Shown: one piece after another, positions 1 through 64,000 of the stretch
Layout of the letters: the number at the start of each line of letters is the position of its first letter
How positions within the stretch are numbered: the stretch's first letter is position 1
Origin: Bacteroides eggerthii
Lineage (GTDB): Bacteria > Bacteroidota > Bacteroidia > Bacteroidales > Bacteroidaceae
NCBI RefSeq assembly: GCF_025146565.1
Contig: NZ_CP102258.1
Coordinates: 1,334,001-1,398,000 of the forward strand
Direction: 5' to 3'
DNA length: 64,000 nt
Made by a program: the position numbers and the translations under genes
Notes under the pieces: model-generated
What the model was told of the DNA's origin: nothing
The model's input: the letters and a program-made list of their open reading frames with translations, nothing else
Databases searched by the model: none

Positions 1-937
1 AGAACTGATAACCCGTTACGGCGCTTAGCGTAAAGTGCTGTGCCTGATATTCAAGGTTCAGGCCTGCGTTCATCAGGTTGCGGTAGTAGTCGCTTTCGCG
101 GTTGTTGGAGATTGTGCCGACGTAGGGCTTCATCTCTTCGCTTTGGGCGGCGGGGTTTACGCTGCCTGTGTAGTAGTACGGATAGCCGCCCTGGTCGCTA
201 TATTCATAGCTCACGTTCAAGTCAGCTTTCCAGTTGTCGGAGGGCAGGTAGATACCGCGGAAGCGTCCGCCGGCGGACTGTCCTTTATCTATCTTCTTGT
301 TGTTCAGGGCGGCATTGCGGAAGAAACCGCCTTCGTAGTCATAGAAGCCGCCGGTGGAGAAGGCGAAACGCTCGGATACCCGGTGGTAATGGGTCAGCGA
401 GGTATTGTAGGCATTGTGCGTGCCTGCACCCATGCGGAAGTCTGTCCCTTGATAGGAGAAAGGCGATTTGGTGTGGATCTTAATCAGTCCCCCCATTGCA
501 TTGCGCCCGTACAGTGTTCCTTGCGGGCCGCGCAGCACGTCAATGCGTTCGATGTCGGAGTAGTCGAAGTCGAAAGCGGACTTGTCGATGTAGGGGATAT
601 TGTCCACATACAGGCCGATGGAGGGTGTGTTGATGCGTGAGCCGATGCCGCGGATATAGACGGCGGAGGTCAGGCGTGAACCGTAGTCGGGGATGAACAT
701 GTTGGGTACAAGTCCCGTCAGGTTCTTGATGGAGTTGACTTGGGCTGCCTGCATATCCTGTTGTGAGAGCAGGGTGACGGCTGTGGGCTGCTCGCGAAGT
801 TTCCGGTTCTCTTTGGGTGCTGCAATGACGAGTATCTCTTCTACGTCTACTACTTTCAAGGTGTCCAGCTCTTCCGCAAGCATGTTGCCGGAAGTGAGGA
901 GCATCAAAATCAGGGTGATAATCTTATATTGTTTCAT
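1..937 (-). CDS. TonB-dependent outer-membrane receptor, N-terminal part (runs off the left edge)
   Basis: Reading the minus strand from the ATG at 935-937 gives an uninterrupted frame of about 312 codons to the window edge. It begins with a signal peptide (MKQYKIITLILMLLTSG), then almost at once a TonB-box-like stretch and a plug domain: VEEILVIAAPKE near residue 35, YIRGIGSR near 95, LRGPQGTLYGRNAMGG near 140. The start of the beta-barrel follows. The plug motifs are those of siderophore/vitamin-type receptors; there is no carboxypeptidase-like N-terminal extension as in SusC proteins. It would import a scarce ligand across the outer membrane with TonB energy. The ligand cannot be told from this part. 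A LuxR-type regulator on the same strand lies 111 bp upstream and may control it (inference). Confidence 0.9.
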   Translation of the reverse strand, partial: MKQYKIITLILMLLTSGNMLAEELDTLKVVDVEEILVIAAPKENRKLREQPTAVTLLSQQDMQAAQVNSIKNLTGLVPNMFIPDYGSRLTSAVYIRGIGSRINTPSIGLYVDNIPYIDKSAFDFDYSDIERIDVLRGPQGTLYGRNAMGGLIKIHTKSPFSYQGTDFRMGAGTHNAYNTSLTHYHRVSERFAFSTGGFYDYEGGFFRNAALNNKKIDKGQSAGGRFRGIYLPSDNWKADLNVSYEYSDQGGYPYYYTGSVNPAAQSEEMKPYVGTISNNRESDYYRNLMNAGLNLEYQAQHFTLSAVTGYQF

Positions 938-1048
938 AACTGGTTTTATTTCGGTTGCAAAGTAACGCGAAATCTCCAGTATGTGCAATCCTAATTTATG
1001 AGGATTATGGTTAGTTTTCGCTGATCATTTCATCACTGTCCACCGGCT

Positions 1049-1627
1049 TCATATTCTGTCCGCGTCGACATATCCATGCATCACAGCATAGATGGTCAGT
1101 CCCGATACAGACTTGATGCCCAGTTTCTCCACGATATTCTTGCGGTGGGTGATGACGGTGGTCAGACTGATGTTCAGTTTGTCGGCAATCTCTTTGTTGA
1201 TGAGCCCTTTGGTAATGAGCGCCAGCACTTCTATTTCGCGGGCGGAGAGGTCGTGGTTATCGGGGGTGTTGGCGGCGACATGCCCTTGCTGATGTCCGTA
1301 GCGGTGCAGCCGTAGAATATCTTTGATGAGGCTTTTCTCGTCCTGGTAGATGTTCAGGGTAGGTACTCCCGACAGCTGTGGCTGGTTGTCGCCGCCTGCC
1401 AATACGATGGTTTTGGGTTTGCGGGGCAGGAAGAACGCGGTATGTTCGAAATATATCTGGGAAGCGATGAAGTAATGGGCATACATATCGGGTGTGTCGT
1501 CCATAAGTTCGGCAAAGGAATGGAACACACGTATGGTAGCCATCGGGATGATCTCTTCCAGAAGGTTCTGCAGCCCCAAAGAGGTAAGTGTGTTGGGAGC
1601 GACGATTGCTATTTCAGGGGTTGTCAT
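1049..1627 (-). CDS. LuxR-family transcriptional regulator with a degenerate receiver-like N-terminus
   Basis: 192 aa. The C-terminal 65 residues are a typical LuxR/NarL helix-turn-helix (LSAREIEVLALITKGLINKEIA, then ISLTTVITHRKNIVEKLGIKS), so it binds DNA. The N-terminal half has the size and start of a response-regulator receiver (EIAIVAPNTLTSLGLQNLL), but the acidic pair that normally follows the first strand is replaced by Ala-Pro, and I see no clear phospho-acceptor Asp. It is therefore probably not controlled by ordinary phosphotransfer. It lies upstream of, and in the same direction as, the TonB receptor at 1-937, and divergent from the dehydrogenase operon at 1771. Either could be its target; this is inference. 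Confidence 0.85.
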   Translation of the reverse strand: MTTPEIAIVAPNTLTSLGLQNLLEEIIPMATIRVFHSFAELMDDTPDMYAHYFIASQIYFEHTAFFLPRKPKTIVLAGGDNQPQLSGVPTLNIYQDEKSLIKDILRLHRYGHQQGHVAANTPDNHDLSAREIEVLALITKGLINKEIADKLNISLTTVITHRKNIVEKLGIKSVSGLTIYAVMHGYVDADRI

Positions 1628-1639
1628 AAGGATACAGGG

Positions 1640-1668
1640 TTTGCCCGCAAAAGTACGGATTATTTTTG
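1640..1668 (+). promoter_or_regulatory. candidate promoters in the LuxR regulator / lpdA divergent gap
   Basis: On the plus strand TATTTTTG (1661-1668) matches the Bacteroides -7 box TAnnTTTG, with TTTG at 1640-1643 only 17 nt upstream (19-21 is usual). On the minus strand TACTTTTG (complement of 1648-1655) is a -7 box about 20 nt in front of the regulator start, with no good -33. The two overlap, so the divergent transcripts may compete. Confidence 0.35.
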
Positions 1669-1770
1669 TATCCTCCTTGCAATACTAAGGAAATGAATTT
1701 TGCCGAAACGAAGAACTCTGTCGCTATATTATTTGTTAGTAGTTGATAACTAACTTAAAACCTTAACGTT

Positions 1771-3120
1771 ATGAGATATGATATAGCTATTATCGGCGGC
1801 GGGCCTGCCGGATATACGGCTGCCGAGAGAGCAGCTGCCGGCGGTCTGAAAACCGTCTTGTTTGAAAAGAAAGCCATAGGCGGCGTATGCCTGAACGAGG
1901 GATGTATTCCCACAAAAACACTGTTGTATTCTGCCAAGCTGTGGGATACGATGAAAGGTGCTGCCAAGTACGGCATTACCGTTCCCGATGCGCCCGCTTT
2001 CGATATGGGAAAGATTATCGACCGTAAAGATAAAGTTGTGAAGAAGCTGACGGGCGGCGTGAAGATGACGGTCGGTTCGTATGGAGTCGCCATTGTGGAA
2101 AAAGAAGCTGTGATAGCGGGTGAGGAGAATGGAATGTTCCGCATCGTGGCGGGTGGCGAAACCTATGAAGCCACTTACCTGCTGGTGTGTACCGGTTCCG
2201 ATACGGTTATTCCGCCTATACCGGGATTGTCCGATACGGATTACTGGACTTCCAAAGAAGCGCTCGAAAGTAAGGAACTTCCCCGGTCGCTGGTTATCAT
2301 CGGCGGCGGTGTCATCGGCATGGAGTTTGCCTCCTTCTTCAATAGTATGGGGGTGAAGGTGAGCGTGGTTGAAATGATGCCCGAAATATTAGGGGCAATG
2401 GACAAGGAGACCGCTGGCATGCTGCGTTCGGAGTATTTGAAGCGTGGCGTCAACTTCTATTTGGGCACGAAAGTGACGGCTGTGTCCCATGAAGGGGTGA
2501 CCGTTGAAAAAGACGGCAAGGCTTCGCTGATAGAGGCCGGGAAAATTTTGGTAAGCGTAGGGCGCAAGGCAAACCTCGGCCAAGCAGGGCTGGATAAGCT
2601 GAATGTCGAACTGTTGCGTAACGGTGTGAAAGTGGATGAGCACATGCAGACCTCCCATCCTCGTGTTTATGCCTGTGGCGACATAACAGGCCGTTCCATG
2701 CTGGCGCATACGGCAATTCGTGAGAGTGAGGTGGCGGTTAATCACATTCTGGGAGTGGAGGATGCGATGAACTACGACTGCATACCGGGTGTGGTCTATA
2801 CCAATCCGGAAGTTGCCGGGGTGGGAAAGACCGAAGAGGAACTGAAAGCACTCGGTACCGGTTATCACATACAGAAGCTGCCTATGGCGTATTCCGGTCG
2901 TTTTGTTGCCGAGAACGAGCTGGGCAATGGATTGTGCAAACTGGTGCTGGATGACGGCGACCGTATCATCGGCTGCCATTTGTTGGGCAATCCGTCATCG
3001 GAAATTATTGTGGCGGCGGGCATTGCCGTTCAGCATGGATATACGGTGGAGGAGTTCCAGAAGAGCGTATTCCCGCATCCCACGGTGGGAGAGATCTTTC
3101 ACGAAACACTTTTTGCGTGA
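1771..3120 (+). CDS. lpdA: dihydrolipoamide dehydrogenase (E3)
   Basis: 449 aa, normal length for the family. It reoxidises the dihydrolipoyl group of the E2 subunit and passes electrons through FAD to NAD+. FAD-binding GGGPAG is at residues 9-14, and the redox-active disulfide C40/C45 lies in GGVCLNEGCIPTK. A second nucleotide-binding GGGVIGMEFAS occurs near 177, and the C-terminal catalytic His436-Glu441 pair is in FPHPTVGEIFHE. It is the first gene of a tightly packed run (E3, lipoate ligase, E2, E1), so it most likely serves that complex, although E3 subunits can be shared between complexes. The next gene begins within its stop codon. Confidence 0.95.
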   Translation: MRYDIAIIGGGPAGYTAAERAAAGGLKTVLFEKKAIGGVCLNEGCIPTKTLLYSAKLWDTMKGAAKYGITVPDAPAFDMGKIIDRKDKVVKKLTGGVKMTVGSYGVAIVEKEAVIAGEENGMFRIVAGGETYEATYLLVCTGSDTVIPPIPGLSDTDYWTSKEALESKELPRSLVIIGGGVIGMEFASFFNSMGVKVSVVEMMPEILGAMDKETAGMLRSEYLKRGVNFYLGTKVTAVSHEGVTVEKDGKASLIEAGKILVSVGRKANLGQAGLDKLNVELLRNGVKVDEHMQTSHPRVYACGDITGRSMLAHTAIRESEVAVNHILGVEDAMNYDCIPGVVYTNPEVAGVGKTEEELKALGTGYHIQKLPMAYSGRFVAENELGNGLCKLVLDDGDRIIGCHLLGNPSSEIIVAAGIAVQHGYTVEEFQKSVFPHPTVGEIFHETLFA

Positions 3121-3869
3121 TGTTCTGTATCGATAACCGCTGTACGGATGTGTATTTCAATCTGGCGGCAGAAGAATATCTCCTGAAGAAAAAGAAGGAC
3201 AACTTCTTTATGATGTGGCAGTCCGTCCCTTCTGTGGTGATAGGAAAGCATCAGAGTGTGCGGAAGGAAGTGGATGAGAAGTATATACACGAGAATAATA
3301 TCCTGTTGGCACGCCGCTTTTCCGGTGGCGGGGCGGTTTACCATGACGAGGGCAACCTCAATCTGAGCTTTATGGAAACGGTGGAGCGTCCCGACTTCGA
3401 ATACTACTTGCAGCAGACGGTGGACTTTCTCGAAAGCCTCGGCATAGTGGCGTACACCGACAAGCGGATGGGCATTTATGTAGACGATCGGAAAGTGTCG
3501 GGCAGTGCGCAGTGCATCCATAAGAACAGGGTGATGTATCATTGTACCCTGCTGTATTCCGCCAATCTGCAAGCGCTGGATGCCGCATTGTGCGGAAGGA
3601 GCGACGGAGAGGACCTGCTGCCCAGTTCGCGTGTGTTGCGGGCCGTTCCTTCGGTACGCAGTGCGGTGGCGAATATCAGTGAGTATCTGCTGCCTGCCGT
3701 ACCTCTGAAGCGCTTTGCCCGTTTGCTGTTCCACTTCTTCTTTGAGGGAGGAGATAACCGCGTCTATCGTTTTACTCCTGAGGACTTGGCGGCGATCGGG
3801 CAATTAAAAGCAGAAAAGTATGCTTGTGGAGAGTGGATATACGATAGGGTGGCATTAGCTCCGGCGTAG
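3120..3869 (+). CDS. lplA: lipoate-protein ligase A family protein
   Basis: About 249 aa from the ATG at 3120, which overlaps the lpdA stop (TGATG); a GTG three bases earlier is also possible. The lipoate-ligase signature is clear: MMWQSVPSVVIGKHQS near residue 30 and RRFSGGGAVYHDEGNLNLSF near 65, followed by GIYVDDRKVSGSAQ with the conserved Lys. It attaches lipoate to a Lys of lipoyl domains using ATP. It is shorter than the E. coli LplA (about 338 aa), so part of the C-terminal accessory domain is lacking or reduced. Its place between the E3 and E2 genes says that the E2 encoded at 3933 is the intended substrate. Confidence 0.93.
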   Translation: MFCIDNRCTDVYFNLAAEEYLLKKKKDNFFMMWQSVPSVVIGKHQSVRKEVDEKYIHENNILLARRFSGGGAVYHDEGNLNLSFMETVERPDFEYYLQQTVDFLESLGIVAYTDKRMGIYVDDRKVSGSAQCIHKNRVMYHCTLLYSANLQALDAALCGRSDGEDLLPSSRVLRAVPSVRSAVANISEYLLPAVPLKRFARLLFHFFFEGGDNRVYRFTPEDLAAIGQLKAEKYACGEWIYDRVALAPA

Positions 3870-3932
3870 GGAAAACCTTACTTCCGGATGATTTGTTTAT
3901 TATCAAGAACTAATAACTTAAAACTTAACTAT

Positions 3933-5234
3933 ATGTCGGGATTTGAAATAAAGATGCCCAAGCTGGGCGAAAGTATAACCGAAGGAACCATTGTTTCCTG
4001 GTCGGTACAAGTGGGCGATGTTATCCGGGAAGATGACGTGCTGTTCGAAGTGAATACTGCTAAAGTCAGTGCGGAGATACCTTCGCCGGTGGCAGGCAGG
4101 ATAGTGGAGATACTATTTAAGGAAGGTGATACCGTTGCGGTGGGTACGGTGGTGGCTGTGGTGGATATGGGCGGAGATGATGAGCCTTCCGAGCCTTCTG
4201 CCGGTACGAAAGAAAGCGTAAAGGCTCCGGTTGCGGATAATACGGGAGCAGGGACTTCCCCGGTTCCGGTGCAGGAACTTCCCAAAGCGCAGGCAGCCGG
4301 TTCGGAGAATGAACGCTGGTATTCTCCGGTGGTTCTCCAATTGGCCCGCGAAGCCCGGATATTGCAGGAGGAGTTGGATAGGATACCGGGTACAGGCTAT
4401 CAGGGACGTTTGAGTAAAAAGGACATCAAGCAATACATCATACAGAAGCAGAATGGTGCGGCGGGCGTTGCTGCCGCGAAGCCGGCTGTGGCGGCAGTGC
4501 CTCAATCTTCACCTGTAACGGCTACCTCTGTTGCAGAGGGTATCGAGGTGAAGGAGATGGATCGTGTCCGTCGGATGATTGCCGACCACATGGTGATGTC
4601 CAAACACACTTCGCCGCATGTCACTACCCTGGTGGAAGTGGATATGACGAAATTGGTGAAGTGGCGCGAAAAAAACAAGGAGGCTTTCTTTAAACGTGAA
4701 GGGGTGAAGCTGACCTATATGCCTGCCATTACCGAAGCGACTGCCAAAGCGCTGGTTGCCTATCCGCAGGTGAACGTCTCCGTAGAAGGTTACAATATCC
4801 TGTTCAAGAAACATATCAATGTGGGAATAGCCGTATCGCAAAACGACGGCAACCTGATTGTTCCCGTTGTGCATGATGCCGACAGGCTGAACCTGAGCGG
4901 GCTTGCCATTGCGATAGACGGCTTGGCTGCCAAGGCGCGCATCAACAAGCTGATGCCGGACGACATAGCGGGCGGCACGTTTACGATTACCAATTTCGGC
5001 ACGTTCAAGTCGCTGTTCGGTACGCCTATCATCAATCAGCCGCAAGTAGCCATATTGGGAGTGGGGGTGATAGAGAAGAAGCCAGCCGTTATGGAGACGC
5101 CCGAAGGGGATGTGATAGCTATCCGACATAAGATGTATCTCTCCTTGTCCTACGACCACCGCGTGGTGGACGGGTCGCTGGGCGGCAATTTCCTCTATTT
5201 CATCAAGAACTATCTGGAGAACTGGAATGAGTAA
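3933..5234 (+). CDS. 2-oxoacid dehydrogenase E2, dihydrolipoamide acyltransferase
   Basis: 433 aa from ATG 3933 (MSGFEIKMPKLGES); the frame is open upstream to 3888 but the family begins here. Domains: one lipoyl domain (about 1-78, acceptor Lys44 in EVNTAKVSAEI), a Pro/Ala-rich linker, an E1/E3-binding domain (about 127-167, YSPVVLQLAREARI), a second linker, and the acyltransferase domain (about 200-433) with the catalytic motif SYDHRVVDGSLGG near the C-terminus. It carries the acyl group between E1 and CoA and forms the core of the complex. Together with the fused E1 the likely substrates are branched-chain 2-oxoacids, but pyruvate or 2-oxoglutarate cannot be excluded from sequence reading alone. 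Confidence 0.93.
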   Translation: MSGFEIKMPKLGESITEGTIVSWSVQVGDVIREDDVLFEVNTAKVSAEIPSPVAGRIVEILFKEGDTVAVGTVVAVVDMGGDDEPSEPSAGTKESVKAPVADNTGAGTSPVPVQELPKAQAAGSENERWYSPVVLQLAREARILQEELDRIPGTGYQGRLSKKDIKQYIIQKQNGAAGVAAAKPAVAAVPQSSPVTATSVAEGIEVKEMDRVRRMIADHMVMSKHTSPHVTTLVEVDMTKLVKWREKNKEAFFKREGVKLTYMPAITEATAKALVAYPQVNVSVEGYNILFKKHINVGIAVSQNDGNLIVPVVHDADRLNLSGLAIAIDGLAAKARINKLMPDDIAGGTFTITNFGTFKSLFGTPIINQPQVAILGVGVIEKKPAVMETPEGDVIAIRHKMYLSLSYDHRVVDGSLGGNFLYFIKNYLENWNE

Positions 5235-5243
5235 AAACAAAAA

Positions 5244-7289
5244 ATGAGTATTATGAAGAAGTATGATATAAAAACCACCGATACGGAAACGTTGAAGAAG
5301 TGGTACTATTTAATGACTCTGGGGCGTGCGCTTGATGAAAAAGCGCCTGCCTATCTGTTGCAGTCATTAGGTTGGTCGTACCATGCGCCTTATGCCGGAC
5401 ACGACGGCATACAGCTGGCAATGGGACAAGTGTTTACCCAAGGGGAAGATTTTCTCTTCCCTTATTACCGGGATATGCTGACGGTGCTTTCGGCGGGAAT
5501 GACTCCCGAAGAACTGATATTGAACGGCATCTCGAAGGCTACGGATCCGGGAAGCGGCGGACGCCACATGTCCAACCACTTTGCCAAACCGGAGTGGCAT
5601 ATCGAGAATGTATCCTCGGCAACAGGTACGCATGACCTGCATGCTGCCGGTGTGGCGCGTGCCATGGTGTATTACGGGCATAAAGGGGTGGTTATCACCT
5701 CGCATGGAGAGTCGGCTTCGTCCGAGGGTTTTGTATATGAGGCTGTCAATGGTGCGAGCTTGGAGCGTTTGCCGGTCATTTTTGTCTGGCAGGACAACGG
5801 GTATGGCATTTCCGTTCCGAAGAAGGACCAGACCGCGGCGCGTAAGGTTGCCGATAATTTTTCCGGTTTCAAGAACCTGAAAATCATCCATTGCAACGGT
5901 AAGGACGTTTTCGATTCGATGAATGCGATGACTGAGGCGCGGGAGTATGCATTGCTCAACCGCAATCCGGTGATTGTGCATGCCAACTGTGTGCGCATCG
6001 GTTCGCACTCCAATTCGGATAAACACACCCTCTATCGCGATGAAGGGGAGCTGGCGTATGTCAAGGCTGCCGACCCTTTGATGAAGTTCCGCCGGATGCT
6101 GTTGCGCTACAAACGTTTCACAGAAGAAGAGCTGAAAGCGGTTGAGGAAAAAGCGAAGAAAGACTTGTCCGCAGCCAATCGTAAGGCGCTGGCAGCTCCC
6201 GATCCTGATCCGGAGGCCATATTCAATTATGTATTGCCCGAACCTTATGAACCTGAAAAGTATAAGGACGGCGTGCATCACGAGACGGAAGGAGAGAAAG
6301 TGTTTCTGGTGAATTCTATCAATGAAACCTTGAAAGCGGAATTCCGGCGTAATCCCGATACGTTTATTTGGGGGCAGGATGTTGCCAATAAGGACAAGGG
6401 CGGCGTTTTCAATGTCACTAAGGGCATGCAGCAGGAGTTTGGAGAGGCGCGTGTGTTCAGTGCTCCCATTGCCGAAGACTATATTGTGGGTACGGCAAAC
6501 GGTATGAGCCGTTTCGACCCCAAAATACGTGTCGTGATAGAAGGTGCGGAGTTTGCCGATTACTTCTGGCCGGCTGTGGAGCAGTATGTGGAGTGCACGC
6601 ACGAATACTGGCGCAGCAATGGTAAGTTTGTCCCCAACGTGACGTTGCGTCTGGCTTCGGGCGGTTACATCGGCGGAGGATTGTACCACTCGCAGAATAT
6701 TGAGGGAGCGCTGGCCACCCTGCCCGGTGCGCGGATCGTGTATCCCTCCTTTGCGGATGATGCTGCCGGACTGCTTCGTACGAGCATGCGCTCGCGGGGA
6801 TTCACTTTGTTTCTGGAACCGAAAGCATTGTATAATTCGGTGGAGGCGGCAACGGTGGTACCCGATGACTTTGAGGTTCCATTCGGCAAGGCGCGTATCC
6901 GCAGGGAAGGTTCCGATTTGAGTATAATCACTTACGGAAACACAACGCACCTCTGTCTGAATGTGGCGGAACGCCTCGAAAAGGAGGGTGGATGGAAAGT
7001 AGAGGTCATTGATATACGTTCTTTGATCCCGCTGGACAGGGAGACTATTTACGGGTCTGTGAAGAAGACGGGGAAAGCATTGGTCGTACACGAGGATAAG
7101 GTGTTCGGCGGGTTCGGCGGGGAGATTGCCGCAGGCATCGGCTCGGACATGTTCCGCTATCTGGATGCTCCGGTGCAGCGGGTAGGGGCGACCTTTACTC
7201 CTGTGGGCTTTAATCCCATATTGGAACGTGCTGTCCTGCCGGATGCAGACCGGATTTATGAAGCGGCTAAGAAGCTGTTGGAATTTTAA
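5244..7289 (+). CDS. 2-oxoacid dehydrogenase E1, fused alpha and beta subunits (thiamine-dependent)
   Basis: 681 aa; the start may be 5244 or the in-frame ATG at 5253. Residues 1 to about 330 are an E1-alpha domain with the thiamine-diphosphate region SHGESASSEGFVYEAVNG followed by WQDNGYGISVP. Residues about 345-681 are an E1-beta domain (NSINETLKAEF, VGTANGMSR, FADYFWPAVEQY, VHEDKVFGGFGGEIAAG). In many bacteria these are two polypeptides; the fusion is known for branched-chain-type complexes in several phyla. It decarboxylates the 2-oxoacid and transfers the acyl group to the lipoyl arm of E2. The gap to the E2 gene is 9 bp, so they are cotranscribed. Bacteroides usually rely on ferredoxin-linked oxidoreductases for pyruvate, so branched-chain 2-oxoacids are my preferred substrate (inference). 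Confidence 0.93.
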   Translation: MSIMKKYDIKTTDTETLKKWYYLMTLGRALDEKAPAYLLQSLGWSYHAPYAGHDGIQLAMGQVFTQGEDFLFPYYRDMLTVLSAGMTPEELILNGISKATDPGSGGRHMSNHFAKPEWHIENVSSATGTHDLHAAGVARAMVYYGHKGVVITSHGESASSEGFVYEAVNGASLERLPVIFVWQDNGYGISVPKKDQTAARKVADNFSGFKNLKIIHCNGKDVFDSMNAMTEAREYALLNRNPVIVHANCVRIGSHSNSDKHTLYRDEGELAYVKAADPLMKFRRMLLRYKRFTEEELKAVEEKAKKDLSAANRKALAAPDPDPEAIFNYVLPEPYEPEKYKDGVHHETEGEKVFLVNSINETLKAEFRRNPDTFIWGQDVANKDKGGVFNVTKGMQQEFGEARVFSAPIAEDYIVGTANGMSRFDPKIRVVIEGAEFADYFWPAVEQYVECTHEYWRSNGKFVPNVTLRLASGGYIGGGLYHSQNIEGALATLPGARIVYPSFADDAAGLLRTSMRSRGFTLFLEPKALYNSVEAATVVPDDFEVPFGKARIRREGSDLSIITYGNTTHLCLNVAERLEKEGGWKVEVIDIRSLIPLDRETIYGSVKKTGKALVVHEDKVFGGFGGEIAAGIGSDMFRYLDAPVQRVGATFTPVGFNPILERAVLPDADRIYEAAKKLLEF

Positions 7290-7306
7290 TTAAAGATGAA
7301 CGGTTT

Positions 7307-7813
7307 ATGAAAAAAATAGGATTGTTTTATGCTGCCAATGCTGTGAAAACCTCACAAGTGGCAAAGAAGATTCGTAAAGTCCTGGGTGCGGAGAATGTGG
7401 ACATTATCCCTGCCGAACAGGCATGGGGTAATGATTTTGAGGCTTATGATAATTTGATTATCGGGGTGTCTACCTGGTTTGACGGGGAACTGCCCACTTA
7501 CTGGGACGAACTGATCCCTGAGTTGGAGACGTTGGACTTGAAAGGGAAGCGCGTCGCTCTTTTCGGCTTGGGTGACCAAGTGAATTATCCCGATAATTTT
7601 GCCGATGGGCTGGGGCTTCTGGGCGATGCTTTTGAAAAGGCGGGAGCTTCTTTAGTGGGATTTACTCCCACTAAAGACTATTCATTCAATCGGTCGAAGG
7701 CTTTGCGCGGCAATGAATGGTGCGGCTTGGTTCTCGACTTTGAGAATCAGTCGGAGATGACCGACGGGCGTATCAAAGCCTGGTGTGACCGGCTGAGGGC
7801 TGAACTCTTATAG
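7307..7813 (+). CDS. flavodoxin-like protein with an altered phosphate-binding loop
   Basis: 168 aa, the length of long-chain flavodoxins, with the right overall pattern: KIGLFYAANAVKTSQVAKKI at the start, GVSTWFDGELPTYWDELIPEL near 60, FGLGDQVNYPDNFADGLGLL near 85. In typical flavodoxins the first loop reads like GSxTGNT and holds the FMN phosphate; here it reads AANAVKT, so FMN binding may be weak or different. It follows the E1 gene by 17 bp and probably belongs to the same transcript. Its 3' end overlaps that of the convergent gene by 6 bp (7808-7813). It may accept electrons at low potential; the partner is unknown. Confidence 0.85.
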   Translation: MKKIGLFYAANAVKTSQVAKKIRKVLGAENVDIIPAEQAWGNDFEAYDNLIIGVSTWFDGELPTYWDELIPELETLDLKGKRVALFGLGDQVNYPDNFADGLGLLGDAFEKAGASLVGFTPTKDYSFNRSKALRGNEWCGLVLDFENQSEMTDGRIKAWCDRLRAELL

Positions 7814-9430
7814 CAATAGCCGGCCTACGGCTTCCGCGCATCTCTCTCCGTCAATTCCTGCCGAAACGATGCCGCCGGCATATCCGGCTCCTTCGCCGCA
7901 GGGGAACAACCCCTTCAGGCGGACGTGCTGCAAGGTGTCTTTGTCTCTGATGATGCGGACCGGGGATGATGTACGGGTTTCCACTCCGATCATGGTGGCT
8001 TCGTTGGTAAGGAAGCCGTGACTGTATTTGCCGAACTGCTGGAAACCTTTGCTCAACCGGTTGGCTATGAATGGCGGCATCCAGAAGTGCAGGGGCGACG
8101 ATACTAAGCCGGGTGCGTATGAGCTTTCGGGCAGGTCGTAGCTGAGTTTTTTCTTCGTGAAGTCTGCCATGCGCTGTGCGGGCGCCGTTTGCTTCATATT
8201 GCCTTGTTGCCAGCAAAGGTATTCCAGGGATTCTTGGAAGTACATCATGCTGAGCTGGGAGTTGAGAGTTGAAAGCCGGGGATCGGCTACGCCGTCTTGT
8301 TGTGCGGTTGGTTCTTCACTCATTATTCTTAATTCGTCATTGGCCAAGTCCTCCGGGCGCAGTTCCACTACCATTCCCGAATTGCTCCAGCGGGAGCCGC
8401 GGTTGCTGGGGCTCATGCCGTTGACAACGATTTGGCGGGGGCCGCTGGCTGCCGGAACCACAAAACCGCCGGGGCACATGCAAAAGCTGTACACGCCTCT
8501 TCCGTCCACTTGGGTGACGAAGCTGTATTCTGCGGCGGGCAGGTATTTGCCGCGGCCGTCCCGGCTGTGGTACTGTATCCGGTCTATCAGCTCGGCCGGA
8601 TGTTCCAGACGCACTCCTACGGCGATGCCTTTGGCTTCTATTTCCACTTGGTTGGCTGCCAGCCAGCGGTACACATCACGTGCGGAATGTCCGGTGGCGA
8701 GTATGACGGGGCCGAGGAGGGTCTGTCCGGTATTGGTTTCGATGCCTTTCACTTCGTCATTCTCAATAATCAGGGCGTCCATGCGCGTTTCAAAGTGCAC
8801 TTCGCCGCCACAGGCGATAATGGTGTTCCGCATATTCTCTATGACCCGCGGCAGCTTGTCTGTTCCGATGTGGGGATGGGCGTCGACAAGGATGGAAGGC
8901 GAGGCGCCATGCTGGCAGAATACGTTCAGTATTTTGTCTACATTTCCCCGTTTCTTGCTGCGGGTGTAGAGCTTGCCGTCCGAGTAAGCTCCCGCGCCCC
9001 CTTCTCCGAAACTGTAATTGGATTCTGGGTTGACGGTCTGTTCCCTTCCTATCAAGGCGAGGTCTTTTTTGCGGTCGCGTACGTTCTTGCCGCGCTCCAC
9101 GATGACGGGGCGCAAGCCGAGTTCTATCAGGCGCAGGGCGGCGAATAGTCCGCCGGGACCGGCTCCTACAACGACCACCTGCGGTTTGTCCGACACATTA
9201 TTATATATAGTCTCCCTGTACTCACCCTCTTTCGGCATTTCATTGAGATAGACGCGTACGGTCAGGTTCACGAAGATAGTTCGCTGGCGCGCATCAATGC
9301 TGCGTTTCAGGATTCGTGTAGCTGTGATGTCGCGTACGTTCAGTCCTTTCTCTTGTATGAGGTATTCTTTCAGGCGCTGTTCATTGGCCGCTGTTTCGGG
9401 CAATACGCGCAGTTGGTATTCTTGTATCAT
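7808..9430 (-). CDS. FAD-dependent oxidoreductase (COG2509-type 'NAD(FAD)-utilising dehydrogenase')
   Basis: 540 aa. An N-terminal region of about 80 residues (ELRVLPETAANEQRLKEYL...ILKRSIDARQRTIFVNLTV) precedes the dinucleotide-binding VVVGAGPGGLFAALRLIELG and IVERGKNVRDRKKD. Then comes SNYSFGEGGAGAYSDGKLYTR and, near the end, LFPCGEGAGYAGGIVSAGIDGERCAEAV. This is the conserved flavoprotein family found widely in bacteria, for which I know no firmly established reaction. A stretch near residue 370 (EEPTAQQDGVADPRLSTLNSQ) looks like a low-complexity insertion. It lies 74 bp downstream of radA on the same strand and could be cotranscribed. Confidence 0.88.
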   Translation of the reverse strand: MIQEYQLRVLPETAANEQRLKEYLIQEKGLNVRDITATRILKRSIDARQRTIFVNLTVRVYLNEMPKEGEYRETIYNNVSDKPQVVVVGAGPGGLFAALRLIELGLRPVIVERGKNVRDRKKDLALIGREQTVNPESNYSFGEGGAGAYSDGKLYTRSKKRGNVDKILNVFCQHGASPSILVDAHPHIGTDKLPRVIENMRNTIIACGGEVHFETRMDALIIENDEVKGIETNTGQTLLGPVILATGHSARDVYRWLAANQVEIEAKGIAVGVRLEHPAELIDRIQYHSRDGRGKYLPAAEYSFVTQVDGRGVYSFCMCPGGFVVPAASGPRQIVVNGMSPSNRGSRWSNSGMVVELRPEDLANDELRIMSEEPTAQQDGVADPRLSTLNSQLSMMYFQESLEYLCWQQGNMKQTAPAQRMADFTKKKLSYDLPESSYAPGLVSSPLHFWMPPFIANRLSKGFQQFGKYSHGFLTNEATMIGVETRTSSPVRIIRDKDTLQHVRLKGLFPCGEGAGYAGGIVSAGIDGERCAEAVGRLLL

Positions 9431-9504
9431 ATTCTTTTTTCTTCATTAATAAAAACTCTGTGGGGCGCTGTGCCCCTGCGGCGGATCTATTCCCTGTGGC
9501 GGGC

Positions 9505-10872
9505 TTATCCGAACAATGCCCGGAACGCCTCTTCCACCTTTCTCACCGGTATAAGTTCGATTTTCAGCTTGGAAGTGTTCAGTCCCTGCATATTGTATTT
9601 GGGAAGTATGAACCGCTTGAAGCCGAGTTTCTCCGCTTCGCCGATGCGTTGTTCGATGCGGTTGACGGGGCGGATTTCACCGGACAGCCCTATTTCTCCC
9701 GCCATGCATATCTCAGGCTCTATGGCTGTGTCCATATTGCTGGAGAGGATGGCGCTGATGACGGAGAGGTCGATGGCGGGGTCGTTGACTTTCAGTCCGC
9801 CGGCAATGTTGAGGAATACATCTTTTTGGGCGAGCTTGAAGCCGACGCGTTTCTCCAGTACGGCAAGCAGCATATTCATTCTCCGTATGTCGAAGCCGGT
9901 GGCGGAGCGTTGCGGATTTCCATAAACGGCACTGCTCACCAACGCCTGCGTCTCTATCAGGAACGGGCGGATGCCTTCTATGGCGGAAGCAATGGCTATG
10001 CCGCTCATTCCCTCATGGTCTTGGGTGAGAAGCAGTTCCGAAGGGTTGCTCACCTGCCGCAATCCGTCTTGCCTCATCTCGTAGATGCCCAGTTCGGCAG
10101 TACTTCCGAAGCGGTTCTTGATGCTGCGCAGGATGCGGTACATATAATGCTGGTCGCCTTCAAACTGGAGTACGGTGTCTACAATGTGTTCCAGCACTTT
10201 GGGACCGGCAATGCTTCCTTCCTTATTGATGTGACCGATAAGGATTACCGCCGTATGCGTCTCTTTGGCAAAGCGCAGGATAGAGGCGGAGCACTCCCTG
10301 ACTTGGGCTATGCTGCCCGGAGAGGATTCGAGCGTTTCCGTTGAAATGGTCTGTATGGAGTCTATGACAACGAGGTCGGGACGTGTATTCTTTATGTGTA
10401 CATAGATCTGTTCCAAAGAAGTCTCACAGACAATCAGGCAGTCGGCGGAGTTGCTTGTCAGGCGGTCGGCACGCAGCTTCAACTGCCGGGCGCTTTCCTC
10501 GCCTGATATGTAGAGAATGCGTTTCTCCGGTATCTGAAGCATGGTTTGCAGCACCAGTGTGGATTTTCCGATGCCCGGTTCGCCGCCTATCAATACCAGT
10601 GAACCTTGCACCAGACCGCCGCCCAGTACGCGGTTCAGCTCTGCGTCGTGCAGGTCGATACGGGGCTCATCATCAGCGGCAATCTCATTTAAAGTGACGG
10701 GCTTGGCTTTGGCTGTCTCTATGCCCGATACCGGACGCTTGTTTACGGTTTCTTTCCGCACTATCTCTTCCATATAAGTATTCCATTCTCCGCACGACGG
10801 GCATTTGCCCACCCATTTGGGCGACTCTTGTCCGCAGTTGCTGCATACATAGACTGTTTTCTCCTTTGCCAT
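9505..10872 (-). CDS. radA: DNA repair protein RadA (Sms)
   Basis: 455 aa. N-terminal C4 zinc finger (Cys10, Cys13, Cys24, Cys27), a RecA-like ATPase core with Walker A GGEPGIGKST near residue 100 and Walker B LVVIDSIQT near 170, and the RadA-specific KNRFG motif near 255. A Lon-protease-like C-terminal domain ends in the VRKVEEAFRALFG pattern. It helps branch migration in recombinational repair. All signature motifs are intact and the length is normal. A -7 box lies about 30 nt in front of the start. Confidence 0.97.
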   Translation of the reverse strand: MAKEKTVYVCSNCGQESPKWVGKCPSCGEWNTYMEEIVRKETVNKRPVSGIETAKAKPVTLNEIAADDEPRIDLHDAELNRVLGGGLVQGSLVLIGGEPGIGKSTLVLQTMLQIPEKRILYISGEESARQLKLRADRLTSNSADCLIVCETSLEQIYVHIKNTRPDLVVIDSIQTISTETLESSPGSIAQVRECSASILRFAKETHTAVILIGHINKEGSIAGPKVLEHIVDTVLQFEGDQHYMYRILRSIKNRFGSTAELGIYEMRQDGLRQVSNPSELLLTQDHEGMSGIAIASAIEGIRPFLIETQALVSSAVYGNPQRSATGFDIRRMNMLLAVLEKRVGFKLAQKDVFLNIAGGLKVNDPAIDLSVISAILSSNMDTAIEPEICMAGEIGLSGEIRPVNRIEQRIGEAEKLGFKRFILPKYNMQGLNTSKLKIELIPVRKVEEAFRALFG

Positions 10873-10900
10873 AAAAGAATTTCCATTAGAATTAACTGCC

Positions 10901-10908
10901 CAAAGGTA
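10901..10908 (-). promoter_or_regulatory. -7 box of the radA promoter
   Basis: The complement reads TACCTTTG, a match to TAnnTTTG, 28 nt ahead of the radA ATG. I see no clear TTG at the -33 position. Confidence 0.5.
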
Positions 10909-11035
10909 CGATTTTTCATCGCCGGGTTGATAGGGTGGGCGTTGTTTTTAATGCCGATCCGCATTTTTGTTGTTTTGCCTGAAAAGTCCGGTTGTCCGGA
11001 GCGTTATTTCCGGAGGAGGTAGTGGTAGGGGAACA

Positions 11036-11121
11036 CAGTCGTAATGGGAGCCTCTTTCAGTCGTAATGGGAGGCAGGTTCAGTCGTATTGGGAACTGCTT
11101 TCAGCCGTATTGGGAATAAAG
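11036..11121. repeat. four tandem imperfect 22-bp repeats
   Basis: Units start at 11036, 11058, 11080 and 11102. Each begins CAGTCGTAATGGGA or a one- to two-base variant (CAGTCGTATTGGGA, CAGCCGTATTGGGA) followed by 8 variable bases; the fourth is cut by the terminator. They lie between radA and the end of the asparaginase gene. No open frame runs through them. Confidence 0.8.
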
Positions 11122-11148
11122 TCCCACCCCTAAGAAAAAGGGTGGGAC
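11121..11148 (-). terminator. terminator hairpin downstream of the asparaginase gene
   Basis: GTCCCACCC (11121-11129) pairs perfectly with GGGTGGGAC (11140-11148) around a 10-nt loop. On the minus strand the stem is followed by CTTTATT, a modest T tract. It sits 25 bp beyond the asparaginase stop codon. Confidence 0.75.
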
Positions 11149-11173
11149 TATAACCTTGCTGTCAGATAGATAG

Positions 11174-12214
11174 TTACGTAATCGTAATTTCACCTGCAAT
11201 GGGGCGGTTCATCAATTCGCGCACTTCTGCGGGGGAGTAGTTGTGCCCCAACAGGAACATCAGTTTGGTGACGGCAGATTCGGTAGTACTGTCATATCCG
11301 CATACAACGCCGGCCTGCATCAGCCGGTAGCCCGTTTCGTAGCGTTCCATTTCTACCGTACCGGCACTGCATTGGGTGACGTTCACAATCACAATGCCTT
11401 GTTCGCAGGCATCGTGCAGGCGGCGAAGGAACCACTCTTTCCGGGGAGCATTGCCCGAACCGTATGTCTCCAGCACCACCGCTTTCAGTCCTTCTATGGA
11501 GAGGATGGCATCTACTACGCTCTCCTGAATACCGGGGAAGAGCTTCAATATGGCAATATTGGTATCGAGCAGGTAGTGCGGTTGCAACCCGCCCTGTGTG
11601 CTTTCCGTATGAATTTGCACATTGTTATATTTGATGTGTATGCCGGCGGAGGCGAGTACCGGATAATTGAACGAACGGAAAGCGTTGAAGTTTTCGGCAT
11701 TGATTTTGGTGGTGCGGTTGCCGCGCATCAGGTGATTCTCGAAAAAGATGCACACTTCCGGTACAAAGGGACGTCCGCCGGGATGCCGCGCTGTGGCGAT
11801 CTCGATACTCGTCAGCAGGTTCTCCTTGCCGTCCGTACGGAGCACGCCGATGGGAAGCTGCGACCCGGTGAGGATGACGGGCTTGTTGAGCCCTTCGAGC
11901 ATGAAGCTGAGGGCAGATGCTGTGTAGGCCATGGTGTCCGTTCCATGAAGGATGACAAAGCCGGTGTACCGCTCGTAGTTGTCGCTGATGATGCGTACGA
12001 GTTTGCGCCAGGCATCCGGATCCATGTCCGAAGAGTCCATGGGAGGGTCGAACTGATAGGTGTCTATGCGGAACGTAAAATTCTGGAGTTCGGGCACATG
12101 CTTCTGTAAGTGTTCAAAGTTGAAGTTCTCCAATGCTCCGGTTTCTGTGTTCTCTATCATTCCGATAGTTCCCCCGGTGTAAATTAACAAAACGGAAGTA
12201 TTATTTGGGATCAT
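11174..12214 (-). CDS. ansA: type I (cytoplasmic) L-asparaginase
   Basis: 346 aa from the ATG at 12214 (MIPNNTSVLLIYTGGTIGM). An upstream TTG would add ten residues but lies over the -7 box, so ATG is chosen. Both catalytic threonine motifs of the family are present: YTGGTIGM near residue 12 and LHGTDTMAYTASALSFML near 95. There is no signal peptide, so it is the cytoplasmic form that hydrolyses asparagine to aspartate and ammonia. Aspartate is the precursor of the threonine pathway encoded divergently just upstream, but a regulatory link is not shown. Confidence 0.95.
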   Translation of the reverse strand: MIPNNTSVLLIYTGGTIGMIENTETGALENFNFEHLQKHVPELQNFTFRIDTYQFDPPMDSSDMDPDAWRKLVRIISDNYERYTGFVILHGTDTMAYTASALSFMLEGLNKPVILTGSQLPIGVLRTDGKENLLTSIEIATARHPGGRPFVPEVCIFFENHLMRGNRTTKINAENFNAFRSFNYPVLASAGIHIKYNNVQIHTESTQGGLQPHYLLDTNIAILKLFPGIQESVVDAILSIEGLKAVVLETYGSGNAPRKEWFLRRLHDACEQGIVIVNVTQCSAGTVEMERYETGYRLMQAGVVCGYDSTTESAVTKLMFLLGHNYSPAEVRELMNRPIAGEITIT

Positions 12215-12241
12215 ACGCTCGATTCTTACATGATTACTATG

Positions 12242-12249
12242 CAAAGATA
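12242..12249 (-). promoter_or_regulatory. -7 box of the asparaginase promoter
   Basis: The complement reads TATCTTTG (TAnnTTTG). The nearest TTG upstream is 17 nt away, shorter than the usual 19-21. The implied leader is about 20 nt. Confidence 0.5.
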
Positions 12250-12431
12250 GTAATATATCTCTAAAACAATAGCAAAGTGTTAGAAAACTGCGTCCGGATT
12301 GCTCTCTTCCCTTGACAGAAAGTGCAAATCTGTCAGTCGTGAAATGTACATATTTCTGTCCTTAATGAAGCGAATATGTATTTTTATCGCAAAAAAGTCG
12401 TAAAATGTGATAGTTTGAATATTTTTATTGT

Positions 12432-12439
12432 TACTTTTG
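12432..12439 (+). promoter_or_regulatory. -7 box of the threonine operon promoter
   Basis: TACTTTTG matches TAnnTTTG and lies 34 nt before the small upstream ORF and about 310 nt before thrA. No TTG at the expected -33 position. Confidence 0.5.
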
Positions 12440-12473
12440 CAACACTTATCATAAACGATAGCAGTAAGAGACA

Positions 12474-12539
12474 ATGAACAAGTACTATCAACATACAGTC
12501 ACATCCATGTGCACCATGACCCTTAGGGGTTGGGGATAG
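12474..12539 (+). CDS. putative 21-residue leader peptide of the threonine operon
   Basis: An ATG 34 nt after the -7 box opens a 21-codon frame ending at TAG 12537-12539. It begins MNKYYQHTVTSMCTM and contains four Thr and three Met (including the start) in 21 residues. The thr operon makes homoserine, the precursor of both Thr and Met, so the composition fits a ribosome-mediated attenuator such as thrL of enterobacteria. Against this, the Thr codons are interrupted rather than consecutive, and I see no classical terminator with a U-run just after it. This is an inference from position and composition. Confidence 0.45.
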   Translation: MNKYYQHTVTSMCTMTLRGWG

Positions 12540-12593
12540 TATTTTGTGTTTCTACGTGTTACACTAATTTTCAGTCATTTCATTTAGCTTTCG

Positions 12594-12696
12594 TCACAGA
12601 GAACCGCAGCGTCTCACAAAATTTGCTTGTGCAGTTCCGCGTGATTCCGGTGGCGGGAAAGAAAAAAGCCCTGTGAGACCCCTGCATCCTCTGTGA
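12594..12696 (+). promoter_or_regulatory. large inverted-repeat structure in the thrA leader
   Basis: Three segments pair in register at the two ends of a 103-nt region: TCACAGAG (12594-12601) with CTCTGTGA (12689-12696), GCAG (12606-12609) with CTGC (12682-12685), and GTCTCACA (12611-12618) with TGTGAGAC (12672-12679). Inside, TTCCGC (12635-12640) pairs with GCGGGAA (12653-12659) with one bulge. It lies between the small upstream ORF and thrA. It may be a structured leader RNA controlling thrA, or a dispersed palindromic repeat that landed here; the palindrome itself is certain. Confidence 0.6.
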
Positions 12697-12749
12697 TGAA
12701 CATCTCATCCGGGAGTATTTCAAGTATTAATAATAAAAACACCAATATA

Positions 12750-15182
12750 ATGAAAGTAATAAAATTCGGCGGAACATCCGTAGGTTCTGCGAACAGCATT
12801 TTAAGCGTTAAGAGAATTGTAGAAGCTATCAATGAACCTTTAATAGTAGTGGTTTCCGCGTTGGGCGGCATTACGGACAAGCTGATCAATACCTCGAAAA
12901 TGGCGGCATCCGGTGATGCTTCGTACGAGAATGAGTTTCGTGAGATTGTCTACCGCCATGTGGAAATGATAAAGGAGGTGATTCCGGCAGGCGAGTCCCA
13001 AGTGGCGTTGCAGCGTCAGGTGGGAGAGTTGCTGAACGAACTGAAGGACATCTTCCAGGGTATTTACCTGATTAAAGACTTGTCGCAGAAGACATCCGAT
13101 ACGATTGTAAGTTACGGCGAGCGCCTTTCCTCCATCATCGCAGCGCAACTGACAGGTGCGGAATGGTTCGATTCGCGCCGGTTCATCAAGACGGAGAAGA
13201 AGCATTCCAAGCATGTGCTGGATGCGGAGCTTACCACCGCTTTGGTGCGCGAGACATTCAAGGATATGCCCAAGCGCGTACTGGTTCCGGGATTCATCTC
13301 TACGGACAAGACTACCGGTGAGGTCACCAATCTGGGGCGCGGCGGTTCCGACTATACGGCAGCCATCATTGCTGCGGCGCTGGATGCCGATGCACTGGAG
13401 ATATGGACTGATGTGGACGGCTTCATGACTGCCGATCCGCGTGTGATTTCCACTGCCTATACCATCAATGAACTGAGCTATGTAGAAGCTACCGAACTTT
13501 GTAACTTCGGGGCCAAAGTGGTGTATCCGCCTACTATTTATCCGGTCTGTCACAAGAACATACCTATTATAATAAAGAATACTTTCAATCCCGAAGGGGC
13601 GGGAACGGTTATCAAGCAAGAAGTCTCCAGTCCGCAGAGCAAGGCCATCAAGGGTATCTCGTCCATTAATGATACGAGCCTGATAACGGTGCAGGGCCTT
13701 GGCATGGTTGGCGTGATTGGTGTGAACTATCGCATCTTCAAAGCTTTGGCAAAGAACGGCATCAGTGTGTTCCTCGTTTCGCAGGCCTCTTCGGAGAACT
13801 CCACTTCCATCGGTGTGCGCAATGCGGATGCCGACCTGGCTTGTGAGGTGCTGAATGAGGAGTTTGCCAAGGAGATTGAAATGGGAGAGATTTCGCCCAT
13901 ACAGGCGGAGAAAGATTTGGCTACGGTGGCCATTGTAGGCGAGAATATGAAGCATACGCCGGGTATTGCCGGCAAGCTGTTCGGCACGCTGGGACGCAAC
14001 GGTATCAATGTGATAGCCTGTGCGCAGGGTGCTTCGGAAACGAATATCTCGTTCGTCGTGGACAGTAAGTCGCTGCGCAAGTCCTTGAATGTCATTCACG
14101 ACTCTTTCTTCCTGTCGGAATATCAGGTGCTGAACCTCTTTATCTGCGGGGTCGGTACGGTGGGCGGCAGTCTGATAGAACAGATTCACAGCCAGCGCCA
14201 GAGATTGATGCAGGAGAATGGCCTGCAACTGAATGTGGTGGGTATTGCCGATGCCTCCAAGGCGATGTTCGGCCGCGAGGGGTTCGACCTGGGACGTTTT
14301 CGTGAAGAGTTGGCGGAGAAAGGCAAGGAAAGCTCGCTGGATACGCTTCGTGATGAGATTATCGGCATGAATATCTTCAACTCCGTATTCGTGGACTGTA
14401 CGGCAAGTGCGGGTGTGGCGTCTTTGTACAAAGACCTTCTGATGCATAATGTGTCGGTGGTTGCAGCTAATAAGATTGCTGCCTCTTCGGAATACGAGAA
14501 CTATCGTGAACTGAAGCAGATAGCCCGCCAGCGTGGTGTGAAGTATCTGTTTGAAACGAATGTCGGTGCAGGCCTGCCCATCATCAATACGATTAACGAC
14601 CTTATACATAGCGGTGACAAGATACTGAAGATTGAGGCGGTGCTGAGTGGCACGCTGAATTATATCTTCAACAAAATCAGTGCGGACATTCCTTTCAGCA
14701 AGACCATTAAGATGGCGCAGGAGGAACGTTATTCCGAACCCGACCCGCGCATCGACCTTAGCGGTAAGGATGTGATTCGCAAACTGGTGATTCTGGCGCG
14801 TGAAGCGGGCTATCGCATCGAACAGAGCGATGTGGAGAAGAACCTGTTCGTTCCCGATGATTTCTTTGAAGGCTCGCTGGATGATTTCTGGAAGAAGGTT
14901 CCGGGACTTGACGCCGACTTTGAAGCACGCCGCAAGGTGTTGGAAGCCGGGAACAAGCACTGGCGTTTCGTTGCCAAATTGGAGAACGGCAAGGCATCCG
15001 TAGGCTTGCAGGAAGTAGGTGTGAACCATCCGTTCTATGGTTTGGAGGGCAGCAACAACATCATCTTGCTGACCACAGAACGTTATAAGGAATACCCCAT
15101 GATGATACAAGGTTACGGAGCCGGCGCAGGCGTGACGGCTGCGGGTGTCTTTGCGGACATCATGAGCATTGCGAACGTTTAA
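12750..15182 (+). CDS. thrA: bifunctional aspartate kinase / homoserine dehydrogenase
   Basis: 810 aa from ATG 12750 (MKVIKFGGTSVGSANSI); the frame is open 57 nt further up but without family similarity. Aspartokinase domain about 1-290 (KFGGTS, TNLGRGGSDYTAA near 210, VDGFMTADPR near 230). Two ACT-type regulatory stretches lie at about 310-460 (ITVQGLGMVGVIGV, VAIVGENMKHTPG). Homoserine dehydrogenase is at about 465-810 (ICGVGTVGGSLIEQI, VAANKIAASSEYENY, ETNVGAGLPIINTINDLI, EERYSEPDPRIDLSG). It catalyses the first and third steps from aspartate to threonine; the ACT domains usually bind threonine or lysine as feedback inhibitor. First gene of the operon thrA, PGM-like, thrC. Confidence 0.97.
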   Translation: MKVIKFGGTSVGSANSILSVKRIVEAINEPLIVVVSALGGITDKLINTSKMAASGDASYENEFREIVYRHVEMIKEVIPAGESQVALQRQVGELLNELKDIFQGIYLIKDLSQKTSDTIVSYGERLSSIIAAQLTGAEWFDSRRFIKTEKKHSKHVLDAELTTALVRETFKDMPKRVLVPGFISTDKTTGEVTNLGRGGSDYTAAIIAAALDADALEIWTDVDGFMTADPRVISTAYTINELSYVEATELCNFGAKVVYPPTIYPVCHKNIPIIIKNTFNPEGAGTVIKQEVSSPQSKAIKGISSINDTSLITVQGLGMVGVIGVNYRIFKALAKNGISVFLVSQASSENSTSIGVRNADADLACEVLNEEFAKEIEMGEISPIQAEKDLATVAIVGENMKHTPGIAGKLFGTLGRNGINVIACAQGASETNISFVVDSKSLRKSLNVIHDSFFLSEYQVLNLFICGVGTVGGSLIEQIHSQRQRLMQENGLQLNVVGIADASKAMFGREGFDLGRFREELAEKGKESSLDTLRDEIIGMNIFNSVFVDCTASAGVASLYKDLLMHNVSVVAANKIAASSEYENYRELKQIARQRGVKYLFETNVGAGLPIINTINDLIHSGDKILKIEAVLSGTLNYIFNKISADIPFSKTIKMAQEERYSEPDPRIDLSGKDVIRKLVILAREAGYRIEQSDVEKNLFVPDDFFEGSLDDFWKKVPGLDADFEARRKVLEAGNKHWRFVAKLENGKASVGLQEVGVNHPFYGLEGSNNIILLTTERYKEYPMMIQGYGAGAGVTAAGVFADIMSIANV

Positions 15183-15193
15183 TTAAATGAAGA

Positions 15194-16450
15194 ATGATGA
15201 AACACATTATTATATTAGGTGACGGCATGGCCGACTGGCCCGTAAAGTCTTTGGGTGGAAAGACTTTGTTGCAGGCAGCCAAAACACCCTATATGGATAA
15301 ACTCGCCCGAATGGGGCGCGTGGGCAGGCTCAAGACTGTTGCCGACGGTTTCCATCCGGGCAGCGAGGTGGCCAATATGTCCGTACTGGGCTACAACCTG
15401 CCGAAAGTGTACGAGGGACGCGGCCCGCTGGAGGCGGCAAGCATCGGCGTAGACCTGAAGCCCGGTGAAATGGCGATGCGCTGTAATATTATTTGCATTG
15501 AGGGCGACGATATAAAGAACCATTCAGCCGGACACATCACGACCGAGGAGGCCGATGTGTTGGTGAAATATCTGCAGGAACACTTGGGAGATGAGCGCGT
15601 GCGCTTTCATACAGGTGTGCAATACCGTCACCTGCTGGTCATAAAAGGCGGAGACAAACGCATTGACTGCACGCCCCCGCACGATGTTCCTTTGAAACCC
15701 TATCGCCCCTTGCTGGTGAAGCCGATGGCAGGCACAGAGGATATCACTGTTCCCGAAGGTGAAGCCGACTTAACTCCCCGGCAGACTGCCGATTTAATAA
15801 ACGACCTGATTATGCGTTCGCAGGCTCTGTTGAAGGAACATCCCGTCAACAAGAAGCGCGCAGCCGCGGGCAAAGACCCTGCCAACAGCATCTGGCCATG
15901 GAGTCCCGGCTATCGTCCGCAAATGGAAAAGCTCTCGGATAAGTTCCCTCAGGTGAAGAGAGGTGCTGTCATCTCCGCCGTAGATCTGATTAACGGCATC
16001 GGAACCTATGCCGGATTGCGTCGCCTGACGGTGGAAGGTGCAACCGGACTTTACGACACCAATTACGAGAATAAGGTGGCGGCGGCCCTTGATGCACTGA
16101 AGACGGACGATTTTGTTTATCTGCATATCGAAGCCAGTGACGAGGCCGGCCATGAAGGGGATGTTTCCTTGAAGATGCAGACGATTGAGAACTTGGACAG
16201 TCGTGCCGTAGGCCCTGTCTATGAAGCGGTGAAAGATTGGGAAGAGCCGGTTGCCATTGCCGTTTTGCCCGATCATCCCACTCCTTGCGAGCTTCGTACG
16301 CATACCAATGAGCCGGTGCCTTTCTTCATCTGGTATCCGGGCATTGAGCCGGATGAGGTGCAGACGTTCGACGAGGTTGCCGCTTGCAGCGGCAGCTATG
16401 GCATGATGAAAGAAGATGAGTTTATAAATGAATTTATGAAAGAATTATGA
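15194..16450 (+). CDS. cofactor-independent phosphoglycerate mutase family protein; likely homoserine kinase of this operon
   Basis: 418 aa, related to the archaeal-type cofactor-independent phosphoglycerate mutases of the alkaline phosphatase superfamily: IILGDGMADWPVKSLGGKT at the start, GFHPGSEVANMSVLGYN near 52, HIEASDEAGHEGD near 315, VLPDHPTPCELRTHTNEPVPF near 358. The metal-binding Asp, Ser, Asp/His residues appear present. It lies between thrA and thrC, 11 bp after the first and overlapping the second by 4 bp, exactly where thrB (homoserine kinase) would be expected, and no thrB is in the window. I recall that in Bacteroides a protein of this family has been assigned as a homoserine kinase; position supports that, but glycolytic mutase activity is not excluded. 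Confidence 0.85.
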   Translation: MMKHIIILGDGMADWPVKSLGGKTLLQAAKTPYMDKLARMGRVGRLKTVADGFHPGSEVANMSVLGYNLPKVYEGRGPLEAASIGVDLKPGEMAMRCNIICIEGDDIKNHSAGHITTEEADVLVKYLQEHLGDERVRFHTGVQYRHLLVIKGGDKRIDCTPPHDVPLKPYRPLLVKPMAGTEDITVPEGEADLTPRQTADLINDLIMRSQALLKEHPVNKKRAAAGKDPANSIWPWSPGYRPQMEKLSDKFPQVKRGAVISAVDLINGIGTYAGLRRLTVEGATGLYDTNYENKVAAALDALKTDDFVYLHIEASDEAGHEGDVSLKMQTIENLDSRAVGPVYEAVKDWEEPVAIAVLPDHPTPCELRTHTNEPVPFFIWYPGIEPDEVQTFDEVAACSGSYGMMKEDEFINEFMKEL

Positions 16451-17748
16451 AATATTACAGTACTAACAAACAGGCGCCCGATGCTACTTTGGAAGAGGCC
16501 GTAGTGAAAGGGCTTGCCGCTGACAAAGGACTTTTCATGCCCTTTGCCATCAAACCGTTGCCGCAGGATTTTTACGACAGCATTGACACGCTTGGCTTTC
16601 AGGAGATAGCCTACCGGGTGGCGGATGCTTTCTTTGGAGAGGATGTTCCGGCAGATACGTTGAAACAGATTGTGTATGACACGCTGAGTTTTGATGTGCC
16701 TTTGGTGAAGGTGACGGAGAATATCTATTCCCTTGAGCTGTTTCATGGACCTACGCTTGCCTTTAAGGATGTGGGCGGCCGTTTTATGGCGCGTCTGCTG
16801 GGCTATTTCATCAGGAAAGAGGGCAAGAAGCAGGTGAACGTACTGGTTGCCACTTCGGGGGATACGGGCAGCGCCGTAGCCAACGGTTTCCTCGGTGTGG
16901 AAGGAATCCATGTTTATGTACTTTATCCGAAAGGCAAGGTGAGCGAAATTCAGGAGAAGCAGTTCACTACGCTGGGACAGAACATCACAGCCCTTGAGGT
17001 GGACGGCACATTCGACGACTGTCAGGCGCTGGTGAAAGCCGCCTTCATGGACAAGGAACTTAATGAGCATATGCAACTTACCAGCGCCAACTCCATTAAT
17101 GTGGCGCGTTTCCTCCCGCAGGCCTTTTACTATTTCTATGCCTACGCCCAGTTGAAGCGTGCGGGAAAAGCCGATGATGCCGTAATCTGCGTGCCGAGCG
17201 GTAATTTCGGCAATATAACGGCCGGCCTGTTCGGCAAGCGCATGGGATTGCCTGTGAAACGTTTCATAGCTTCCAATAACCGTAACGATATTTTCTACCA
17301 GTATTTGCAGACGGGTGTTTATGCGCCGCGTCCCAGCATTGCCACAATTGCCAACGCCATGGATGTGGGCGATCCGAGTAACTTTGCTCGTGTGCTTGAT
17401 CTTTACGGGGGGAGTCACGCAGCTATCTCCGCCGAGATAAGCGGCGCCACTTATACGGACGGACAGATAGCCGAAACCATGAAAGAGGTATGGAAAGACA
17501 ATCATTACTTGCTCGACCCTCATGGGGCATGTGGCTTCCGCGCGTTGCAAGAAGGGTTGCAGGCGGGCGAGACGGGTATCTTCCTGGAAACGGCCCATCC
17601 TGCCAAATTCAAAGATACGGTAGAGAAGATTATCGGCGAGGCTGTGCAGATACCGGAAAAATTGCAGGCCTTTATGCGCGGCGAGAAGAAGAGCTTGCCT
17701 ATGTCGAAAGGCTTTGAGGACTTCAAACGCTATCTGATGAGTATCTGA
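16447..17748 (+). CDS. thrC: threonine synthase
   Basis: 433 aa, normal length. It converts O-phosphohomoserine to threonine with pyridoxal phosphate. Visible motifs: ELFHGPTLAFKDVGGRFMARLL near residue 97 (the Lys of FKD is the expected PLP-binding residue), VATSGDTGSAVANGF near 135 for phosphate binding of PLP, and LTSANSINVARFLPQ near 215. The start codon overlaps the stop of the preceding gene (ATGA), which points to translational coupling. Last gene of the operon. Confidence 0.97.
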   Translation: MKYYSTNKQAPDATLEEAVVKGLAADKGLFMPFAIKPLPQDFYDSIDTLGFQEIAYRVADAFFGEDVPADTLKQIVYDTLSFDVPLVKVTENIYSLELFHGPTLAFKDVGGRFMARLLGYFIRKEGKKQVNVLVATSGDTGSAVANGFLGVEGIHVYVLYPKGKVSEIQEKQFTTLGQNITALEVDGTFDDCQALVKAAFMDKELNEHMQLTSANSINVARFLPQAFYYFYAYAQLKRAGKADDAVICVPSGNFGNITAGLFGKRMGLPVKRFIASNNRNDIFYQYLQTGVYAPRPSIATIANAMDVGDPSNFARVLDLYGGSHAAISAEISGATYTDGQIAETMKEVWKDNHYLLDPHGACGFRALQEGLQAGETGIFLETAHPAKFKDTVEKIIGEAVQIPEKLQAFMRGEKKSLPMSKGFEDFKRYLMSI

Positions 17749-17774
17749 CCGGAGCAGGACTGTCGCATTGTGCC

Positions 17775-17790
17775 GGACAAAAGATTGTCC
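17775..17790. terminator. weak hairpin between convergent thrC and thiN
   Basis: GGACAA and TTGTCC form a 6-bp stem with a 4-nt loop 26 bp after the thrC stop. It is followed by TGATACTTTGG, only a poor T tract, so its role as terminator is uncertain. Confidence 0.35.
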
Positions 17791-17823
17791 TGATACTTTG
17801 GGGCATTACCCGTTTCCGATATC

Positions 17824-18492
17824 TCAAGGCTCAATGGGGAAATTCAGGAACAGTAGGTATTCTCCTTCAGCTTCGACTGTAAACTCAGTGCCGGTACATT
17901 CGTTGAGAGTGCCTTGCCACCAGTTGGTGAAGTCGCTGAGAGGATATACCAGTCCGATTCCATGCAGCCTGCGGGCGCCGAAGTTGATGATAGATACCTG
18001 CTGCCCCGGCCGGCAGGGGAGGGTACACGTGTTCCGGCAAGGGATGAAAACGCCATAGTCTGTATAAGTACATACATCGGCTCCGGCACGCATGTAGTCC
18101 ATAAGCAGGCTGATATTTCCCAAAGTATGGTCTTCGCGTCTGCCGGTGGCGCCTACGATGGCTATCCGGCGTTTCCCTTGTGACAATAAGTAGCTGACGG
18201 CTTTGGTCTGGTCGTTGGTCTCCTGTTCGGAGATGCAGTGGAGCAGATGGCCGTACTTCCGGCGGTTCTCCTCGCAGATGGAGTCGCCATCGCCTATAAT
18301 AAGATTGGGAATATGCCCCTGCCGGATGTATTCGTCTGCACCGCCGTCGCAACAAACCACATAAGGGGCGCTTTCCAGTATATGCAGGGGAAGGGAAGCC
18401 GTAGGATATTCCCCGTTAGCCAGAACCACTGCCTCGACTTCGGTGCAGCGGCTATACAACTTCGTTGTGCCTTTATATTCTTCTTTCATCAC
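17824..18492 (-). CDS. thiN: thiamine pyrophosphokinase
   Basis: 222 aa. It transfers pyrophosphate from ATP to thiamine, giving thiamine diphosphate. Seen: VVLANGEYPTASLPLHIL at the start, YVVCCDGGADEYIRQG near 48, IIGDGDSI near 68, EQETNDQTKAVSYLLSQG near 90, and VGATGRREDHTLGNI near 115, the standard TPK motifs. Third gene of a minus-strand operon after the TonB receptor and PnuT, all behind a TPP riboswitch; it traps imported thiamine in the cell. The gap to pnuT is 12 bp. Confidence 0.95.
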   Translation of the reverse strand: MMKEEYKGTTKLYSRCTEVEAVVLANGEYPTASLPLHILESAPYVVCCDGGADEYIRQGHIPNLIIGDGDSICEENRRKYGHLLHCISEQETNDQTKAVSYLLSQGKRRIAIVGATGRREDHTLGNISLLMDYMRAGADVCTYTDYGVFIPCRNTCTLPCRPGQQVSIINFGARRLHGIGLVYPLSDFTNWWQGTLNECTGTEFTVEAEGEYLLFLNFPIEP

Positions 18493-18504
18493 CTTGTTTC
18501 TTTA

Positions 18505-19110
18505 TCATTCTTTCATCATCTTCTTCCATTTGAAGTAGCCAAAGATAGCGATTATTGTGTAAAGGGCATATAATGCAGCGGTAAAATCAAGTCCTTTGTA
18601 AACGTACAGTCCGGCGCTTACGGCATCCACGCCAATCCATGCCCACCATTGCTCTACGTATTTCCGCGCCAGCATCCACATGCCGATGATGCTTAGTGCG
18701 GTGGTGAAAGAATCCAGCAAGGGGACATTGCTGTCTGTGAAGTTTATGAGTATCCAGGCAATGCCTGCAAACGTAGCGGCAAATACGGCAGTGAGCGGTA
18801 GCAGATAGTGCAACGGCATACGGGTAATGGGTGGTTTCTGCTGCGGGTTCTCTATATTCGCGGCGGTCTTTTTGAGGATTGTCCGCCGGAGGAACGCTCC
18901 GTACTTCCACATCATCCAGCCGTATATGGCAGCGCCAAGATAGTAGATGTTGATGCCGAAGTCGGCATATAGACCTGCGTTGTAGTAGACGAAGATGTAG
19001 ATAGCAGGCATGATGATGCCTGCTATCCAAAGATATATACTTGCCTTGTACTCCAGCCAAAGGTAGAGAAGTCCTACAAGTGTTCCGATGATTTCGAGAG
19101 TTTGCTCCAT
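18505..19110 (-). CDS. pnuT: PnuC-family inner-membrane transporter, probably for thiamine (PnuT)
   Basis: 201 aa, strongly hydrophobic with about 6-7 membrane segments. The PnuC fold is indicated by IIGTLVGLLYLWLEYKASIYLW at the start and by EQWWAWIGVDAVSAGLYVYKG near 165. PnuC proteins take up nicotinamide riboside; the PnuT branch is assigned to thiamine on the basis of riboswitch control and gene neighbours. Here it lies between a TonB receptor and thiamine pyrophosphokinase behind a TPP riboswitch, so thiamine is the likely substrate. PnuC-type carriers work by facilitated diffusion with metabolic trapping, and the kinase next door provides the trap. Confidence 0.9.
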   Translation of the reverse strand: MEQTLEIIGTLVGLLYLWLEYKASIYLWIAGIIMPAIYIFVYYNAGLYADFGINIYYLGAAIYGWMMWKYGAFLRRTILKKTAANIENPQQKPPITRMPLHYLLPLTAVFAATFAGIAWILINFTDSNVPLLDSFTTALSIIGMWMLARKYVEQWWAWIGVDAVSAGLYVYKGLDFTAALYALYTIIAIFGYFKWKKMMKE

Positions 19111-19162
19111 AACAAATCTTGGGTGCCGAATGTTGGGACATTCATAATTAAGTATTCGGGTG

Positions 19163-21403
19163 TCAGAAACGCAGGGATATGTGCCCTAATACATTGGTAC
19201 CTGCCTGTGCGGCATATCCTGCGTAGTTGTAGCGCACTTTCTGGCCGTCTTCATAATAGAAGCCGCTGCCTGCGTAGCCATTGTTCTCATATTCTTCGTT
19301 GAAGAGGTTATAGATGGTGCATCCTACGGTTATCGACTTTATTTTGGGTAACGCAAATGTATACGATAAGTTCAGGTTGCTGACGAAATAGGCATCCAGG
19401 ATATGGTCTTTACAATCCAGGTTACTCATGTATTGTTTGCTGACGTATTGTGATTGCAAAGATGCCTCAAAGCCTTTGTATGTATAGCCGAAGCGATTGT
19501 TCAGCAGGAAATCGGGAGAGAAGGCGATATGGGTGTCGCCCAAATAAGTGCTCCACTTCTCACCTGCCGGATCTTCGTTCTCGTAAAGGGTTTCGGTGAA
19601 GTTCTCTACGCGGTTGCGGCTTAAGGTGGCGTTGATGTCCCATTGGAAGCCGCAAGGTAGCTTCAGACCCGCCATCAGCTCAATGCCCATGCGATAGCTG
19701 TCGGGGACGTTGGCGGCTACGGCTTCGCCGATTTCATTCAGCTCGCCGGTCAGTACCAGTTGGTCTTTGTAGTCCATGTAGTACAAATTGGCGCCGAGAT
19801 TCAGCCATGAGTTGGCAAAGGTGTACCCCAATTCGTAGTCGAACAGACGCTCTGCTTTGGGATGTTCGGTAAACTTGCCGTCCGTATAGTTGTTACGCGT
19901 AGGCTCTTTGTGGGCTACGCTGAAAGATCCGTACACCCGGTTGTTGCGGTTGATCTGCCATGACAGCCCGGCTTTGGGATTGAAGAAATCGAACTTCTCG
20001 TGAATGGCAAGCTGTTGCAGCCCGTCGCCGGTGACACTGTTCCATTTGTCATTCTGCCCGTACATCTTATAGGAGATGTGGCGGTACTGCAAATCCGCAT
20101 AGGCGTTGAGGCCATCGCACAATTCATAGTCGGCTTTCAGGTAGAGGTTGCCGTCATTCTTCGTGGCATTGTTGCGGTAGTAGTCTTTGTCGGGGTCGAG
20201 GGTGCCGATGTAGTTCTTTACCCACAGCACTTTGCCGAAGTGGTCGCCGTCGTAACGGTTCAATCCTCCGCCCAGGGATGCGTGCAGGCGGCTGCCTTTA
20301 TAATTCACAGAGAAGATACCGCCGCCAAACCAATTGTCCATTGCTTTTTTGCGGATAAGGTCGCTCTTCTTTACAGTCTCACCGTCATGCTCATACGGCA
20401 GCAGACCGTATTCCACCAGCTTGCGGTTGTCCTTGTACTCCTGATAGTAGCCGTCTCCTTTGGTATAGTGCAGACCTGCATTCACGTTCCAGGCAGAGGT
20501 GAAGTTATGGTTAAAGAGCAGTTGGTAGTTCTTTTGCACGTAGTTGTCTGTTTGGTCTTCGTAGTAGTGGGCTGTGCCGTTGTCGTCGGTGTACATATAT
20601 CCGCAGGAGTTGTAACGGCGACCGTACTCCTTCATTTCTTCTTTGCTGGCATAGTTCCAGGCATGGTAGGTGCGTTCTTTGCCGCCGAAAGTTATCAGCT
20701 TGACCGAAGTGTTGTCATTGTAATATCCGCCTTGCAGGTAGTAAGAGTTCAGTCCTACCGATGCGCGGTCAATGTATCCGTCCGAACTGATGTTGGACAG
20801 GCGGGCATCGAAAGACCAATGGTCGTTGATGAGTCCTGTACCCACTTTCACCGTCTCCTTGTGTGTGTTGAACGAGCCGTACGAACCGTTCAGCTCGGCA
20901 TACGGCTTCAGGGAGAAGTCTCCCGTCTGCATGTTGATGCTGGCTCCGAACGCTCCTGCACCATTGGTGGAGGTTCCTGCGCCGCGCTGTATCTGCATGT
21001 CTTTGACGGAAGATGCGAAGTCGGGCAGGTTCACCCAGAATACGTTGTGGCTCTCGGCATCGTTGATGGGAATACCGTTGGCGGTGACGTTGATGCGTGT
21101 TCCGTCCGTACCGCGCACTCTCAATGTCGTATAACCGATGCCGGCTCCGGCATCACTGGTGGTGATGGCGGACGGTGTCATGCTCAACAGGTACGGCAGG
21201 TCCTGGCCGAAGTTCTGCTTTTTGAGTTGGTCTTTGTTGATGTTGGTAAACGCCACCGGGGTAGTCCCTGTGGCACGTGTGGAGATAATCTCTACTTCCT
21301 GCAAGTCTATGACCCGCAGGCTGTCCTTTTCCTTTGTCTGTGCACAGACATTCAGCGCTGCCATAAACAGACACGCTGCCATTGCATACTTCTTCATTTG
21401 CAA
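19163..21403 (-). CDS. TonB-dependent outer-membrane receptor for thiamine or its precursors
   Basis: 746 aa with a signal peptide (KKYAMAACLFMAALNVCAQ), a plug domain (DLQEVEIISTRATGTTPVAF; YTTLRVRGTDGTRINVTANG near 90; MQIQRGAGTSTNGAGAFGASI near 135) and a 22-strand-type barrel ending in LGHISLRF with a C-terminal Phe. No N-terminal CarboxypepD-like domain, so it is a classical vitamin/siderophore-type receptor. The ligand is inferred from the TPP riboswitch in its leader and from pnuT and thiN downstream. The gap to pnuT is 52 bp. Confidence 0.92.
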   Translation of the reverse strand: MQMKKYAMAACLFMAALNVCAQTKEKDSLRVIDLQEVEIISTRATGTTPVAFTNINKDQLKKQNFGQDLPYLLSMTPSAITTSDAGAGIGYTTLRVRGTDGTRINVTANGIPINDAESHNVFWVNLPDFASSVKDMQIQRGAGTSTNGAGAFGASINMQTGDFSLKPYAELNGSYGSFNTHKETVKVGTGLINDHWSFDARLSNISSDGYIDRASVGLNSYYLQGGYYNDNTSVKLITFGGKERTYHAWNYASKEEMKEYGRRYNSCGYMYTDDNGTAHYYEDQTDNYVQKNYQLLFNHNFTSAWNVNAGLHYTKGDGYYQEYKDNRKLVEYGLLPYEHDGETVKKSDLIRKKAMDNWFGGGIFSVNYKGSRLHASLGGGLNRYDGDHFGKVLWVKNYIGTLDPDKDYYRNNATKNDGNLYLKADYELCDGLNAYADLQYRHISYKMYGQNDKWNSVTGDGLQQLAIHEKFDFFNPKAGLSWQINRNNRVYGSFSVAHKEPTRNNYTDGKFTEHPKAERLFDYELGYTFANSWLNLGANLYYMDYKDQLVLTGELNEIGEAVAANVPDSYRMGIELMAGLKLPCGFQWDINATLSRNRVENFTETLYENEDPAGEKWSTYLGDTHIAFSPDFLLNNRFGYTYKGFEASLQSQYVSKQYMSNLDCKDHILDAYFVSNLNLSYTFALPKIKSITVGCTIYNLFNEEYENNGYAGSGFYYEDGQKVRYNYAGYAAQAGTNVLGHISLRF

Positions 21404-21450
21404 TTTTAACGATTAATGATTAATATAGAAAAGGGGAACTTTTCTTCTTT

Positions 21451-21527
21451 TCCCTCCGCCGGCACTACCCGGATCAGGTCAATGGGTATGTTCTCAGCCC
21501 GTCATATTAGGGCACCCCTTAGTTGAA
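21451..21527 (-). ncRNA. TPP riboswitch (THI element)
   Basis: Read on the minus strand this contains the whole THI-box signature in order: GGGGTGCCC, then GGGCTGAGAACATACCC, GACCTGATCCGGGTAGTGC and GGCGGAGGGA. These are the conserved pyrimidine- and pyrophosphate-binding helices of TPP aptamers. It ends about 48 nt before the receptor start codon. With TPP bound it should switch off the thiamine uptake operon. No clear intrinsic terminator with a T-run follows, so control may be at translation initiation. Confidence 0.97.
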
Positions 21528-21535
21528 ATCGGATG

Positions 21536-21567
21536 CAAAAGTATCTCTTTTGATCGAAAGGTACAAA
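21536..21567 (-). promoter_or_regulatory. promoter of the thiamine operon
   Basis: On the minus strand TTTG (complement of 21564-21567), 20 nt, then TACTTTTG (complement of 21536-21543). This fits the Bacteroides consensus in both boxes and spacing. Transcription would start about at the first base of the riboswitch. Confidence 0.8.
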
Positions 21568-21645
21568 TAAAGTGGCGGGGAAATGAAATTATTTGTTAAT
21601 TTTGTCCCTGACTAATAATTAATCATTTATAATCTACAATTAATC

Positions 21646-22515
21646 ATGTTATCATCTTTATTTATGGCGGCATTTGCCGCCCAAACTTCTGAAGAAGGTT
21701 TCAGCAAACTTCAGATTTTTATGCAGCAGCTGATAGATTGGGGAGTAGGAGCCGGAGGGCGCATCATAGGCGCTATTCTAATTTTTGTAGTCGGACGGTT
21801 CCTTATCTCTTTCATCAAGAAACTTCTGTCTAAGCTTCTTATGAAGCGACATATTGATGCCGGTATTCAGAGCTTCATCAAGAGTCTGGTGAACATACTG
21901 TTGACGATCCTGCTGATTATAGCCGTTATCGGTAAGTTGGGAGTGGAAACAACCTCGTTCGCTGCCCTGTTGGCATCTGCCGGTGTGGCGGTGGGTATGG
22001 CGTTGTCCGGGAACTTGCAGAATTTTGCAGGCGGACTTATTGTGTTGTTGTTCCGCCCGTTCAAAGTCGGCGACTGGATTGAAAGCCAGGGCGTGTCCGG
22101 TACGGTGCGTGAGATCCAGATATTTCATACCATTCTTACTACGGCCGATAACAAAGTTATTTATATTCCTAACGGTGCTTTGAGCAGCGGTACGGTGACT
22201 AATTACAGTCGTGAAGAGACGCGTCGTGTGGATTGGGTCATCGGCGTGGAGTATGGTGAGAATTATGATAAGGTAGAAAGTACCGTACGCCGCATACTTG
22301 CAGCCGATAGCCGCATCCTGAATACTCCGGAACCTTTCGTGGCCCTTCATGCTTTGGATGCCAGCAGTGTGAATGTCGTGATCCGCGTTTGGGTGAAGAA
22401 CAGTGATTACTGGGGAGTTTATTTTGATATGAACAAGACTATTTATGCTACATTCAACAAGGAAGGAATCGGGTTCCCGTTCCCGCAGTTGACGGTGCAT
22501 CAGGCAAAGGATTGA
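21646..22515 (+). CDS. MscS-family mechanosensitive ion channel
   Basis: 289 aa, the size of E. coli MscS. Three hydrophobic segments (about 30-55, 75-100, 105-130), of which the last is the pore helix (FAALLASAGVAVGMALSGNLQNFAGG). Then comes the family motif IVLLFRPFKVGDWIE near 135 and the cytoplasmic beta domain (IPNGALSSGTVTNYS near 175). It opens under membrane tension to release solutes after osmotic downshift. A TAnnTTTG box (TAATTTTG, 21597-21604) lies upstream. Single gene followed by a strong terminator. Confidence 0.93.
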   Translation: MLSSLFMAAFAAQTSEEGFSKLQIFMQQLIDWGVGAGGRIIGAILIFVVGRFLISFIKKLLSKLLMKRHIDAGIQSFIKSLVNILLTILLIIAVIGKLGVETTSFAALLASAGVAVGMALSGNLQNFAGGLIVLLFRPFKVGDWIESQGVSGTVREIQIFHTILTTADNKVIYIPNGALSSGTVTNYSREETRRVDWVIGVEYGENYDKVESTVRRILAADSRILNTPEPFVALHALDASSVNVVIRVWVKNSDYWGVYFDMNKTIYATFNKEGIGFPFPQLTVHQAKD

Positions 22516-22543
22516 TGAACTTTCATAAAGTTTCGGATTTTTT

Positions 22544-22588
22544 TATATCAAAAGGGAGTTGCACCAAGTGTTACTCCCTTTTGATATA
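22544..22588. terminator. bidirectional terminator between mscS and the small gene at 22606
   Basis: A perfect 16-bp stem: TATATCAAAAGGGAGT (22544-22559) with ACTCCCTTTTGATATA (22573-22588), 13-nt loop. The T-rich outer arms provide U tracts in both directions, and it lies between convergent genes. Confidence 0.85.
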
Positions 22589-22605
22589 ATGTATATGCCC
22601 TGTTT

Positions 22606-22854
22606 TTACCTCCCGTATGTTTCGAGTTCCTCTTCTGTTTCTTCGCAAGTATTTTGTTCCGGATTGAGCAGACGGTTGATCTCTCTCCGTTTGTTCAGGT
22701 CTGTGAAATAACTTTCTACTACTGCATACAGATTGAATCCTGTTGTGGAACCTGCTGCCAGTTCCAATGACTCAACCAGCTGTCCTACTGCCCGGTGAAT
22801 GCGTTTCTTGTCAATGAAATGCAATTCATTACTATGAATCAAGTTCTTTTCCAT
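22606..22854 (-). CDS. small protein of unknown function
   Basis: 82 aa, mostly charged and predicted helical, with no membrane segment and no signal peptide. Residues 1-20 (MEKNLIHSNELHFIDKKRIH) precede a likely helix (RAVGQLVESLELAAG) and an acidic C-terminus (EETEEELETYG). I do not recognise a family. It is supported as a gene by its own ATG in a clean frame, the terminator right behind it, and no better competing frame. It lies between the mscS gene (convergent) and the two-component regulator genes. Confidence 0.6.
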   Translation of the reverse strand: MEKNLIHSNELHFIDKKRIHRAVGQLVESLELAAGSTTGFNLYAVVESYFTDLNKRREINRLLNPEQNTCEETEEELETYGR

Positions 22855-23049
22855 AATGGTTGCTTCTTTAAATTAGTGCTGTTATAACATTCTGCCGGGC
22901 AAGTTAGTTCAGGTACAATGGGATATGGGAGACACAAAATGAACCGGTGGAGGAGAGAAAACCGGCCATCTGATGACTGGTTGCTCAATAAAAAATGATG
23001 AGAGGCAGGATGTGGCCTTATTTGAGAGGATTGTCTTGAAAAATATTAA

Positions 23050-23820
23050 TCAATAATTGAGCCACAACCTGAACGCAGAGGCTTTGCCTTCGCTTATGAT
23101 AATGTCCGATTTGAATGGTGGATGTACTACGACCTTTATCCTTCCTTTAAAAAAGGGAGCTGCCCGGTCAATGGCATCCACGTTAAGAATCATTTGCCGG
23201 TTCACACGAAAGAATTGTTCAGGATCCAGTTGTTCTTCCAGTTTATTTAAAGACAGGTCCAGTATATGTTCCCGGCCGCTTGGGGTGACTGCAAACGTCG
23301 TCTTTTCTTCCGAATAGAAATAGGCAATATCCTCCACCCGTAACAACCAGAACTCATCGGTTCCGGAAATAAGAAAACGACTTCTATATTTCTTTTCAGG
23401 ATGTTTCAATGTCTCAAGCAGTGTTTCCATATATTTCTCCGATTTCAGCCATGCCTGACCATGGAGGGTCTCATATTTGGCGATAGCATCCGATAAGCGT
23501 TGCTCGTCTACCGGTTTAAGTATATAATCTATGCTGTTTACGGAAAAAGCGCGTATGGCATATTGATCATATGCTGTTGTGAAGATAACGGCTGATTTCG
23601 GCTTGGCTGCAGACAGAAAGTCGAAGGCATCTCCGTCTGTAAGATGTATGTCCAGAAAAATCAGTTCGGGATGTTCATGGGAGGCAAACCATTCCACAGC
23701 GTCATCCACACTGCCGGGAATAATCTCAATATTCCATTCGGGGCGCAGTGAAGATACCATAGAGTGTAACAGGCGTGCCGCAGGTATCTCATCTTCTATA
23801 ATGACTGTATTTAGCTTCAT
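23050..23820 (-). CDS. LytTR-family response regulator
   Basis: 256 aa. Receiver domain about 1-120 with the acidic pair Glu9-Asp10, phospho-acceptor Asp57 (LIFLDIHL), Thr81/Thr82 and Lys102 (YILKPVD). C-terminal LytTR DNA-binding domain about 150-256 (RFLISGTDEFWLLRVEDIAYFYSEEKTTF, FFRVNRQMILNVDAID). It is the partner of the kinase encoded just upstream, whose stop it overlaps by 4 bp. Because kinase and regulator follow an RND pump on the same strand, the likely target is that pump operon. Confidence 0.93.
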   Translation of the reverse strand: MKLNTVIIEDEIPAARLLHSMVSSLRPEWNIEIIPGSVDDAVEWFASHEHPELIFLDIHLTDGDAFDFLSAAKPKSAVIFTTAYDQYAIRAFSVNSIDYILKPVDEQRLSDAIAKYETLHGQAWLKSEKYMETLLETLKHPEKKYRSRFLISGTDEFWLLRVEDIAYFYSEEKTTFAVTPSGREHILDLSLNKLEEQLDPEQFFRVNRQMILNVDAIDRAAPFFKGRIKVVVHPPFKSDIIISEGKASAFRLWLNY

Positions 23821-24842
23821 TGTATAATCGGTATTTTAACTGTAAAAACAGAATCTTCTTTCTGAATGACAATATTCTTATTCGACATCAGCCGACATCG
23901 ATTTGACAAATTTTTCAGTCCTATCCCGGACGAGGAGTCCTTTTTTTTCTTTGGAGAAACCGGATTGCTGACTACCAAATATTCATTGTCTATTTCGATG
24001 TGGATAGTCATGGGCTTATCGGGGGAAATGGAATTGTGCTTGATCACATTTTCTACCAATAATTGCAGGGTAAGTGGAGGTATCTGCCGTTCCATATATT
24101 CGGGGGGAATACGGCAGTCATAACTGATGCAATCGCCCAAACGAACCTTGTGTAGGAACAAGTAGGAATTCATAAAGTCTAATTCTTCTTTTAGCGGGAT
24201 CAGGTTCCTGTCCTGACATTGGAGAACATAGCGGTATACGGATGATAGGTTTTGGGTAAAGCATACTGCATTGTCCGGATTATATTTTATTTCGGCAATC
24301 AGCGTATTCAAGCTGTTAAACAGAAAATGTGGATTCAGCTGGTTTTGCAAGGCAGTATATTTGGCCCGAGAGTTCTCCATCTGCAATTTAGCGGCTTCCT
24401 GTTGTAACAACCAGTTAGCTTGCAGGGTACGGTTGGAGAGTAACAGCCCGATGACTACCATTTCTGCCATCCACACGACTATCAGCAAATTCCAACCGCT
24501 ACGCGAGAAGTTGAATATCGGTTCTACATTTGCCAGAATTTTAGCCGTTACGAATACACCGTAGTTCAACATCAGAAAGAGGAAAATGACACTCATATAG
24601 ACCATGACGAGCTTCCATTTCCGGAAAGTATTAATAACATACTGCCTGTTTACCCATTCGGACAATCGAAGTGTGGAATATCCCACCAGGTTGAATGCGA
24701 GTATGGTGAAGACAACCGCTCCCCATGAATAAAACGCCTCAGCCGTCTTAGGTGAGAAATCCGTATAGTTGGCAATCAGGAAGTAGGAGAAAAGTCCCAG
24801 CCCTGAAAATAATAGCATATATGTTATTGTGGTCCATTTCAT
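23817..24842 (-). CDS. LytS/YehU-type sensor histidine kinase
   Basis: 341 aa from the ATG at 24842 (MKWTTITYMLLFSGLGLFSYF); the frame is open 99 nt further up into the tolC gene but without family similarity. Four hydrophobic segments in the first 150 residues (about 5-25, 35-55, 80-105, 120-145), no large periplasmic domain. Then the His_kinase signature ALQNQLNPHFLFNSLNTLIAEI near 185, with the phospho-acceptor His in NPHF, and an ATP-binding domain (LTLQLLVENVIKHN near 255, SSGIGLKNLSNRCRL near 310). The few extracellular residues suggest that it senses a membrane or intramembrane signal. The gap to the tolC gene is 31 bp. Confidence 0.92.
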   Translation of the reverse strand: MKWTTITYMLLFSGLGLFSYFLIANYTDFSPKTAEAFYSWGAVVFTILAFNLVGYSTLRLSEWVNRQYVINTFRKWKLVMVYMSVIFLFLMLNYGVFVTAKILANVEPIFNFSRSGWNLLIVVWMAEMVVIGLLLSNRTLQANWLLQQEAAKLQMENSRAKYTALQNQLNPHFLFNSLNTLIAEIKYNPDNAVCFTQNLSSVYRYVLQCQDRNLIPLKEELDFMNSYLFLHKVRLGDCISYDCRIPPEYMERQIPPLTLQLLVENVIKHNSISPDKPMTIHIEIDNEYLVVSNPVSPKKKKDSSSGIGLKNLSNRCRLMSNKNIVIQKEDSVFTVKIPIIQ

Positions 24843-24873
24843 AGGGGATAAAGATACTATAAATTCTGATGAT

Positions 24874-26166
24874 TTAGTATTTGTTGAGCGCTTTGAGTAG
24901 CTCGGAATAATAATTCTGTGCCGAAACCTTGGCATGTACATAGTTCATTTGTGCCAGCTGACGATAGGTTTGGGCATCAATCACCTCAATGACAGAGGAC
25001 TTACCCTCGTCATAGCGTTCTAAAGCCATTGTTTCATTTTCACAGGCCTTGTCCAGCGAGTTTCTTGTCAGGTTCACTTGTTCTATTGCTTGCCGGAGGG
25101 AATTGCGTGCCGTTTGAATCTCCAGGTTTACTCCGTCTGTCACTTTGCTCAGATTTTCAGCTGCCATATCCATTTTGAAGGAAGAAGCCCGTTTCTCATT
25201 TCGACGTTTACCCCATTCAAATAATGGCATGGAGACCGTAGCGTATACGGCATAATTGGGATTCATATCCGAATGGAAGTTGTAACCGGGGGAGGAATAA
25301 CTTCCGTCCATCCCCACATAAAATTGTGGCATATACTTGGAGAGTGTCAGTTTTTTTTCGCTCTCGGCAATCTTTATCTGCTCCATGGCTATCTTCAGTT
25401 CCGGACGGACAGAACCGCTATCGCTCCAAAGTGATGCGTCATCTGTCACTACTATCGCTACGCTGTCTTCCACTTCGGTCTGTGATTGGAGTTCCACTCC
25501 AATGAGCGAATTGAGGGCCATACGACCGTTCTCCAGGTTTTTCTTGGCTTGCAGGAGTTGGTATTCCGCTTCATTCAGTTTTACCTCCATCATCAGCAAA
25601 TCCTGTCGGTCTGTGAGTCCGGCTTCGACCCGTTCGCGGATGGTCTGAGTCAAGGAAGATACGGAGTTGCGGTAGTCATCGGATATGCGGACAATCTCCG
25701 TACGTGCCACTGTATTCCAATATTGCATATCCGTCTGTAAATAGATGCCAGAACGGATGTATTCTTCCTGAAAGCCGCTGACATTATGCCTGTACTTGGC
25801 CATCCGTATGGTCTCCAGCAAGCGTCCTCCCGTATATATGGGTTGCAGCAGGGAGACGGAAGCACCGTATTTCATGTCTTTTCCTTCGAAAGTGACCGGA
25901 TTACCCATGGAAGGTAAATCCAGCGTCAATTGCAATGGGTTTCCTGTGTACTGGAAGTTAGCTCCTCCGGACAGCTTGGGATATAAATCCTTTTGGGCTG
26001 CTTTCTCCAGTTCGAGGCTGGCGGCAATATTTTTATCCGCAGCCTTCAGGTCATGGCTGTATTCAACAGCCATTGACCTGTATTTTTCCAGTAGAGGATT
26101 CTGCTGGGATACAGCTACGGAGGAAACACACAATGAAAATAAAACCAGTATATATTTCTTTAACAT
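24874..26166 (-). CDS. TolC-family outer-membrane efflux protein
   Basis: About 430 aa from ATG 26166 (MLKKYILVLFSLCVSSVAVSQQ, a signal peptide). Two repeated coiled-coil halves with the family pattern (ALE.AAQKDLYPKLSGGANF near 50; MPLFEWGKRRNEKRASSFKM near 310; ERYDEGKSSVIEVIDAQTYRQ near 390). It forms the outer-membrane duct of the RND pump encoded directly upstream. Its start lies within a few bases of the pump gene's stop, so the two are translated from one message. Confidence 0.93.
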   Translation of the reverse strand: MLKKYILVLFSLCVSSVAVSQQNPLLEKYRSMAVEYSHDLKAADKNIAASLELEKAAQKDLYPKLSGGANFQYTGNPLQLTLDLPSMGNPVTFEGKDMKYGASVSLLQPIYTGGRLLETIRMAKYRHNVSGFQEEYIRSGIYLQTDMQYWNTVARTEIVRISDDYRNSVSSLTQTIRERVEAGLTDRQDLLMMEVKLNEAEYQLLQAKKNLENGRMALNSLIGVELQSQTEVEDSVAIVVTDDASLWSDSGSVRPELKIAMEQIKIAESEKKLTLSKYMPQFYVGMDGSYSSPGYNFHSDMNPNYAVYATVSMPLFEWGKRRNEKRASSFKMDMAAENLSKVTDGVNLEIQTARNSLRQAIEQVNLTRNSLDKACENETMALERYDEGKSSVIEVIDAQTYRQLAQMNYVHAKVSAQNYYSELLKALNKY

Positions 26167-26168
26167 AA

Positions 26169-29100
26169 TCACGATTCTTTTACTTTATAGAACATAGAAT
26201 ACAAAGCCGGTGTGATGAACAATGTCAGCAGGGTGGCAAAGGTCAGACCGAAAATAATGGTAGCAGCCATGCCGCCAAAGGCAACATCGAACAACAGGGG
26301 AACCATACCCAGAATGGTAGTAGTAGCTGCCATCAGTACCGGGCGTGTACGCGATACGGTAGCTTCTATAACTGCCGTATAGGGGATGACCCCATCGTGG
26401 CGCTGTACATTGATTTCATCCAGCAGCACAATGACGTTTTTGATGATCATACCCAGCAAGCCTAACCAGCCGGCAATCGGGAAGAACCCGAAATCGAAAC
26501 CGGTAAGTAGCATACCAACGGCCACTCCGATAAGGGAAAGGGGAAGTATACACAGGATGATACCTGGTTCGCGGAAGTTTCCGAACAAGGCAACCAGAAT
26601 CACTATCAGCATTAAAAATGCCAATGGGAAAAATTTGGCAAGTGCCTGTAAGCCCTCGTTCTGATCCTTATATTGTGAATCCCAAAAGAAAGTATAACCT
26701 TCAGGCAATTCCATGGCTTCAATCTCCTTGCGTATTTCTCCATGGACTTCGGCCATTGTATGTCCCGGCTGTACACCACACATGGCGGCCATGGAGAGTT
26801 GGCGGTTGTAGGTACGTATCTGAGGCCATTCCCAAGCGGTTTCCACTCCTTTGGTGACTTGTGACAATGGTGCAGAATGTTTGCCATTCCATACAGAGAG
26901 GTTTTCCAATGAGTGTGCATCTGTTACGGAGGTGTTATCAGACTTCAGCAGTACCGGAACTTTCTGTTCGTCATCGCGGTAAATGCCTACGGGAAGTCCA
27001 TCGCTGACGGATTTTACGGATTGCATCATCTGTGCTTTGGTAATGCCAAGTGCACCAGCTTTGACAGGGTCGTAGATAGGGCGCATAACCAGGGTCATGT
27101 TACCCCATTCATTACGTACATCTGCTGCTTTCGGGTTGCGCCGCATAATTGAGGTTGCCACGTTTACCAGTGAATCCAGAACTGCGGCATCCGGACCAAG
27201 GAAGCGGGCTTCAATCATCGCTTCCGTCAATGGACTCAGCTCAAATTTGTTGACCTTGATCAGTGGCTCCGGAAACTTCAGCCGGATGGAGTCTTGCAAC
27301 AGGGCGTGCATGGCTACCGCATCTTTGGAGGTATGACATTTGATGAGTAACTGCGCATAATTGGACTGTGGCCCGAAAGCTATATTGGACAAATAATACC
27401 GCGGCGGTGTGCGGCCGATGTAGTTGGAAACCATTTCCACTTCTTCATGTCCCCGTACATAATCTGCCATTTCGTCGGCTATACGGTCTGTCTCATAAAT
27501 GTTAGTGCCTTCCGGTAGCCACATGTCCATCGTGAAGTATTGTTTGTCCAGTGCAGGAACAAATACTTTCGGTATAAACTTGAAACTCCAAGCTGAAAGT
27601 ACCAACATCACTACCAGAGAGGCGACTGCCATGGTACGGTGGCGTAGCACCCAACGGAGGGCGTTACGGAATATATTATAGTATTTACCGTCGAAAAGAC
27701 CGGCTTTTAATTCCTCCGGACGTGGACGGCGTACAAACTCCTGAATGAAGAATGGGGTTTGTGTCAAGGCGAATACCCAGCTGAACATCAGGGAAACTCC
27801 GATGACGATGACCAGTGACGAAAGCAATTCTCCGGTGATATGCGGAGAGTAGTATATCGGTAGGAAAGTCAGTATGGCAATGATAGTGGCAGCCAGTAAA
27901 GGTAGTGCAGTGGATGAACAGGCACGCATGATGGCAACTCGTTTGCGCATGCCCCGTTCCATATTGACTAACGCCGAATCGGATACCACAATGGCGTTGT
28001 CCACCAGCATACCCATGGCGATAATGATTGCGGCCAGTGACATGCGTTGTAAGGCTATGCCTGAAGCCATCATGACTATTAGCGTGGCGAAGATGGAGAA
28101 TACCAGTCCGCTACCTATCAGAATACCATTCTTGAATCCGATAAAGAACAATAGAATGGCTACTACTGTGAGTACGGAAATAATCAAGTTCAGGATAAAT
28201 CCCTGATTGGCTATATCCGATTCATATCCTTGATCATAGATGGCAGTCAGTGTAAAGCCTTCAGGCATTGTCTCTTTAAACTTATCAAGCGTGATTTGCA
28301 CAGCCTTTGCCATATCCACTACGTTGCCGGTGGGGACGGTGGAGATAGCAATACCTATGGCAGGACTTCCGTCAATCCGCATGATGTTGCCCGGAGGGTT
28401 TTGGTAGCTTTCTTCTATATTGGCAATGTCGGCCAAACGGAAATGTTCTCCGGTACGTGATACAATAGTTAACTCGCGTATGTCATCCAAAGAGTAAAAA
28501 TTGCCGGTGGATTCGATTCGGATACGATTGCTGCCAGCATCCACTCCTCCGGCATCCACCACCTTGTTTTGTGCTTCAAATGCATGGGCGATGTCCGCAG
28601 TAGTCACTCCACTTTGTGCCATAACAGCCGGGCTGATGGTTACGTCAATAGTAGGTGTCTGCACACCGTAAATCTCCACTTTGGCCACGTCTTTCACCTT
28701 CAACAGCTCATTCTTTATCAGCTTGGCTTCGTCTTCCAGCTCACGAAATGAGTAATTGTCACCGGTAAGCCCGTAGAACACGCCCAGCACATCGCCGAAG
28801 TCATCGTTGACAATGGAGGCACCTGCTCCGGCGGGTAATTTCCCCTGTACGTCATTCACTTTACGACGCAACTTGTCCCAAAGCTGTTGCATCTCATCTG
28901 CACGAATCTCTTTTTTTACATAAACGGTGATCTTGGAAAGACCTGCACGATTTTCCGTTTTCAGGTAATACAGTTCACCCATGGATTGTATGGCTTCTTC
29001 CAAAATGTCGGTTACTTGCGTCTGTACTTCCGATGGGGAAGCTCCCGGATAAGGAGTCAGTACCAATGCCTGCTTAATAGTAAAAGGCGCATCTTCCAGT

Positions 29101-29201
29101 TTTCCCATTTTGATATAGGAAAACAATCCACCTGCCAGTACCAGCGCCAGTAGTAAAATGGTGACGGATCTTTTCTGCAAGAAATATTTTACGAACTTCA
29201 T
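26169..29201 (-). CDS. RND-family efflux transporter, inner-membrane subunit
   Basis: 1010 aa from ATG 29201 (MKFVKYFLQKRSVTILLLAL); the frame is open upstream but this is the family start. Twelve membrane segments in the usual pattern, with two large periplasmic loops. Near residue 395 the fourth-segment region reads GMLVDNAIVVSDSALVNMERG with the proton-relay Asp, and near 440 LPLLAATIIAILTFLPI. Proton-driven export of drugs, bile salts or metals; the AcrB-like layout points to hydrophobic compounds rather than metal, since I see no charged metal pathway in the fourth segment. Second gene of adaptor, pump, TolC, kinase, regulator. Confidence 0.94.
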   Translation of the reverse strand: MKFVKYFLQKRSVTILLLALVLAGGLFSYIKMGKLEDAPFTIKQALVLTPYPGASPSEVQTQVTDILEEAIQSMGELYYLKTENRAGLSKITVYVKKEIRADEMQQLWDKLRRKVNDVQGKLPAGAGASIVNDDFGDVLGVFYGLTGDNYSFRELEDEAKLIKNELLKVKDVAKVEIYGVQTPTIDVTISPAVMAQSGVTTADIAHAFEAQNKVVDAGGVDAGSNRIRIESTGNFYSLDDIRELTIVSRTGEHFRLADIANIEESYQNPPGNIMRIDGSPAIGIAISTVPTGNVVDMAKAVQITLDKFKETMPEGFTLTAIYDQGYESDIANQGFILNLIISVLTVVAILLFFIGFKNGILIGSGLVFSIFATLIVMMASGIALQRMSLAAIIIAMGMLVDNAIVVSDSALVNMERGMRKRVAIMRACSSTALPLLAATIIAILTFLPIYYSPHITGELLSSLVIVIGVSLMFSWVFALTQTPFFIQEFVRRPRPEELKAGLFDGKYYNIFRNALRWVLRHRTMAVASLVVMLVLSAWSFKFIPKVFVPALDKQYFTMDMWLPEGTNIYETDRIADEMADYVRGHEEVEMVSNYIGRTPPRYYLSNIAFGPQSNYAQLLIKCHTSKDAVAMHALLQDSIRLKFPEPLIKVNKFELSPLTEAMIEARFLGPDAAVLDSLVNVATSIMRRNPKAADVRNEWGNMTLVMRPIYDPVKAGALGITKAQMMQSVKSVSDGLPVGIYRDDEQKVPVLLKSDNTSVTDAHSLENLSVWNGKHSAPLSQVTKGVETAWEWPQIRTYNRQLSMAAMCGVQPGHTMAEVHGEIRKEIEAMELPEGYTFFWDSQYKDQNEGLQALAKFFPLAFLMLIVILVALFGNFREPGIILCILPLSLIGVAVGMLLTGFDFGFFPIAGWLGLLGMIIKNVIVLLDEINVQRHDGVIPYTAVIEATVSRTRPVLMAATTTILGMVPLLFDVAFGGMAATIIFGLTFATLLTLFITPALYSMFYKVKES

Positions 29202-29205
29202 AGGT

Positions 29206-30246
29206 TTATTTTTTAGAGGAGATCTCAACTTCCATGCCGTCCGAAAGGAAACGCAAACCGCTTGTTGCAATAGTCTCATCGGCGGAAAGTCCTTTGGTTA
29301 TAAGTACCTTGCCACTGGGCAGTAAATCGCCTTTTGTCACCTTGCGCAGACTTACTTTGGAAGTACTTTCGTTGGTTACCCACACAAAGTCACCCACTTC
29401 GGGACGGTGGCATAAGGCATACTGTGGGATAACTACACCTGCTTTCTGATCTGTGGAAATATCCATATATACCTTGCCTGACATTCCGGCCAGCAGCTTT
29501 CTGTCCGGATTGGGTAATAGTGCGGTTAGCAGGTAGGAAAGATTATTACGGGTAGTGCCTTTGGATACTTCAATTACTGCCGCCTTATAAACTTTGTCGG
29601 GATACATGTCGAAACACACTTTCACCGAATCAAGCGATCGGGCTGCGGCTGCCACTTCTTGTGTCACGTATGTTTCGATGCGGAGACGGTCAATGTCTAT
29701 CAGCGACAAGACAGGCTGTGCAGCTTTTACATCTTGGAACTTCTCTATATATACTTCGCCCACATATCCATTGAAGGGAGCTATGAGACGTGAATCTTCC
29801 AGTTCGTTCGAAGCCATGTCAAAGGAGGTCTTGGCCGTAGTATAATCGGCCTTTGTCTTTTCATATTGGCTGGCAGAAATATTGTTCTTTTCATACAATT
29901 TCTGTATTCTGTCAAATTCCGTTTTCATCTGTTCATATATGGCTTTAGTCCGTTCTTTGCGTATGCGAAAGTCTCGAGGATCAATCTCGGCGATAATGCT
30001 TCCTTGCGAATAATAGTTACCGGAATATACATCGAAGCGGTCTATCGGACCACCTACTCGGAAGGATAATTCCGAAGTACGGTATGGCCGGGAGATGAAA
30101 GCATATTCCTTTCCATTCCCACCGGAATATTGAACTGCTTTTTCAGTTTTGACAATCATTCCCGACCGTACTTGTTCATTCTTGCCAGTGCAGGAAACCA
30201 ACAGTGTAAACACTGTGGACATCCATAAAAATACTTTTATTCTCAT
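29206..30246 (-). CDS. RND efflux periplasmic adaptor, lipoprotein
   Basis: 346 aa. Lipoprotein signal peptide (MRIKVFLWMSTVFTLLVSC, lipid on Cys19). The membrane-fusion-protein pattern follows: barrel-sandwich half motif (SELSFRVGGPIDRFDVYSGNYYSQGSIIAEIDPRDF), helical hairpin (about 95-150, KTEFDRIQKLYEKNNISASQYEKTK), second half (DSRLIAPFNGYVGEVYIEKFQDV) and beta-barrel domains. It bridges pump and TolC. First gene of the five-gene efflux operon; 4 bp from the pump gene. Confidence 0.93.
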   Translation of the reverse strand: MRIKVFLWMSTVFTLLVSCTGKNEQVRSGMIVKTEKAVQYSGGNGKEYAFISRPYRTSELSFRVGGPIDRFDVYSGNYYSQGSIIAEIDPRDFRIRKERTKAIYEQMKTEFDRIQKLYEKNNISASQYEKTKADYTTAKTSFDMASNELEDSRLIAPFNGYVGEVYIEKFQDVKAAQPVLSLIDIDRLRIETYVTQEVAAAARSLDSVKVCFDMYPDKVYKAAVIEVSKGTTRNNLSYLLTALLPNPDRKLLAGMSGKVYMDISTDQKAGVVIPQYALCHRPEVGDFVWVTNESTSKVSLRKVTKGDLLPSGKVLITKGLSADETIATSGLRFLSDGMEVEISSKK

Positions 30247-30280
30247 GTGTATATCTCTTAATATGTTATATTAACAGCGA

Positions 30281-30288
30281 CAAAAGTA
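30281..30288 (-). promoter_or_regulatory. -7 box of the efflux operon promoter
   Basis: The complement is TACTTTTG (TAnnTTTG), 35 nt ahead of the adaptor start. No TTG at -33, which would suit a promoter that needs an activator such as the LytTR regulator of this operon (inference). Confidence 0.5.
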
Positions 30289-30478
30289 TAGAATAAAAAA
30301 TGCATCTTTCGGTCTAATTTACCCAAGTCGGGAAAACAATACCTGAATACGGAATTGGGGTGATGAAATACGGATTAAGAGGATTTGAATAGGACTAAAA
30401 TAGGATTAGGTGGCAGTCTGGAAGATTCTTCAATAGATTCGTTTATTCATTGTGATTGGGTCTCATATTTTGTAGTAA

Positions 30479-30519
30479 AAAGGGAGATTGCCTTGATACT
30501 TAAAAGGCAATTTCCCTTT
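30479..30519 (-). terminator. terminator downstream of the lipocalin-like lipoprotein gene
   Basis: A 16-bp stem, 30479-30494 with 30504-30519, with one non-Watson-Crick position and a 9-nt loop. It lies about 140 nt after the stop of the minus-strand gene at 30659. The rest of the gap 30247-30658 shows only the efflux promoter box at 30281 and no credible gene. Confidence 0.65.
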
Positions 30520-30658
30520 CTTTTATATTGGTAAATTGTAAAACTGAAATCTAATAAATAGGTAACTTTTATCCTTAAATGTGTCCGGGTAAATGCTTGT
30601 TGTATGTTGGCATGGTGATGTGGACACTTCGGAAAACGTATGTCTCTCTTAGAGTGTA

Positions 30659-31327
30659 TTATTTATGTAATTTGTTAATTTTATGTATGTGATATACACT
30701 CTTGTAGTTGGCAGCAAAGCCTTCGTTTGATTTTCCCATGTCTTCTACCTGTAGTTCAGCGTATACAGGAATTCCGTTTTTCACTCCTTTAGTTATTTTG
30801 TCATATTGTTGATAAAGTTTCCCGGTCTTGTCTATGACCCAATAAGCTTCATCGCTTCCTTCAGGAATGAATGACCGGACTTCTGCCCCGATTATCAGTT
30901 TTCCCTTTACACTCAATGTTTTTTTTGCTGGAGCAATTAAAGAGGCTGGAATGTTTTCGTTCAGCTTCTTCTGGGATATGGTATCTTCTTTTGCATATCG
31001 GAGAATAAGCTCTCCTTTTTTTAATATCAGACTGTCTTGGGTCAGTTTTTCAATATGAAGCGTGTCGGAGAAGGGTAACACCTGGTGGTTGCCCACACTT
31101 TTCCCAGAAAGAATTAGGAAAGCTCCTTCCTGTTGCCAGGCTTTATAAGACAGCGTAGCCATATTGACCGATGATGCTTTTCCATCCGCTTCGAGCACAA
31201 AGCCCTGCTTGAGTTCCGGTAGCCCGGGGACAGCTTGCATCCATTTACCGACAATGTTTTCATTTTTTCCGCATGCAGTCAGCAATACGGTTGAAAAAAC
31301 TAATAACGTACATTTTAAATGATTCAT
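30659..31327 (-). CDS. lipocalin-like lipoprotein of unknown role
   Basis: 222 aa from the ATG at 31327 (MNHLKCTLLVFSTVLLTAC, lipoprotein signal with Cys19); the frame is open another 120 nt but only this start gives a signal peptide. The mature part begins with a lipocalin-like pattern (NIVGKWMQAVPGLPELKQGFVLEADGKASSVN, about 22-110). A second domain (about 135-222, VKGKLIIGAEVRSFIPEGSDEAYWVIDKTG) resembles the OB-type domain seen in NlpE-like lipoproteins; this is recalled from pattern, not searched. A minus-strand terminator stands between it and the lipoprotein gene upstream. Confidence 0.8.
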   Translation of the reverse strand: MNHLKCTLLVFSTVLLTACGKNENIVGKWMQAVPGLPELKQGFVLEADGKASSVNMATLSYKAWQQEGAFLILSGKSVGNHQVLPFSDTLHIEKLTQDSLILKKGELILRYAKEDTISQKKLNENIPASLIAPAKKTLSVKGKLIIGAEVRSFIPEGSDEAYWVIDKTGKLYQQYDKITKGVKNGIPVYAELQVEDMGKSNEGFAANYKSVYHIHKINKLHK

Positions 31328-31370
31328 TTTTATTCTGCTATTCTTAAAAAAAACTCTGTAATTAATAAAA

Positions 31371-31404
31371 AGAGAATATCTATAGGCTAATATAGACATT
31401 CTCT
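31371..31404 (-). terminator. terminator downstream of the lipoprotein gene at 31428
   Basis: 14-bp stem, 31371-31384 with 31391-31404, 6-nt loop and one position that is a G-U pair on the minus strand. It is followed on that strand by CTTTTTATT. Confidence 0.75.
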
Positions 31405-31427
31405 TTTGAATACTGAATGATTTTACT

Positions 31428-32096
31428 TTAAAAACGTGAATGAGCAATCTTATGTTGATTCATGTCAAAATTGAAAGTTGTCGGAGCAAAGTCCGAGAGT
31501 TCTTGCTGATTTTCTCCTTCTCCAAGCAAAACTTTCGTTGCGGCAAAATTAAATTTCATATTTGCACTTTCAACGGAATATCCGGCTTCTTTGCCAGGTT
31601 CGACTTTTACTTCAATAAGTAAGGCTTCCGGATTTTCATTTTCGGTTTCTGATGGTATCGCAACAGACAATTTCAATGATTCCGGATTCAAAACGAATTT
31701 AATACTATCTTTGGCCGCTGTGAGCGTAGGTTTGTATCCTACTTTGTAGTTTACGTCACCTACGGCTTCTACAATTTTGTCTGTCAAGGTTTCATCTTTG
31801 ACGATAGACAAAACAATGTCTTTAATGGGAAATTTCTCAAAATATACGGTATCATTATTAACTGTAGCTGATATATCTACTCCAACCGGCGCTTCTTCAT
31901 TGTTTTCTTTTTCTGTTGGAGACAAGCTGGAGATAAGCATTTTACCTGTATAATTCCCGAACATTGTTCCCGTTGTGACTTCATCCGGAAGTTGTGGAGT
32001 GTTCTCGTCATCATTACTACAAGCTGTGAAACAAAATGAACTGCTAAGTACCAACATTGATACGAATACTCTCATGGGTTTAAAAACTTTTTTCAT
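31428..32096 (-). CDS. lipoprotein, DUF4840-like
   Basis: 222 aa. Lipoprotein signal peptide (MKKVFKPMRVFVSMLVLSSSFCFTAC, lipid on Cys26) and an acidic linker (SNDDENTPQLPDE), as in many surface-exposed Bacteroides lipoproteins. The remainder is beta-rich (GTMFGNYTGKMLISSLSPTE; FEKFPIKDIVLSIV; KVGYKPTLTAAKDSIKFVLNPESLKLSVAIP). I believe it belongs to the DUF4840 group of Bacteroidetes lipoproteins, function unknown. Transcribed toward the lipocalin-like gene but separated from it by a terminator. Confidence 0.78.
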   Translation of the reverse strand: MKKVFKPMRVFVSMLVLSSSFCFTACSNDDENTPQLPDEVTTGTMFGNYTGKMLISSLSPTEKENNEEAPVGVDISATVNNDTVYFEKFPIKDIVLSIVKDETLTDKIVEAVGDVNYKVGYKPTLTAAKDSIKFVLNPESLKLSVAIPSETENENPEALLIEVKVEPGKEAGYSVESANMKFNFAATKVLLGEGENQQELSDFAPTTFNFDMNQHKIAHSRF

Positions 32097-32500
32097 TTTC
32101 TTTAATTTTAAAATTTGATTAATACTGTGCTGCCAATCTATGGCGGCTTTTGCACATTAAATGCAGTTCCCATTTAAATAGCTGCATGATGGGATTGTTA
32201 AAAAGAGTTTTTTGTTTGATATACAGTATGATATCTACTGCATTTTTAGAGAGAAACTTATTTCTGTATTTGGGTTTTAATATTCAATTAGTCTCATTTT
32301 ATATGCTATATTTTCGTTTTTTTGTTTTTAGGATTCCAACTGTCTTTCAAAAAAAACATTGGGGGTAATCCATTCTTTTACAGCTTTATATTTGATCTCT
32401 TGTGTATGTTTAATGACATTTTTGATGAACCTATTTGCTTGTTGGTAGGTGAATATTACTTAATTGTCACGTTTTTGTACTTGAAAAGAATATAGTAAGG
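32097..32500. other. 404-bp AT-rich gap between the lipoprotein gene and the arsenic operon
   Basis: It holds a small hairpin (ATGCAG with CTGCAT around 32159-32190) and no convincing gene. The 72-codon frame at 32150 has unlike-protein composition and no ribosome-binding context. The ars promoter begins at 32501. Confidence 0.5.
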
Positions 32501-32544
32501 TTTGTTATTTAGAATATTGTTCGTATATTTGCGAACAATATTCT
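32501..32544 (+). promoter_or_regulatory. arsenic operon promoter with a palindromic ArsR operator around the -7 box
   Basis: TTTG (32501-32504), 19 nt, TATATTTG (32524-32531): a full match to the Bacteroides promoter. The -7 box is exactly the 8-bp centre of a perfect inverted repeat with 13-bp arms, AGAATATTGTTCG (32511-32523) and CGAACAATATTCT (32532-32544). ArsR-family repressors bind such dyads, so bound repressor would cover the -7 box and the start point. The arsR ATG follows at 32549, so the leader is only about 10 nt. Confidence 0.9.
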
Positions 32545-32548
32545 ATGT

Positions 32549-32875
32549 ATGGACGAAAAGAAAGATTATACAGCTACGCAAGAACAGTTGGCGAGATTTG
32601 CCAAAGCATTAGGACATCCCGCCAGAATTGCCATTATGCACTTTTTGGCAAAACAGAAAACATGTTACTTTGGGGATATTCATGAAGAACTTCCTATTGC
32701 CAAAGCAACCGTATCGCAGCACCTAAAAGAGTTGAAAAATGCGGGACTTATACAGGGAGAGGTTGAAACACCTAAAGTGAAATATTGTATCAACCGAAAG
32801 AATTGGCAACTGGCTCGTGAACTCTTTAAGGAGTTTTTCGAGCAATGTATCTGTAAATCGGGGGAGTGTTGCTGA
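32549..32875 (+). CDS. arsR: ArsR-family metalloregulatory repressor
   Basis: 108 aa, a winged-helix repressor: [58 protein letters not shown] is the ArsR signature. The usual metal-binding CVC motif of the third helix is absent (only Cys39 there); instead the C-terminus has four cysteines in CICKSGECC (Cys100, 102, 107, 108). Arsenite or antimonite binding by this tail, perhaps with Cys39, would release the repressor. It is preceded by a palindrome that fits its operator and leads the arsenic operon. Confidence 0.93.
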
Positions 32876-32944
32876 TAGTCCCCTTTTTTAATCTTAATGT
32901 TCGTTGTTTTACGAATTACATTTAATATGATAAATTTATAAATT

Positions 32945-33175
32945 ATGGAAATTAAAGTATTAGGAACGGGTTGCGCAGGTTGTAAGGCTCTGTATGCAAT
33001 AGTTACGCAAGTAGTAAAAGAATTAGCCTTGGAAGCGGTAGTAACCAAAGAAGAAGATTTGATGAAGATTATGGAATACAATGTAATGACGCTTCCTGCT
33101 CTTGTCGTGGACGGTAAGGTTGTGGCAAAAGGCAAGCTTTCTGCCAAAGAGGTAAAAGATATATTAATCAAGTAA
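32945..33175 (+). CDS. arsE: small thioredoxin-fold protein, ArsE-like
   Basis: 76 aa with MEIKVLGTGCAGCKALYAIV: a thioredoxin-like fold with the redox pair Cys10-Cys13. The remaining pattern (NVMTLPALVVDGKVVAKGKL) is that of the glutaredoxin/'redox-active disulfide protein 2' group. In the Bacteroides vulgatus ars operon a gene named arsE precedes arsF and arsG; position and size suit that, and I use the name on that basis. It may hold or reduce thiol-reactive arsenicals for the next proteins (inference). Confidence 0.75.
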   Translation: MEIKVLGTGCAGCKALYAIVTQVVKELALEAVVTKEEDLMKIMEYNVMTLPALVVDGKVVAKGKLSAKEVKDILIK

Positions 33176-33186
33176 ATCTGATTATT

Positions 33187-33591
33187 ATGAAACGCTTTTT
33201 ATTCTTTACCATTGCTTGTTTGTCTTCTATTTGGGGAATGGCACAGATTGCCACAGATACCTATGTGGAGGTTCTTTATTTTCATGGAAAACAACGTTGT
33301 GCAACTTGCAAAGCCATTGATAAACACACGAAAGAAGTAGTTAATGTAGATTTGGCGGAATTGGTCAAAAATGGTAAACTACGTTTCAAAGAAATAGATA
33401 TTTCAACTCCTGAAGGTGAAAAGCTGGCAGAAAAATATCGTGTAAGCTGGTCATCTCTTTATGTTAATAAATGGGAGAACGGTAAAGAAGAACGTAACGA
33501 CATGACACGCTTTGGCTTTCAGAATGCCCGAAGCAATACAACGGTATTCAAGAAAGAATTAAAACAGAAAATCAACAGGTTGCTAAAATAA
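33187..33591 (+). CDS. arsF: ArsF-family periplasmic thioredoxin-like protein
   Basis: 134 aa with a signal peptide (MKRFLFFTIACLSSIWGMAQ) and a CxxC pair, Cys38-Cys41, in YFHGKQRCATCKAIDKHTKEVV. The C-terminal part (EKYRVSWSSLYVNKWENGKEERNDMTRFGFQNA) belongs to the same fold. The family is annotated as ArsF, linked to resistance against aromatic and methylated arsenicals in Bacteroides together with ArsE and ArsG. It lies 11 bp after arsE and 9 bp before arsG. Its exact reaction is not established to my knowledge; a thiol-redox role outside the cytoplasm with the CcdA-like ArsG is a reasonable inference. Confidence 0.85.
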   Translation: MKRFLFFTIACLSSIWGMAQIATDTYVEVLYFHGKQRCATCKAIDKHTKEVVNVDLAELVKNGKLRFKEIDISTPEGEKLAEKYRVSWSSLYVNKWENGKEERNDMTRFGFQNARSNTTVFKKELKQKINRLLK

Positions 33592-33600
33592 CACAGTTTT

Positions 33601-34314
33601 ATGGAATACTTGCAAACATTGTTGGATAATAGTGAGATACCTATTATCACCGCTTTTCTGCTCGGCCTGTTGACTGCTGTAAGTCCTTGTCCATTGGCGA
33701 CTAACATAACCGCTATCGGATTTATCAGTAAGGATATAAATAACCGTAACCGGATATTTACAAATGGTATTCTATACACTTTAGGGCGTGTGTTGGCTTA
33801 TTCTGTATTAGGAGCAATACTTATCGCAATACTCCGAAAGGGTGCAGATATGTTTGCCATACAAAAAGGTATCAGCGAATGGGGAGAACTGCTGCTTGCT
33901 CCTGCTTTGATGTTGATAGGGTCGTTTATGCTATCCGGAGATAAATTGCAATTACCCAAGTTCGGATTTTCCGCTACTGAAAAAACAGAAAAACTAAAAG
34001 GCTCATGGGGTAGTTTGTTGCTGGGGATATTGTTTGCTATGGCATTTTGTCCTACCAGTGGGTTATTTTATTTTGGCATGCTCATTCCCATGTCGGCTAT
34101 GGAAAGTGAGGGGTATTTGTTACCTGTCATTTTTGCATTGGCAACAGGGCTTCCGGTTATGCTTGTCGCTTGGATTTTGGCATACAGTGTAGCAGGGGTA
34201 GGAAAGTTTTATAATCGTGTGCAGACTTTTCAGAAGTGGTTTAATTATATGGTAGCCATACTGTTTATCTTGGTTGGCATTTATTATGGATTGATAAACT
34301 TGGATATAATATGA
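33601..34314 (+). CDS. arsG: ArsG-family membrane protein (CcdA/DsbD-like)
   Basis: 237 aa with about six membrane segments. The pattern LLGLLTAVSPCPLATNITAIGFISKD near residue 20 and LLLGILFAMAFCPTSGLFYFGMLIP near 140 is that of CcdA/DsbD proteins, with one Cys in each half placed to form a transmembrane thiol pair. NCBI-style annotation calls the family an aromatic arsenical efflux permease; the sequence equally suits electron transfer across the membrane to the CxxC of ArsF. It overlaps arsC by 4 bp. Confidence 0.85.
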   Translation: MEYLQTLLDNSEIPIITAFLLGLLTAVSPCPLATNITAIGFISKDINNRNRIFTNGILYTLGRVLAYSVLGAILIAILRKGADMFAIQKGISEWGELLLAPALMLIGSFMLSGDKLQLPKFGFSATEKTEKLKGSWGSLLLGILFAMAFCPTSGLFYFGMLIPMSAMESEGYLLPVIFALATGLPVMLVAWILAYSVAGVGKFYNRVQTFQKWFNYMVAILFILVGIYYGLINLDII

Positions 34315-34760
34315 AAATTTTAATTTTATGTACGGGAAATAGCTGTCGCAGCCAAATGGCGCATGGTTTCCTGCAATCGTTTGACAAGGATATACAAGTG
34401 TATTCCGCTGGTACGCATCCGGCAGAGAAAGTTAATCCTTTGGCTGTTGAGGCCATGGCAGAAGTTGGTATTGACATAAGCAGGCATATTCCTACCAATG
34501 TAACTGCTTATTTAAGTGACACATGGGATTATGTGATAACTGTATGCGGTAGTGCTAACGAAATGTGTCCGGCCTTTGAGGGTAATGTAGGGAAACGGTT
34601 GCATATTGGTTTTAATGACCCCTCGGAAGCAATAGGAACAACAGACTTTATCAGAAGCGAATTTGAAAGAGTGCGTAATGAAATCAAGAATGAATTTACC
34701 AGGTTCTACATTACAGAGATAAAAAAACAAGAACTGCTTAAATGTGCTTGTAACCGCTAA
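34311..34760 (+). CDS. arsC: arsenate reductase, low-molecular-weight phosphatase type
   Basis: 149 aa. The phosphatase-type active site CTGNSCRS (Cys7, Cys12, Arg13) is at the very N-terminus; further cysteines in VCGSANEMCPAF near residue 82 could serve as the disulfide relay of thioredoxin-linked arsenate reductases. It reduces arsenate to arsenite. The start overlaps arsG (ATGA). Confidence 0.93.
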   Translation: MKILILCTGNSCRSQMAHGFLQSFDKDIQVYSAGTHPAEKVNPLAVEAMAEVGIDISRHIPTNVTAYLSDTWDYVITVCGSANEMCPAFEGNVGKRLHIGFNDPSEAIGTTDFIRSEFERVRNEIKNEFTRFYITEIKKQELLKCACNR

Positions 34761-34805
34761 TTTTTGAGGCAGTTTGTTCGTGTTATTACAAACAATAATA
34801 GGATT

Positions 34806-35774
34806 ATGGTACAAAGATTTGCAGATTGGTTGGTGTATGATATCTTCGGCTTGGATGCTTCAACAGCTTTAGGGAAAGCTATAAACTTCTTCTTTTACGA
34901 TACGATAAAGATTTTGATATTATTATTTTTTATCAGTGTGATAATGGGTATTATAAATGCCTATTTTCCGATAGAACGTTTGCGCAATTATTTGACTTCT
35001 CGCAAGCTCTATGGATTGCAGTATTTTTTTGCCGCCTTATTTGGCGCTATTACCCCGTTTTGTTCCTGTTCTTCCATACCGCTGTTTATCGGATTCGTGA
35101 AAGGTGGCATTCCTTTGGGTGTAACATTTGCCTATCTGATCACCTCACCTTTGGTAAATGAAGTTGCCGTTGCTCTGTTTATCGGCACTTTTGGATTACG
35201 TATTACCATTATTTATGTGATTAGCGGTGTTCTGTTGGGTATGGTAGGCGGATTTATCTTAGGTAAGATGAAATTGGAGGCTTATTTGAGTGATTGGGTG
35301 AAACAAATACAGCAAAATTCAACTTCCGACTCTGGAATATGGGAAAAAGAGCATACTCCGTTTTTTAGACGACTGCCAGTTATCATGCAAGAAGCATGGG
35401 GTATTGTTAGAGGGGTGTTTTTGTATATCCTTATCGGCATTGGTGTCGGTGCGTTTATGCATGGTTATGTGCCGGAAGGATTCTTCGAACAGTATATGTC
35501 TAAGGAAAACTGGTTTGCAGTACCTTTATCGGTTATCTTGGCAGTTCCAATGTATGCCAATGCTGCTGGAATAGTGCCGGTAATTGAAGTATTTGTAGCT
35601 AAGGGGATTCCCATAGGAACGGCAATCGCTTTTATGATGGCGGTAGTTGGGCTTTCACTTCCTGAAGCCACATTGTTAAAGAAGGTAATGACATGGCGTT
35701 TAATTGGAATTTTTTTTGGAGTGATTACCTTGTTTATTGTTATGTTGGGTTATCTCTATAATATTATTTTGTAA
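34806..35774 (+). CDS. arsP: ArsP-like permease (DUF318/SO_0444 family)
   Basis: 322 aa from ATG 34806 (MVQRFADWLVYDIFGLD); the frame can be extended to a TTG at 34764 but without support. About eight membrane segments. The family motif GAITPFCSCSSIPLFIGFVKGGIPLGVTFAYLITSPLVNEVA is near residue 85 with the Cys-Ser-Cys cluster, and the second repeat VILAVPMYANAAGIVPVIEVFVAKGIPIGTAIAFMMA is near 240. ArsP exports trivalent methylated or aromatic arsenicals; related proteins handle other metals. Last gene of the operon; no arsA/arsB/acr3 is present, so export depends on this protein (and perhaps ArsG). Confidence 0.88.
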   Translation: MVQRFADWLVYDIFGLDASTALGKAINFFFYDTIKILILLFFISVIMGIINAYFPIERLRNYLTSRKLYGLQYFFAALFGAITPFCSCSSIPLFIGFVKGGIPLGVTFAYLITSPLVNEVAVALFIGTFGLRITIIYVISGVLLGMVGGFILGKMKLEAYLSDWVKQIQQNSTSDSGIWEKEHTPFFRRLPVIMQEAWGIVRGVFLYILIGIGVGAFMHGYVPEGFFEQYMSKENWFAVPLSVILAVPMYANAAGIVPVIEVFVAKGIPIGTAIAFMMAVVGLSLPEATLLKKVMTWRLIGIFFGVITLFIVMLGYLYNIIL

Positions 35775-35879
35775 CACACTATGGATTTGTAGTATGTTAC
35801 ATCTACAGTTGTTTCCGTTCTTGGTTTACATCTCGGTTTAACTGAATCATGTAAACCAGCGTAATTTAGGCATAAAAAA

Positions 35880-35905
35880 AGAGAGTTACTTTTGTGTAAC
35901 TCTCT
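35880..35905. terminator. terminator between the arsenic operon and tRNA-Lys
   Basis: AGAGAGTTAC (35880-35889) pairs perfectly with GTAACTCTCT (35896-35905), 6-nt loop. On the minus strand it is followed by a long T tract (complement of 35873-35880), so it mainly ends the tRNA transcript; it can also stop the ars message. Confidence 0.85.
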
Positions 35906-35912
35906 GATTTTC

Positions 35913-35988
35913 TGGTGATCCGCTTGGGGCTCGAACCCAAGACCCCAACATTAAAAGTGTTGTGCTCTACCTGCTGAGCTAGCGAATC
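35913..35988 (-). tRNA. trnK: tRNA-Lys (anticodon TTT), CCA encoded
   Basis: Minus strand: acceptor stem GATTCGC with GCGGATC (one T-G pair), D arm GCTCAGCAGGTAGAGC, anticodon loop CTTTTAA giving anticodon TTT, and T arm TTGGGTTCGAGCCCCAA. The discriminator A (35916) is followed by an encoded CCA (35913-35915). All arms close normally. Confidence 0.98.
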
Positions 35989-36014
35989 AATCCTTTATTG
36001 CTGTTAAGCGGGTG

Positions 36015-36044
36015 CAAAGATAGGCACTTTTATTGAATATGCAA
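36015..36044 (-). promoter_or_regulatory. promoter of tRNA-Lys
   Basis: On the minus strand TTG (complement of 36042-36044), 19 nt, TATCTTTG (complement of 36015-36022). Both boxes and spacing fit; transcription would begin about 20 nt before the tRNA. Confidence 0.8.
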
Positions 36045-36068
36045 GGGATACGGTGAAAAAAGTTTGCA

Positions 36069-37199
36069 TTATTCTATCTGTTTTTTCTCTCTTATCTGAT
36101 TATCAGCCGGTTCCGCTTTGTGAATATTTTCTTTGTTAATGATGAAACGCTGATAATAGGAAAGCATTAGTGTTGTGAGTGGGAGTGCGATAATCATTCC
36201 TAACATTCCCATTAATGATCCCCATATGGAAAGAGACAAGAGAATGATGGCTGGATTTAATCCTGTGATTTTTCCCATGACGCGCGGTACGATAAATCCG
36301 TCCTGAATGGCTTGTACAATAATGAATACTGCTATAGCTGAGGCTATGATTATCCAAAAGTTTCCACCGGTATCGGATGCTTTTAGGATTGCCAGTACGA
36401 TAGTAGGAACAAATCCAATGACCTGAAGATAGGGAACCATGTTCAATGCTCCGATAAACAGACCGAGACCTATCGCTAAAGGGAAGTCTATAATGAGGAA
36501 ACCTATACTAAATAAGATTCCGACACATAATGCAACAAAAGCCTGTCCGCGGAAGTACCTGTTCATGCCTGTTTTTATGTCGTTTAGTATGCTTATTGTG
36601 AAAGGACGGTATTTTATGGGCACGAGGTGTGTCCAGCCTTCGGCAATACTTTCATAATCCAATAAGATGAAAATGACATATAGTAAAATGAGAAATATGG
36701 TAAATACACTGAATAGTAGATCAATAGAATCTGATAATAAAGACCATAACCGGGGAACTGCTTCTTTTAGCGCATCCAGCAGGTTTTCTTTATTGAATAG
36801 TTCAGTGATGAATTTTGCGTCAATATTATCTCGCAAGAATTCGGAAAGCGAGGTGGGTACATTGCTATTGTATGTTCCATGAGAAAAGTATTGGATTAAT
36901 AAGGCTTGTACTCTGCCGAATTCTTGTATCATAGGCGGCACTAACAGATAGAAAGCCCCGGCACCTATAATCAGAATAGTGAACAATGCGCAGAATATGG
37001 AGACAATTCTGTTTTTGAACTTTAGCTTGTATTGGAATAGTGTGACTAACGGGTATACCAAATAGGCTATGAGCCAAGCAATAAAAAAAGGTAATAGAAC
37101 GCTACTTAGACGCTTCAGAAGCATTAATAGACCAATTATAATAACCCCTAAAATGACACCGCGGATGAAACTGTCGAAAGTGATCTTTTTACGTTCCAT
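36069..37199 (-). CDS. AI-2E-family (PF01594) membrane transporter
   Basis: 376 aa from the ATG at 37199 (MERKKITFDSFIRGVILGV); the open frame further up overlaps tdk. About eight membrane segments with the family's long central loop and the C-terminal block (FVPTIVLAILKASDTGGNFW...AIFIIVQAIQDGFIVPRVMGKITGLNPAIILLSLSIWGSLMGMLGM). Members of this family export or carry varied solutes, including Na+/H+ exchange and AI-2, so the substrate is open. It follows tdk on the same strand with a 14-bp gap. Confidence 0.88.
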   Translation of the reverse strand: MERKKITFDSFIRGVILGVIIIGLLMLLKRLSSVLLPFFIAWLIAYLVYPLVTLFQYKLKFKNRIVSIFCALFTILIIGAGAFYLLVPPMIQEFGRVQALLIQYFSHGTYNSNVPTSLSEFLRDNIDAKFITELFNKENLLDALKEAVPRLWSLLSDSIDLLFSVFTIFLILLYVIFILLDYESIAEGWTHLVPIKYRPFTISILNDIKTGMNRYFRGQAFVALCVGILFSIGFLIIDFPLAIGLGLFIGALNMVPYLQVIGFVPTIVLAILKASDTGGNFWIIIASAIAVFIIVQAIQDGFIVPRVMGKITGLNPAIILLSLSIWGSLMGMLGMIIALPLTTLMLSYYQRFIINKENIHKAEPADNQIREKKQIE

Positions 37200-37213
37200 A
37201 ATCCTGTTTTTTA

Positions 37214-37822
37214 TTACTGTTGGTTTGTTGTTTGTTGATCTTCCTTTATAGCCTGTAAATAACACTCTCGGCATAAAGGTTCATATTCTGCGGTTTCACC
37301 CAGCAGTACTTGTTTGTCGTTTTTTACGGTACGGTGGGAAAATGATGCAAGTTGACCGCATTTTACGCAGATAGCATGTACTTTGGATACTTCGTCGGCA
37401 ATAGCACACAATCCCGGCATGGGGCCAAAAGGATTTCCGCGAAAGTCCATATCCAAACCGGCTACAATTACGCGTATGCCATTGTTGGCAAGTTGGTTAC
37501 ATACATCAATCAGGCCTTCGTCAAAGAACTGTGCTTCATCGATGCCTACCACGTCTATTTCAGAAGTGAATAGCAGAATACTTGCCGATGAGTCTATTGG
37601 AGTAGAAGAAATGGTGTGGCTGTCATGCGATACAACATCTGCTTCCGAATAGCGTGTATCTATCGCAGGTTTATATATTTCCACACGTTGCTTGGCAAAT
37701 TTAGCACGTTTCAAACGACGTATCAGTTCTTCGGTTTTACCGGAGAACATAGAGCCGCATATAACTTCAATTCTTCCTCTACGTTTAGTCTCTTGTATGT
37801 GATCTTCCGAGAATAATACCAT
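37214..37822 (-). CDS. tdk: thymidine kinase
   Basis: 202 aa, class of the human TK1-like enzymes. P-loop [18 protein letters not shown] near residue 23; [17 protein letters not shown] near 90; [15 protein letters not shown] near 122; zinc-binding cysteines in CVKCGQ and CREC of the C-terminal part. It phosphorylates thymidine for salvage to dTMP. The N-terminus ([23 protein letters not shown]) is slightly longer than usual. A TAnnTTTG box (TAATTTTG, complement of 37847-37854) lies 25 nt upstream. Confidence 0.95.
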
Positions 37823-37932
37823 GTTTTAAAGTGTTATATTAAGTCGCAAAATTAATCATTTTGTTTGCTCACTGGCATTTTTTTCATTATTTATTTCTAC
37901 ATTTGTACCATTTAATACGAACGGAAAAGGAT

Positions 37933-38481
37933 ATGCAAGTATTATTGAAAGATATAGAACTGGATGTACAGGAATTGAAATGTTTGATACAGTCGATGTC
38001 CACTGATACTAACCCTGTTTTGAAGATAGTTGCCAAAAGGAGTATTTATCAGATGAAAGAACGGTTGGATGCACTGACTGCACTGCTGGACGCTACTTTT
38101 GTGATTACTCCGGCTAAACAATCGGCTTCTACTGTTGTAAAGACAGACTTGGAACATAAAGCTGTTGCCGATCTTACAAAGGAAGTTCCGGCTGAGACGG
38201 TTTTCATGCAGGATGATGAAGTTCCCGCTCCGCAGATTTTAGCCGAACGTATAAAACCGGCTATAGACCTATGTCATGCCATCAGCCTGAATGATTCGTT
38301 CCGTTTTACTCGTGAGTTGTTCAATGGGGATACGGCACGTATGAACGAAATAGTGGGGCAGCTGGGTAAGGCTTCTTCATTGGAGGAGGCTATGTCTGTT
38401 TTTATGTCAAAGGTACAACCGGATGAAGAGAATGAGGCGGCTATTGATTTTGTAGAACTTCTCAAGAAGTATTTCAGTTAA
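37933..38481 (+). CDS. protein of unknown function, conserved-looking, before rsmI
   Basis: 182 aa from ATG 37933 (MQVLLKDIELDVQELKCLIQ); an earlier in-frame start exists at 37861 but lies before the candidate -7 box TACATTTG (37898-37905). No signal peptide or membrane segment. The N-terminal 60 residues are helical and may form a coiled coil. A Pro/acidic linker follows (PAETVFMQDDEVPAP), then a helical C-terminal domain (LAERIKPAIDLCHAISLNDSFRFTRELFNGD, then MNEIVGQLGKASSLEEAMSVF). I do not assign a function. It runs in the same direction as rsmI with a 10-bp gap, so they are probably cotranscribed. Confidence 0.8.
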   Translation: MQVLLKDIELDVQELKCLIQSMSTDTNPVLKIVAKRSIYQMKERLDALTALLDATFVITPAKQSASTVVKTDLEHKAVADLTKEVPAETVFMQDDEVPAPQILAERIKPAIDLCHAISLNDSFRFTRELFNGDTARMNEIVGQLGKASSLEEAMSVFMSKVQPDEENEAAIDFVELLKKYFS

Positions 38482-38491
38482 GATAGCGGAT

Positions 38492-39166
38492 ATGGGAAAA
38501 CTTTATGTAGTACCTACACCGGTAGGAAATTTGGAAGATATGACTTTCCGAGCTATTCGTATCCTGAAAGAAGCGGATCTGGTGTTGGCCGAAGATACGC
38601 GTACTTCAGGAATATTATTGAAGCACTTCGAGATAAAGAACGTAATGCAGTCTCATCATAAATTTAATGAACATAAAACGGTAGAAAGTGTTGTAAATAG
38701 AATAAAGGGCGGTGAGACTGTTGCATTAATTTCGGATGCCGGTACTCCAGGAATTTCTGATCCGGGTTTTTTGGTGGTTCGCGAATGTGTCCGTAATGGT
38801 ATAGAGGTGCAATGTTTGCCGGGAGCTACGGCTTTCGTTCCGGCATTGGTGGCTTCAGGATTGCCAAATGAGAAGTTCTGTTTCGAGGGTTTTCTTCCTC
38901 AGAAAAAAGGTCGGATGACACGCTTGAAAAGGCTGGCAGAAGAACATCGAACAATGGTTTTCTATGAGTCTCCCCATCGGTTGGTAAAAGCGTTGACGCA
39001 GTTTTCTGAACATTTTGGGGCGGAACGGCAGGCGTCTGTCTCTCGTGAGATATCCAAGATACATGAAGAGACAATACGAGGCACTCTCACCGAATTGGTA
39101 GAACATTTTACTGCCAACGAACCGCGTGGTGAAATAGTAATTGTAGTAGCAGGAATAGACGATTAA
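38492..39166 (+). CDS. rsmI: 16S rRNA (cytidine1402-2'-O)-methyltransferase
   Basis: 224 aa. The tetrapyrrole-methylase-type fold is seen in LYVVPTPVGNLEDMTFRAIRILKEADLVLAEDTRTSG at the start, then ALISDAGTPGISDPGF near 78 and CLPGATAFVPALVASGLPNEKFCFEGFLPQKKGR near 108, with YESPHRL near 152. It methylates the ribose of C1402 in 16S rRNA. About 224 aa means the short form, without the C-terminal extension found in proteobacterial RsmI (about 286 aa). Confidence 0.95.
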   Translation: MGKLYVVPTPVGNLEDMTFRAIRILKEADLVLAEDTRTSGILLKHFEIKNVMQSHHKFNEHKTVESVVNRIKGGETVALISDAGTPGISDPGFLVVRECVRNGIEVQCLPGATAFVPALVASGLPNEKFCFEGFLPQKKGRMTRLKRLAEEHRTMVFYESPHRLVKALTQFSEHFGAERQASVSREISKIHEETIRGTLTELVEHFTANEPRGEIVIVVAGIDD

Positions 39167-39200
39167 ATAACTTCATTAACAAAACGTAAAACAAAAGCGT

Positions 39201-40079
39201 ATGAAAAAGTTAGCAGTTTTAATTGTGTGTGCAGCCGTAATGGCTTCATGTGATAGCTTTTCTGGTGGCAGTAAAGACCAGTTGAAAGCTGAAAACGATT
39301 CTCTTTTAATGGAATTGACTCAGCGTAATGCTGAACTGGATGAGATGATGGGGACTTTCAATGATATTTCGGAAGGATTTCGCCAAATAAATGCGGCAGA
39401 GAGCCGGGTGGATTTGCAACGTGGAGCAGTGGCAGAGGGTTCTCTGAATGCAAAGCAACAGATAGCATCGGATATTGAATTCATTCGCAAACAGATGGAG
39501 GAAAACAAAGAACAGATTGCTAAACTGCAGGCTATGCTGAAAAATAGCAAAACAAACTCTTCTCAATTGAAGAAAGCTGTTGAATCTTTGACGCAAGAGT
39601 TGAATGCAAAAACTCAGCGTATCGAAGAACTACAGGCAGAACTGGCTTCCAAGAATATTCGTATTCAGGAATTGGATGCCGCTGTAACAGATTTAAATGC
39701 GGTTAAGAGTGAACTGACTGCAGAAAATGAAGCGAAAGCTAAGACTGTGGCAGAACAGGACAAGGCACTTAATACTGCGTGGTTTGTGTTCGGTACAAAG
39801 AAAGAACTGAAAGATCAGAAGATTTTGAGTGGATCCGGCCTGTTCAAGAAAGGATCAGTACTGAAAGACGGTGATATCAATAAGGATTATTTTACTCAAA
39901 TTGATATTCGTACCACCAAAGAAATAAAGCTGTATTCTAAAGATGCTGATGTTCTGACTACTCATCCAACAGGCTCTTATGCTTTGGAAAAAGATGATAA
40001 AGGTTTGCTGACTTTGAGAATAACCAACCCGAAAGAGTTTTGGAGTGTCTCCAAGTATTTGGTAATTCAGGTGAAATAG
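39201..40079 (+). CDS. coiled-coil lipoprotein of unknown function
   Basis: 292 aa. Lipoprotein signal peptide (MKKLAVLIVCAAVMASC, lipid on Cys17), then a long coiled coil from about residue 30 to 190 (KAENDSLLMELTQRNAELDEMM; IRKQMEENKEQIAKLQAMLKN; TQELNAKTQRIEELQAELASKN). A compact beta-rich domain of about 100 residues closes the protein (NTAWFVFGTKKELKDQKILSGSGLF...FTQIDIRTTKEIKLYSKDADVLTTHPTGSYAL). It probably spans part of the periplasm or stands off the membrane. Function unknown. It lies 34 bp after rsmI and is followed by a strong terminator. Confidence 0.85.
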   Translation: MKKLAVLIVCAAVMASCDSFSGGSKDQLKAENDSLLMELTQRNAELDEMMGTFNDISEGFRQINAAESRVDLQRGAVAEGSLNAKQQIASDIEFIRKQMEENKEQIAKLQAMLKNSKTNSSQLKKAVESLTQELNAKTQRIEELQAELASKNIRIQELDAAVTDLNAVKSELTAENEAKAKTVAEQDKALNTAWFVFGTKKELKDQKILSGSGLFKKGSVLKDGDINKDYFTQIDIRTTKEIKLYSKDADVLTTHPTGSYALEKDDKGLLTLRITNPKEFWSVSKYLVIQVK

Positions 40080-40102
40080 TTACTTGATTGATAATTGGAT
40101 AG

Positions 40103-40151
40103 GGCTGTTTCAAAAGTGCGTTTGTGAATCTGCTTTTGAAACAGCCTTTTT
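40103..40151 (+). terminator. intrinsic terminator after the coiled-coil lipoprotein gene
   Basis: A 14-bp perfect stem, GGCTGTTTCAAAAG (40103-40116) with CTTTTGAAACAGCC (40133-40146), directly followed by a T run. A textbook intrinsic terminator. Confidence 0.92.
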
Positions 40152-40164
40152 TATTATTCTTTTT

Positions 40165-40857
40165 ATGTCTTATAAAAATCTTTTTTTTGATTTAGACGAT
40201 ACGCTTTGGGCCTTTTCTCTTAACGCTCGTGATACATATGAGGAGATGTATTGGAAATATGAGTATAATCGTTTCTTTGATTCTTTCGAACATTATTATT
40301 CGCTTTACCACCATCGTAATCTGGAACTGTGGGCTGAATATGCCGATGGAAAGGTGACGAAAGAAGAATTAAATCGTCAACGTTATCTCTATCCTCTTAA
40401 AGCTGTAGGAATATGTGATTCTGCTTTGGCAAAGGCATATGAAAAAGATGCTCTGGCTGCTATTCCTACCAAAAGCAAATTGATGCCTCATGCGCGTGAG
40501 GTGTTGGAATATCTTTCATCCAAATACAATTTGTATATTCTTTCAAATGGTTTTAAGGAACTCCAGTCTCATAAAATGCATTCGTCAGGGATTGATAAAT
40601 ATTTCAAGAAGATAGTCCTTTCCGATGATATTGGAGTTTTAAAGCCTTGGCCGGAGATCTTTTATTTTGCCCTTTCGGCAACCCAATCCGAGCTGAAAGA
40701 TTCGTTGATGATTGGGGATAGTTGGGAAAATGATATAGCTGGAGCTGCCGGAGTAGGGATGCATCAGGTGTTTTATAACTTGTCCGGTCGTATGGACTTA
40801 CCTTTTATGCCTACTTATCAGATTTCTGATTTGAAAGAGTTGTTGGATTTATTGTAA
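40165..40857 (+). CDS. HAD-family nucleotidase, YjjG type
   Basis: 230 aa from ATG 40165 (MSYKNLFFDLDDTLW); the upstream extension runs through the terminator hairpin and is rejected. HAD motifs: I, FFDLDDTLW with nucleophile Asp; II, YILSNGFKEL near 127; III, Lys in VLKPWPEIF near 160; IV, LMIGDSWENDIAGA near 180. The family removes phosphate from non-canonical pyrimidine nucleotides such as 5-fluoro-dUMP and dUMP/dTMP. The name rests on overall pattern. It starts 14 nt after the preceding T run, so its own promoter is unclear. Confidence 0.88.
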   Translation: MSYKNLFFDLDDTLWAFSLNARDTYEEMYWKYEYNRFFDSFEHYYSLYHHRNLELWAEYADGKVTKEELNRQRYLYPLKAVGICDSALAKAYEKDALAAIPTKSKLMPHAREVLEYLSSKYNLYILSNGFKELQSHKMHSSGIDKYFKKIVLSDDIGVLKPWPEIFYFALSATQSELKDSLMIGDSWENDIAGAAGVGMHQVFYNLSGRMDLPFMPTYQISDLKELLDLL

Positions 40858-40882
40858 CATTGATAGATTAGTTGTACTTTTG
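40852..40882 (+). promoter_or_regulatory. promoter of the MarC-family gene
   Basis: TTG (40852-40854), 20 nt, TACTTTTG (40875-40882). It begins within the stop region of the preceding gene and gives a leader of about 25 nt. Confidence 0.7.
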
Positions 40883-40913
40883 TTTCTAATGATAACCGTA
40901 TAAAACTACCATT

Positions 40914-41570
40914 ATGGAGACTCTTATTCCTTTTGCTTTGTTGTGTTTTACCTCTTTCTTTACGTTGACTAATCCTTTGGGCACAATGCCTGTTTTTTTG
41001 ACGATGACGCAGGGAATGACGGATAAAGAACGTCGTTCCATTGTCAGTCGTGCAACTTTAGTGTCATTTATAACTTTGATGGTCTTTGTTTTTGCCGGAC
41101 AGTTTCTTTTTAAGTTTTTCGGAATTTCTACAAATGGATTTCGAATTGCTGGCGGTGTTATCATTTTCAAGATAGGTTTTGATATGTTGCAAGCACGTTA
41201 TACTCCCATGAAGTTAAAAGATGAGGAGATCAAAACGTATGCGGATGATATCTCAATAACTCCCTTGGGTATTCCGATGTTGTGTGGACCTGGGGCGATA
41301 GCAAATGCAATCGTATTGATGCAAGATGCACATTCTTTTGAAATGAAAGGGATACTTATAGGTACTATTGCCCTTATTTATTTTCTTACTTTTTTGATAT
41401 TGAGAGCTTCTACTCGTTTGGTTAATATATTGGGTGAAACCGGTAATAACGTGATGATGCGTTTGATGGGGTTGATTTTGATGGTGATTGCTGTGGAATG
41501 TTTTGTCAGCGGAATGAAGCCTATATTGGTGGATATAATTAAAGAAGGGTGCTTGGAGATGATTAAATAA
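40914..41570 (+). CDS. MarC-family inner-membrane protein
   Basis: 218 aa with six membrane segments. The family pattern is clear: FFTLTNPLGTMPVFLTMTQGMTDKERRSIV near residue 17, GGVIIFKIGFDMLQA near 80, ITPLGIPMLCGPGAIANAIVLMQ near 118, and the ending MRLMGLILMVIAVECFVSGMKPIL. Annotation as an amino-acid exporter (NAAT) exists for some members, but the function of MarC itself is not established. Monocistronic, with its own promoter and terminator. Confidence 0.9.
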   Translation: METLIPFALLCFTSFFTLTNPLGTMPVFLTMTQGMTDKERRSIVSRATLVSFITLMVFVFAGQFLFKFFGISTNGFRIAGGVIIFKIGFDMLQARYTPMKLKDEEIKTYADDISITPLGIPMLCGPGAIANAIVLMQDAHSFEMKGILIGTIALIYFLTFLILRASTRLVNILGETGNNVMMRLMGLILMVIAVECFVSGMKPILVDIIKEGCLEMIK

Positions 41571-41590
41571 TAGGGTAATTCTATTATAAA

Positions 41591-41643
41591 AAATCCCTTT
41601 ATTCTAGCGATTTATGAAAATGCAAACTAAAATAAAGGGATTT
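41591..41643. terminator. bidirectional terminator between marC-like gene and susD of cassette A
   Basis: AAATCCCTTTATT (41591-41603) pairs perfectly with AATAAAGGGATTT (41631-41643); the arms provide T-rich tails on both strands. It closes the convergent transcripts and marks the left boundary of the SusC/SusD region. Confidence 0.75.
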
Positions 41644-41653
41644 GTTAATTGGG

Positions 41654-43132
41654 TTATTTACCTCCGTTTATCCATGTCTTTTCAGAATAGATATAAGAAC
41701 CGTCGCCATAGGCCTTTTTCACATTCGGATTGCCGATGACTGCGCTGTTGCCGTAGGGTAGACGTTCTGGGTAACGGTTGATACCGCTTTGGGCATTTCT
41801 CGGATTAGTCAGTATTACATACTCTTCACCCATTGCTTTCAAACGACGTAAGTCGTTGTAAGTTTCTACTTGTTCATCCAGTGCTTGTGCCACATACTTC
41901 TGTTCGAAAAGTTTTTGGAGTGTCGGTGCACCCAAAGACGATGCATAGGCTTTTGCTGTTGTTGCAGCAGCTGGCACAGTGGTTTCATCTCCAAACCAAG
42001 TCAGAATTTCCGTAACAGAAGCCTCTACTGCTTTTTGATACGCTGAGGTGGCGTCAACGTTTGAACGCAGCTGAACTTCTGCTTGAATAAAATAGAGTTC
42101 GGCTTTACTCATGATATGAATGGGTTGTGAACCGAACAAATACCACGTTGGCTGATATTTCATTACTCTGGCGTCATCTACTGTCTTAGCAATAGTTTCA
42201 TCTCCCGGAATATAAGCTTCTCCTAAAGCATTCAGATAATAATCTAAACGAGGGTCATCTGTAGCTTCCATCAGACTTGATACTGTCTTTGAAGGTGCTG
42301 TGTATTGACGGCTGAAAACATAGGCGCTCCATGGATTGTCGCATGTGGAACCATTAAATCCTGTAACCGTAAATCCTTCGAATCCATTGTCTATTGCTTG
42401 TTGTACGGATGTTGCTACTTCGGAAAGTACATTAGGTTCTACCGCCAGCTTATGTAACAGGTAGCGTGCTTTCAGAGCATGAGCGGCTGCCAGCCACTTA
42501 GATGCGGCCCCTTTGTAGGCAATGTCTTGGTTGCCGGCATTGGTCATACTTTTACCTTTTTCCAAGTTATCGATAGCCTTGTCGAGTGTAGCCAAAATGC
42601 CGGTATATACATCTTTCTGTGCATCTAATTTGGGTTGTAGGTTGCCTTGTCCTTGTACAGCTTCGCTATAAGGGATGTCGCCGAACATATCAGTCAGGAC
42701 ACCGAAGTTTACGGCTTCTAATATTTGTGCCATTCCCAGTATATCAAACTGTCCTACATTACCCGGTACCTCATTCTCTATTTTGCTCTGCATTTGGCGT
42801 ATATTCTGCAAGTTGCCATAGGTGGAGTTCCATACATTATTAAAGGTCGTAGAAGCTGCCCATTCGCTTGAGTTGCGCATTTCGGCAAACATTAATTGGT
42901 TGTTTCCCATACCTACCTCTTGTTCGTTGAGTGAGGAAAGATAAAAGGCGAAGTCGCCCGATACGGTACTGAAACCTGTGGACATAATAGCGTCTGTCAA
43001 TTGGAGTGCTGCTGGAACAGCTTCCGGTGACGGGTGTTCATTGTCCTTGTTGATACGGTCAAATGCATCTTCCGTACATGCTGTCAGGCCAAAGAGAACC
43101 ACCGTCAAAGTCATGAATATGTATTTTTTCAT
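41654..43132 (-). CDS. SusD/RagB-family outer-membrane lipoprotein, cassette A
   Basis: About 492 aa from the ATG at 43132 (MKKYIFMTLTVVLFGLTAC, lipoprotein signal with Cys19; another ATG lies 6 nt upstream). It has SusD-type helical repeats: AVPAALQLTDAIMSTGFSTVSGDFAFYLSSLNEQEVG, MAQILEAVNFGVLTDMFGDIPYSEA near 130, and the C-terminal KLFEQKYVAQALDEQVETYNDLRR and RLPYGNSAVIGNPNV. It belongs to the SusD-like_2 type and is similar in layout to the SusD of cassette C. It forms the lid on the SusC channel encoded 18 bp upstream. Because that SusC has no promoter or signal peptide in this orientation, this gene is probably silent too. Confidence 0.92.
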   Translation of the reverse strand: MKKYIFMTLTVVLFGLTACTEDAFDRINKDNEHPSPEAVPAALQLTDAIMSTGFSTVSGDFAFYLSSLNEQEVGMGNNQLMFAEMRNSSEWAASTTFNNVWNSTYGNLQNIRQMQSKIENEVPGNVGQFDILGMAQILEAVNFGVLTDMFGDIPYSEAVQGQGNLQPKLDAQKDVYTGILATLDKAIDNLEKGKSMTNAGNQDIAYKGAASKWLAAAHALKARYLLHKLAVEPNVLSEVATSVQQAIDNGFEGFTVTGFNGSTCDNPWSAYVFSRQYTAPSKTVSSLMEATDDPRLDYYLNALGEAYIPGDETIAKTVDDARVMKYQPTWYLFGSQPIHIMSKAELYFIQAEVQLRSNVDATSAYQKAVEASVTEILTWFGDETTVPAAATTAKAYASSLGAPTLQKLFEQKYVAQALDEQVETYNDLRRLKAMGEEYVILTNPRNAQSGINRYPERLPYGNSAVIGNPNVKKAYGDGSYIYSEKTWINGGK

Positions 43133-43156
43133 AATCAAAATCTTTATGTTGTATGT

Positions 43157-46100
43157 TTAGAAATTAATAGTAAGACCACCACCGAAGCTGGATGTATTAG
43201 GAACAGAGAATCGTTCGAAGTATCCGCTCATGTTGTTGTTACCTTGCGACGACTCTGGATCGAAGTTCGGCAAGTTGGCCCAAATAAGCACGTTACGGGC
43301 AAAACCGTAAATCGAAATGTCGAAGATGCCGAGTTTGGGCAATTGATAAGTTAATGTCAGGTCACGCAACTTGACGAAACTCGTATCATAAATACCGGAT
43401 TCGGTGATATTGTAATAAGCCTGATAGTAATCGGCCTTATTCACTTCAATTGTATTAGGCTGTCCTGTTACCTCATCTATACCTTCGGCAATCATACTTC
43501 CTTCGTGGTAGGGGAGCGATTCTTTGGTGGTACCGAAATAGTTCAATGTCATGTTTGTTCCATGATACATCTTTCCACCTTGTTGCCAACTCCATGTGGT
43601 AGAGAGTGAAAGACGTTTGTAGCGACCACCTAGTGTAAAACCGGTAGTGAAGTCGGGAGAACAGTTACCCAAATCTTGGCTATTGCCCGAAGATTGGGGC
43701 AGACCGTTTAATAACAGCAAGTTTCCAGCCTCATCGCGCTTGAAGCCCAAACCATATATATTCGGATAGGTACATCCTGCCTGGGCACGAACTTGCGGTT
43801 CAACGAACCCACCCAGCATAATGGATTCCACACCTGGAGCCAGCTCTATAACCTTGTTATTAACTTTCGTAAAGTTGATACCTAAATTTAGGTCGAAGTC
43901 TTTGGCTTGCAGAATAGCAGTATTAATAGAAAGTTCGTGAGCATGTGTACGCATCTTTCCAGCGTTTGTCAACATCTCCTGATAGCCTGTCGCTCCATCT
44001 ACGGGTACATAGAATATCTGATCTTCTACATTCTGTAAACTGTATGTGTATTCCACTTTCAAGCGACTACCGAAGAAGTGCAAGTCGGCACCTATTTCGT
44101 AGTTGGTTGTATTTTGTGGTTTCAATCCTTCATCATATACTCGGTAGTAGGGTCTGAAAGTAGATACTCCACTGGGAAGAGGGTAGGTAACCGGATAGTA
44201 AGAATACATACCTCCGCCGTAAGTCGGGGTGTAATAATAGTTGGCATAATAATTACCAGCCTGACCTACCTGTGCGAATGAAGCGCGGAGTTTACCGTAG
44301 TTCAATATTTTATTATTCTGCAAGAAAGGTAATTTGGTGAATTCCCAGCCTAATGATACCGAAGGATAGAAGAAGCTGCGACTACCGCGTGGCATGGTCG
44401 ACACATAGTCATTACGTCCGGTTACGGTCAGGTACACCTGATCTTGCCATGACATTGAAAGGCTTCCGAAAAAACCCACAGTACGTTCCTGTCGCTTATA
44501 CTCGCTGGATGTTAGTGAAGTAGCGTTTCCGATATTAGTAAAACCGGGGAAGTTAAAGTTACTGCCGTAATAATCCCAGTTACGGATGCTCTCATGATTG
44601 AATTCGTTACCTAATATTACGTTTAGTCTCCATTCGTCACTTTTACCGAATTTACCGTCAAAGTTAACTGTAAACAGGTTATTGAATACATTGTGCTGAG
44701 AACCGTAATTTTCTATATCTCCACCTTTCAATGATGATGTACTGCCCATTTCACGTATGGTGGCATAATCTGACGTCCAGATGTCAAGACCGGCCTGTTC
44801 TCTTATCTTGAGGGAGAAGTTCTCTCCTAAACCTAAATTTGGCTGATATTCCAAATAAGTATTGCCAAAAGCACGGTTGGTATGCTGAAGGTATTCGTTA
44901 TGTTCCGCCCACCAATAAGGATTGGTAAATGAAGTGGAACGGAATAATATCTGGTTCGTTGGATTTCCCGGTTCGTGATTGGGAATTCCTTTCAAATCAT
45001 ATTCGGCTGGGGCTGAATAAACTACATTCATGATACCATCGTTGGCACCAGGTGCGGAAGTGATTTTGGTAGATGAGTAGTTTATGGAGAATCCTGTATT
45101 CCACTGTGGATTGATTTTCCAGTCTACCAATCCACGTGCTCCCCAACGATCCATTCCTGTTGAAGGAATGATACCATTTTGGTGTGAATTGTTCACGCCG
45201 AAAGAATAGTTTATTCCGTTGATACTTTGTGACAGATTTACGTTGGTGTTTTCAGTAAATCCAGTGCCTAGGAAGTCTCCCACATTATCATAAATCTGTG
45301 GTGTTGTCCAGCCGCTCAAACCTGCTTGTGCACGCTTAGGGTTGTAATATTGTCCTTCGTGCATACCATCTGTCGCCGTATATTGGTTGTTCATGTTTCC
45401 ACCATATTTAGGGTCGTTGGCCAGTTCGCTGATTTTCGGTCCCCAAGTCATGGAAGAAGTCGGATCATATCCTGCGGTAATACTGTTACCTTGCGAATAT
45501 ATATTTTGGCGTTCGAATTTACGTGAAACTCGCTGTGCGCTCAGGTTTGTTGAAATCGTCACACTTGGCTTGTTCATATTGTTTTTGGAACCACGCTTGG
45601 TTGTGATCACAATTACGCCGTTGGATGCACGAATACCATACAATGCGGATGCTGCCTGTCCTTTCAGTACATTTACCGACTCTATATCTTCAGGATTGAT
45701 ATCGATGCTGCGATCGGCATAGTTGGCGCCTGTCACAGAATTTCCGGTATCAAAGTCGGCAGTTGTGTTTATCGGCATGCCATCTATTACATATAGCGGT
45801 TGGTTGTTGCCGTCGAACGAACGAGCACCACGAATTATAATCTGAGAAGAAGCGCCCGGTGCACCCGATGACTGACGGATGTCTACACCTGTCAGTTTAC
45901 CTTGTATCGCACTAGCAAGCGATGTCGTTCCTGCTTTGTTCAATTGTTCTGAATTCAAATCCTGTGCCGCATAACCCAATGCTTTACGGTCGCGTTTGAT
46001 ACCCATAGCAGTTACCACAACTTCATCAAGTTGTTCGGCATCTGATTTGAGTATTACTCTTACATTTGGTTTAATTGCAACTTCCTGTGTTTGCATACCA

Positions 46101-46186
46101 ACGAACGAAACACGCAAAGTCTTCGCAGAACTATCTAGTATGTAAATTGCTGTAGATGAATCATTTATAAATATTAATAAATTCAT
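43157..46186 (-). CDS. SusC/RagA-family TonB-linked transporter, silent cassette A (lacks its 5' end)
   Basis: A 1009-codon frame beginning MNLLIFINDSSTAIYILD, which is no signal peptide. True SusC similarity starts at [20 protein letters not shown], the last third of the CarboxypepD-like domain, then plug ([45 protein letters not shown] near 115; SVNVLKGQAASALYGIRASNGVIVI near 175) and barrel to the terminal Phe (FGGGLTINF). Signal peptide and the first about 70 residues are missing. The break is exactly at the 19-bp core shared with cassettes B and C (46115-46133) and is in frame with B. It therefore looks like a storage cassette that becomes active only after rearrangement, not a decayed pseudogene: the remaining frame is fully open. 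Confidence 0.9.
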   Translation of the reverse strand: MNLLIFINDSSTAIYILDSSAKTLRVSFVGMQTQEVAIKPNVRVILKSDAEQLDEVVVTAMGIKRDRKALGYAAQDLNSEQLNKAGTTSLASAIQGKLTGVDIRQSSGAPGASSQIIIRGARSFDGNNQPLYVIDGMPINTTADFDTGNSVTGANYADRSIDINPEDIESVNVLKGQAASALYGIRASNGVIVITTKRGSKNNMNKPSVTISTNLSAQRVSRKFERQNIYSQGNSITAGYDPTSSMTWGPKISELANDPKYGGNMNNQYTATDGMHEGQYYNPKRAQAGLSGWTTPQIYDNVGDFLGTGFTENTNVNLSQSINGINYSFGVNNSHQNGIIPSTGMDRWGARGLVDWKINPQWNTGFSINYSSTKITSAPGANDGIMNVVYSAPAEYDLKGIPNHEPGNPTNQILFRSTSFTNPYWWAEHNEYLQHTNRAFGNTYLEYQPNLGLGENFSLKIREQAGLDIWTSDYATIREMGSTSSLKGGDIENYGSQHNVFNNLFTVNFDGKFGKSDEWRLNVILGNEFNHESIRNWDYYGSNFNFPGFTNIGNATSLTSSEYKRQERTVGFFGSLSMSWQDQVYLTVTGRNDYVSTMPRGSRSFFYPSVSLGWEFTKLPFLQNNKILNYGKLRASFAQVGQAGNYYANYYYTPTYGGGMYSYYPVTYPLPSGVSTFRPYYRVYDEGLKPQNTTNYEIGADLHFFGSRLKVEYTYSLQNVEDQIFYVPVDGATGYQEMLTNAGKMRTHAHELSINTAILQAKDFDLNLGINFTKVNNKVIELAPGVESIMLGGFVEPQVRAQAGCTYPNIYGLGFKRDEAGNLLLLNGLPQSSGNSQDLGNCSPDFTTGFTLGGRYKRLSLSTTWSWQQGGKMYHGTNMTLNYFGTTKESLPYHEGSMIAEGIDEVTGQPNTIEVNKADYYQAYYNITESGIYDTSFVKLRDLTLTYQLPKLGIFDISIYGFARNVLIWANLPNFDPESSQGNNNMSGYFERFSVPNTSSFGGGLTINF
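46115..46133 (-). other. shufflon recombination core, site A
   Basis: The 19-bp AGTTCTGCGAAGACTTTGC on the minus strand. From here into the gene, 53 bp are identical to site C. Upstream of it the three loci share nothing. Confidence 0.85.
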
Positions 46187-46533
46187 GCTATTTGCCTAAA
46201 ACGTCAATAGGGCATATTCTAGTAAGTATTTACAAAATCGCTAAGTTACTCGTGTGTTACCACTTCTATAATTAAAACTCTAGTTTTTAATATGTTATGT
46301 ATATTGATAACTCATATTATAATTATCAAAATATACCTTAGTCTTTCACTGAACCATTTTTGTAAATAAAAAGCAATACAAGCAATGGTGGTTAGCAAAA
46401 AAGAAACATACCATGATAAAAGCTGTAAACTAAGATTTATGTCAAAATAAAATACGCCATATTACAAAAAAAAATATTATGAACGCATCATTATAATAAG
46501 ATTATAATTATCTTTGTATAAAACATGTAATCT
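46187..46533. promoter_or_regulatory. AT-rich gap before the AAA ATPase gene, with its -7 box
   Basis: Very AT-rich, no gene seen. TATCTTTG (46509-46516) is a TAnnTTTG box 17 nt before the ATPase start; no TTG at -33. On the minus strand nothing resembles a promoter for susC cassette A. Confidence 0.45.
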
Positions 46534-47661
46534 ATGGCAAAAATTAATCCGTTTATAACCAGTGGCTATGTTTCAGCAGAGTATTTTTGCGACCGTATAA
46601 TTGAAACAGCCACATTGACACGCTACATAACCAACGGTAACAATGTAGCTTTGATATCTCCTCGCCGTTTAGGAAAAACCGGACTGATAGAACATTGCTT
46701 TCATCAAAAACGAATAAAGGAAGAATATCATACATTTTTAATTGATATATATGCGACAAAGAACTTGCAAGAGTTTGTATTTGAACTTGGAAAAGGTATT
46801 TTGAATGGTTTAAAGCCTCGTGGAAGAAAGACATGGGAATTATTTCTCAAATGCCTATCTTCTCTTCGCACCAGTATTTCTTTTGATTTCAGTGGTAACC
46901 CCAACTGGAACTTGGAAATGGGGGATATAAAGACTCCTGCCATAACTCTTGATGAAATATTTCATTATTTAGAACAAGCAGATAAACCTTGTTTAATCTC
47001 CATTGATGAATTCCAAGTTATTGCCAAATATCCGGAGAGTGATGTTGAGGCTACACTACGAACACACATTCAGCATTGTTCTAATGCAAAATTCATTTAT
47101 GCTGGCTCGCAACGGCATATGATGGGAGAGATATTTACCAGTCCGTCACGTCCGTTTTATCAGAGCACGGCTATCATGGAGTTATCTCCTATTAATATAG
47201 ATATTTATACGGAATTTATAAAAAAGCACTTTGTAGAGAATAAGAAAAGAATTACTGAAGAAACTGTTCAGGAAATTTATAAGAGTTTTGAAGGAATAAC
47301 CTGGTATATACAATTTATAGTAAATTCGCTTTATGCAATGACTGCTGAAGGTGAAGAATGTACAGTTGATAAAGTGAATATTGCAATTGATAATATTTTA
47401 TCGCAATTGAATTTTACCTATTCTTCACTTCTGTTTCAACTTCCACCTAAGCAGAAAGAAGTTCTCATTGCTATTTGTAAGGAAGGAAGGGCCCAAGAAA
47501 TCACTTCCTCCAAGTTTCTGAAAACTTACAAGCTAACAGCCAGTTCTGTGCAAGGAGCCATAAAAGGATTGTTGGACAAAGACTTTGTTACTAATGAGTT
47601 AGGCGTTTATAGCGTATATGACAAATTCTTTGAGATTTGGCTAAGAAAGCAGATGGGTTGA
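46534..47661 (+). CDS. AAA-type (archaeal-ATPase-like) ATPase
   Basis: 375 aa. Walker A in ALISPRRLGKTGLIEHCF near residue 45, Walker B in KPCLISIDEFQVIAKYPE near 152, and arginine-rich sensor region HCSNAKFIYAGSQRHMMGE near 190. The C-terminal about 100 residues look like a winged helix (LLFQLPPKQKEVLIAICKEGRAQEITSSKFLKTYKLTASSVQGAIKGLLDKDFVTNELG). This is the common P-loop family of Bacteroidetes genomes related to archaeal ATPases; function not established. It lies between SusC cassettes A and B, in the opposite direction to both, and would be inverted by an A-C recombination. It lies outside the IS, so it is not a transposon gene. Confidence 0.85.
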   Translation: MAKINPFITSGYVSAEYFCDRIIETATLTRYITNGNNVALISPRRLGKTGLIEHCFHQKRIKEEYHTFLIDIYATKNLQEFVFELGKGILNGLKPRGRKTWELFLKCLSSLRTSISFDFSGNPNWNLEMGDIKTPAITLDEIFHYLEQADKPCLISIDEFQVIAKYPESDVEATLRTHIQHCSNAKFIYAGSQRHMMGEIFTSPSRPFYQSTAIMELSPINIDIYTEFIKKHFVENKKRITEETVQEIYKSFEGITWYIQFIVNSLYAMTAEGEECTVDKVNIAIDNILSQLNFTYSSLLFQLPPKQKEVLIAICKEGRAQEITSSKFLKTYKLTASSVQGAIKGLLDKDFVTNELGVYSVYDKFFEIWLRKQMG

Positions 47662-47784
47662 CGAAACCTATATGCAGAGATAATCCCGAAACAAAGATAC
47701 AGTACGCACTGTAAGAAAAACAATAAGGCATCTAATTTACAATGAAGAAGTCAGGATTCACTGAGAACTCTCTCGTTATAATAC

Positions 47785-49192
47785 ACCTATGCGGAGACGT
47801 AAAATAAACTGTGTCATGCGGCGTTTTCTTCCAAGCTCATCGGTCGGGGATCGGCCAGCGCCAAGGGGGTGCACCAGCACTCCCGACGAGCGTAAAGTTA
47901 CAACAATTTAAATCTGTCTCCAAACTTTATCGCTAATTGTTGTGCGATGGCCGCCCAGTTGGCTATGGGCATGGTCCATTTCTTGCGTATGTTGCGGTAA
48001 GCGAGATAAACCAACTTTTCAAGGGCGGTGTCGTTAGGGAACACGCCCTTGTTTTTTGTCACTTTCCGCACTTGGCGGTGATAGCCCTCGACTGTATTCG
48101 TGGTATAAATCATACGTCGTATATCCGACGTAAACTGGAAGTATTCAGTAAGCCTTTCCCAGTTATCCTGCCAAGACTTGATAACGATAGGGTATTTCTC
48201 ACCCCATTTTTCTTCCAGATTAAAAAGTCCTGTCTCAGCGGATTCCTTATTTACCGCACCATAGACATGTTTCAGATCCCTCATGAACTCTTTTTGGTGC
48301 TTGCTGCCGACATACTTGATGGAGTTACGTATCTGATGGACAATACAGAGCTGGACAATAGTATCAGGAAACACACTTTGGATAGCGTCTGGGAAGCCTT
48401 TCAATCCGTCAACACAAGCTATGAGTATGTCACAGACACCACGGGTCTGCAAGTCTGTCAATACATTCAGCCAGAAGTTCGCGCCCTCATTCTTAGAGAT
48501 ATACATCCCTAACAGATCCTTATGTCCCTCGCTGTCCAGAGCCAGTACATTGTAAATCGCACGGGTTACGGCACAGCCTCTCTCGTCCATTACCTTATAA
48601 TGGATGGCATCCATCCAGACTATCGGATAAACGCTGTCCAGGCTACGGGAACGCCATGCCTTTATTTCCGGAAGTACACGATCGGTGATGGCGCTAATTG
48701 TCTCAGCAGACACACGATTACCCAAGTTCTCCTCCATCCAGTCACTTATCTCACGTGTGCTGTTTCCCAAAGCATAAAGTCCGATGATACGGTCTGCAAC
48801 ACCTTCTGCAAGAATGGTTTCACGCTTTTTTATGAACTGGGGTTCAAAGGTGGAGTTACGGTCACGAGGGGTAGATACGGTGACTTCTCCCATCGAAGTC
48901 TGTACTTGTTTTTGCATCTTGCCATTACGACGGTTGCCACTCATGCGTTCATCCTCAGAAAGATGAGCGTCCATCTCACCTTCAAGGGCAGCATTTAATA
49001 TACTCTCCAACAACGGAGCAAAAGCACCGTCCTTACCTAACAAGGGTTTACCAGACTTCAACTGTTCAAGAGCCTTGTTCTTGATACTTTCAAAATCAAA
49101 TTCTTCACTCATAAAATAAACTGTGTTAGCAAAGTTAATATTTTATTCTTTTCCTTAGCTGACACAGTTCAAATTACGGACTCCACCTATGC
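47785..49192. mobile_element. IS256-family insertion sequence with 8-bp target duplication
   Basis: The element itself is 47793-49184 (1392 bp). Its ends are imperfect inverted repeats: left GGAGACGTAAAAT with ACTGTGTCA inside, right (reverse complement) GGAGTCCGTAATTT with ACTGTGTCA inside. It is flanked by a perfect direct repeat ACCTATGC at 47785-47792 and 49185-49192, the duplicated target. One full-length transposase is inside. The perfect duplication means a simple insertion that has not recombined since, hence probably fairly recent. Confidence 0.95.
47898..49112 (-). CDS. IS256-family (mutator-type) transposase
   Basis: 404 aa, full length for the family. N-terminal SGKPLLGKDGAFAPLLESILNAALEGEMDAHLSEDE, then catalytic region with YPIVWMDAIHYKVMDERG (Asp), LLGMYISKNEGANFWLNVLTDLQTRGVCDILIACVDGLKGFPDAI (second Asp) and TTNTVEGYHRQVRKVTKNKGVFPND (Glu). 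No frameshift or stop, so it may be active. Confidence 0.96.
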   Translation of the reverse strand: MSEEFDFESIKNKALEQLKSGKPLLGKDGAFAPLLESILNAALEGEMDAHLSEDERMSGNRRNGKMQKQVQTSMGEVTVSTPRDRNSTFEPQFIKKRETILAEGVADRIIGLYALGNSTREISDWMEENLGNRVSAETISAITDRVLPEIKAWRSRSLDSVYPIVWMDAIHYKVMDERGCAVTRAIYNVLALDSEGHKDLLGMYISKNEGANFWLNVLTDLQTRGVCDILIACVDGLKGFPDAIQSVFPDTIVQLCIVHQIRNSIKYVGSKHQKEFMRDLKHVYGAVNKESAETGLFNLEEKWGEKYPIVIKSWQDNWERLTEYFQFTSDIRRMIYTTNTVEGYHRQVRKVTKNKGVFPNDTALEKLVYLAYRNIRKKWTMPIANWAAIAQQLAIKFGDRFKLL

Positions 49193-49205
49193 TGGGTGAA
49201 TAAAT

Positions 49206-49239
49206 AGCCAACTAATTCAAATAAGTGAATTAGTTGGCT
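49206..49239. terminator. hairpin downstream of susD cassette B
   Basis: A perfect 14-bp stem, AGCCAACTAATTCA (49206-49219) with TGAATTAGTTGGCT (49226-49239), 6-nt loop, 25 bp after the susD stop. The IS inserted just outside it, so the operon's end is preserved. Confidence 0.75.
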
Positions 49240-49263
49240 TAGTTTATTTAAGGATGGAATATT

Positions 49264-50472
49264 TTATTCTAAAATATCTCCTCTAAGTAAAGGATTGGCT
49301 GCTATTGATTCTTTTGGGAAAGGCATCAAATAGGTTTCTCCTTCCATTTTCTGATCTCTCCATCTAACAAACTCCAAAGCAAGCTCCAAACGTCTTTCTT
49401 CTTTTAAAGTTAATGATGATTTTCTTTTTGCTTGGAATTCCGTTAAACGATTTGAGTTTCCAGCTTCGGCAGAAATCAGATACATTTCCGGTAATCTGGA
49501 TACATAAAATTCAGAATCCCAGTTTTCCGTATTTTTATACTTGGCGCTACTAGGAAAAACATAACCTTTACGATCTGCTGCTTCGTCCAACTCATACAGA
49601 ATCTTACGTGTGTCATTGCCTTTTAATAAGGCAACAACCTCATCGGCAACAGCCAAACAGTTCCAGTTTCGGGCTTCCCAGCTCATAATGTATCCCCAAC
49701 CTGCATTAGATGTGGCACTTGTTAAAGTTGCAAAGTACATAATAACTTCTTTATCTTTCTCTGCGGGATTGTCAGAAAGACTAAACTTTCCGCTTGTAAT
49801 CAAACTCTCAGCTTCCTGTCCTGCAAGGTCTAAACGTCCCTGCATTCTATATACTCTGGCTAACAAAGCCTGAGCCGCTTCTTTGGTCGGTTTAGTATTC
49901 GCTTCCGGAGTATTAGTGTTGAATTCCGGGGCATGCGCTTTAGCGTCCAATAAGTCTGAGACTATAAATTCCATTACCTTTTTCTCTGAAGAACGTTGAA
50001 TCGGTTGCTTGTCATAGTTTTCGTCAATAATGGGAACGGCACCATATAAATCAATTAAGCGAATATAATTATAAGCACGACAATATTTCGCAATTGCTTT
50101 CTGTGACTCTGAAGCTGAAGGAACTCCCAAAATAGTGTTGGCCCTGTAAATACCTTTGTACAAGTCCGGATAATTGTAATAGTTCAAAATATCATCTTCC
50201 AAAATTTCATGATTATAAGCATCCTGAATTTGAAAGAATTGCGGATTAACTAATTTAAGATTATCCGACAAATATTCAGGGTACATGTTTGTACAATAAC
50301 TATAATTGTTGGAGTTGACTATAGCAGCATATAAACCATTCAATAATTTGTCAACATCTTCAGTCTTTAATTCCTGATTGGCGTCCAAAGACATCTGGGA
50401 ATCTATATCAAGCATGTTGCTACAACCGGATAGGCACCACATGCTTAAAAGTATATATATGTATTTTTTCAT
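49264..50472 (-). CDS. SusD/RagB-family outer-membrane lipoprotein, cassette B (active partner)
   Basis: 402 aa, shorter than the partners of A and C (about 490). Lipoprotein signal MKKYIYILLSMWCLSGC with Cys17. SusD-type repeats: DVDKLLNGLYAAIVNSNNYSYC, YRANTILGVPSASESQKAIAKYCRAYNYIRLIDLYGAVPIIDE near 110, PTKEAAQALLARVYRMQGRLDLAGQEA near 190, and the C-terminal LKEERRLELALEFVRWRDQKMEGE. Different subfamily from A and C, so a different ligand is likely. It follows the only susC that has a promoter and signal peptide, hence it is the expressed partner in this orientation. Confidence 0.93.
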   Translation of the reverse strand: MKKYIYILLSMWCLSGCSNMLDIDSQMSLDANQELKTEDVDKLLNGLYAAIVNSNNYSYCTNMYPEYLSDNLKLVNPQFFQIQDAYNHEILEDDILNYYNYPDLYKGIYRANTILGVPSASESQKAIAKYCRAYNYIRLIDLYGAVPIIDENYDKQPIQRSSEKKVMEFIVSDLLDAKAHAPEFNTNTPEANTKPTKEAAQALLARVYRMQGRLDLAGQEAESLITSGKFSLSDNPAEKDKEVIMYFATLTSATSNAGWGYIMSWEARNWNCLAVADEVVALLKGNDTRKILYELDEAADRKGYVFPSSAKYKNTENWDSEFYVSRLPEMYLISAEAGNSNRLTEFQAKRKSSLTLKEERRLELALEFVRWRDQKMEGETYLMPFPKESIAANPLLRGDILE

Positions 50473-50490
50473 ATCAATGTCTGTTATAAA

Positions 50491-53400
50491 TTAAAATGCA
50501 ATATTCACACCAAAAATAAAACTTCTCATATTGGGTATTCCGGCATTATCAGTACCAGCAACCACCTTATTATTTGTTCTATCTGGATCAACATATTGAA
50601 GTTCCGGATCAAGCCCTGAATATTTGGTGAAGGTGAAGGGATTTCTTATTTGGATATATGCTCTTACTGTTTCCATGAATGGGATATTCAGATGTTGGAA
50701 ATTGTATCCCAACGTAATATCTGAGATACGGAGATAATCCGCATCTTCCAAGAAACGTGAAGAACGTTGTGTATTCCAAGTCGTAATCGAAGAATTCAGA
50801 TTCAAGCGCGGGACATCTGTATTGGTATGCTCCGGCGTCCATCTGTCAAGGATTTCAGTTACCATGTTGTTTGAATAAGAAGGATAACCGCCACCGCCAC
50901 CATTCATTTGACCGTTACCGCCTTCTTTATACATGGTATATATCTTTTTGCCTATAGAATATTGTGCTTGAATATTCAAGTCAAATCCTTTATAGTTAAC
51001 TGTTGTACCGAGGCCGCCATAGATGGGGGCAATACCGCCTGAGAAAATCTGTGCATCAGCAGAGTTGATAAGTCCGTCGCCATTAATATCTTCATATAGC
51101 ATGTCACCAGGTTGTACAACTTTTGTTACCTTACCTTCGGCATTTTTGTATTCTGTTTTTTCCTGTGCAACACCTAATGCTTTGATTAACTGATAAGAGC
51201 CAAGCGCTTCTCCTTCTTTCACGATAGAGACAAAACCTGTATTATAATAATCTTTTGTCGGGTCACCCAAATCGAGAACTTTGTTCTTATTGTAAGAGAA
51301 GTTAGCATTGAAACTCCAGGTTATATCTTTGTTTCTGATAATATCAGCACTAAGATCCAATTCTATACCACTATTTCTGATGCTACCCATATTGGCTGTC
51401 ATAGTTCTGAATCCTGATTCTGTTGCTACAGGAGTGGCATATAGTAAGTCTTGCGTTTTTTTGTTATAATAGTTGGCTGAGAAGTTAATTCGATTATTGA
51501 AAAAAGCCATATCTATACCGAAGTTGGTTGCCAATCCTTTTTCCCAAGTCAAGTTTTTATTAAAAAGAGATGCGGCCGCTAATCCCGGTAGACCATTGTA
51601 ATTATAGTTTGAACCAGAATTGAGTAAGTTTTGACCGGAAGCATTTCCAATGCCACTTTGGTTGCCCGTTTGACCATATGAAGCTCTTATCTTCAATAAG
51701 TTCATAACACTTTTATTCCAGAAAGCTTCATTGGAGATAGTCCATCCTCCGGAAACAGCAAAAAATGTTCCCCATCTGTTATCTTTAAGAAATTTAGATG
51801 AACCATCTCTACGGATAGAGAACATTAAATTGTATTTATCATCCCAGTTAAGTTGAATACGTCCAAAATATGATTCCAAAGCATTGGCAGTGTATAATGA
51901 ACCACCGTCAGTAATCTTTCCTGCAGAATCTAACCATTTAAGTGAAGTAGAGGGGAAATCCTGGCCATATACACTTGACTCTTCTTCCTCAAACTTTTGG
52001 AATGAATGTCCGATTAGAACAGTATAAAAGAGTTTGTCTAATATATTATTTGAATAAGTTAATGTATTCTCTATAATATAGTCAGAGAACATTTCTGTTC
52101 CATAATATCCGCTACCATTCAAGCTTTCTCCTCTTTTAGTATCCGCCGAATCATATCTGTTGTATCTTCTTGAATTTATGTTTCCACCTATAGAAGCATG
52201 CCAAACCAGGCCCTTAATAATAGTCCAGTCAAAATATGCCGTACCACCCAAGCGATAGCGTTTATCAGTAACATCCCTTTCAAATGCATGCAAAGGATTT
52301 GTAAATGTACCAATATAAGGTTTTCCGTCTTCATCCAAAGCTGGTGCATCGGGACGTGCATTAAATGAGGCAGCCCAAGGCTGGTATATATCATTATCCT
52401 CTACTAAAGGTGTAGATACTGAAGACGAGAAATATGATTTAATACCAATCTTAAAATTGTCGAAAACCTTATGGTCCAAGTTTAATTTTATTGTTGAGCG
52501 TTTGAACTCATCTTTTTTTACTACACCTTCTTGGTTGAAATGTGAAGCTCCTACATAAAACTTGGTTTTCTGTCCACCACCAGATATACCTAACTGATAA
52601 TTTTGCATTAAAGCATTTTTATTTCTGATTTCACCAAACCAGTCCGTACCTTCTGCCGTCAATGGCTCAAAAGGAGTTAATACAGATTCATCTTTAGGTT
52701 TGCTTAAATACCCATTGGCAATATCATCTAAATAGTTTTGACGTGCCTCATTTAATATTTCAGCATATTCCTTGGCATTTAGCATTTTAGGTGTTTTTAC
52801 AGGATTTTGGATTCCAACACTAACGTTTAAGGTTACTTGAGTCTTCTGCGCAAAAGAACCGGATTTCGTTGTAATCAAAATGACACCATTGGAAGCTCTA
52901 GAACCATAGATGGCGGTTGATGCTGCATCCTTTAAAATTTCCACGCTTTCTATATCACTGGGAGAGATGGAGGCAAAAGAAACTCCCGGAACTCCATCAA
53001 TGACATACAATACGTCATTTGACGCACTTAATGAGCCATTTCCACGTAAACTGATTTGCGTTTCATCACCAGCACGTCCTGATGTACTTACAACTTGCAA
53101 ACCACTTACTTTGCCCTGAAGTGCTTGGCTTATGTTGACAGCTGGTATTTTAACAATTTCATCAGCTTTCACAGAAGATATAGCTCCGGTCAATTCAGAC
53201 TTTTTTACAGTACCATATCCCACCACCATTACTTCATCAAGAACTTCAGAGTCTGTTTTTAATACGACTCGCAAATTAGGTTTTATTGCAACTTCCTGTG
53301 TTTGCATACCAATATACGAAATTTGCAAAGTCTTCGCAGAACTTGGTACGTTCAGTAAAGTAAAATCACCATCTACATTGGTAATAGCACCAATTTGTGT

Positions 53401-53544
53401 ACCTTTTACCAATACAGAGGCTCCAATAACTGGCTGCCCATCTTCTTCAGAAATCACAACACCTGTAACCTTCTGTGTTTGGGCAGTTACTAGGCCTATT
53501 CCTACAAAAAGGCAGGCCAATAACAGCATTAATTTTCTTTTCAT
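50491..53544 (-). CDS. SusC/RagA-family TonB-linked transporter, cassette B (complete, in the ON position)
   Basis: 1017 aa. Signal peptide MKRKLMLLLACLFVGIGLVTAQ, CarboxypepD_reg-like domain about 25-110 (QKVTGVVISEEDGQPVIGASVLVKGT; GDFTLLNVPSSAKTLQISYIGMQTQEV), plug about 115-225 (DEVMVVGYGTVKKSELTGAISSV; LRGNGSLSASNDVLYVIDGVPG; VEILKDAASTAIYGSRASNGVILI), and barrel ending in FIFGVNIAF. It imports a nutrient together with SusD B. The recombination core (53325-53343) lies inside the codons for SSAKTL at about residues 68-73, so everything before it, promoter included, is exchangeable and everything after is cassette-specific. Confidence 0.95.
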   Translation of the reverse strand: MKRKLMLLLACLFVGIGLVTAQTQKVTGVVISEEDGQPVIGASVLVKGTQIGAITNVDGDFTLLNVPSSAKTLQISYIGMQTQEVAIKPNLRVVLKTDSEVLDEVMVVGYGTVKKSELTGAISSVKADEIVKIPAVNISQALQGKVSGLQVVSTSGRAGDETQISLRGNGSLSASNDVLYVIDGVPGVSFASISPSDIESVEILKDAASTAIYGSRASNGVILITTKSGSFAQKTQVTLNVSVGIQNPVKTPKMLNAKEYAEILNEARQNYLDDIANGYLSKPKDESVLTPFEPLTAEGTDWFGEIRNKNALMQNYQLGISGGGQKTKFYVGASHFNQEGVVKKDEFKRSTIKLNLDHKVFDNFKIGIKSYFSSSVSTPLVEDNDIYQPWAASFNARPDAPALDEDGKPYIGTFTNPLHAFERDVTDKRYRLGGTAYFDWTIIKGLVWHASIGGNINSRRYNRYDSADTKRGESLNGSGYYGTEMFSDYIIENTLTYSNNILDKLFYTVLIGHSFQKFEEEESSVYGQDFPSTSLKWLDSAGKITDGGSLYTANALESYFGRIQLNWDDKYNLMFSIRRDGSSKFLKDNRWGTFFAVSGGWTISNEAFWNKSVMNLLKIRASYGQTGNQSGIGNASGQNLLNSGSNYNYNGLPGLAAASLFNKNLTWEKGLATNFGIDMAFFNNRINFSANYYNKKTQDLLYATPVATESGFRTMTANMGSIRNSGIELDLSADIIRNKDITWSFNANFSYNKNKVLDLGDPTKDYYNTGFVSIVKEGEALGSYQLIKALGVAQEKTEYKNAEGKVTKVVQPGDMLYEDINGDGLINSADAQIFSGGIAPIYGGLGTTVNYKGFDLNIQAQYSIGKKIYTMYKEGGNGQMNGGGGGYPSYSNNMVTEILDRWTPEHTNTDVPRLNLNSSITTWNTQRSSRFLEDADYLRISDITLGYNFQHLNIPFMETVRAYIQIRNPFTFTKYSGLDPELQYVDPDRTNNKVVAGTDNAGIPNMRSFIFGVNIAF
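53325..53343 (-). other. shufflon recombination core, site B
   Basis: AGTTCTGCGAAGACTTTGC on the minus strand, the same 19 bp as sites A and C. After 12 diverged positions it is followed by a second block identical in all three (53291-53312). Direct repeat with site A, inverted with site C. Confidence 0.88.
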
Positions 53545-53600
53545 AAATTCTCTCTTAAAGTTTAACTTTACATTAATTGTTTCTTTACTCTAACAAAATG

Positions 53601-53630
53601 CAAATATATTAATAAATATGAAACGGGCAA
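53601..53630 (-). promoter_or_regulatory. promoter of the active susC, within the invertible segment
   Basis: On the minus strand TTG (complement of 53628-53630), 19 nt, TATATTTG (complement of 53601-53608), a full fit to the Bacteroides consensus; leader about 50 nt. The rest of the gap 53545-53997 is AT-rich, with no gene and no good promoter seen for the recombinase. Confidence 0.8.
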
Positions 53631-53997
53631 CTATTTTATTGAAAAAAACTTGTAAATCTATCAATCTGTTAATGAAAATAGCGATTTTATGCTGAATAAC
53701 AGTTTTTGTATAATTAAAGAAGCTCAAAATAGTATTATTCGCTATCACTATGTTTCTGCTGTTTTAGCTAATTATTAATCTGAATACATGTATTTTAAAA
53801 CAAAATGGTTAAAAAATCGCCGGTATTGATGCGGTTTTACAGAATAATCAAAGACATCTTGTGTCTTTTTTGCAGCCTCTAAAGCTAGATTACAAAAAAA
53901 GAAATGCGACTTTTCACAGATATTAATCCTTGTTCAACTCTGGTTTTGCACAGAATATTGTCTTATTTGTTTATAGTATTAATTTAAACAGTTTGAA

Positions 53998-55155
53998 ATG
54001 AATAAAATTATTTACAATCTTGTGTACAACAGAAAGAAATGCCTGAATAAAAAAGGAATGGCATTAGTACAAGTCGAAGCTTATTTAGGCAGAAAGAAAA
54101 AGTATTTCTCAACCAAGGTCTATTTGAAACCGGAACAGTGGGATAACAAAAAGTTGATTGTTAAAAATCATCCTAATGCAGACGCTCTGAACAGGTTGAT
54201 TTATGAATTTGTTGCAACAATAGAAAAAAAGGAACTGGAATTATGGCAGCAAGGTAAGCGAATCTCTCTAGAGCTATTAAAAAACGCCTTAACTACACAG
54301 GAAAATAACTCTTCGTTTATATCCTTTTTCAGGCAAGAGGTTATGAACTCATCTTTGAAAGATAGTACTAAACGCAATCATCTTTCTACACTTATGCTGT
54401 TGCAAGAATTCAAAAAGAACATAACATTTTCAGATTTGACATTTGAGTTAATTTCGTCTTTCGAATACTTCCTACAATTGAAAGGGTATCATACCAACAC
54501 TATTGCCAAACACATGAAACATCTGAAACGGCATGTAAATATAGCTATAAACAAAGAATATATTGAAATACAGAAGTATGCTTTTAGAAAGTATAAAATA
54601 AAAACAATAGAAAACAAACACACCCATTTGGTGCCGGAAGAGTTGGAAAGACTGGAAAATCTGATTTTATCAGGCAGATATGTCAAGTTACAAAAGTCCT
54701 TGGATGCTTTCTTGTTCTGTTGTTATGCTGGAATGAGATATTCCGATTTTATTAATTTGTCTTCTGAAAATTTCGTAGATATCAATCAGGAAACATGGCT
54801 TATATACAAGTCTGTGAAGACAGGAACGGAAGTGCGCCTTCCTCTTTATCTGCTCTTCTCAGGAAAAGGAATTGCGATTCTTAATAAATATCGAGATAAT
54901 TTGGAAGATTTTTTTCATTTAAGAGATAACTCAAATGTCAATAAGGATTTGATAATTATCACAAGATTGGCAGGATTGTCAAAAAGGATATCCTTTCATA
55001 CCGCGCGCCATACCAATGCTACTTTACTCATATATAATGGTATAAATATTACTACAGTGCAAAAACTACTCGGACACAAAAGCGTAAAGACTACGCAGGT
55101 ATATACCAATGTAATGGATATGACTATTATTCATGATTTGGAGAAAATGAAGTAA
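53998..55155 (+). CDS. tyrosine site-specific recombinase, probable invertase of the SusC shufflon
   Basis: 385 aa. N-terminal Arm-type DNA-binding domain ([34 protein letters not shown]; about 1-90), SAM-like core-binding domain (about 100-195, [22 protein letters not shown]), and catalytic domain with the full residue set: Arg in [13 protein letters not shown], Lys in [13 protein letters not shown], His-x-x-Arg in [13 protein letters not shown], His in [10 protein letters not shown], and nucleophile Tyr in TQVYTNV. It is of the Bacteroides integrase group that inverts DNA for surface-antigen phase variation. It is encoded inside the segment it is predicted to invert, divergent from susC B. 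Confidence 0.93.
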
Positions 55156-55748
55156 GCAACTACTATCGCTGGGAAAAAGGTGGATATGTAGCATTGAAAC
55201 CAATAGTTTCATCGGTCGAAACGATGAGCTTCCCATATTAAAACAAACTGTTCATTACTGTGAACTAATACTTTATCTTATTTTGTAAATAAAATAAGAT
55301 ACTGTATCTGTTTAGTCACACGATACACAGCGTGATAGATATTTGTAAAGATATTTATCTACCACGTCTATCTATCACGCTTTAATGTATTTATAATCAG
55401 ATTTATAGCCCCTGCAATGTGATAGCATGACAGATGTTTTTCGTTTTTGAACTAATAGAAGAAGTCCGTTTGGATTCAATTATAAAAGAGAGACTTCATG
55501 AGTATCAATGCTTTTTACTTACAAAAATATTTCAAAAAAGTGATGAGTATACTTATAATGTGATTGTTTTTCAGCAACCATTTATGTAAAACACTAATTA
55601 TCAATGGAAATTACAAGCTATAAGTAGCATTTTAGTAATATAGTTACATTATCAGATACGACTAAAACAATATCTATCGATACCTTTATTCTGAACAAAT
55701 ACTTTATTACCGATTGTAAATTGTTTATTTTAAATTATTTGCATCTGA
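55156..55748. other. 593-bp non-coding stretch after the recombinase, inside the invertible segment
   Basis: No credible gene. A perfect 13-bp inverted repeat, AGCGTGATAGATA (55329-55341) with TATCTATCACGCT (55369-55381), spans 53 nt and could be the recombinase terminator or a protein-binding site. No TAnnTTTG promoter pointing into susC C was found, which fits C being silent. After inversion this stretch would lie in front of whichever cassette is off. Confidence 0.6.
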
Positions 55749-58700
55749 GTGAGTTCTGCGAAGACTTTGCGTGTTTCGTTCGTTGGTATGCAAACACAGG
55801 AAGTGGCAATAAAACCTAATCTGCGAGTGGTGTTAAAGTCTGATGCAGAGGTGCTTGATGAAGTTGTTGTGACGGCAATGGGGATCAAACGTGCAGAAAA
55901 GGCATTGGGCTATTCTGCAACTTCTGTAAATAGTGAACGTATAACAGAGACACGTACTTCTGATATTATGTCTAGTTTATCTGGCAAAATTGCGGGTGTA
56001 CAAATTTCTAATACTTCTTCCGATCCGGGAGCTTCTAATTCTGTAATTATTCGTGGTGTTAGTTCTTTGTCTGGAAGCAACCAACCGTTGTATGTAGTAG
56101 ATGGAGTGCCTTTGAATAATTCTGCTGTATATTCTACGGATGGTTTGAATAGTGGCTATGACTTTGGTAACGGTGCAAATGCTGTAAATCCGGATGATGT
56201 GGAAAGCATGACGATCTTGAAAGGTGCTGCGGCAACAGCTCTTTATGGTAGTCGTGCTGCTAGTGGAGTTGTCATGATTACTACTAAAACCGGGAAAAAA
56301 AATAAGGGTTTGGGTATTGAGTATAATGGTGGTTTACAGTGGTCTACTATCTTACGTTTGCCCGAATTTCAGAACGAATTTGGTATGGGCTGGAATGGAG
56401 ATCATACAGAACTTGAGAATGGTTCATGGGGACCTCGTTTTGACGGTTCTATGCAACTTTGGGGTAACAAATATGAAAACTCTCAAAAGCTGAAACCCTA
56501 TTCTCCGATAAAAAATAATATAAAAGATTTTTTTGATGCTGGTTTTCGCTATAATAATAGTGTTTCATTTAATGGGGCTACTGATAAGAGTGAATATTAT
56601 GTGTCTTTTTCTCAGATTAGCGATGATGGTATGATTCCTACTGATGCAGACAGTTATGACAAATATACATTCTCTGCTCGCGGTAGTCATAAAGTGAAAG
56701 CTCTAACTTTTTCTTCTTCATTGAACTATTCTTATCAGAAGAATAAATTTGCAACTACTGGTCAGGGACTTACTATGCTGAACTCTTTGTATCAGACTCC
56801 ACGTGATGTTAGCATCATTAGTTTGCAGGATCAGAATGATATATTTAATTCACCTGGATATTTTTATACTCCTTATGGTGTAATGAATCCATATTATATA
56901 TTGGAGAACTACTTGAATGAGTATGATGCTGAACGCTTTTATGGAAAATTCCAGGTTGATTATGACTTCTTGAAATACTTCAAGTTTACATATCGTATGG
57001 GTCTGGATACAACAACTGGGCAAAGCAATAGAGGTGAGCCTAATTTATATGCTTTGTTCTACGAAGGTACTCCGAATGGTGAAGGAATGGGCTCCAATAG
57101 TCCGTTCTATGGTAAAGAAGGTAGCTATAGTCAGCAGATAAGCCGTCGCCGCGAAATCAATCAGGATCTTTTGTTAAGTTTCAGTATGCCGATCAATGAT
57201 TTTCAAATCAATGCATTGGCTGGTTTCAATGGGAATGAAAGGAAATATAGTTATTTATATTCCAGTGTAAGCAAGTTAACGATTCCTACTTGGTATAATT
57301 TGAGTAATTCTGCTGCTACTCCAACGGTTGAGCAATATCTTTCATTGAGACGTTTGATGGGTGTGTTTGGGCAAGTAGATCTTTCTTGGAGAAATATGCT
57401 GTATGTTACGTTGACTGCCCGCAATGACTGGTCGTCTACTCTTCCTAAAGAAAACCGTAGTTTCTTCTATCCAGGAGTTACCGGTAGCTTTATCTTTACA
57501 GAGTTGTTGGATGAAGATATGAAAGATATTTTGTCATTTGGTAAAGTTCGTATGGCTTGGGGTAAAACAGGTAATGATGCGAATGTATATATGACGAAGC
57601 CTGTTTATGGACAATCTTCAAACAGAATACCTTTTGGATCTTTGAACTTTCCACTGGGTGGAGTAAATGCTTTTTCTGCTGGAAATATCTTGGGGAGTAA
57701 TTCATTGAGCCCTGAAATGACAACGGAATTTGAGGTTGGTTTGAATATGGCATTTTTCCATAACCGTATTTCTTTTGATGCAGCTTATTATAATAGAAAT
57801 TCAGATAAGCAGATTTTCTCATTATCAATGGATCCATCTTCTGGTTATACAGCACAGAATATGAACTTGGGTAAAGTAAGAAATCGTGGCGTTGAATTAT
57901 TGGTAAGTGCTACTCCGATACAAACACGTGATTTCAGCTGGATGGTAAGTTGGAACTTTACGAAGAACTGGAGCAAGGTGATCAGTTTGCCGGAAGAACT
58001 AGGAGGACAGACTGTTATATATGGTTTGAATGGTGGAACAAGTATGTATGCAATCACAGGTGAGCCGGTAGGAGTTTTCAAAGCGGAAGTTCCTAAGCGC
58101 GATCCGGAAGGGCACATTGTAGTTAATGCGGCTAATGGTCTTCCTGTTGCAGCCAAAGAGTTTGCCATTTGCGGAAACATGAACTATGATTATCAAATGG
58201 GAGTATCAACTACGCTGAAGTATAAAGGAGTAAGTCTGAGTGCAGATTTGGATATCCGTCAAGGTGGTGTGATGTATTCTCGTACTAAGGATATTAACTA
58301 TTTTACAGGTAATGCTATTCAGACAGCATATAATGATCGTAATACGATGATTGTCCCAAATTCAGTGAATGAAATTATTAATGCAGACGGTACTATTAGC
58401 TATGTGGAAAATACTACTCCTATTTCTAGTGCTAATATGCAGGCTGGTAATCCTGGCACTTTCTGGGGAAATGGCGGATTCGATATGGGTAGTTACAGTT
58501 TGATCGACAAGTCTTATATAAAATTACGTTCAATAGCCTTGAGTTGGGAACTTCCGAATAAATGGTTAGCAAATACTCCTTTCCAGGCTGTTAGATTATC
58601 AGCTTTTGGTAATAACCTATTCTTGTGGACACCATCAGACAATACATTCGTAGATCCGGAAATGTCTTCATTTGGTAATGATTTGGAAGGACAGTATGGT

Positions 58701-58760
58701 GAATATACAGCGAACCCAAGTTCTCGTCGATTTGGTTTCAACGTAATGGTTAAATTTTAA
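55749..58760 (+). CDS. SusC/RagA-family TonB-linked transporter, silent cassette C (lacks its 5' end)
   Basis: A 1003-codon frame that begins with a GTG just before the shared core, giving [22 protein letters not shown] at once; there is no signal peptide. Plug ([70 protein letters not shown]) and barrel are complete to the C-terminal [10 protein letters not shown]. Like cassette A it lacks promoter, export signal and the first two thirds of the CarboxypepD-like domain. Fusion at the core with the 5' end of cassette B would restore a normal SusC of about 1070 aa. Susd and two lipoproteins follow. By resemblance to a known B. thetaiotaomicron locus (BT2261-2264) its ligand may be a peptide; this is recalled, not searched. 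Confidence 0.9.
55752..55770 (+). other. shufflon recombination core, site C
   Basis: AGTTCTGCGAAGACTTTGC on the plus strand; with the following bases 53 bp identical to site A (to 55804). Inverted relative to sites A and B. Confidence 0.88.
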
Positions 58761-58773
58761 TAGAGGAATGAAG

Positions 58774-60249
58774 ATGAAAAAAATACTATTAACTATTTCT
58801 ACAGCAGCGTTTATGTTTGTTGGCTGCGATTTGGATATTAATGATAATCCGAACTATCCACAAGATGATCAGGTAACTCCAGACCTTATATTTCCTGCTA
58901 TTCAGGGGAGTATTGCTGCAACTGTGGGTGGTGAAATCTACAATTATGCCGGTTTCTTTTCTCAGTATTTTGAACAGATGCCTGAGGCAAATCAGTATAA
59001 TCAGTTAGCTACTTATACTTTTACGGAGAGTTCGCAAGAAATGGATTATTCTTATCGTATTATATATGCAGGAGCTTTGGAAGATGCTCAGCAGGTATTG
59101 AATAAGAGTAAAAATACAGCGGATCGTTTTGCTACAACAGTGTTGCGTGCTTATATTTTCCAAGTATTGGTGGATAATATGGGGGCATGTCCTTATACAG
59201 AGGCTTTGCAAGGAAATGCAAATGCTACTCCGAAATGGGATGATGGCGAGACTGTGTATAAAGGAATTTTAGCAGAATTGGATGCGGCAGAGCAGGAGTT
59301 GGACAATTCGAAAATGGAATCACCTGATTTGGTTTGTGATCAGGATATGGATCAATGGGTCGGTTTTGCCAATGCTTTACGTTTGCGCATGTATCTGCGC
59401 TTTATAGATGCTGGTATTGATGCTGCTGCATATACAGAAAAAGTGAAGGCTTTAGTGCAAGCAGGTAATTTCTTTACAGGAGATATTAAGTTTGATGCGT
59501 TTAAGGATGACGAGAATTATCGTAACCCTTGGTACACCACTAGTACATCTAATACAGGTAACCATTGTGCTGCTTATCCTCTTGTTTCTTATTTGAAATC
59601 TACTAATGACCCTCGTATTGCTTATGGTATGAATAAGGCTACTGGCGCAAAAGATTTTGTAGGAGCTATTCCGGGGAGTCATGATGTTGCTAAAAATAAG
59701 AATGCGGATGTTAGCGCAATCAATGTGACAATTGCAAAGATAAAGCCTGTTTATTTTTTTACACAGAGTGAACTTCAATTTTTGATAGCAGAAGTGAAGT
59801 TGCGTTTTCTGAATGATGATGCCGCAGCGAAGATAGCTTATGAGGCAGCTATTACAGCTGACTTTGCGGCTCGTGATATGGCAGGTCAGGAAACTGCAAT
59901 GTTCGGTACTGGAGGAGCTGTTGCTTGGGGCAATGCAACTTCAAATGAGGACAAGCTTGAACTCATTTATATGCAAAAATGGGTTGCTCTTTTCTACATG
60001 GATCATATAGAAGCATGGAGCGAGATTCGCCGTACAGACTGTCCTAAACTGTCATCACATACAGCGGAAGAAATATCCAAGAACTCTTTGCTTTATACTC
60101 CGGGTGAACTGATCACTCCTTGGATCAGTGGTTTGGAATCCGGTGGACTGATTAAGCGGATGTTTTATCCTCTGTCTGCTCGCCAATATAATGCTAATAC
60201 ACCTGCGGCAGTACCTGCAAGTACGCCCATTTGGTGGGATGTGAAATAA
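58774..60249 (+). CDS. SusD/RagB-family outer-membrane lipoprotein, cassette C
   Basis: About 491 aa from the second ATG ([18 protein letters not shown], lipoprotein signal; an ATG 6 nt earlier is possible). SusD-type helices: [37 protein letters not shown], then [36 protein letters not shown] near 125, and C-terminal [28 protein letters not shown] and [16 protein letters not shown]. Same subfamily as cassette A's SusD. The gap to susC C is about 10 bp. Expected silent in the present orientation. Confidence 0.93.
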
Positions 60250-60278
60250 AAAGTAAATAGTATAATATAAGTAAGAAT

Positions 60279-60962
60279 ATGAAAAAAATTATATATAGTA
60301 TATTGATATGCTTTGGAACTGTAGTTTTATCTTCGTGTGAAGATACTTCGGAAGATATTTCCAAAGTGACGCATTTTGCATCTTTAGAGTTGAAAGGTGA
60401 GACGGCTATGAAGATGAAACTGAACGATACATATGTAGAACCGGGCTTCATTGCATTGGAAGGTGATGAGGATATTACATCTAAAGTAAAGATTGCAGGA
60501 GCTGTAAATAGTGCGAAGAGTGATATCTATACATTAACATATTCTGTTGCTAATGTTGATGGGTTTTCAGTTTCAAAGAAGCGTAATGTTTTGGTTGCTG
60601 CACCTACTTTTGCCAGTGCCTATTATGGAGAATCAGAACTTGGCAGCCGCCACTATGTAAATGCTCCAATTCATATTGTAGATAATGGCGACGGTACTTA
60701 TGGAATCGATGATATTATGGGTGGATTTCAATTCCATGGCCTGAATGCCGGTTTGGAACCGGCCTACGATCTCCATGCAGAGGCCGTTATTAAGTTAGAA
60801 GCTGATAATAGTATATCACTAGTCAGTTTAGGCTCTTGGGCGCCGGAACTTAAGCTTACTCTTGGATTGAATAGCGGTAGCTATGATCCGGTAACAGGTG
60901 TGATAGAATTGAATGTTAAATATGGTGCAAATAACCAGCTTTCGGTTACATTGACCAAATAA
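60279..60962 (+). CDS. surface lipoprotein with an Ig-like (DUF5011/5012-type) domain, cassette C
   Basis: 227 aa. Lipoprotein signal (MKKIIYSILICFGTVVLSSC, lipid on Cys20) followed by the acidic stretch EDTSEDIS that favours surface export in Bacteroides. Then an Ig-like unit with the typical LNDTYVEPGFIALEGDEDITSKVKIAGAVNSAKSDIYTLTYSVANVDGFSVSKKRNVLV (about 45-105), and a C-terminal beta domain (YYGESELGSRHYVNAPIHIVDNGDGTYGIDDIMGGFQF...). Third gene of cassette C; likely an accessory subunit of the SusCD complex. Confidence 0.85.
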   Translation: MKKIIYSILICFGTVVLSSCEDTSEDISKVTHFASLELKGETAMKMKLNDTYVEPGFIALEGDEDITSKVKIAGAVNSAKSDIYTLTYSVANVDGFSVSKKRNVLVAAPTFASAYYGESELGSRHYVNAPIHIVDNGDGTYGIDDIMGGFQFHGLNAGLEPAYDLHAEAVIKLEADNSISLVSLGSWAPELKLTLGLNSGSYDPVTGVIELNVKYGANNQLSVTLTK

Positions 60963-60973
60963 ATAATTGAATT

Positions 60974-61477
60974 ATGAAAAAATATATAGCATTATTGTTA
61001 TTAGTAACAGTCTCATTCGCGTTTACTGCATGTGACGATGAAACAGAACCAGGTGGAACTGCCGTTGAAAAAATGGCAGGCACTTGGATTGTAACTTGGG
61101 AAGCAAAGAATGAGGCAGGAAAGTGGGAAGATATTTTGGGTGGTACCGTTGAATTAAACACCTATAATACGGCTGCTAATGTTCCGACAGAAATGTGGGT
61201 GAAAGAGGGCTATCTTTTGAATTCTGCTATTAAGGTGTCTACGGATTATAACGCACGTACGTTCAGTGCAACTGGGCAAACGATTGCTGTAGCTCCTGAA
61301 ATTTGGGGAGATTCTAAGATCGTTGTAGATGTTACTGATGGGAAAGTCTTGGCTGGTGCAGCTACTACTCCAAGTGGTATGCCGGCAGATAGTATTGTTT
61401 TCTTTGTAAATGTGCAAGGTGATGATACTTATAAAATTGCAGGTTTTCGCCGTACAGGATTTCCTGCTGACGAGTAA
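60974..61477 (+). CDS. small lipid-binding-type lipoprotein, cassette C
   Basis: 167 aa. Lipoprotein signal (MKKYIALLLLVTVSFAFTAC, lipid on Cys20) followed by DDETEPGG. A lipocalin-like start (AVEKMAGTWIVTWEAKNEAGKWEDILGG) and beta-rich remainder. I believe it matches the 'lipid-binding putative hydrolase' family (PF12888) often found beside susCD genes. 11 bp after the preceding gene; last gene of cassette C, followed by a terminator. Confidence 0.85.
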   Translation: MKKYIALLLLVTVSFAFTACDDETEPGGTAVEKMAGTWIVTWEAKNEAGKWEDILGGTVELNTYNTAANVPTEMWVKEGYLLNSAIKVSTDYNARTFSATGQTIAVAPEIWGDSKIVVDVTDGKVLAGAATTPSGMPADSIVFFVNVQGDDTYKIAGFRRTGFPADE

Positions 61478-61499
61478 TTTTAGATTTGAGAATACGAAA

Positions 61500-61533
61500 A
61501 GGAGGGCAACGCAACATTGTCCTCTTTTTTTTT
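61500..61533 (+). terminator. terminator of cassette C
   Basis: AGGAGGGCAA (61500-61509) with TTGTCCTCT (61517-61525), one G-U pair, 7-nt loop, followed by a run of nine T. A strong intrinsic terminator that marks the right boundary of the SusC/SusD region. Confidence 0.9.
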
Positions 61534-61535
61534 GT

Positions 61536-61543
61536 TATATTTG
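61536..61543 (+). promoter_or_regulatory. -7 box of the hflX promoter
   Basis: TATATTTG (TAnnTTTG) lies just after the terminator T run and 47 nt before the hflX ATG. The nearest TTG is 16 nt upstream, shorter than usual. Confidence 0.5.
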
Positions 61544-61590
61544 CCGCCATATAACAAAAGTATACATATATAAGTAAGGTATAAAATAGA

Positions 61591-62847
61591 ATGAAAGAAT
61601 TTGTAATTTCCGAAGCACAGGTTGAAACCGCGGTATTGGTAGGTCTTGTCACAAAAACTCAGGATGAGCGTAAGACAAATGAATACCTCGACGAGCTGGA
61701 ATTCTTGGCTGAGACAGCCGGGGCGGAAGTAGTGAAAAGATTTACTCAGAAGTTGGATCAGGCAAACTCTGTGACGTATGTCGGTAAGGGTAAGCTGGAA
61801 GAGATAAAAGAATATATCCGTAACGAAGAAGAAGCCGAGCGTGAGATCGGTATGGTGATTTTCGATGATGAACTTTCGGCAAAGCAGATACGTAATATTG
61901 AAGCAGAGCTGAAAATCAAGATATTGGACCGTACTTCGCTTATCCTTGACATCTTTGCAATGCGTGCGCAGACAGCCAACGCAAAGACACAAGTTGAGTT
62001 GGCGCAATATAAATATATGCTTCCCCGCTTGCAACGCTTGTGGACTCACTTGGAACGTCAGGGCGGCGGTTCGGGAGCCGGTGGAGGTAAAGGATCGGTA
62101 GGTCTGCGTGGTCCGGGTGAAACACAGTTGGAAATGGACCGCCGTATCATTCTGAACCGTATGTCATTGCTAAAAGAACGTTTGGCAGAGATTGACAAGC
62201 AGAAGGCCACCCAGCGTAAGAATCGCGGTCGTTTGATACGTGTGGCATTGGTGGGATATACCAATGTCGGAAAATCCACTTTGATGACGTTGCTTTCCAA
62301 AAGTGAAGTCTTTGCGGAGAACAAGTTGTTCGCTACGTTGGACACTACGGTGCGCAAGGTCATCATTGAGAATCTGCCGTTCCTTTTGTCTGATACGGTT
62401 GGGTTCATACGCAAGTTGCCCACTGATTTGGTAGACTCTTTTAAATCTACCCTGGATGAGGTACGCGAGGCCGACCTGTTGCTGCACATCGTAGATATCT
62501 CTCATCCTGATTTTGAGGAACAGATAGAAGTGGTAAACAAAACATTGGCGGACATCGGTGCATCCGGTAAGCCTATGATACTTGTATTCAATAAAATAGA
62601 CGCTTACACCTATATCGCGAAAGCGGAAGACGACCTTACCCCCAGAACCAAGGAAAACTTGACACTTGAAGAACTGATGAAGACGTGGATGGCAAAGATG
62701 GAAGACAATTGTCTTTTTATTTCTGCCCGCGAACGGATCAATGTAGAAGAACTGAAGAGTGTGGTTTATCAGCGTGTAAAAGAACTGCACGTGCAGAAGT
62801 ATCCCTATAACGATTTCCTTTATCAGACTTACGAAGAAGAAGTTTAA
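61591..62847 (+). CDS. hflX: GTPase HflX
   Basis: 418 aa. N-terminal HflX domain with the glycine-rich loop GGGSGAGGGKGSVGLRGPGETQLEMDRR near residue 155. GTPase domain: G1 GYTNVGKSTL near 222, G2/G3 FATLDTTVRK and LSDTVGFIRKLP near 265, G4 FNKIDAY near 335, G5 SARERIN near 372. It binds ribosomes and splits stalled 70S particles under stress. Complete, normal length. Confidence 0.97.
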   Translation: MKEFVISEAQVETAVLVGLVTKTQDERKTNEYLDELEFLAETAGAEVVKRFTQKLDQANSVTYVGKGKLEEIKEYIRNEEEAEREIGMVIFDDELSAKQIRNIEAELKIKILDRTSLILDIFAMRAQTANAKTQVELAQYKYMLPRLQRLWTHLERQGGGSGAGGGKGSVGLRGPGETQLEMDRRIILNRMSLLKERLAEIDKQKATQRKNRGRLIRVALVGYTNVGKSTLMTLLSKSEVFAENKLFATLDTTVRKVIIENLPFLLSDTVGFIRKLPTDLVDSFKSTLDEVREADLLLHIVDISHPDFEEQIEVVNKTLADIGASGKPMILVFNKIDAYTYIAKAEDDLTPRTKENLTLEELMKTWMAKMEDNCLFISARERINVEELKSVVYQRVKELHVQKYPYNDFLYQTYEEEV

Positions 62848-62891
62848 TCAATGAAGAATTAAGAAGATTCTTCATTCTTAATTTAAGTGTT

Positions 62892-64000
62892 ATGACTTAC
62901 AGAAACTTGACCGAAGACGAAGTTCTCCGGTTGAAGAGCCAGTCGTGTCTGGCGGATGATTGGGGGAAAATAACCGTTGCAGAAGAGTTTTCAACGGAGT
63001 TTGTGCATCACACCCGCTTTTCGGGTGAAGTGCGTTTGGGAGTATTCCAATTAGAGTTTACTTTGCCGGGCGGAATAAGGAAACATTCCGGTTTGCGGCA
63101 TGTGACGCTTCATAATGTAACGGTGGGTGACAACTGTTGCATTGAGAATATCCAGAACTACATTGCCAATTATGAAATCGGGCACGACACATTCATTGAG
63201 AATGTGGATATTATCCTTGTAGACGGTTTGTCCAAGTTCGGTAATGGTGTGGAGGTGTCTGTCCTGAATGAGACCGGTGGCCGCGAGGTGCTTATCAGTG
63301 ATAAGCTCTCTGCGCATCAAGCATACATCATGGCGCTTTACCGCCATCGTCCGGAGTTGATTGCGCGGATGAAGGAGATCACCGATTTCTATTCCAATAA
63401 GCATGCATCCGCTGTCGGTTCCATCGGCAGCCACGTGATGATACTCAATACGGGTTCTATCAAGAACGTGCGTATCGGTGATTATTGTCACATCTGTGGT
63501 ACGTGCCGTTTGTATAACGGAAGCATTAACAGTAACGAGATAGCGCCTGTGCATATCGGTCATGGCGTTATTTGCGATAATTTTATCATATCGTCCGGTT
63601 CGCATGTGGACGACGGGGCTATGCTGACCCGTTGTTTTGTGGGGCAAGCCTGCAAGCTGGGACATAACTATTCTGCTTCGGATTCCCTGTTTTTCAGTAA
63701 CTGCCAGGGGGAAAACGGTGAGGCGTGTGCCATTTTTGCCGGGCCTTATACGGTGACGCACCATAAGTCCACTTTGCTTATAGCCGGTATGTTCTCTTTT
63801 ATGAATGCCGGTTCCGGTTCCAATCAAAGCAACCACATGTATAAGCTTGGTCCTATTCACCAGGGGACATTGGAACGTGGCGCCAAAACCACTTCGGATT
63901 CTTACATCCTGTGGCCTGCGAGGGTAGGGGCATTCTCCCTTGTCATGGGGCGTCACGTTAATCATTCCGACACTTCCAATCTGCCGTTCTCCTACTTGAT
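62892..64000 (+). CDS. DUF4954-family protein, N-terminal part (runs off the right edge)
   Basis: From the ATG at 62892 an open frame of about 369 codons runs to the window end. It begins MTYRNLTEDEVLRLKSQS. The hexapeptide-like repeats (LRHVTLHNVTVGDNCCIENIQNYIANYEIGHDTFIEN; SIGSHVMILNTGSIKNVRIGDYCHICGTCRLYNGSI; IGHGVICDNFIISSGSHVDDGAML) predict a left-handed beta helix as in acyl- and nucleotidyl-transferases. I recall the Bacteroidetes family DUF4954 with this start; it is of unknown function, probably a sugar-nucleotide or acyl transferase. It follows hflX by 44 bp in the same direction. Confidence 0.85.
   Translation, partial: MTYRNLTEDEVLRLKSQSCLADDWGKITVAEEFSTEFVHHTRFSGEVRLGVFQLEFTLPGGIRKHSGLRHVTLHNVTVGDNCCIENIQNYIANYEIGHDTFIENVDIILVDGLSKFGNGVEVSVLNETGGREVLISDKLSAHQAYIMALYRHRPELIARMKEITDFYSNKHASAVGSIGSHVMILNTGSIKNVRIGDYCHICGTCRLYNGSINSNEIAPVHIGHGVICDNFIISSGSHVDDGAMLTRCFVGQACKLGHNYSASDSLFFSNCQGENGEACAIFAGPYTVTHHKSTLLIAGMFSFMNAGSGSNQSNHMYKLGPIHQGTLERGAKTTSDSYILWPARVGAFSLVMGRHVNHSDTSNLPFSYL

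Follow-up and report, generated by a model that had tools for sequence, protein, structure and literature searches.

A probable SusC/SusD shufflon in Bacteroides eggerthii with one movable 5' end and three importer bodies

Bacteroides eggerthii very probably carries a SusC/SusD shufflon, in which, judging from the sequence, a recombinase would put a single head on SusC body B, C or A. The locus lies in a 64,000-nucleotide stretch of contig NZ_CP102258.1 (positions 1,334,001 to 1,398,000), referred to here as the window. Its tyrosine recombinase would exchange strands between core sites inside the susC genes, and the promoter, leader, signal peptide and first 67 residues, which include most of the CarbopepD_reg_2 domain, would move as one head. 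Each body would then be followed by its own SusD. Exchange between sites B and C would invert head and recombinase as one segment, and a later A-C inversion would bring the head to A; the headed importer would be the sole one made and exported. This mechanism is well supported, and the kind of switch is already known. Activity in the window strain, the role of the enzyme, one-at-a-time expression and the substrates are matters that we infer.

Features of the locus, with positions counted from the first letter of the window
Feature	Positions	Strand	Basis
SusD of cassette A (SusD-like_2)	41654..43138	-	
SusC body A, headless	43157..46132	-	
Site A, core of headless body A	46114..46132	-	core search of window and genome
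Dyad element of silent site A, -37 to -9, TATAAAT-N15-ATTTACA	46141..46169	-	
AAA-type ATPase, single copy in genome, near silent site in several relatives	46534..47661	+	
IS256-family transposase, apparently incidental, between A and B	47898..49112	-	
SusD of cassette B (SusD-like_3)	49264..50472	-	
SusC body B, now on the head; best solved relative 8aa4	50491..53343	-	
Site B, core joined to the head	53325..53343	-	core search of window and genome
Head, the putative movable 5' end: start codon, signal peptide (by eye) and codons 1-67 of SusC B	53344..53544	-	
Head leader, 48 nt, 96.7% mean column identity over 66 loci	53545..53592	-	
Bacteroides-type promoter of the head, TTG-N19-TATATTTG	53601..53630	-	consensus match
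Tyrosine recombinase (Arm-DNA-bind_5, Phage_int_SAM_5, Phage_integrase)	53998..55155	+	domain search
Dyad element of silent site C, -37 to -9, TGTAAAT-N15-ATTTGCA	55715..55743	+	
Site C, core of headless body C	55752..55770	+	core search of window and genome
SusC body C, headless, relative of BT_2264 (PDB 5fq6)	55752..58760	+	
SusD of cassette C, relative of BT_2263	58768..60249	+	
Surface lipoprotein, relative of BT_2262	60279..60962	+	
Protein related to BT_2261 and 3h3i	60974..61477	+	

Several susC/susD pairs lie in the window; their sites are repeats, and some are inverted relative to others. The 19-bp core, AGTTCTGCGAAGACTTTGC, occurs at three places in the window when up to three mismatches are allowed, against 0.01 expected, and these are the only three exact copies in the whole 4,206,509-bp genome (control, 0). 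The original prediction had placed this core at the same codons of three susC genes and in the same frame, and both points are borne out, with SSAKTL read across the core in A, B and C alike. Its orientations (A and B reverse, C forward) and spacings (2.4 kb for B-C, 9.6-9.7 kb for A-C) agree with the sequence. Enumeration gives four DNA-conserving arrangements (two place the head on B, one on C and one on A) and two further arrangements that lose the 7.2-kb B segment. This is close to the proposed scheme, in which a B-C inversion would express C and a subsequent A-C inversion would express A.

Sites joined to a head are called headed here, and the others silent. The Bacteroides promoter consensus is TTG-N18-22-TAnnTTTG; a match lies upstream of the 201-nt head at B and, as had been predicted, none is found in the 400 bp upstream of cores A and C. 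At sequence level and in the present arrangement, one susC/susD pair (B) is joined to a promoter match. Rfam gave no match at the gathering threshold between positions 41500 and 61600. A search of the strain's own genome with the head peptide returned 45 matches at E<=1e-8, and only the two to A and C start so late (residue 61 or 67) as to leave the head out. Body A has an 18-codon extension only, with no signal peptide by eye, and body C has a TGA two codons ahead of the core. When joined to the head in silico, A (first 252 residues) and C (first 253 residues) each match CarbopepD_reg_2 over positions 1-88 of 88; alone, body A gives a sub-cut-off match to positions 41-88 and body C none at E<=1e-3. 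The signal peptide (by eye) and full N-terminal domain are thus confined to B, in line with the prediction. A and C could be decayed paralogues without 5' ends, with the core as leftover homology and nothing moving, a reading that fits their lack of a promoter match and start region and the fact that the window strain is known in one order from one assembly. We find it scarcely credible: the two bodies, which begin abruptly at the core as had been claimed, stay open over 991 (A) and 1002 (C) codons, compared with 950 for B, the layout of one head and several bodies recurs in relatives, and one relative's assembly holds both orders.

The recombinase was matched at E<=1e-60 in 95 of 158 genomes of the genus, its own included. 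It was used to choose 76 pieces of sequence, namely the window plus 75 drawn from 74 further genomes, which together cover 75 of the 95 matching genomes. In the window, recombinase and head stand back to back. The head is present in 66 of the 76 pieces and divergent from the recombinase in all 66, and the gap between the two measures 449-458 bp in 57 cases; because the pieces were selected by recombinase, this association is partly built in. The head promoter is conserved across an alignment of 59 such gaps (56 of them 448-454 bp; gaps outside 400-520 bp were excluded), and a promoter match is found at 55 of 62 headed upstream regions and at 0 of 75 silent ones, against 1.75 expected from shuffles. 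For the survey of sites in relatives, the regular expression was replaced by one that admits SSAGT and STAKT variants. By site regular expression, 60 of the 76 pieces have exactly one headed site, five have sites with none headed, and one has two. A local susC is absent beside the recombinase in six of the 76 (L067, L069, L087, L091, L093 and L120); in these six lone-recombinase genomes the degenerate core pattern occurs nowhere in four, at one place in G014 and at four places in G156. For distances from recombinase to silent site, values of 3000 or more were excluded, and 48 were kept.

The bodies are less constant. With cut-offs of >=50% identity and >40% coverage, one of the 75 relatives' pieces matches body A, none matches B and three match C; as these pieces measure at most 20 kb, outer cassettes may have been missed. 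In the pieces inspected, head and recombinase persist together while the bodies differ from species to species, which suggests that head-swapping of SusC is an enduring trait across much of the genus and not confined to B. fragilis and B. theta. There is no need to invoke horizontal movement for cassette A, since body A and the recombinase share 87% and 80% DNA identity, respectively, with the same relative.

Alternative orders are seen among these relatives. For example, the two ends of one contig in genome G022 overlap by about 31 kb, in blocks 99.76-99.98% identical, and the overlapping copies differ by a 9.16-kb inversion whose ends are one headed and one silent site. The head sits on different bodies in the two orders, and on its left side the exchange stops at the first base of AGTTC. 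This could be an assembly fault, although an inversion ending at two sites is unexpected of such a fault. Across the 43 scorable headed pieces, orientation relative to hflX or marC is the same in 20 and opposite in 23. A separate genome, G048, has two inverted copies of the head-recombinase segment (98.9-99.0% identical) beside an N gap; its scaffold is ambiguous, and it was excluded as evidence.

The identical stretch at the G022 exchange is about 127 bp long, which would suit general homologous recombination over the similar stretch that follows the core, rather than the adjacent enzyme. The pattern of differences within the core argues otherwise. In 113 within-locus site pairs, positions 5 and 8 show no differences, while both vary between loci, and synonymous differences start at position 11 (21, 14 and 12 of 113 at positions 11, 14 and 17). 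The head also lies beside the recombinase in most pieces, albeit in a set chosen by recombinase, and we consider homologous recombination very improbable. Exchange by the local enzyme is preferred, and the proposal of a single head, a local tyrosine recombinase and three bodies is upheld by the anatomy, both orders in G022, the mixed orientations and the synonymous positions of the core.

Rci is the invertase of the R64 pilV shufflon. As is proposed for the window, that system combines a constant part with alternative parts via a shufflon invertase (as described in part of PMC11852207). However, R64 picks C-terminal segments, whereas the window would move an N-terminal head onto whole bodies with their own susD. 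In B. fragilis, SusC/SusD clusters undergo multiple recombinase-driven inversions (passages of PMC4747536 and PMC11852207), and one enzyme, Tsr0667, serves three clusters and nine other regions (a passage of PMC4747536). By comparison, the three local sites of the window are the sole exact core copies in its genome, where diverged distant sites may also exist. Inversions in B. fragilis region EE put alternative ragA/susC-ragB/susD pairs behind one promoter, with three potential pairs in 638R and six genes in HMW615; according to the same passages (PMC5729914), the repeats overlap the start codon, whereas the exchange in the window would fall 67 codons inside the gene. For B. theta, passages of PMC6080902 describe SusC/D pairs in opposite orientation in the BT2264/BT2267/BT2268 region, identify BT2267 as homologous to the B. 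fragilis invertase, and give inversion as one possible explanation of the pairs' opposite expression under IgA. Cassette C resembles BT_2261-2264 of the BT2261-BT2269 region (BT2264/BT2263, BT2267 and BT2268/BT2269, the MAFF system) in all four proteins, while the window differs in having three bodies, A and B being compared against solved structures only. The deposited BT_2264 chain starts directly after the core, from which we infer a headless annotation. The window's recombinase may belong to the Tsr0667/BT2267 line; its domains are those of a tyrosine recombinase, and it has relatives in the genus. Multi-cassette SusC/SusD shufflons that include a recombinase are already in the literature, and the insertion sequence (IS) looks incidental; the novelty originally seen in a three-way version with recombinase and IS was overstated.

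This IS is one of seven near-identical copies in the genome, which has one more at 46%, and it is unmatched in the 75 relatives' pieces (>=50% identity, >40% coverage). As a working part it was rejected on these grounds. The ATPase gene is present once in the genome and has a silent site 402-485 bp away in seven pieces, the window included. This could speak for the IS256 copy and the ATPase gene together as working parts of the switch. Given the multicopy IS, its absence from relatives' pieces and an ATPase match (E<=1e-20) in just 14 of the 76 pieces, window included, that is unlikely.

Silent sites share a further element. The three loci had been described as unrelated upstream of the core, a description that fails for A and C, both of which carry TRTAAAT-N15-ATTTRCA at -37 to -9. 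Across the sites surveyed, an IHF-like dyad 9-37 bp upstream is common to silent sites and absent from headed ones. The silent set comprised 75 upstream regions, reduced from 88 by a 75% identity filter, with regions containing N runs excluded. For a dyad centred on base -23 or -24, the best-of-two score is 0.498 against 0.421 for permuted partners (sd 0.015, 0/1000); a centre between bases, at -23.5, was tried and fails (0.257 against 0.343). Scored on sequence, the IHF consensus peaks at -23, or at -35 when reversed. Exact AAGTTC occurs at -60 to -42 in 15 of the 75 silent sites and in 0 of 17 control windows, and is not seen at sites A and C. A matrix built over -58 to -38 fails to discriminate: ranks below 5% go to 27/49 and 18/26 silent sites but also to 31/62 headed ones. 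The silent-site element goes unmentioned in passages of PMC5729914, PMC12548429, PMC10939037, PMC4747536, PMC8042965, PMC6080902, PMC11852207 and PMC12632263.

The presence of the dyad at silent but not headed sites suggests that the partners are unequal, like attL and attB. We tentatively propose, as plausible though short of probable, that the sites are unequal by design: headless copies would carry an upstream IHF-like bend module, in some lineages with AAGTTC near -53, and recombination would favour head-by-silent pairs, with one headed importer per cell and control by the IHF/HU family. The module would help to build the recombination complex; in this scheme a headed site would be the counterpart of a bare attB, and a silent site that of attL. 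The bend falls about midway between the AAGTTC half-site near -53 and the core, and because the module is on the upstream side it would swap places with the head at each exchange. Lambda Int and IntDOT are arm-binding recombinases that use such site parts. The likeness to them would consist of an arm-binding domain and an IHF-like site at one kind of partner only, whereas the outer repeat in the window's family resembles a core half-site and not a separate arm-type sequence. The element may instead serve silencing, as an operator, insulator or bend against stray transcription. It does mark silent copies and not headed ones, as silencing would have it, but its centre keeps a fixed distance from the core (-23 or -24), and one might expect a recombinase that has an arm-binding domain to make use of elements like this; we are inclined to doubt silencing while taking it seriously.

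If the unequal-site proposal is true, the cell would gain a handle, via an IHF/HU-family protein, on a switch regarded as random. In B. theta, such control could account for the shift from BT2264 to BT2268 under IgA or mucus. For deciding whether importer choice in Bacteroides is random or controlled, three small targets are available: the core, the conserved leader and the element at silent sites. The answer bears on nutrient use, possibly on phage receptors, and on the published effect of IgA on MAFF.

Three exact copies of the 19-bp core are present in the window, the only ones in the genome, and each lies within susC at the codons SSAKTL, in line with the original prediction. Likewise borne out is the claim that B alone has a promoter and 5' end. 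SusC B combines a Bacteroides-type promoter match, a 48-nt leader and a 67-codon movable head whose end is exactly the core, while A and C begin at the core. The head peptide has 45 matches in its own genome, and only those in A and C start so far in, at residue 61 or 67. All three proteins are assigned to the SusC/RagA family, each with a SusD behind it. From the core onward, the bodies of A and C share 31% identity across 1051 columns, and the best alignments of A with B and of B with C cover 200 (44%) and 337 residues (28%), respectively. The three bodies are different importers.

Features of the susC locus, in window coordinates
Feature	Position	Strand	Remark
Silent-site element, first copy	46141-46169		
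AAA-type ATPase gene	46534-47661	+	single copy in genome
IS256-family element	47898-49112	-	between ATPase gene and cassette B
Head	53344-53544	-	now on B
Leader of head	53545-53592	-	48 nt
Head-recombinase gap	53545-53997		
Promoter match of SusC B	53601-53630		consensus match, Bacteroides-type
Tyrosine recombinase gene	53998-55155	+	back to back with head
Silent-site element, second copy	55715-55743		

Joined in silico, the head is in frame with both A and C. The first 252 residues of head plus A and the first 253 of head plus C match the whole CarbopepD_reg_2 domain (positions 1-88 of 88) with 77.8 and 75.4 bits. Without the head, A scores 21.4 bits over 41-88 only (cut-off 32.2) and C has no match to this domain at E<=1e-3. 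Of the arrangements obtained by enumeration, four retain the full DNA and two lack the B segment. Arm-binding, SAM-like and catalytic domains are present in the recombinase, which, judged by eye, retains the catalytic motifs of its family.

Recombinase matches were found in 95 of 158 same-genus genomes at E<=1e-60, the window's own counted, some being partial or containing stops. Named relatives include B. clarus, B. propionicigenes, B. gallinarum, B. fluxus, B. muris and B. cutis. The pieces compared, all selected by the recombinase, number 75 from 74 other genomes; adding the window gives 76 pieces, drawn from 75 of the 95 genomes. The head is present in 66 of these and divergent from the recombinase in all 66, at a distance of 449-458 bp in 57 and 400-1594 bp in the remaining nine. 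A site regex found at least one site in 66 of the 76 pieces: exactly one headed site (a core with the head) in 60, two in one (L052), and sites without any headed one in five (L099, L104, L110, L111, L112). No site was found by regex in ten. These comprise L042, where N masks the sequence after the head; L062, with a head followed by other sequence; L116, with a head and a variant motif; L092, with two susC-like genes whose N-termini are of another type; and six lone recombinases (L067, L069, L087, L091, L093, L120). Each lone recombinase is adjoined by marC, hflX or both, with no local susC, and that of L120 (genome G011) has an internal stop. In the 43 scorable pieces among the 66 with a head, the strand of the recombinase agrees with that of hflX or marC 20 times and differs from it 23 times.

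Inversion is seen in the assembly of one relative, G022, whose single 5,196,111-bp contig has ends overlapping by about 31 kb. The overlap consists of blocks of 14,044, 9,160 and 7,979 bp at 99.76-99.98% identity, of which the middle one is inverted between copies and bounded by one headed and one silent (headless) site. The two copies differ in the body joined to the head, and the silent upstream passes to the old body. Most simply, the sequenced culture contained both arrangements; an assembly fault might also account for the two orders. In L052 (genome G048), the head-recombinase segment occurs in two inverted copies (98.9-99.0% identity) beside an N gap, and whether these reflect duplication or mixed states is unclear. 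In L142 (G155:C1, around 1490457), the frame of a second head copy stops directly after a core-like site; facing it from about 360 bp away, a further core-like site in inverted orientation reads into susC-like sequence. This arrangement is possibly a small head switch in the off state.

Within-locus comparison of 56 loci with at least two sites (113 site pairs) points to where strands exchange. No pair differs at core positions 1-10, and one differs at position 0. Because a protein pattern was used to locate the sites, only synonymous positions, here 5 and 8, are informative. Across 68 silent sites, both vary between loci (C28, G3, T37 and A17, G51, respectively), and neither ever differs within a locus. 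Third positions 11, 14, 17 and 20 differ in 21, 14, 12 and 30 of the 113 pairs. Identity is thus demanded, or maintained by exchange, across AGTTCNGCNAA, which is what a strand-exchange region would show. Of the first six codons, 93.0% are identical within loci vs 62.0% between loci, and of codons 21-32, 54.2% vs 41.5%; the within-locus excess may partly be due to common ancestry.

Silent sites also share an upstream element. The IHF consensus is WATCAANNNNTTR. In 75 silent upstreams kept after an identity filter, its mean match peaks at -23 (4.87 of 9 vs a mean of 3.36 over offsets, with sd 0.24 when the top eight are left out), and that of the reversed consensus at -35 (5.04 vs 3.38; sd 0.26). 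At -23, 13 sites reach a match of 8 or 9, and at -24, 10 do, with a mean of 0.18 beyond the top five offsets. For the 62 headed upstreams, which have coding sequence in common, the peak lies elsewhere, at -43, with no match of at least 8 among the reported offsets. Together the halves make up a dyad whose centre is -23 or -24, and permuted partners did as well in 0 of 1000 trials. A matrix covering -37 to -10 was trained on the 26 sites of the clade near the window. Its best match falls where expected in 22 of the 49 other silent sites and, in the reverse test, in 11 of 26, with about 1.5% expected by chance, vs 0 of 62 headed sites. Further upstream, AAGTTC at -60 to -42 occurs in 15 of 75 silent sites vs 0 of 17 control windows; none was seen at the window's silent sites, and taken as a whole this region fails to discriminate. 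We infer that the dyad is a recombination accessory element, the main rival being that it acts as a silencer.

Column identity of the leader is 96.7% over 66 loci, exceeding head codon positions 1 and 2 (91.8 and 94.7%) and far exceeding position 3 (74.5%), and its sequence, GTAAAGTTAAACTTTAAGAGAGAA, is unique in its own genome within 3 mismatches. This perhaps reflects post-transcriptional control. The head-recombinase gap keeps its length despite weak conservation of its middle, while 27-2713 bp separate the recombinase from the next silent site (48 pieces, cut at 3000). The gap appears to be under a spacing constraint. The ATPase gene has a silent site 402-485 bp away in the window, L034, L036, L037, L097, L107 and L124; seven further pieces have a match at another place or have no scored site. 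The IS256-family element is one of seven near-identical genome copies.

SusC/SusD shufflons have been described in B. fragilis with Tsr0667 (PMC4747536, PMC11852207), and region EE of that species has three potential gene pairs (PMC5729914). Because this class is already published, the window locus is a further case of it, and the three-way version can no longer stand as the point of interest. In the available parts of these papers and of PMC6080902, no mention was found of the accessory element, headed/silent asymmetry, fixed gap or conserved leader, which other papers may have. In B. theta, inversion has been offered as an explanation of the BT2264/BT2268 change under IgA (PMC6080902). SusC B has 8aa4 as its nearest match, and SusC A is a more distant BT_2264 relative. 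Cassette C resembles the solved BT_2261-2264 complex in all four proteins: its SusC matches BT_2264 (1868 bits), its SusD BT_2263 (732 bits), and two smaller proteins BT_2262 and BT_2261. The deposited BT_2264 chain has its first residue just past the core position, so the B. theta BT_2264 gene likewise appears to have been called without its head.
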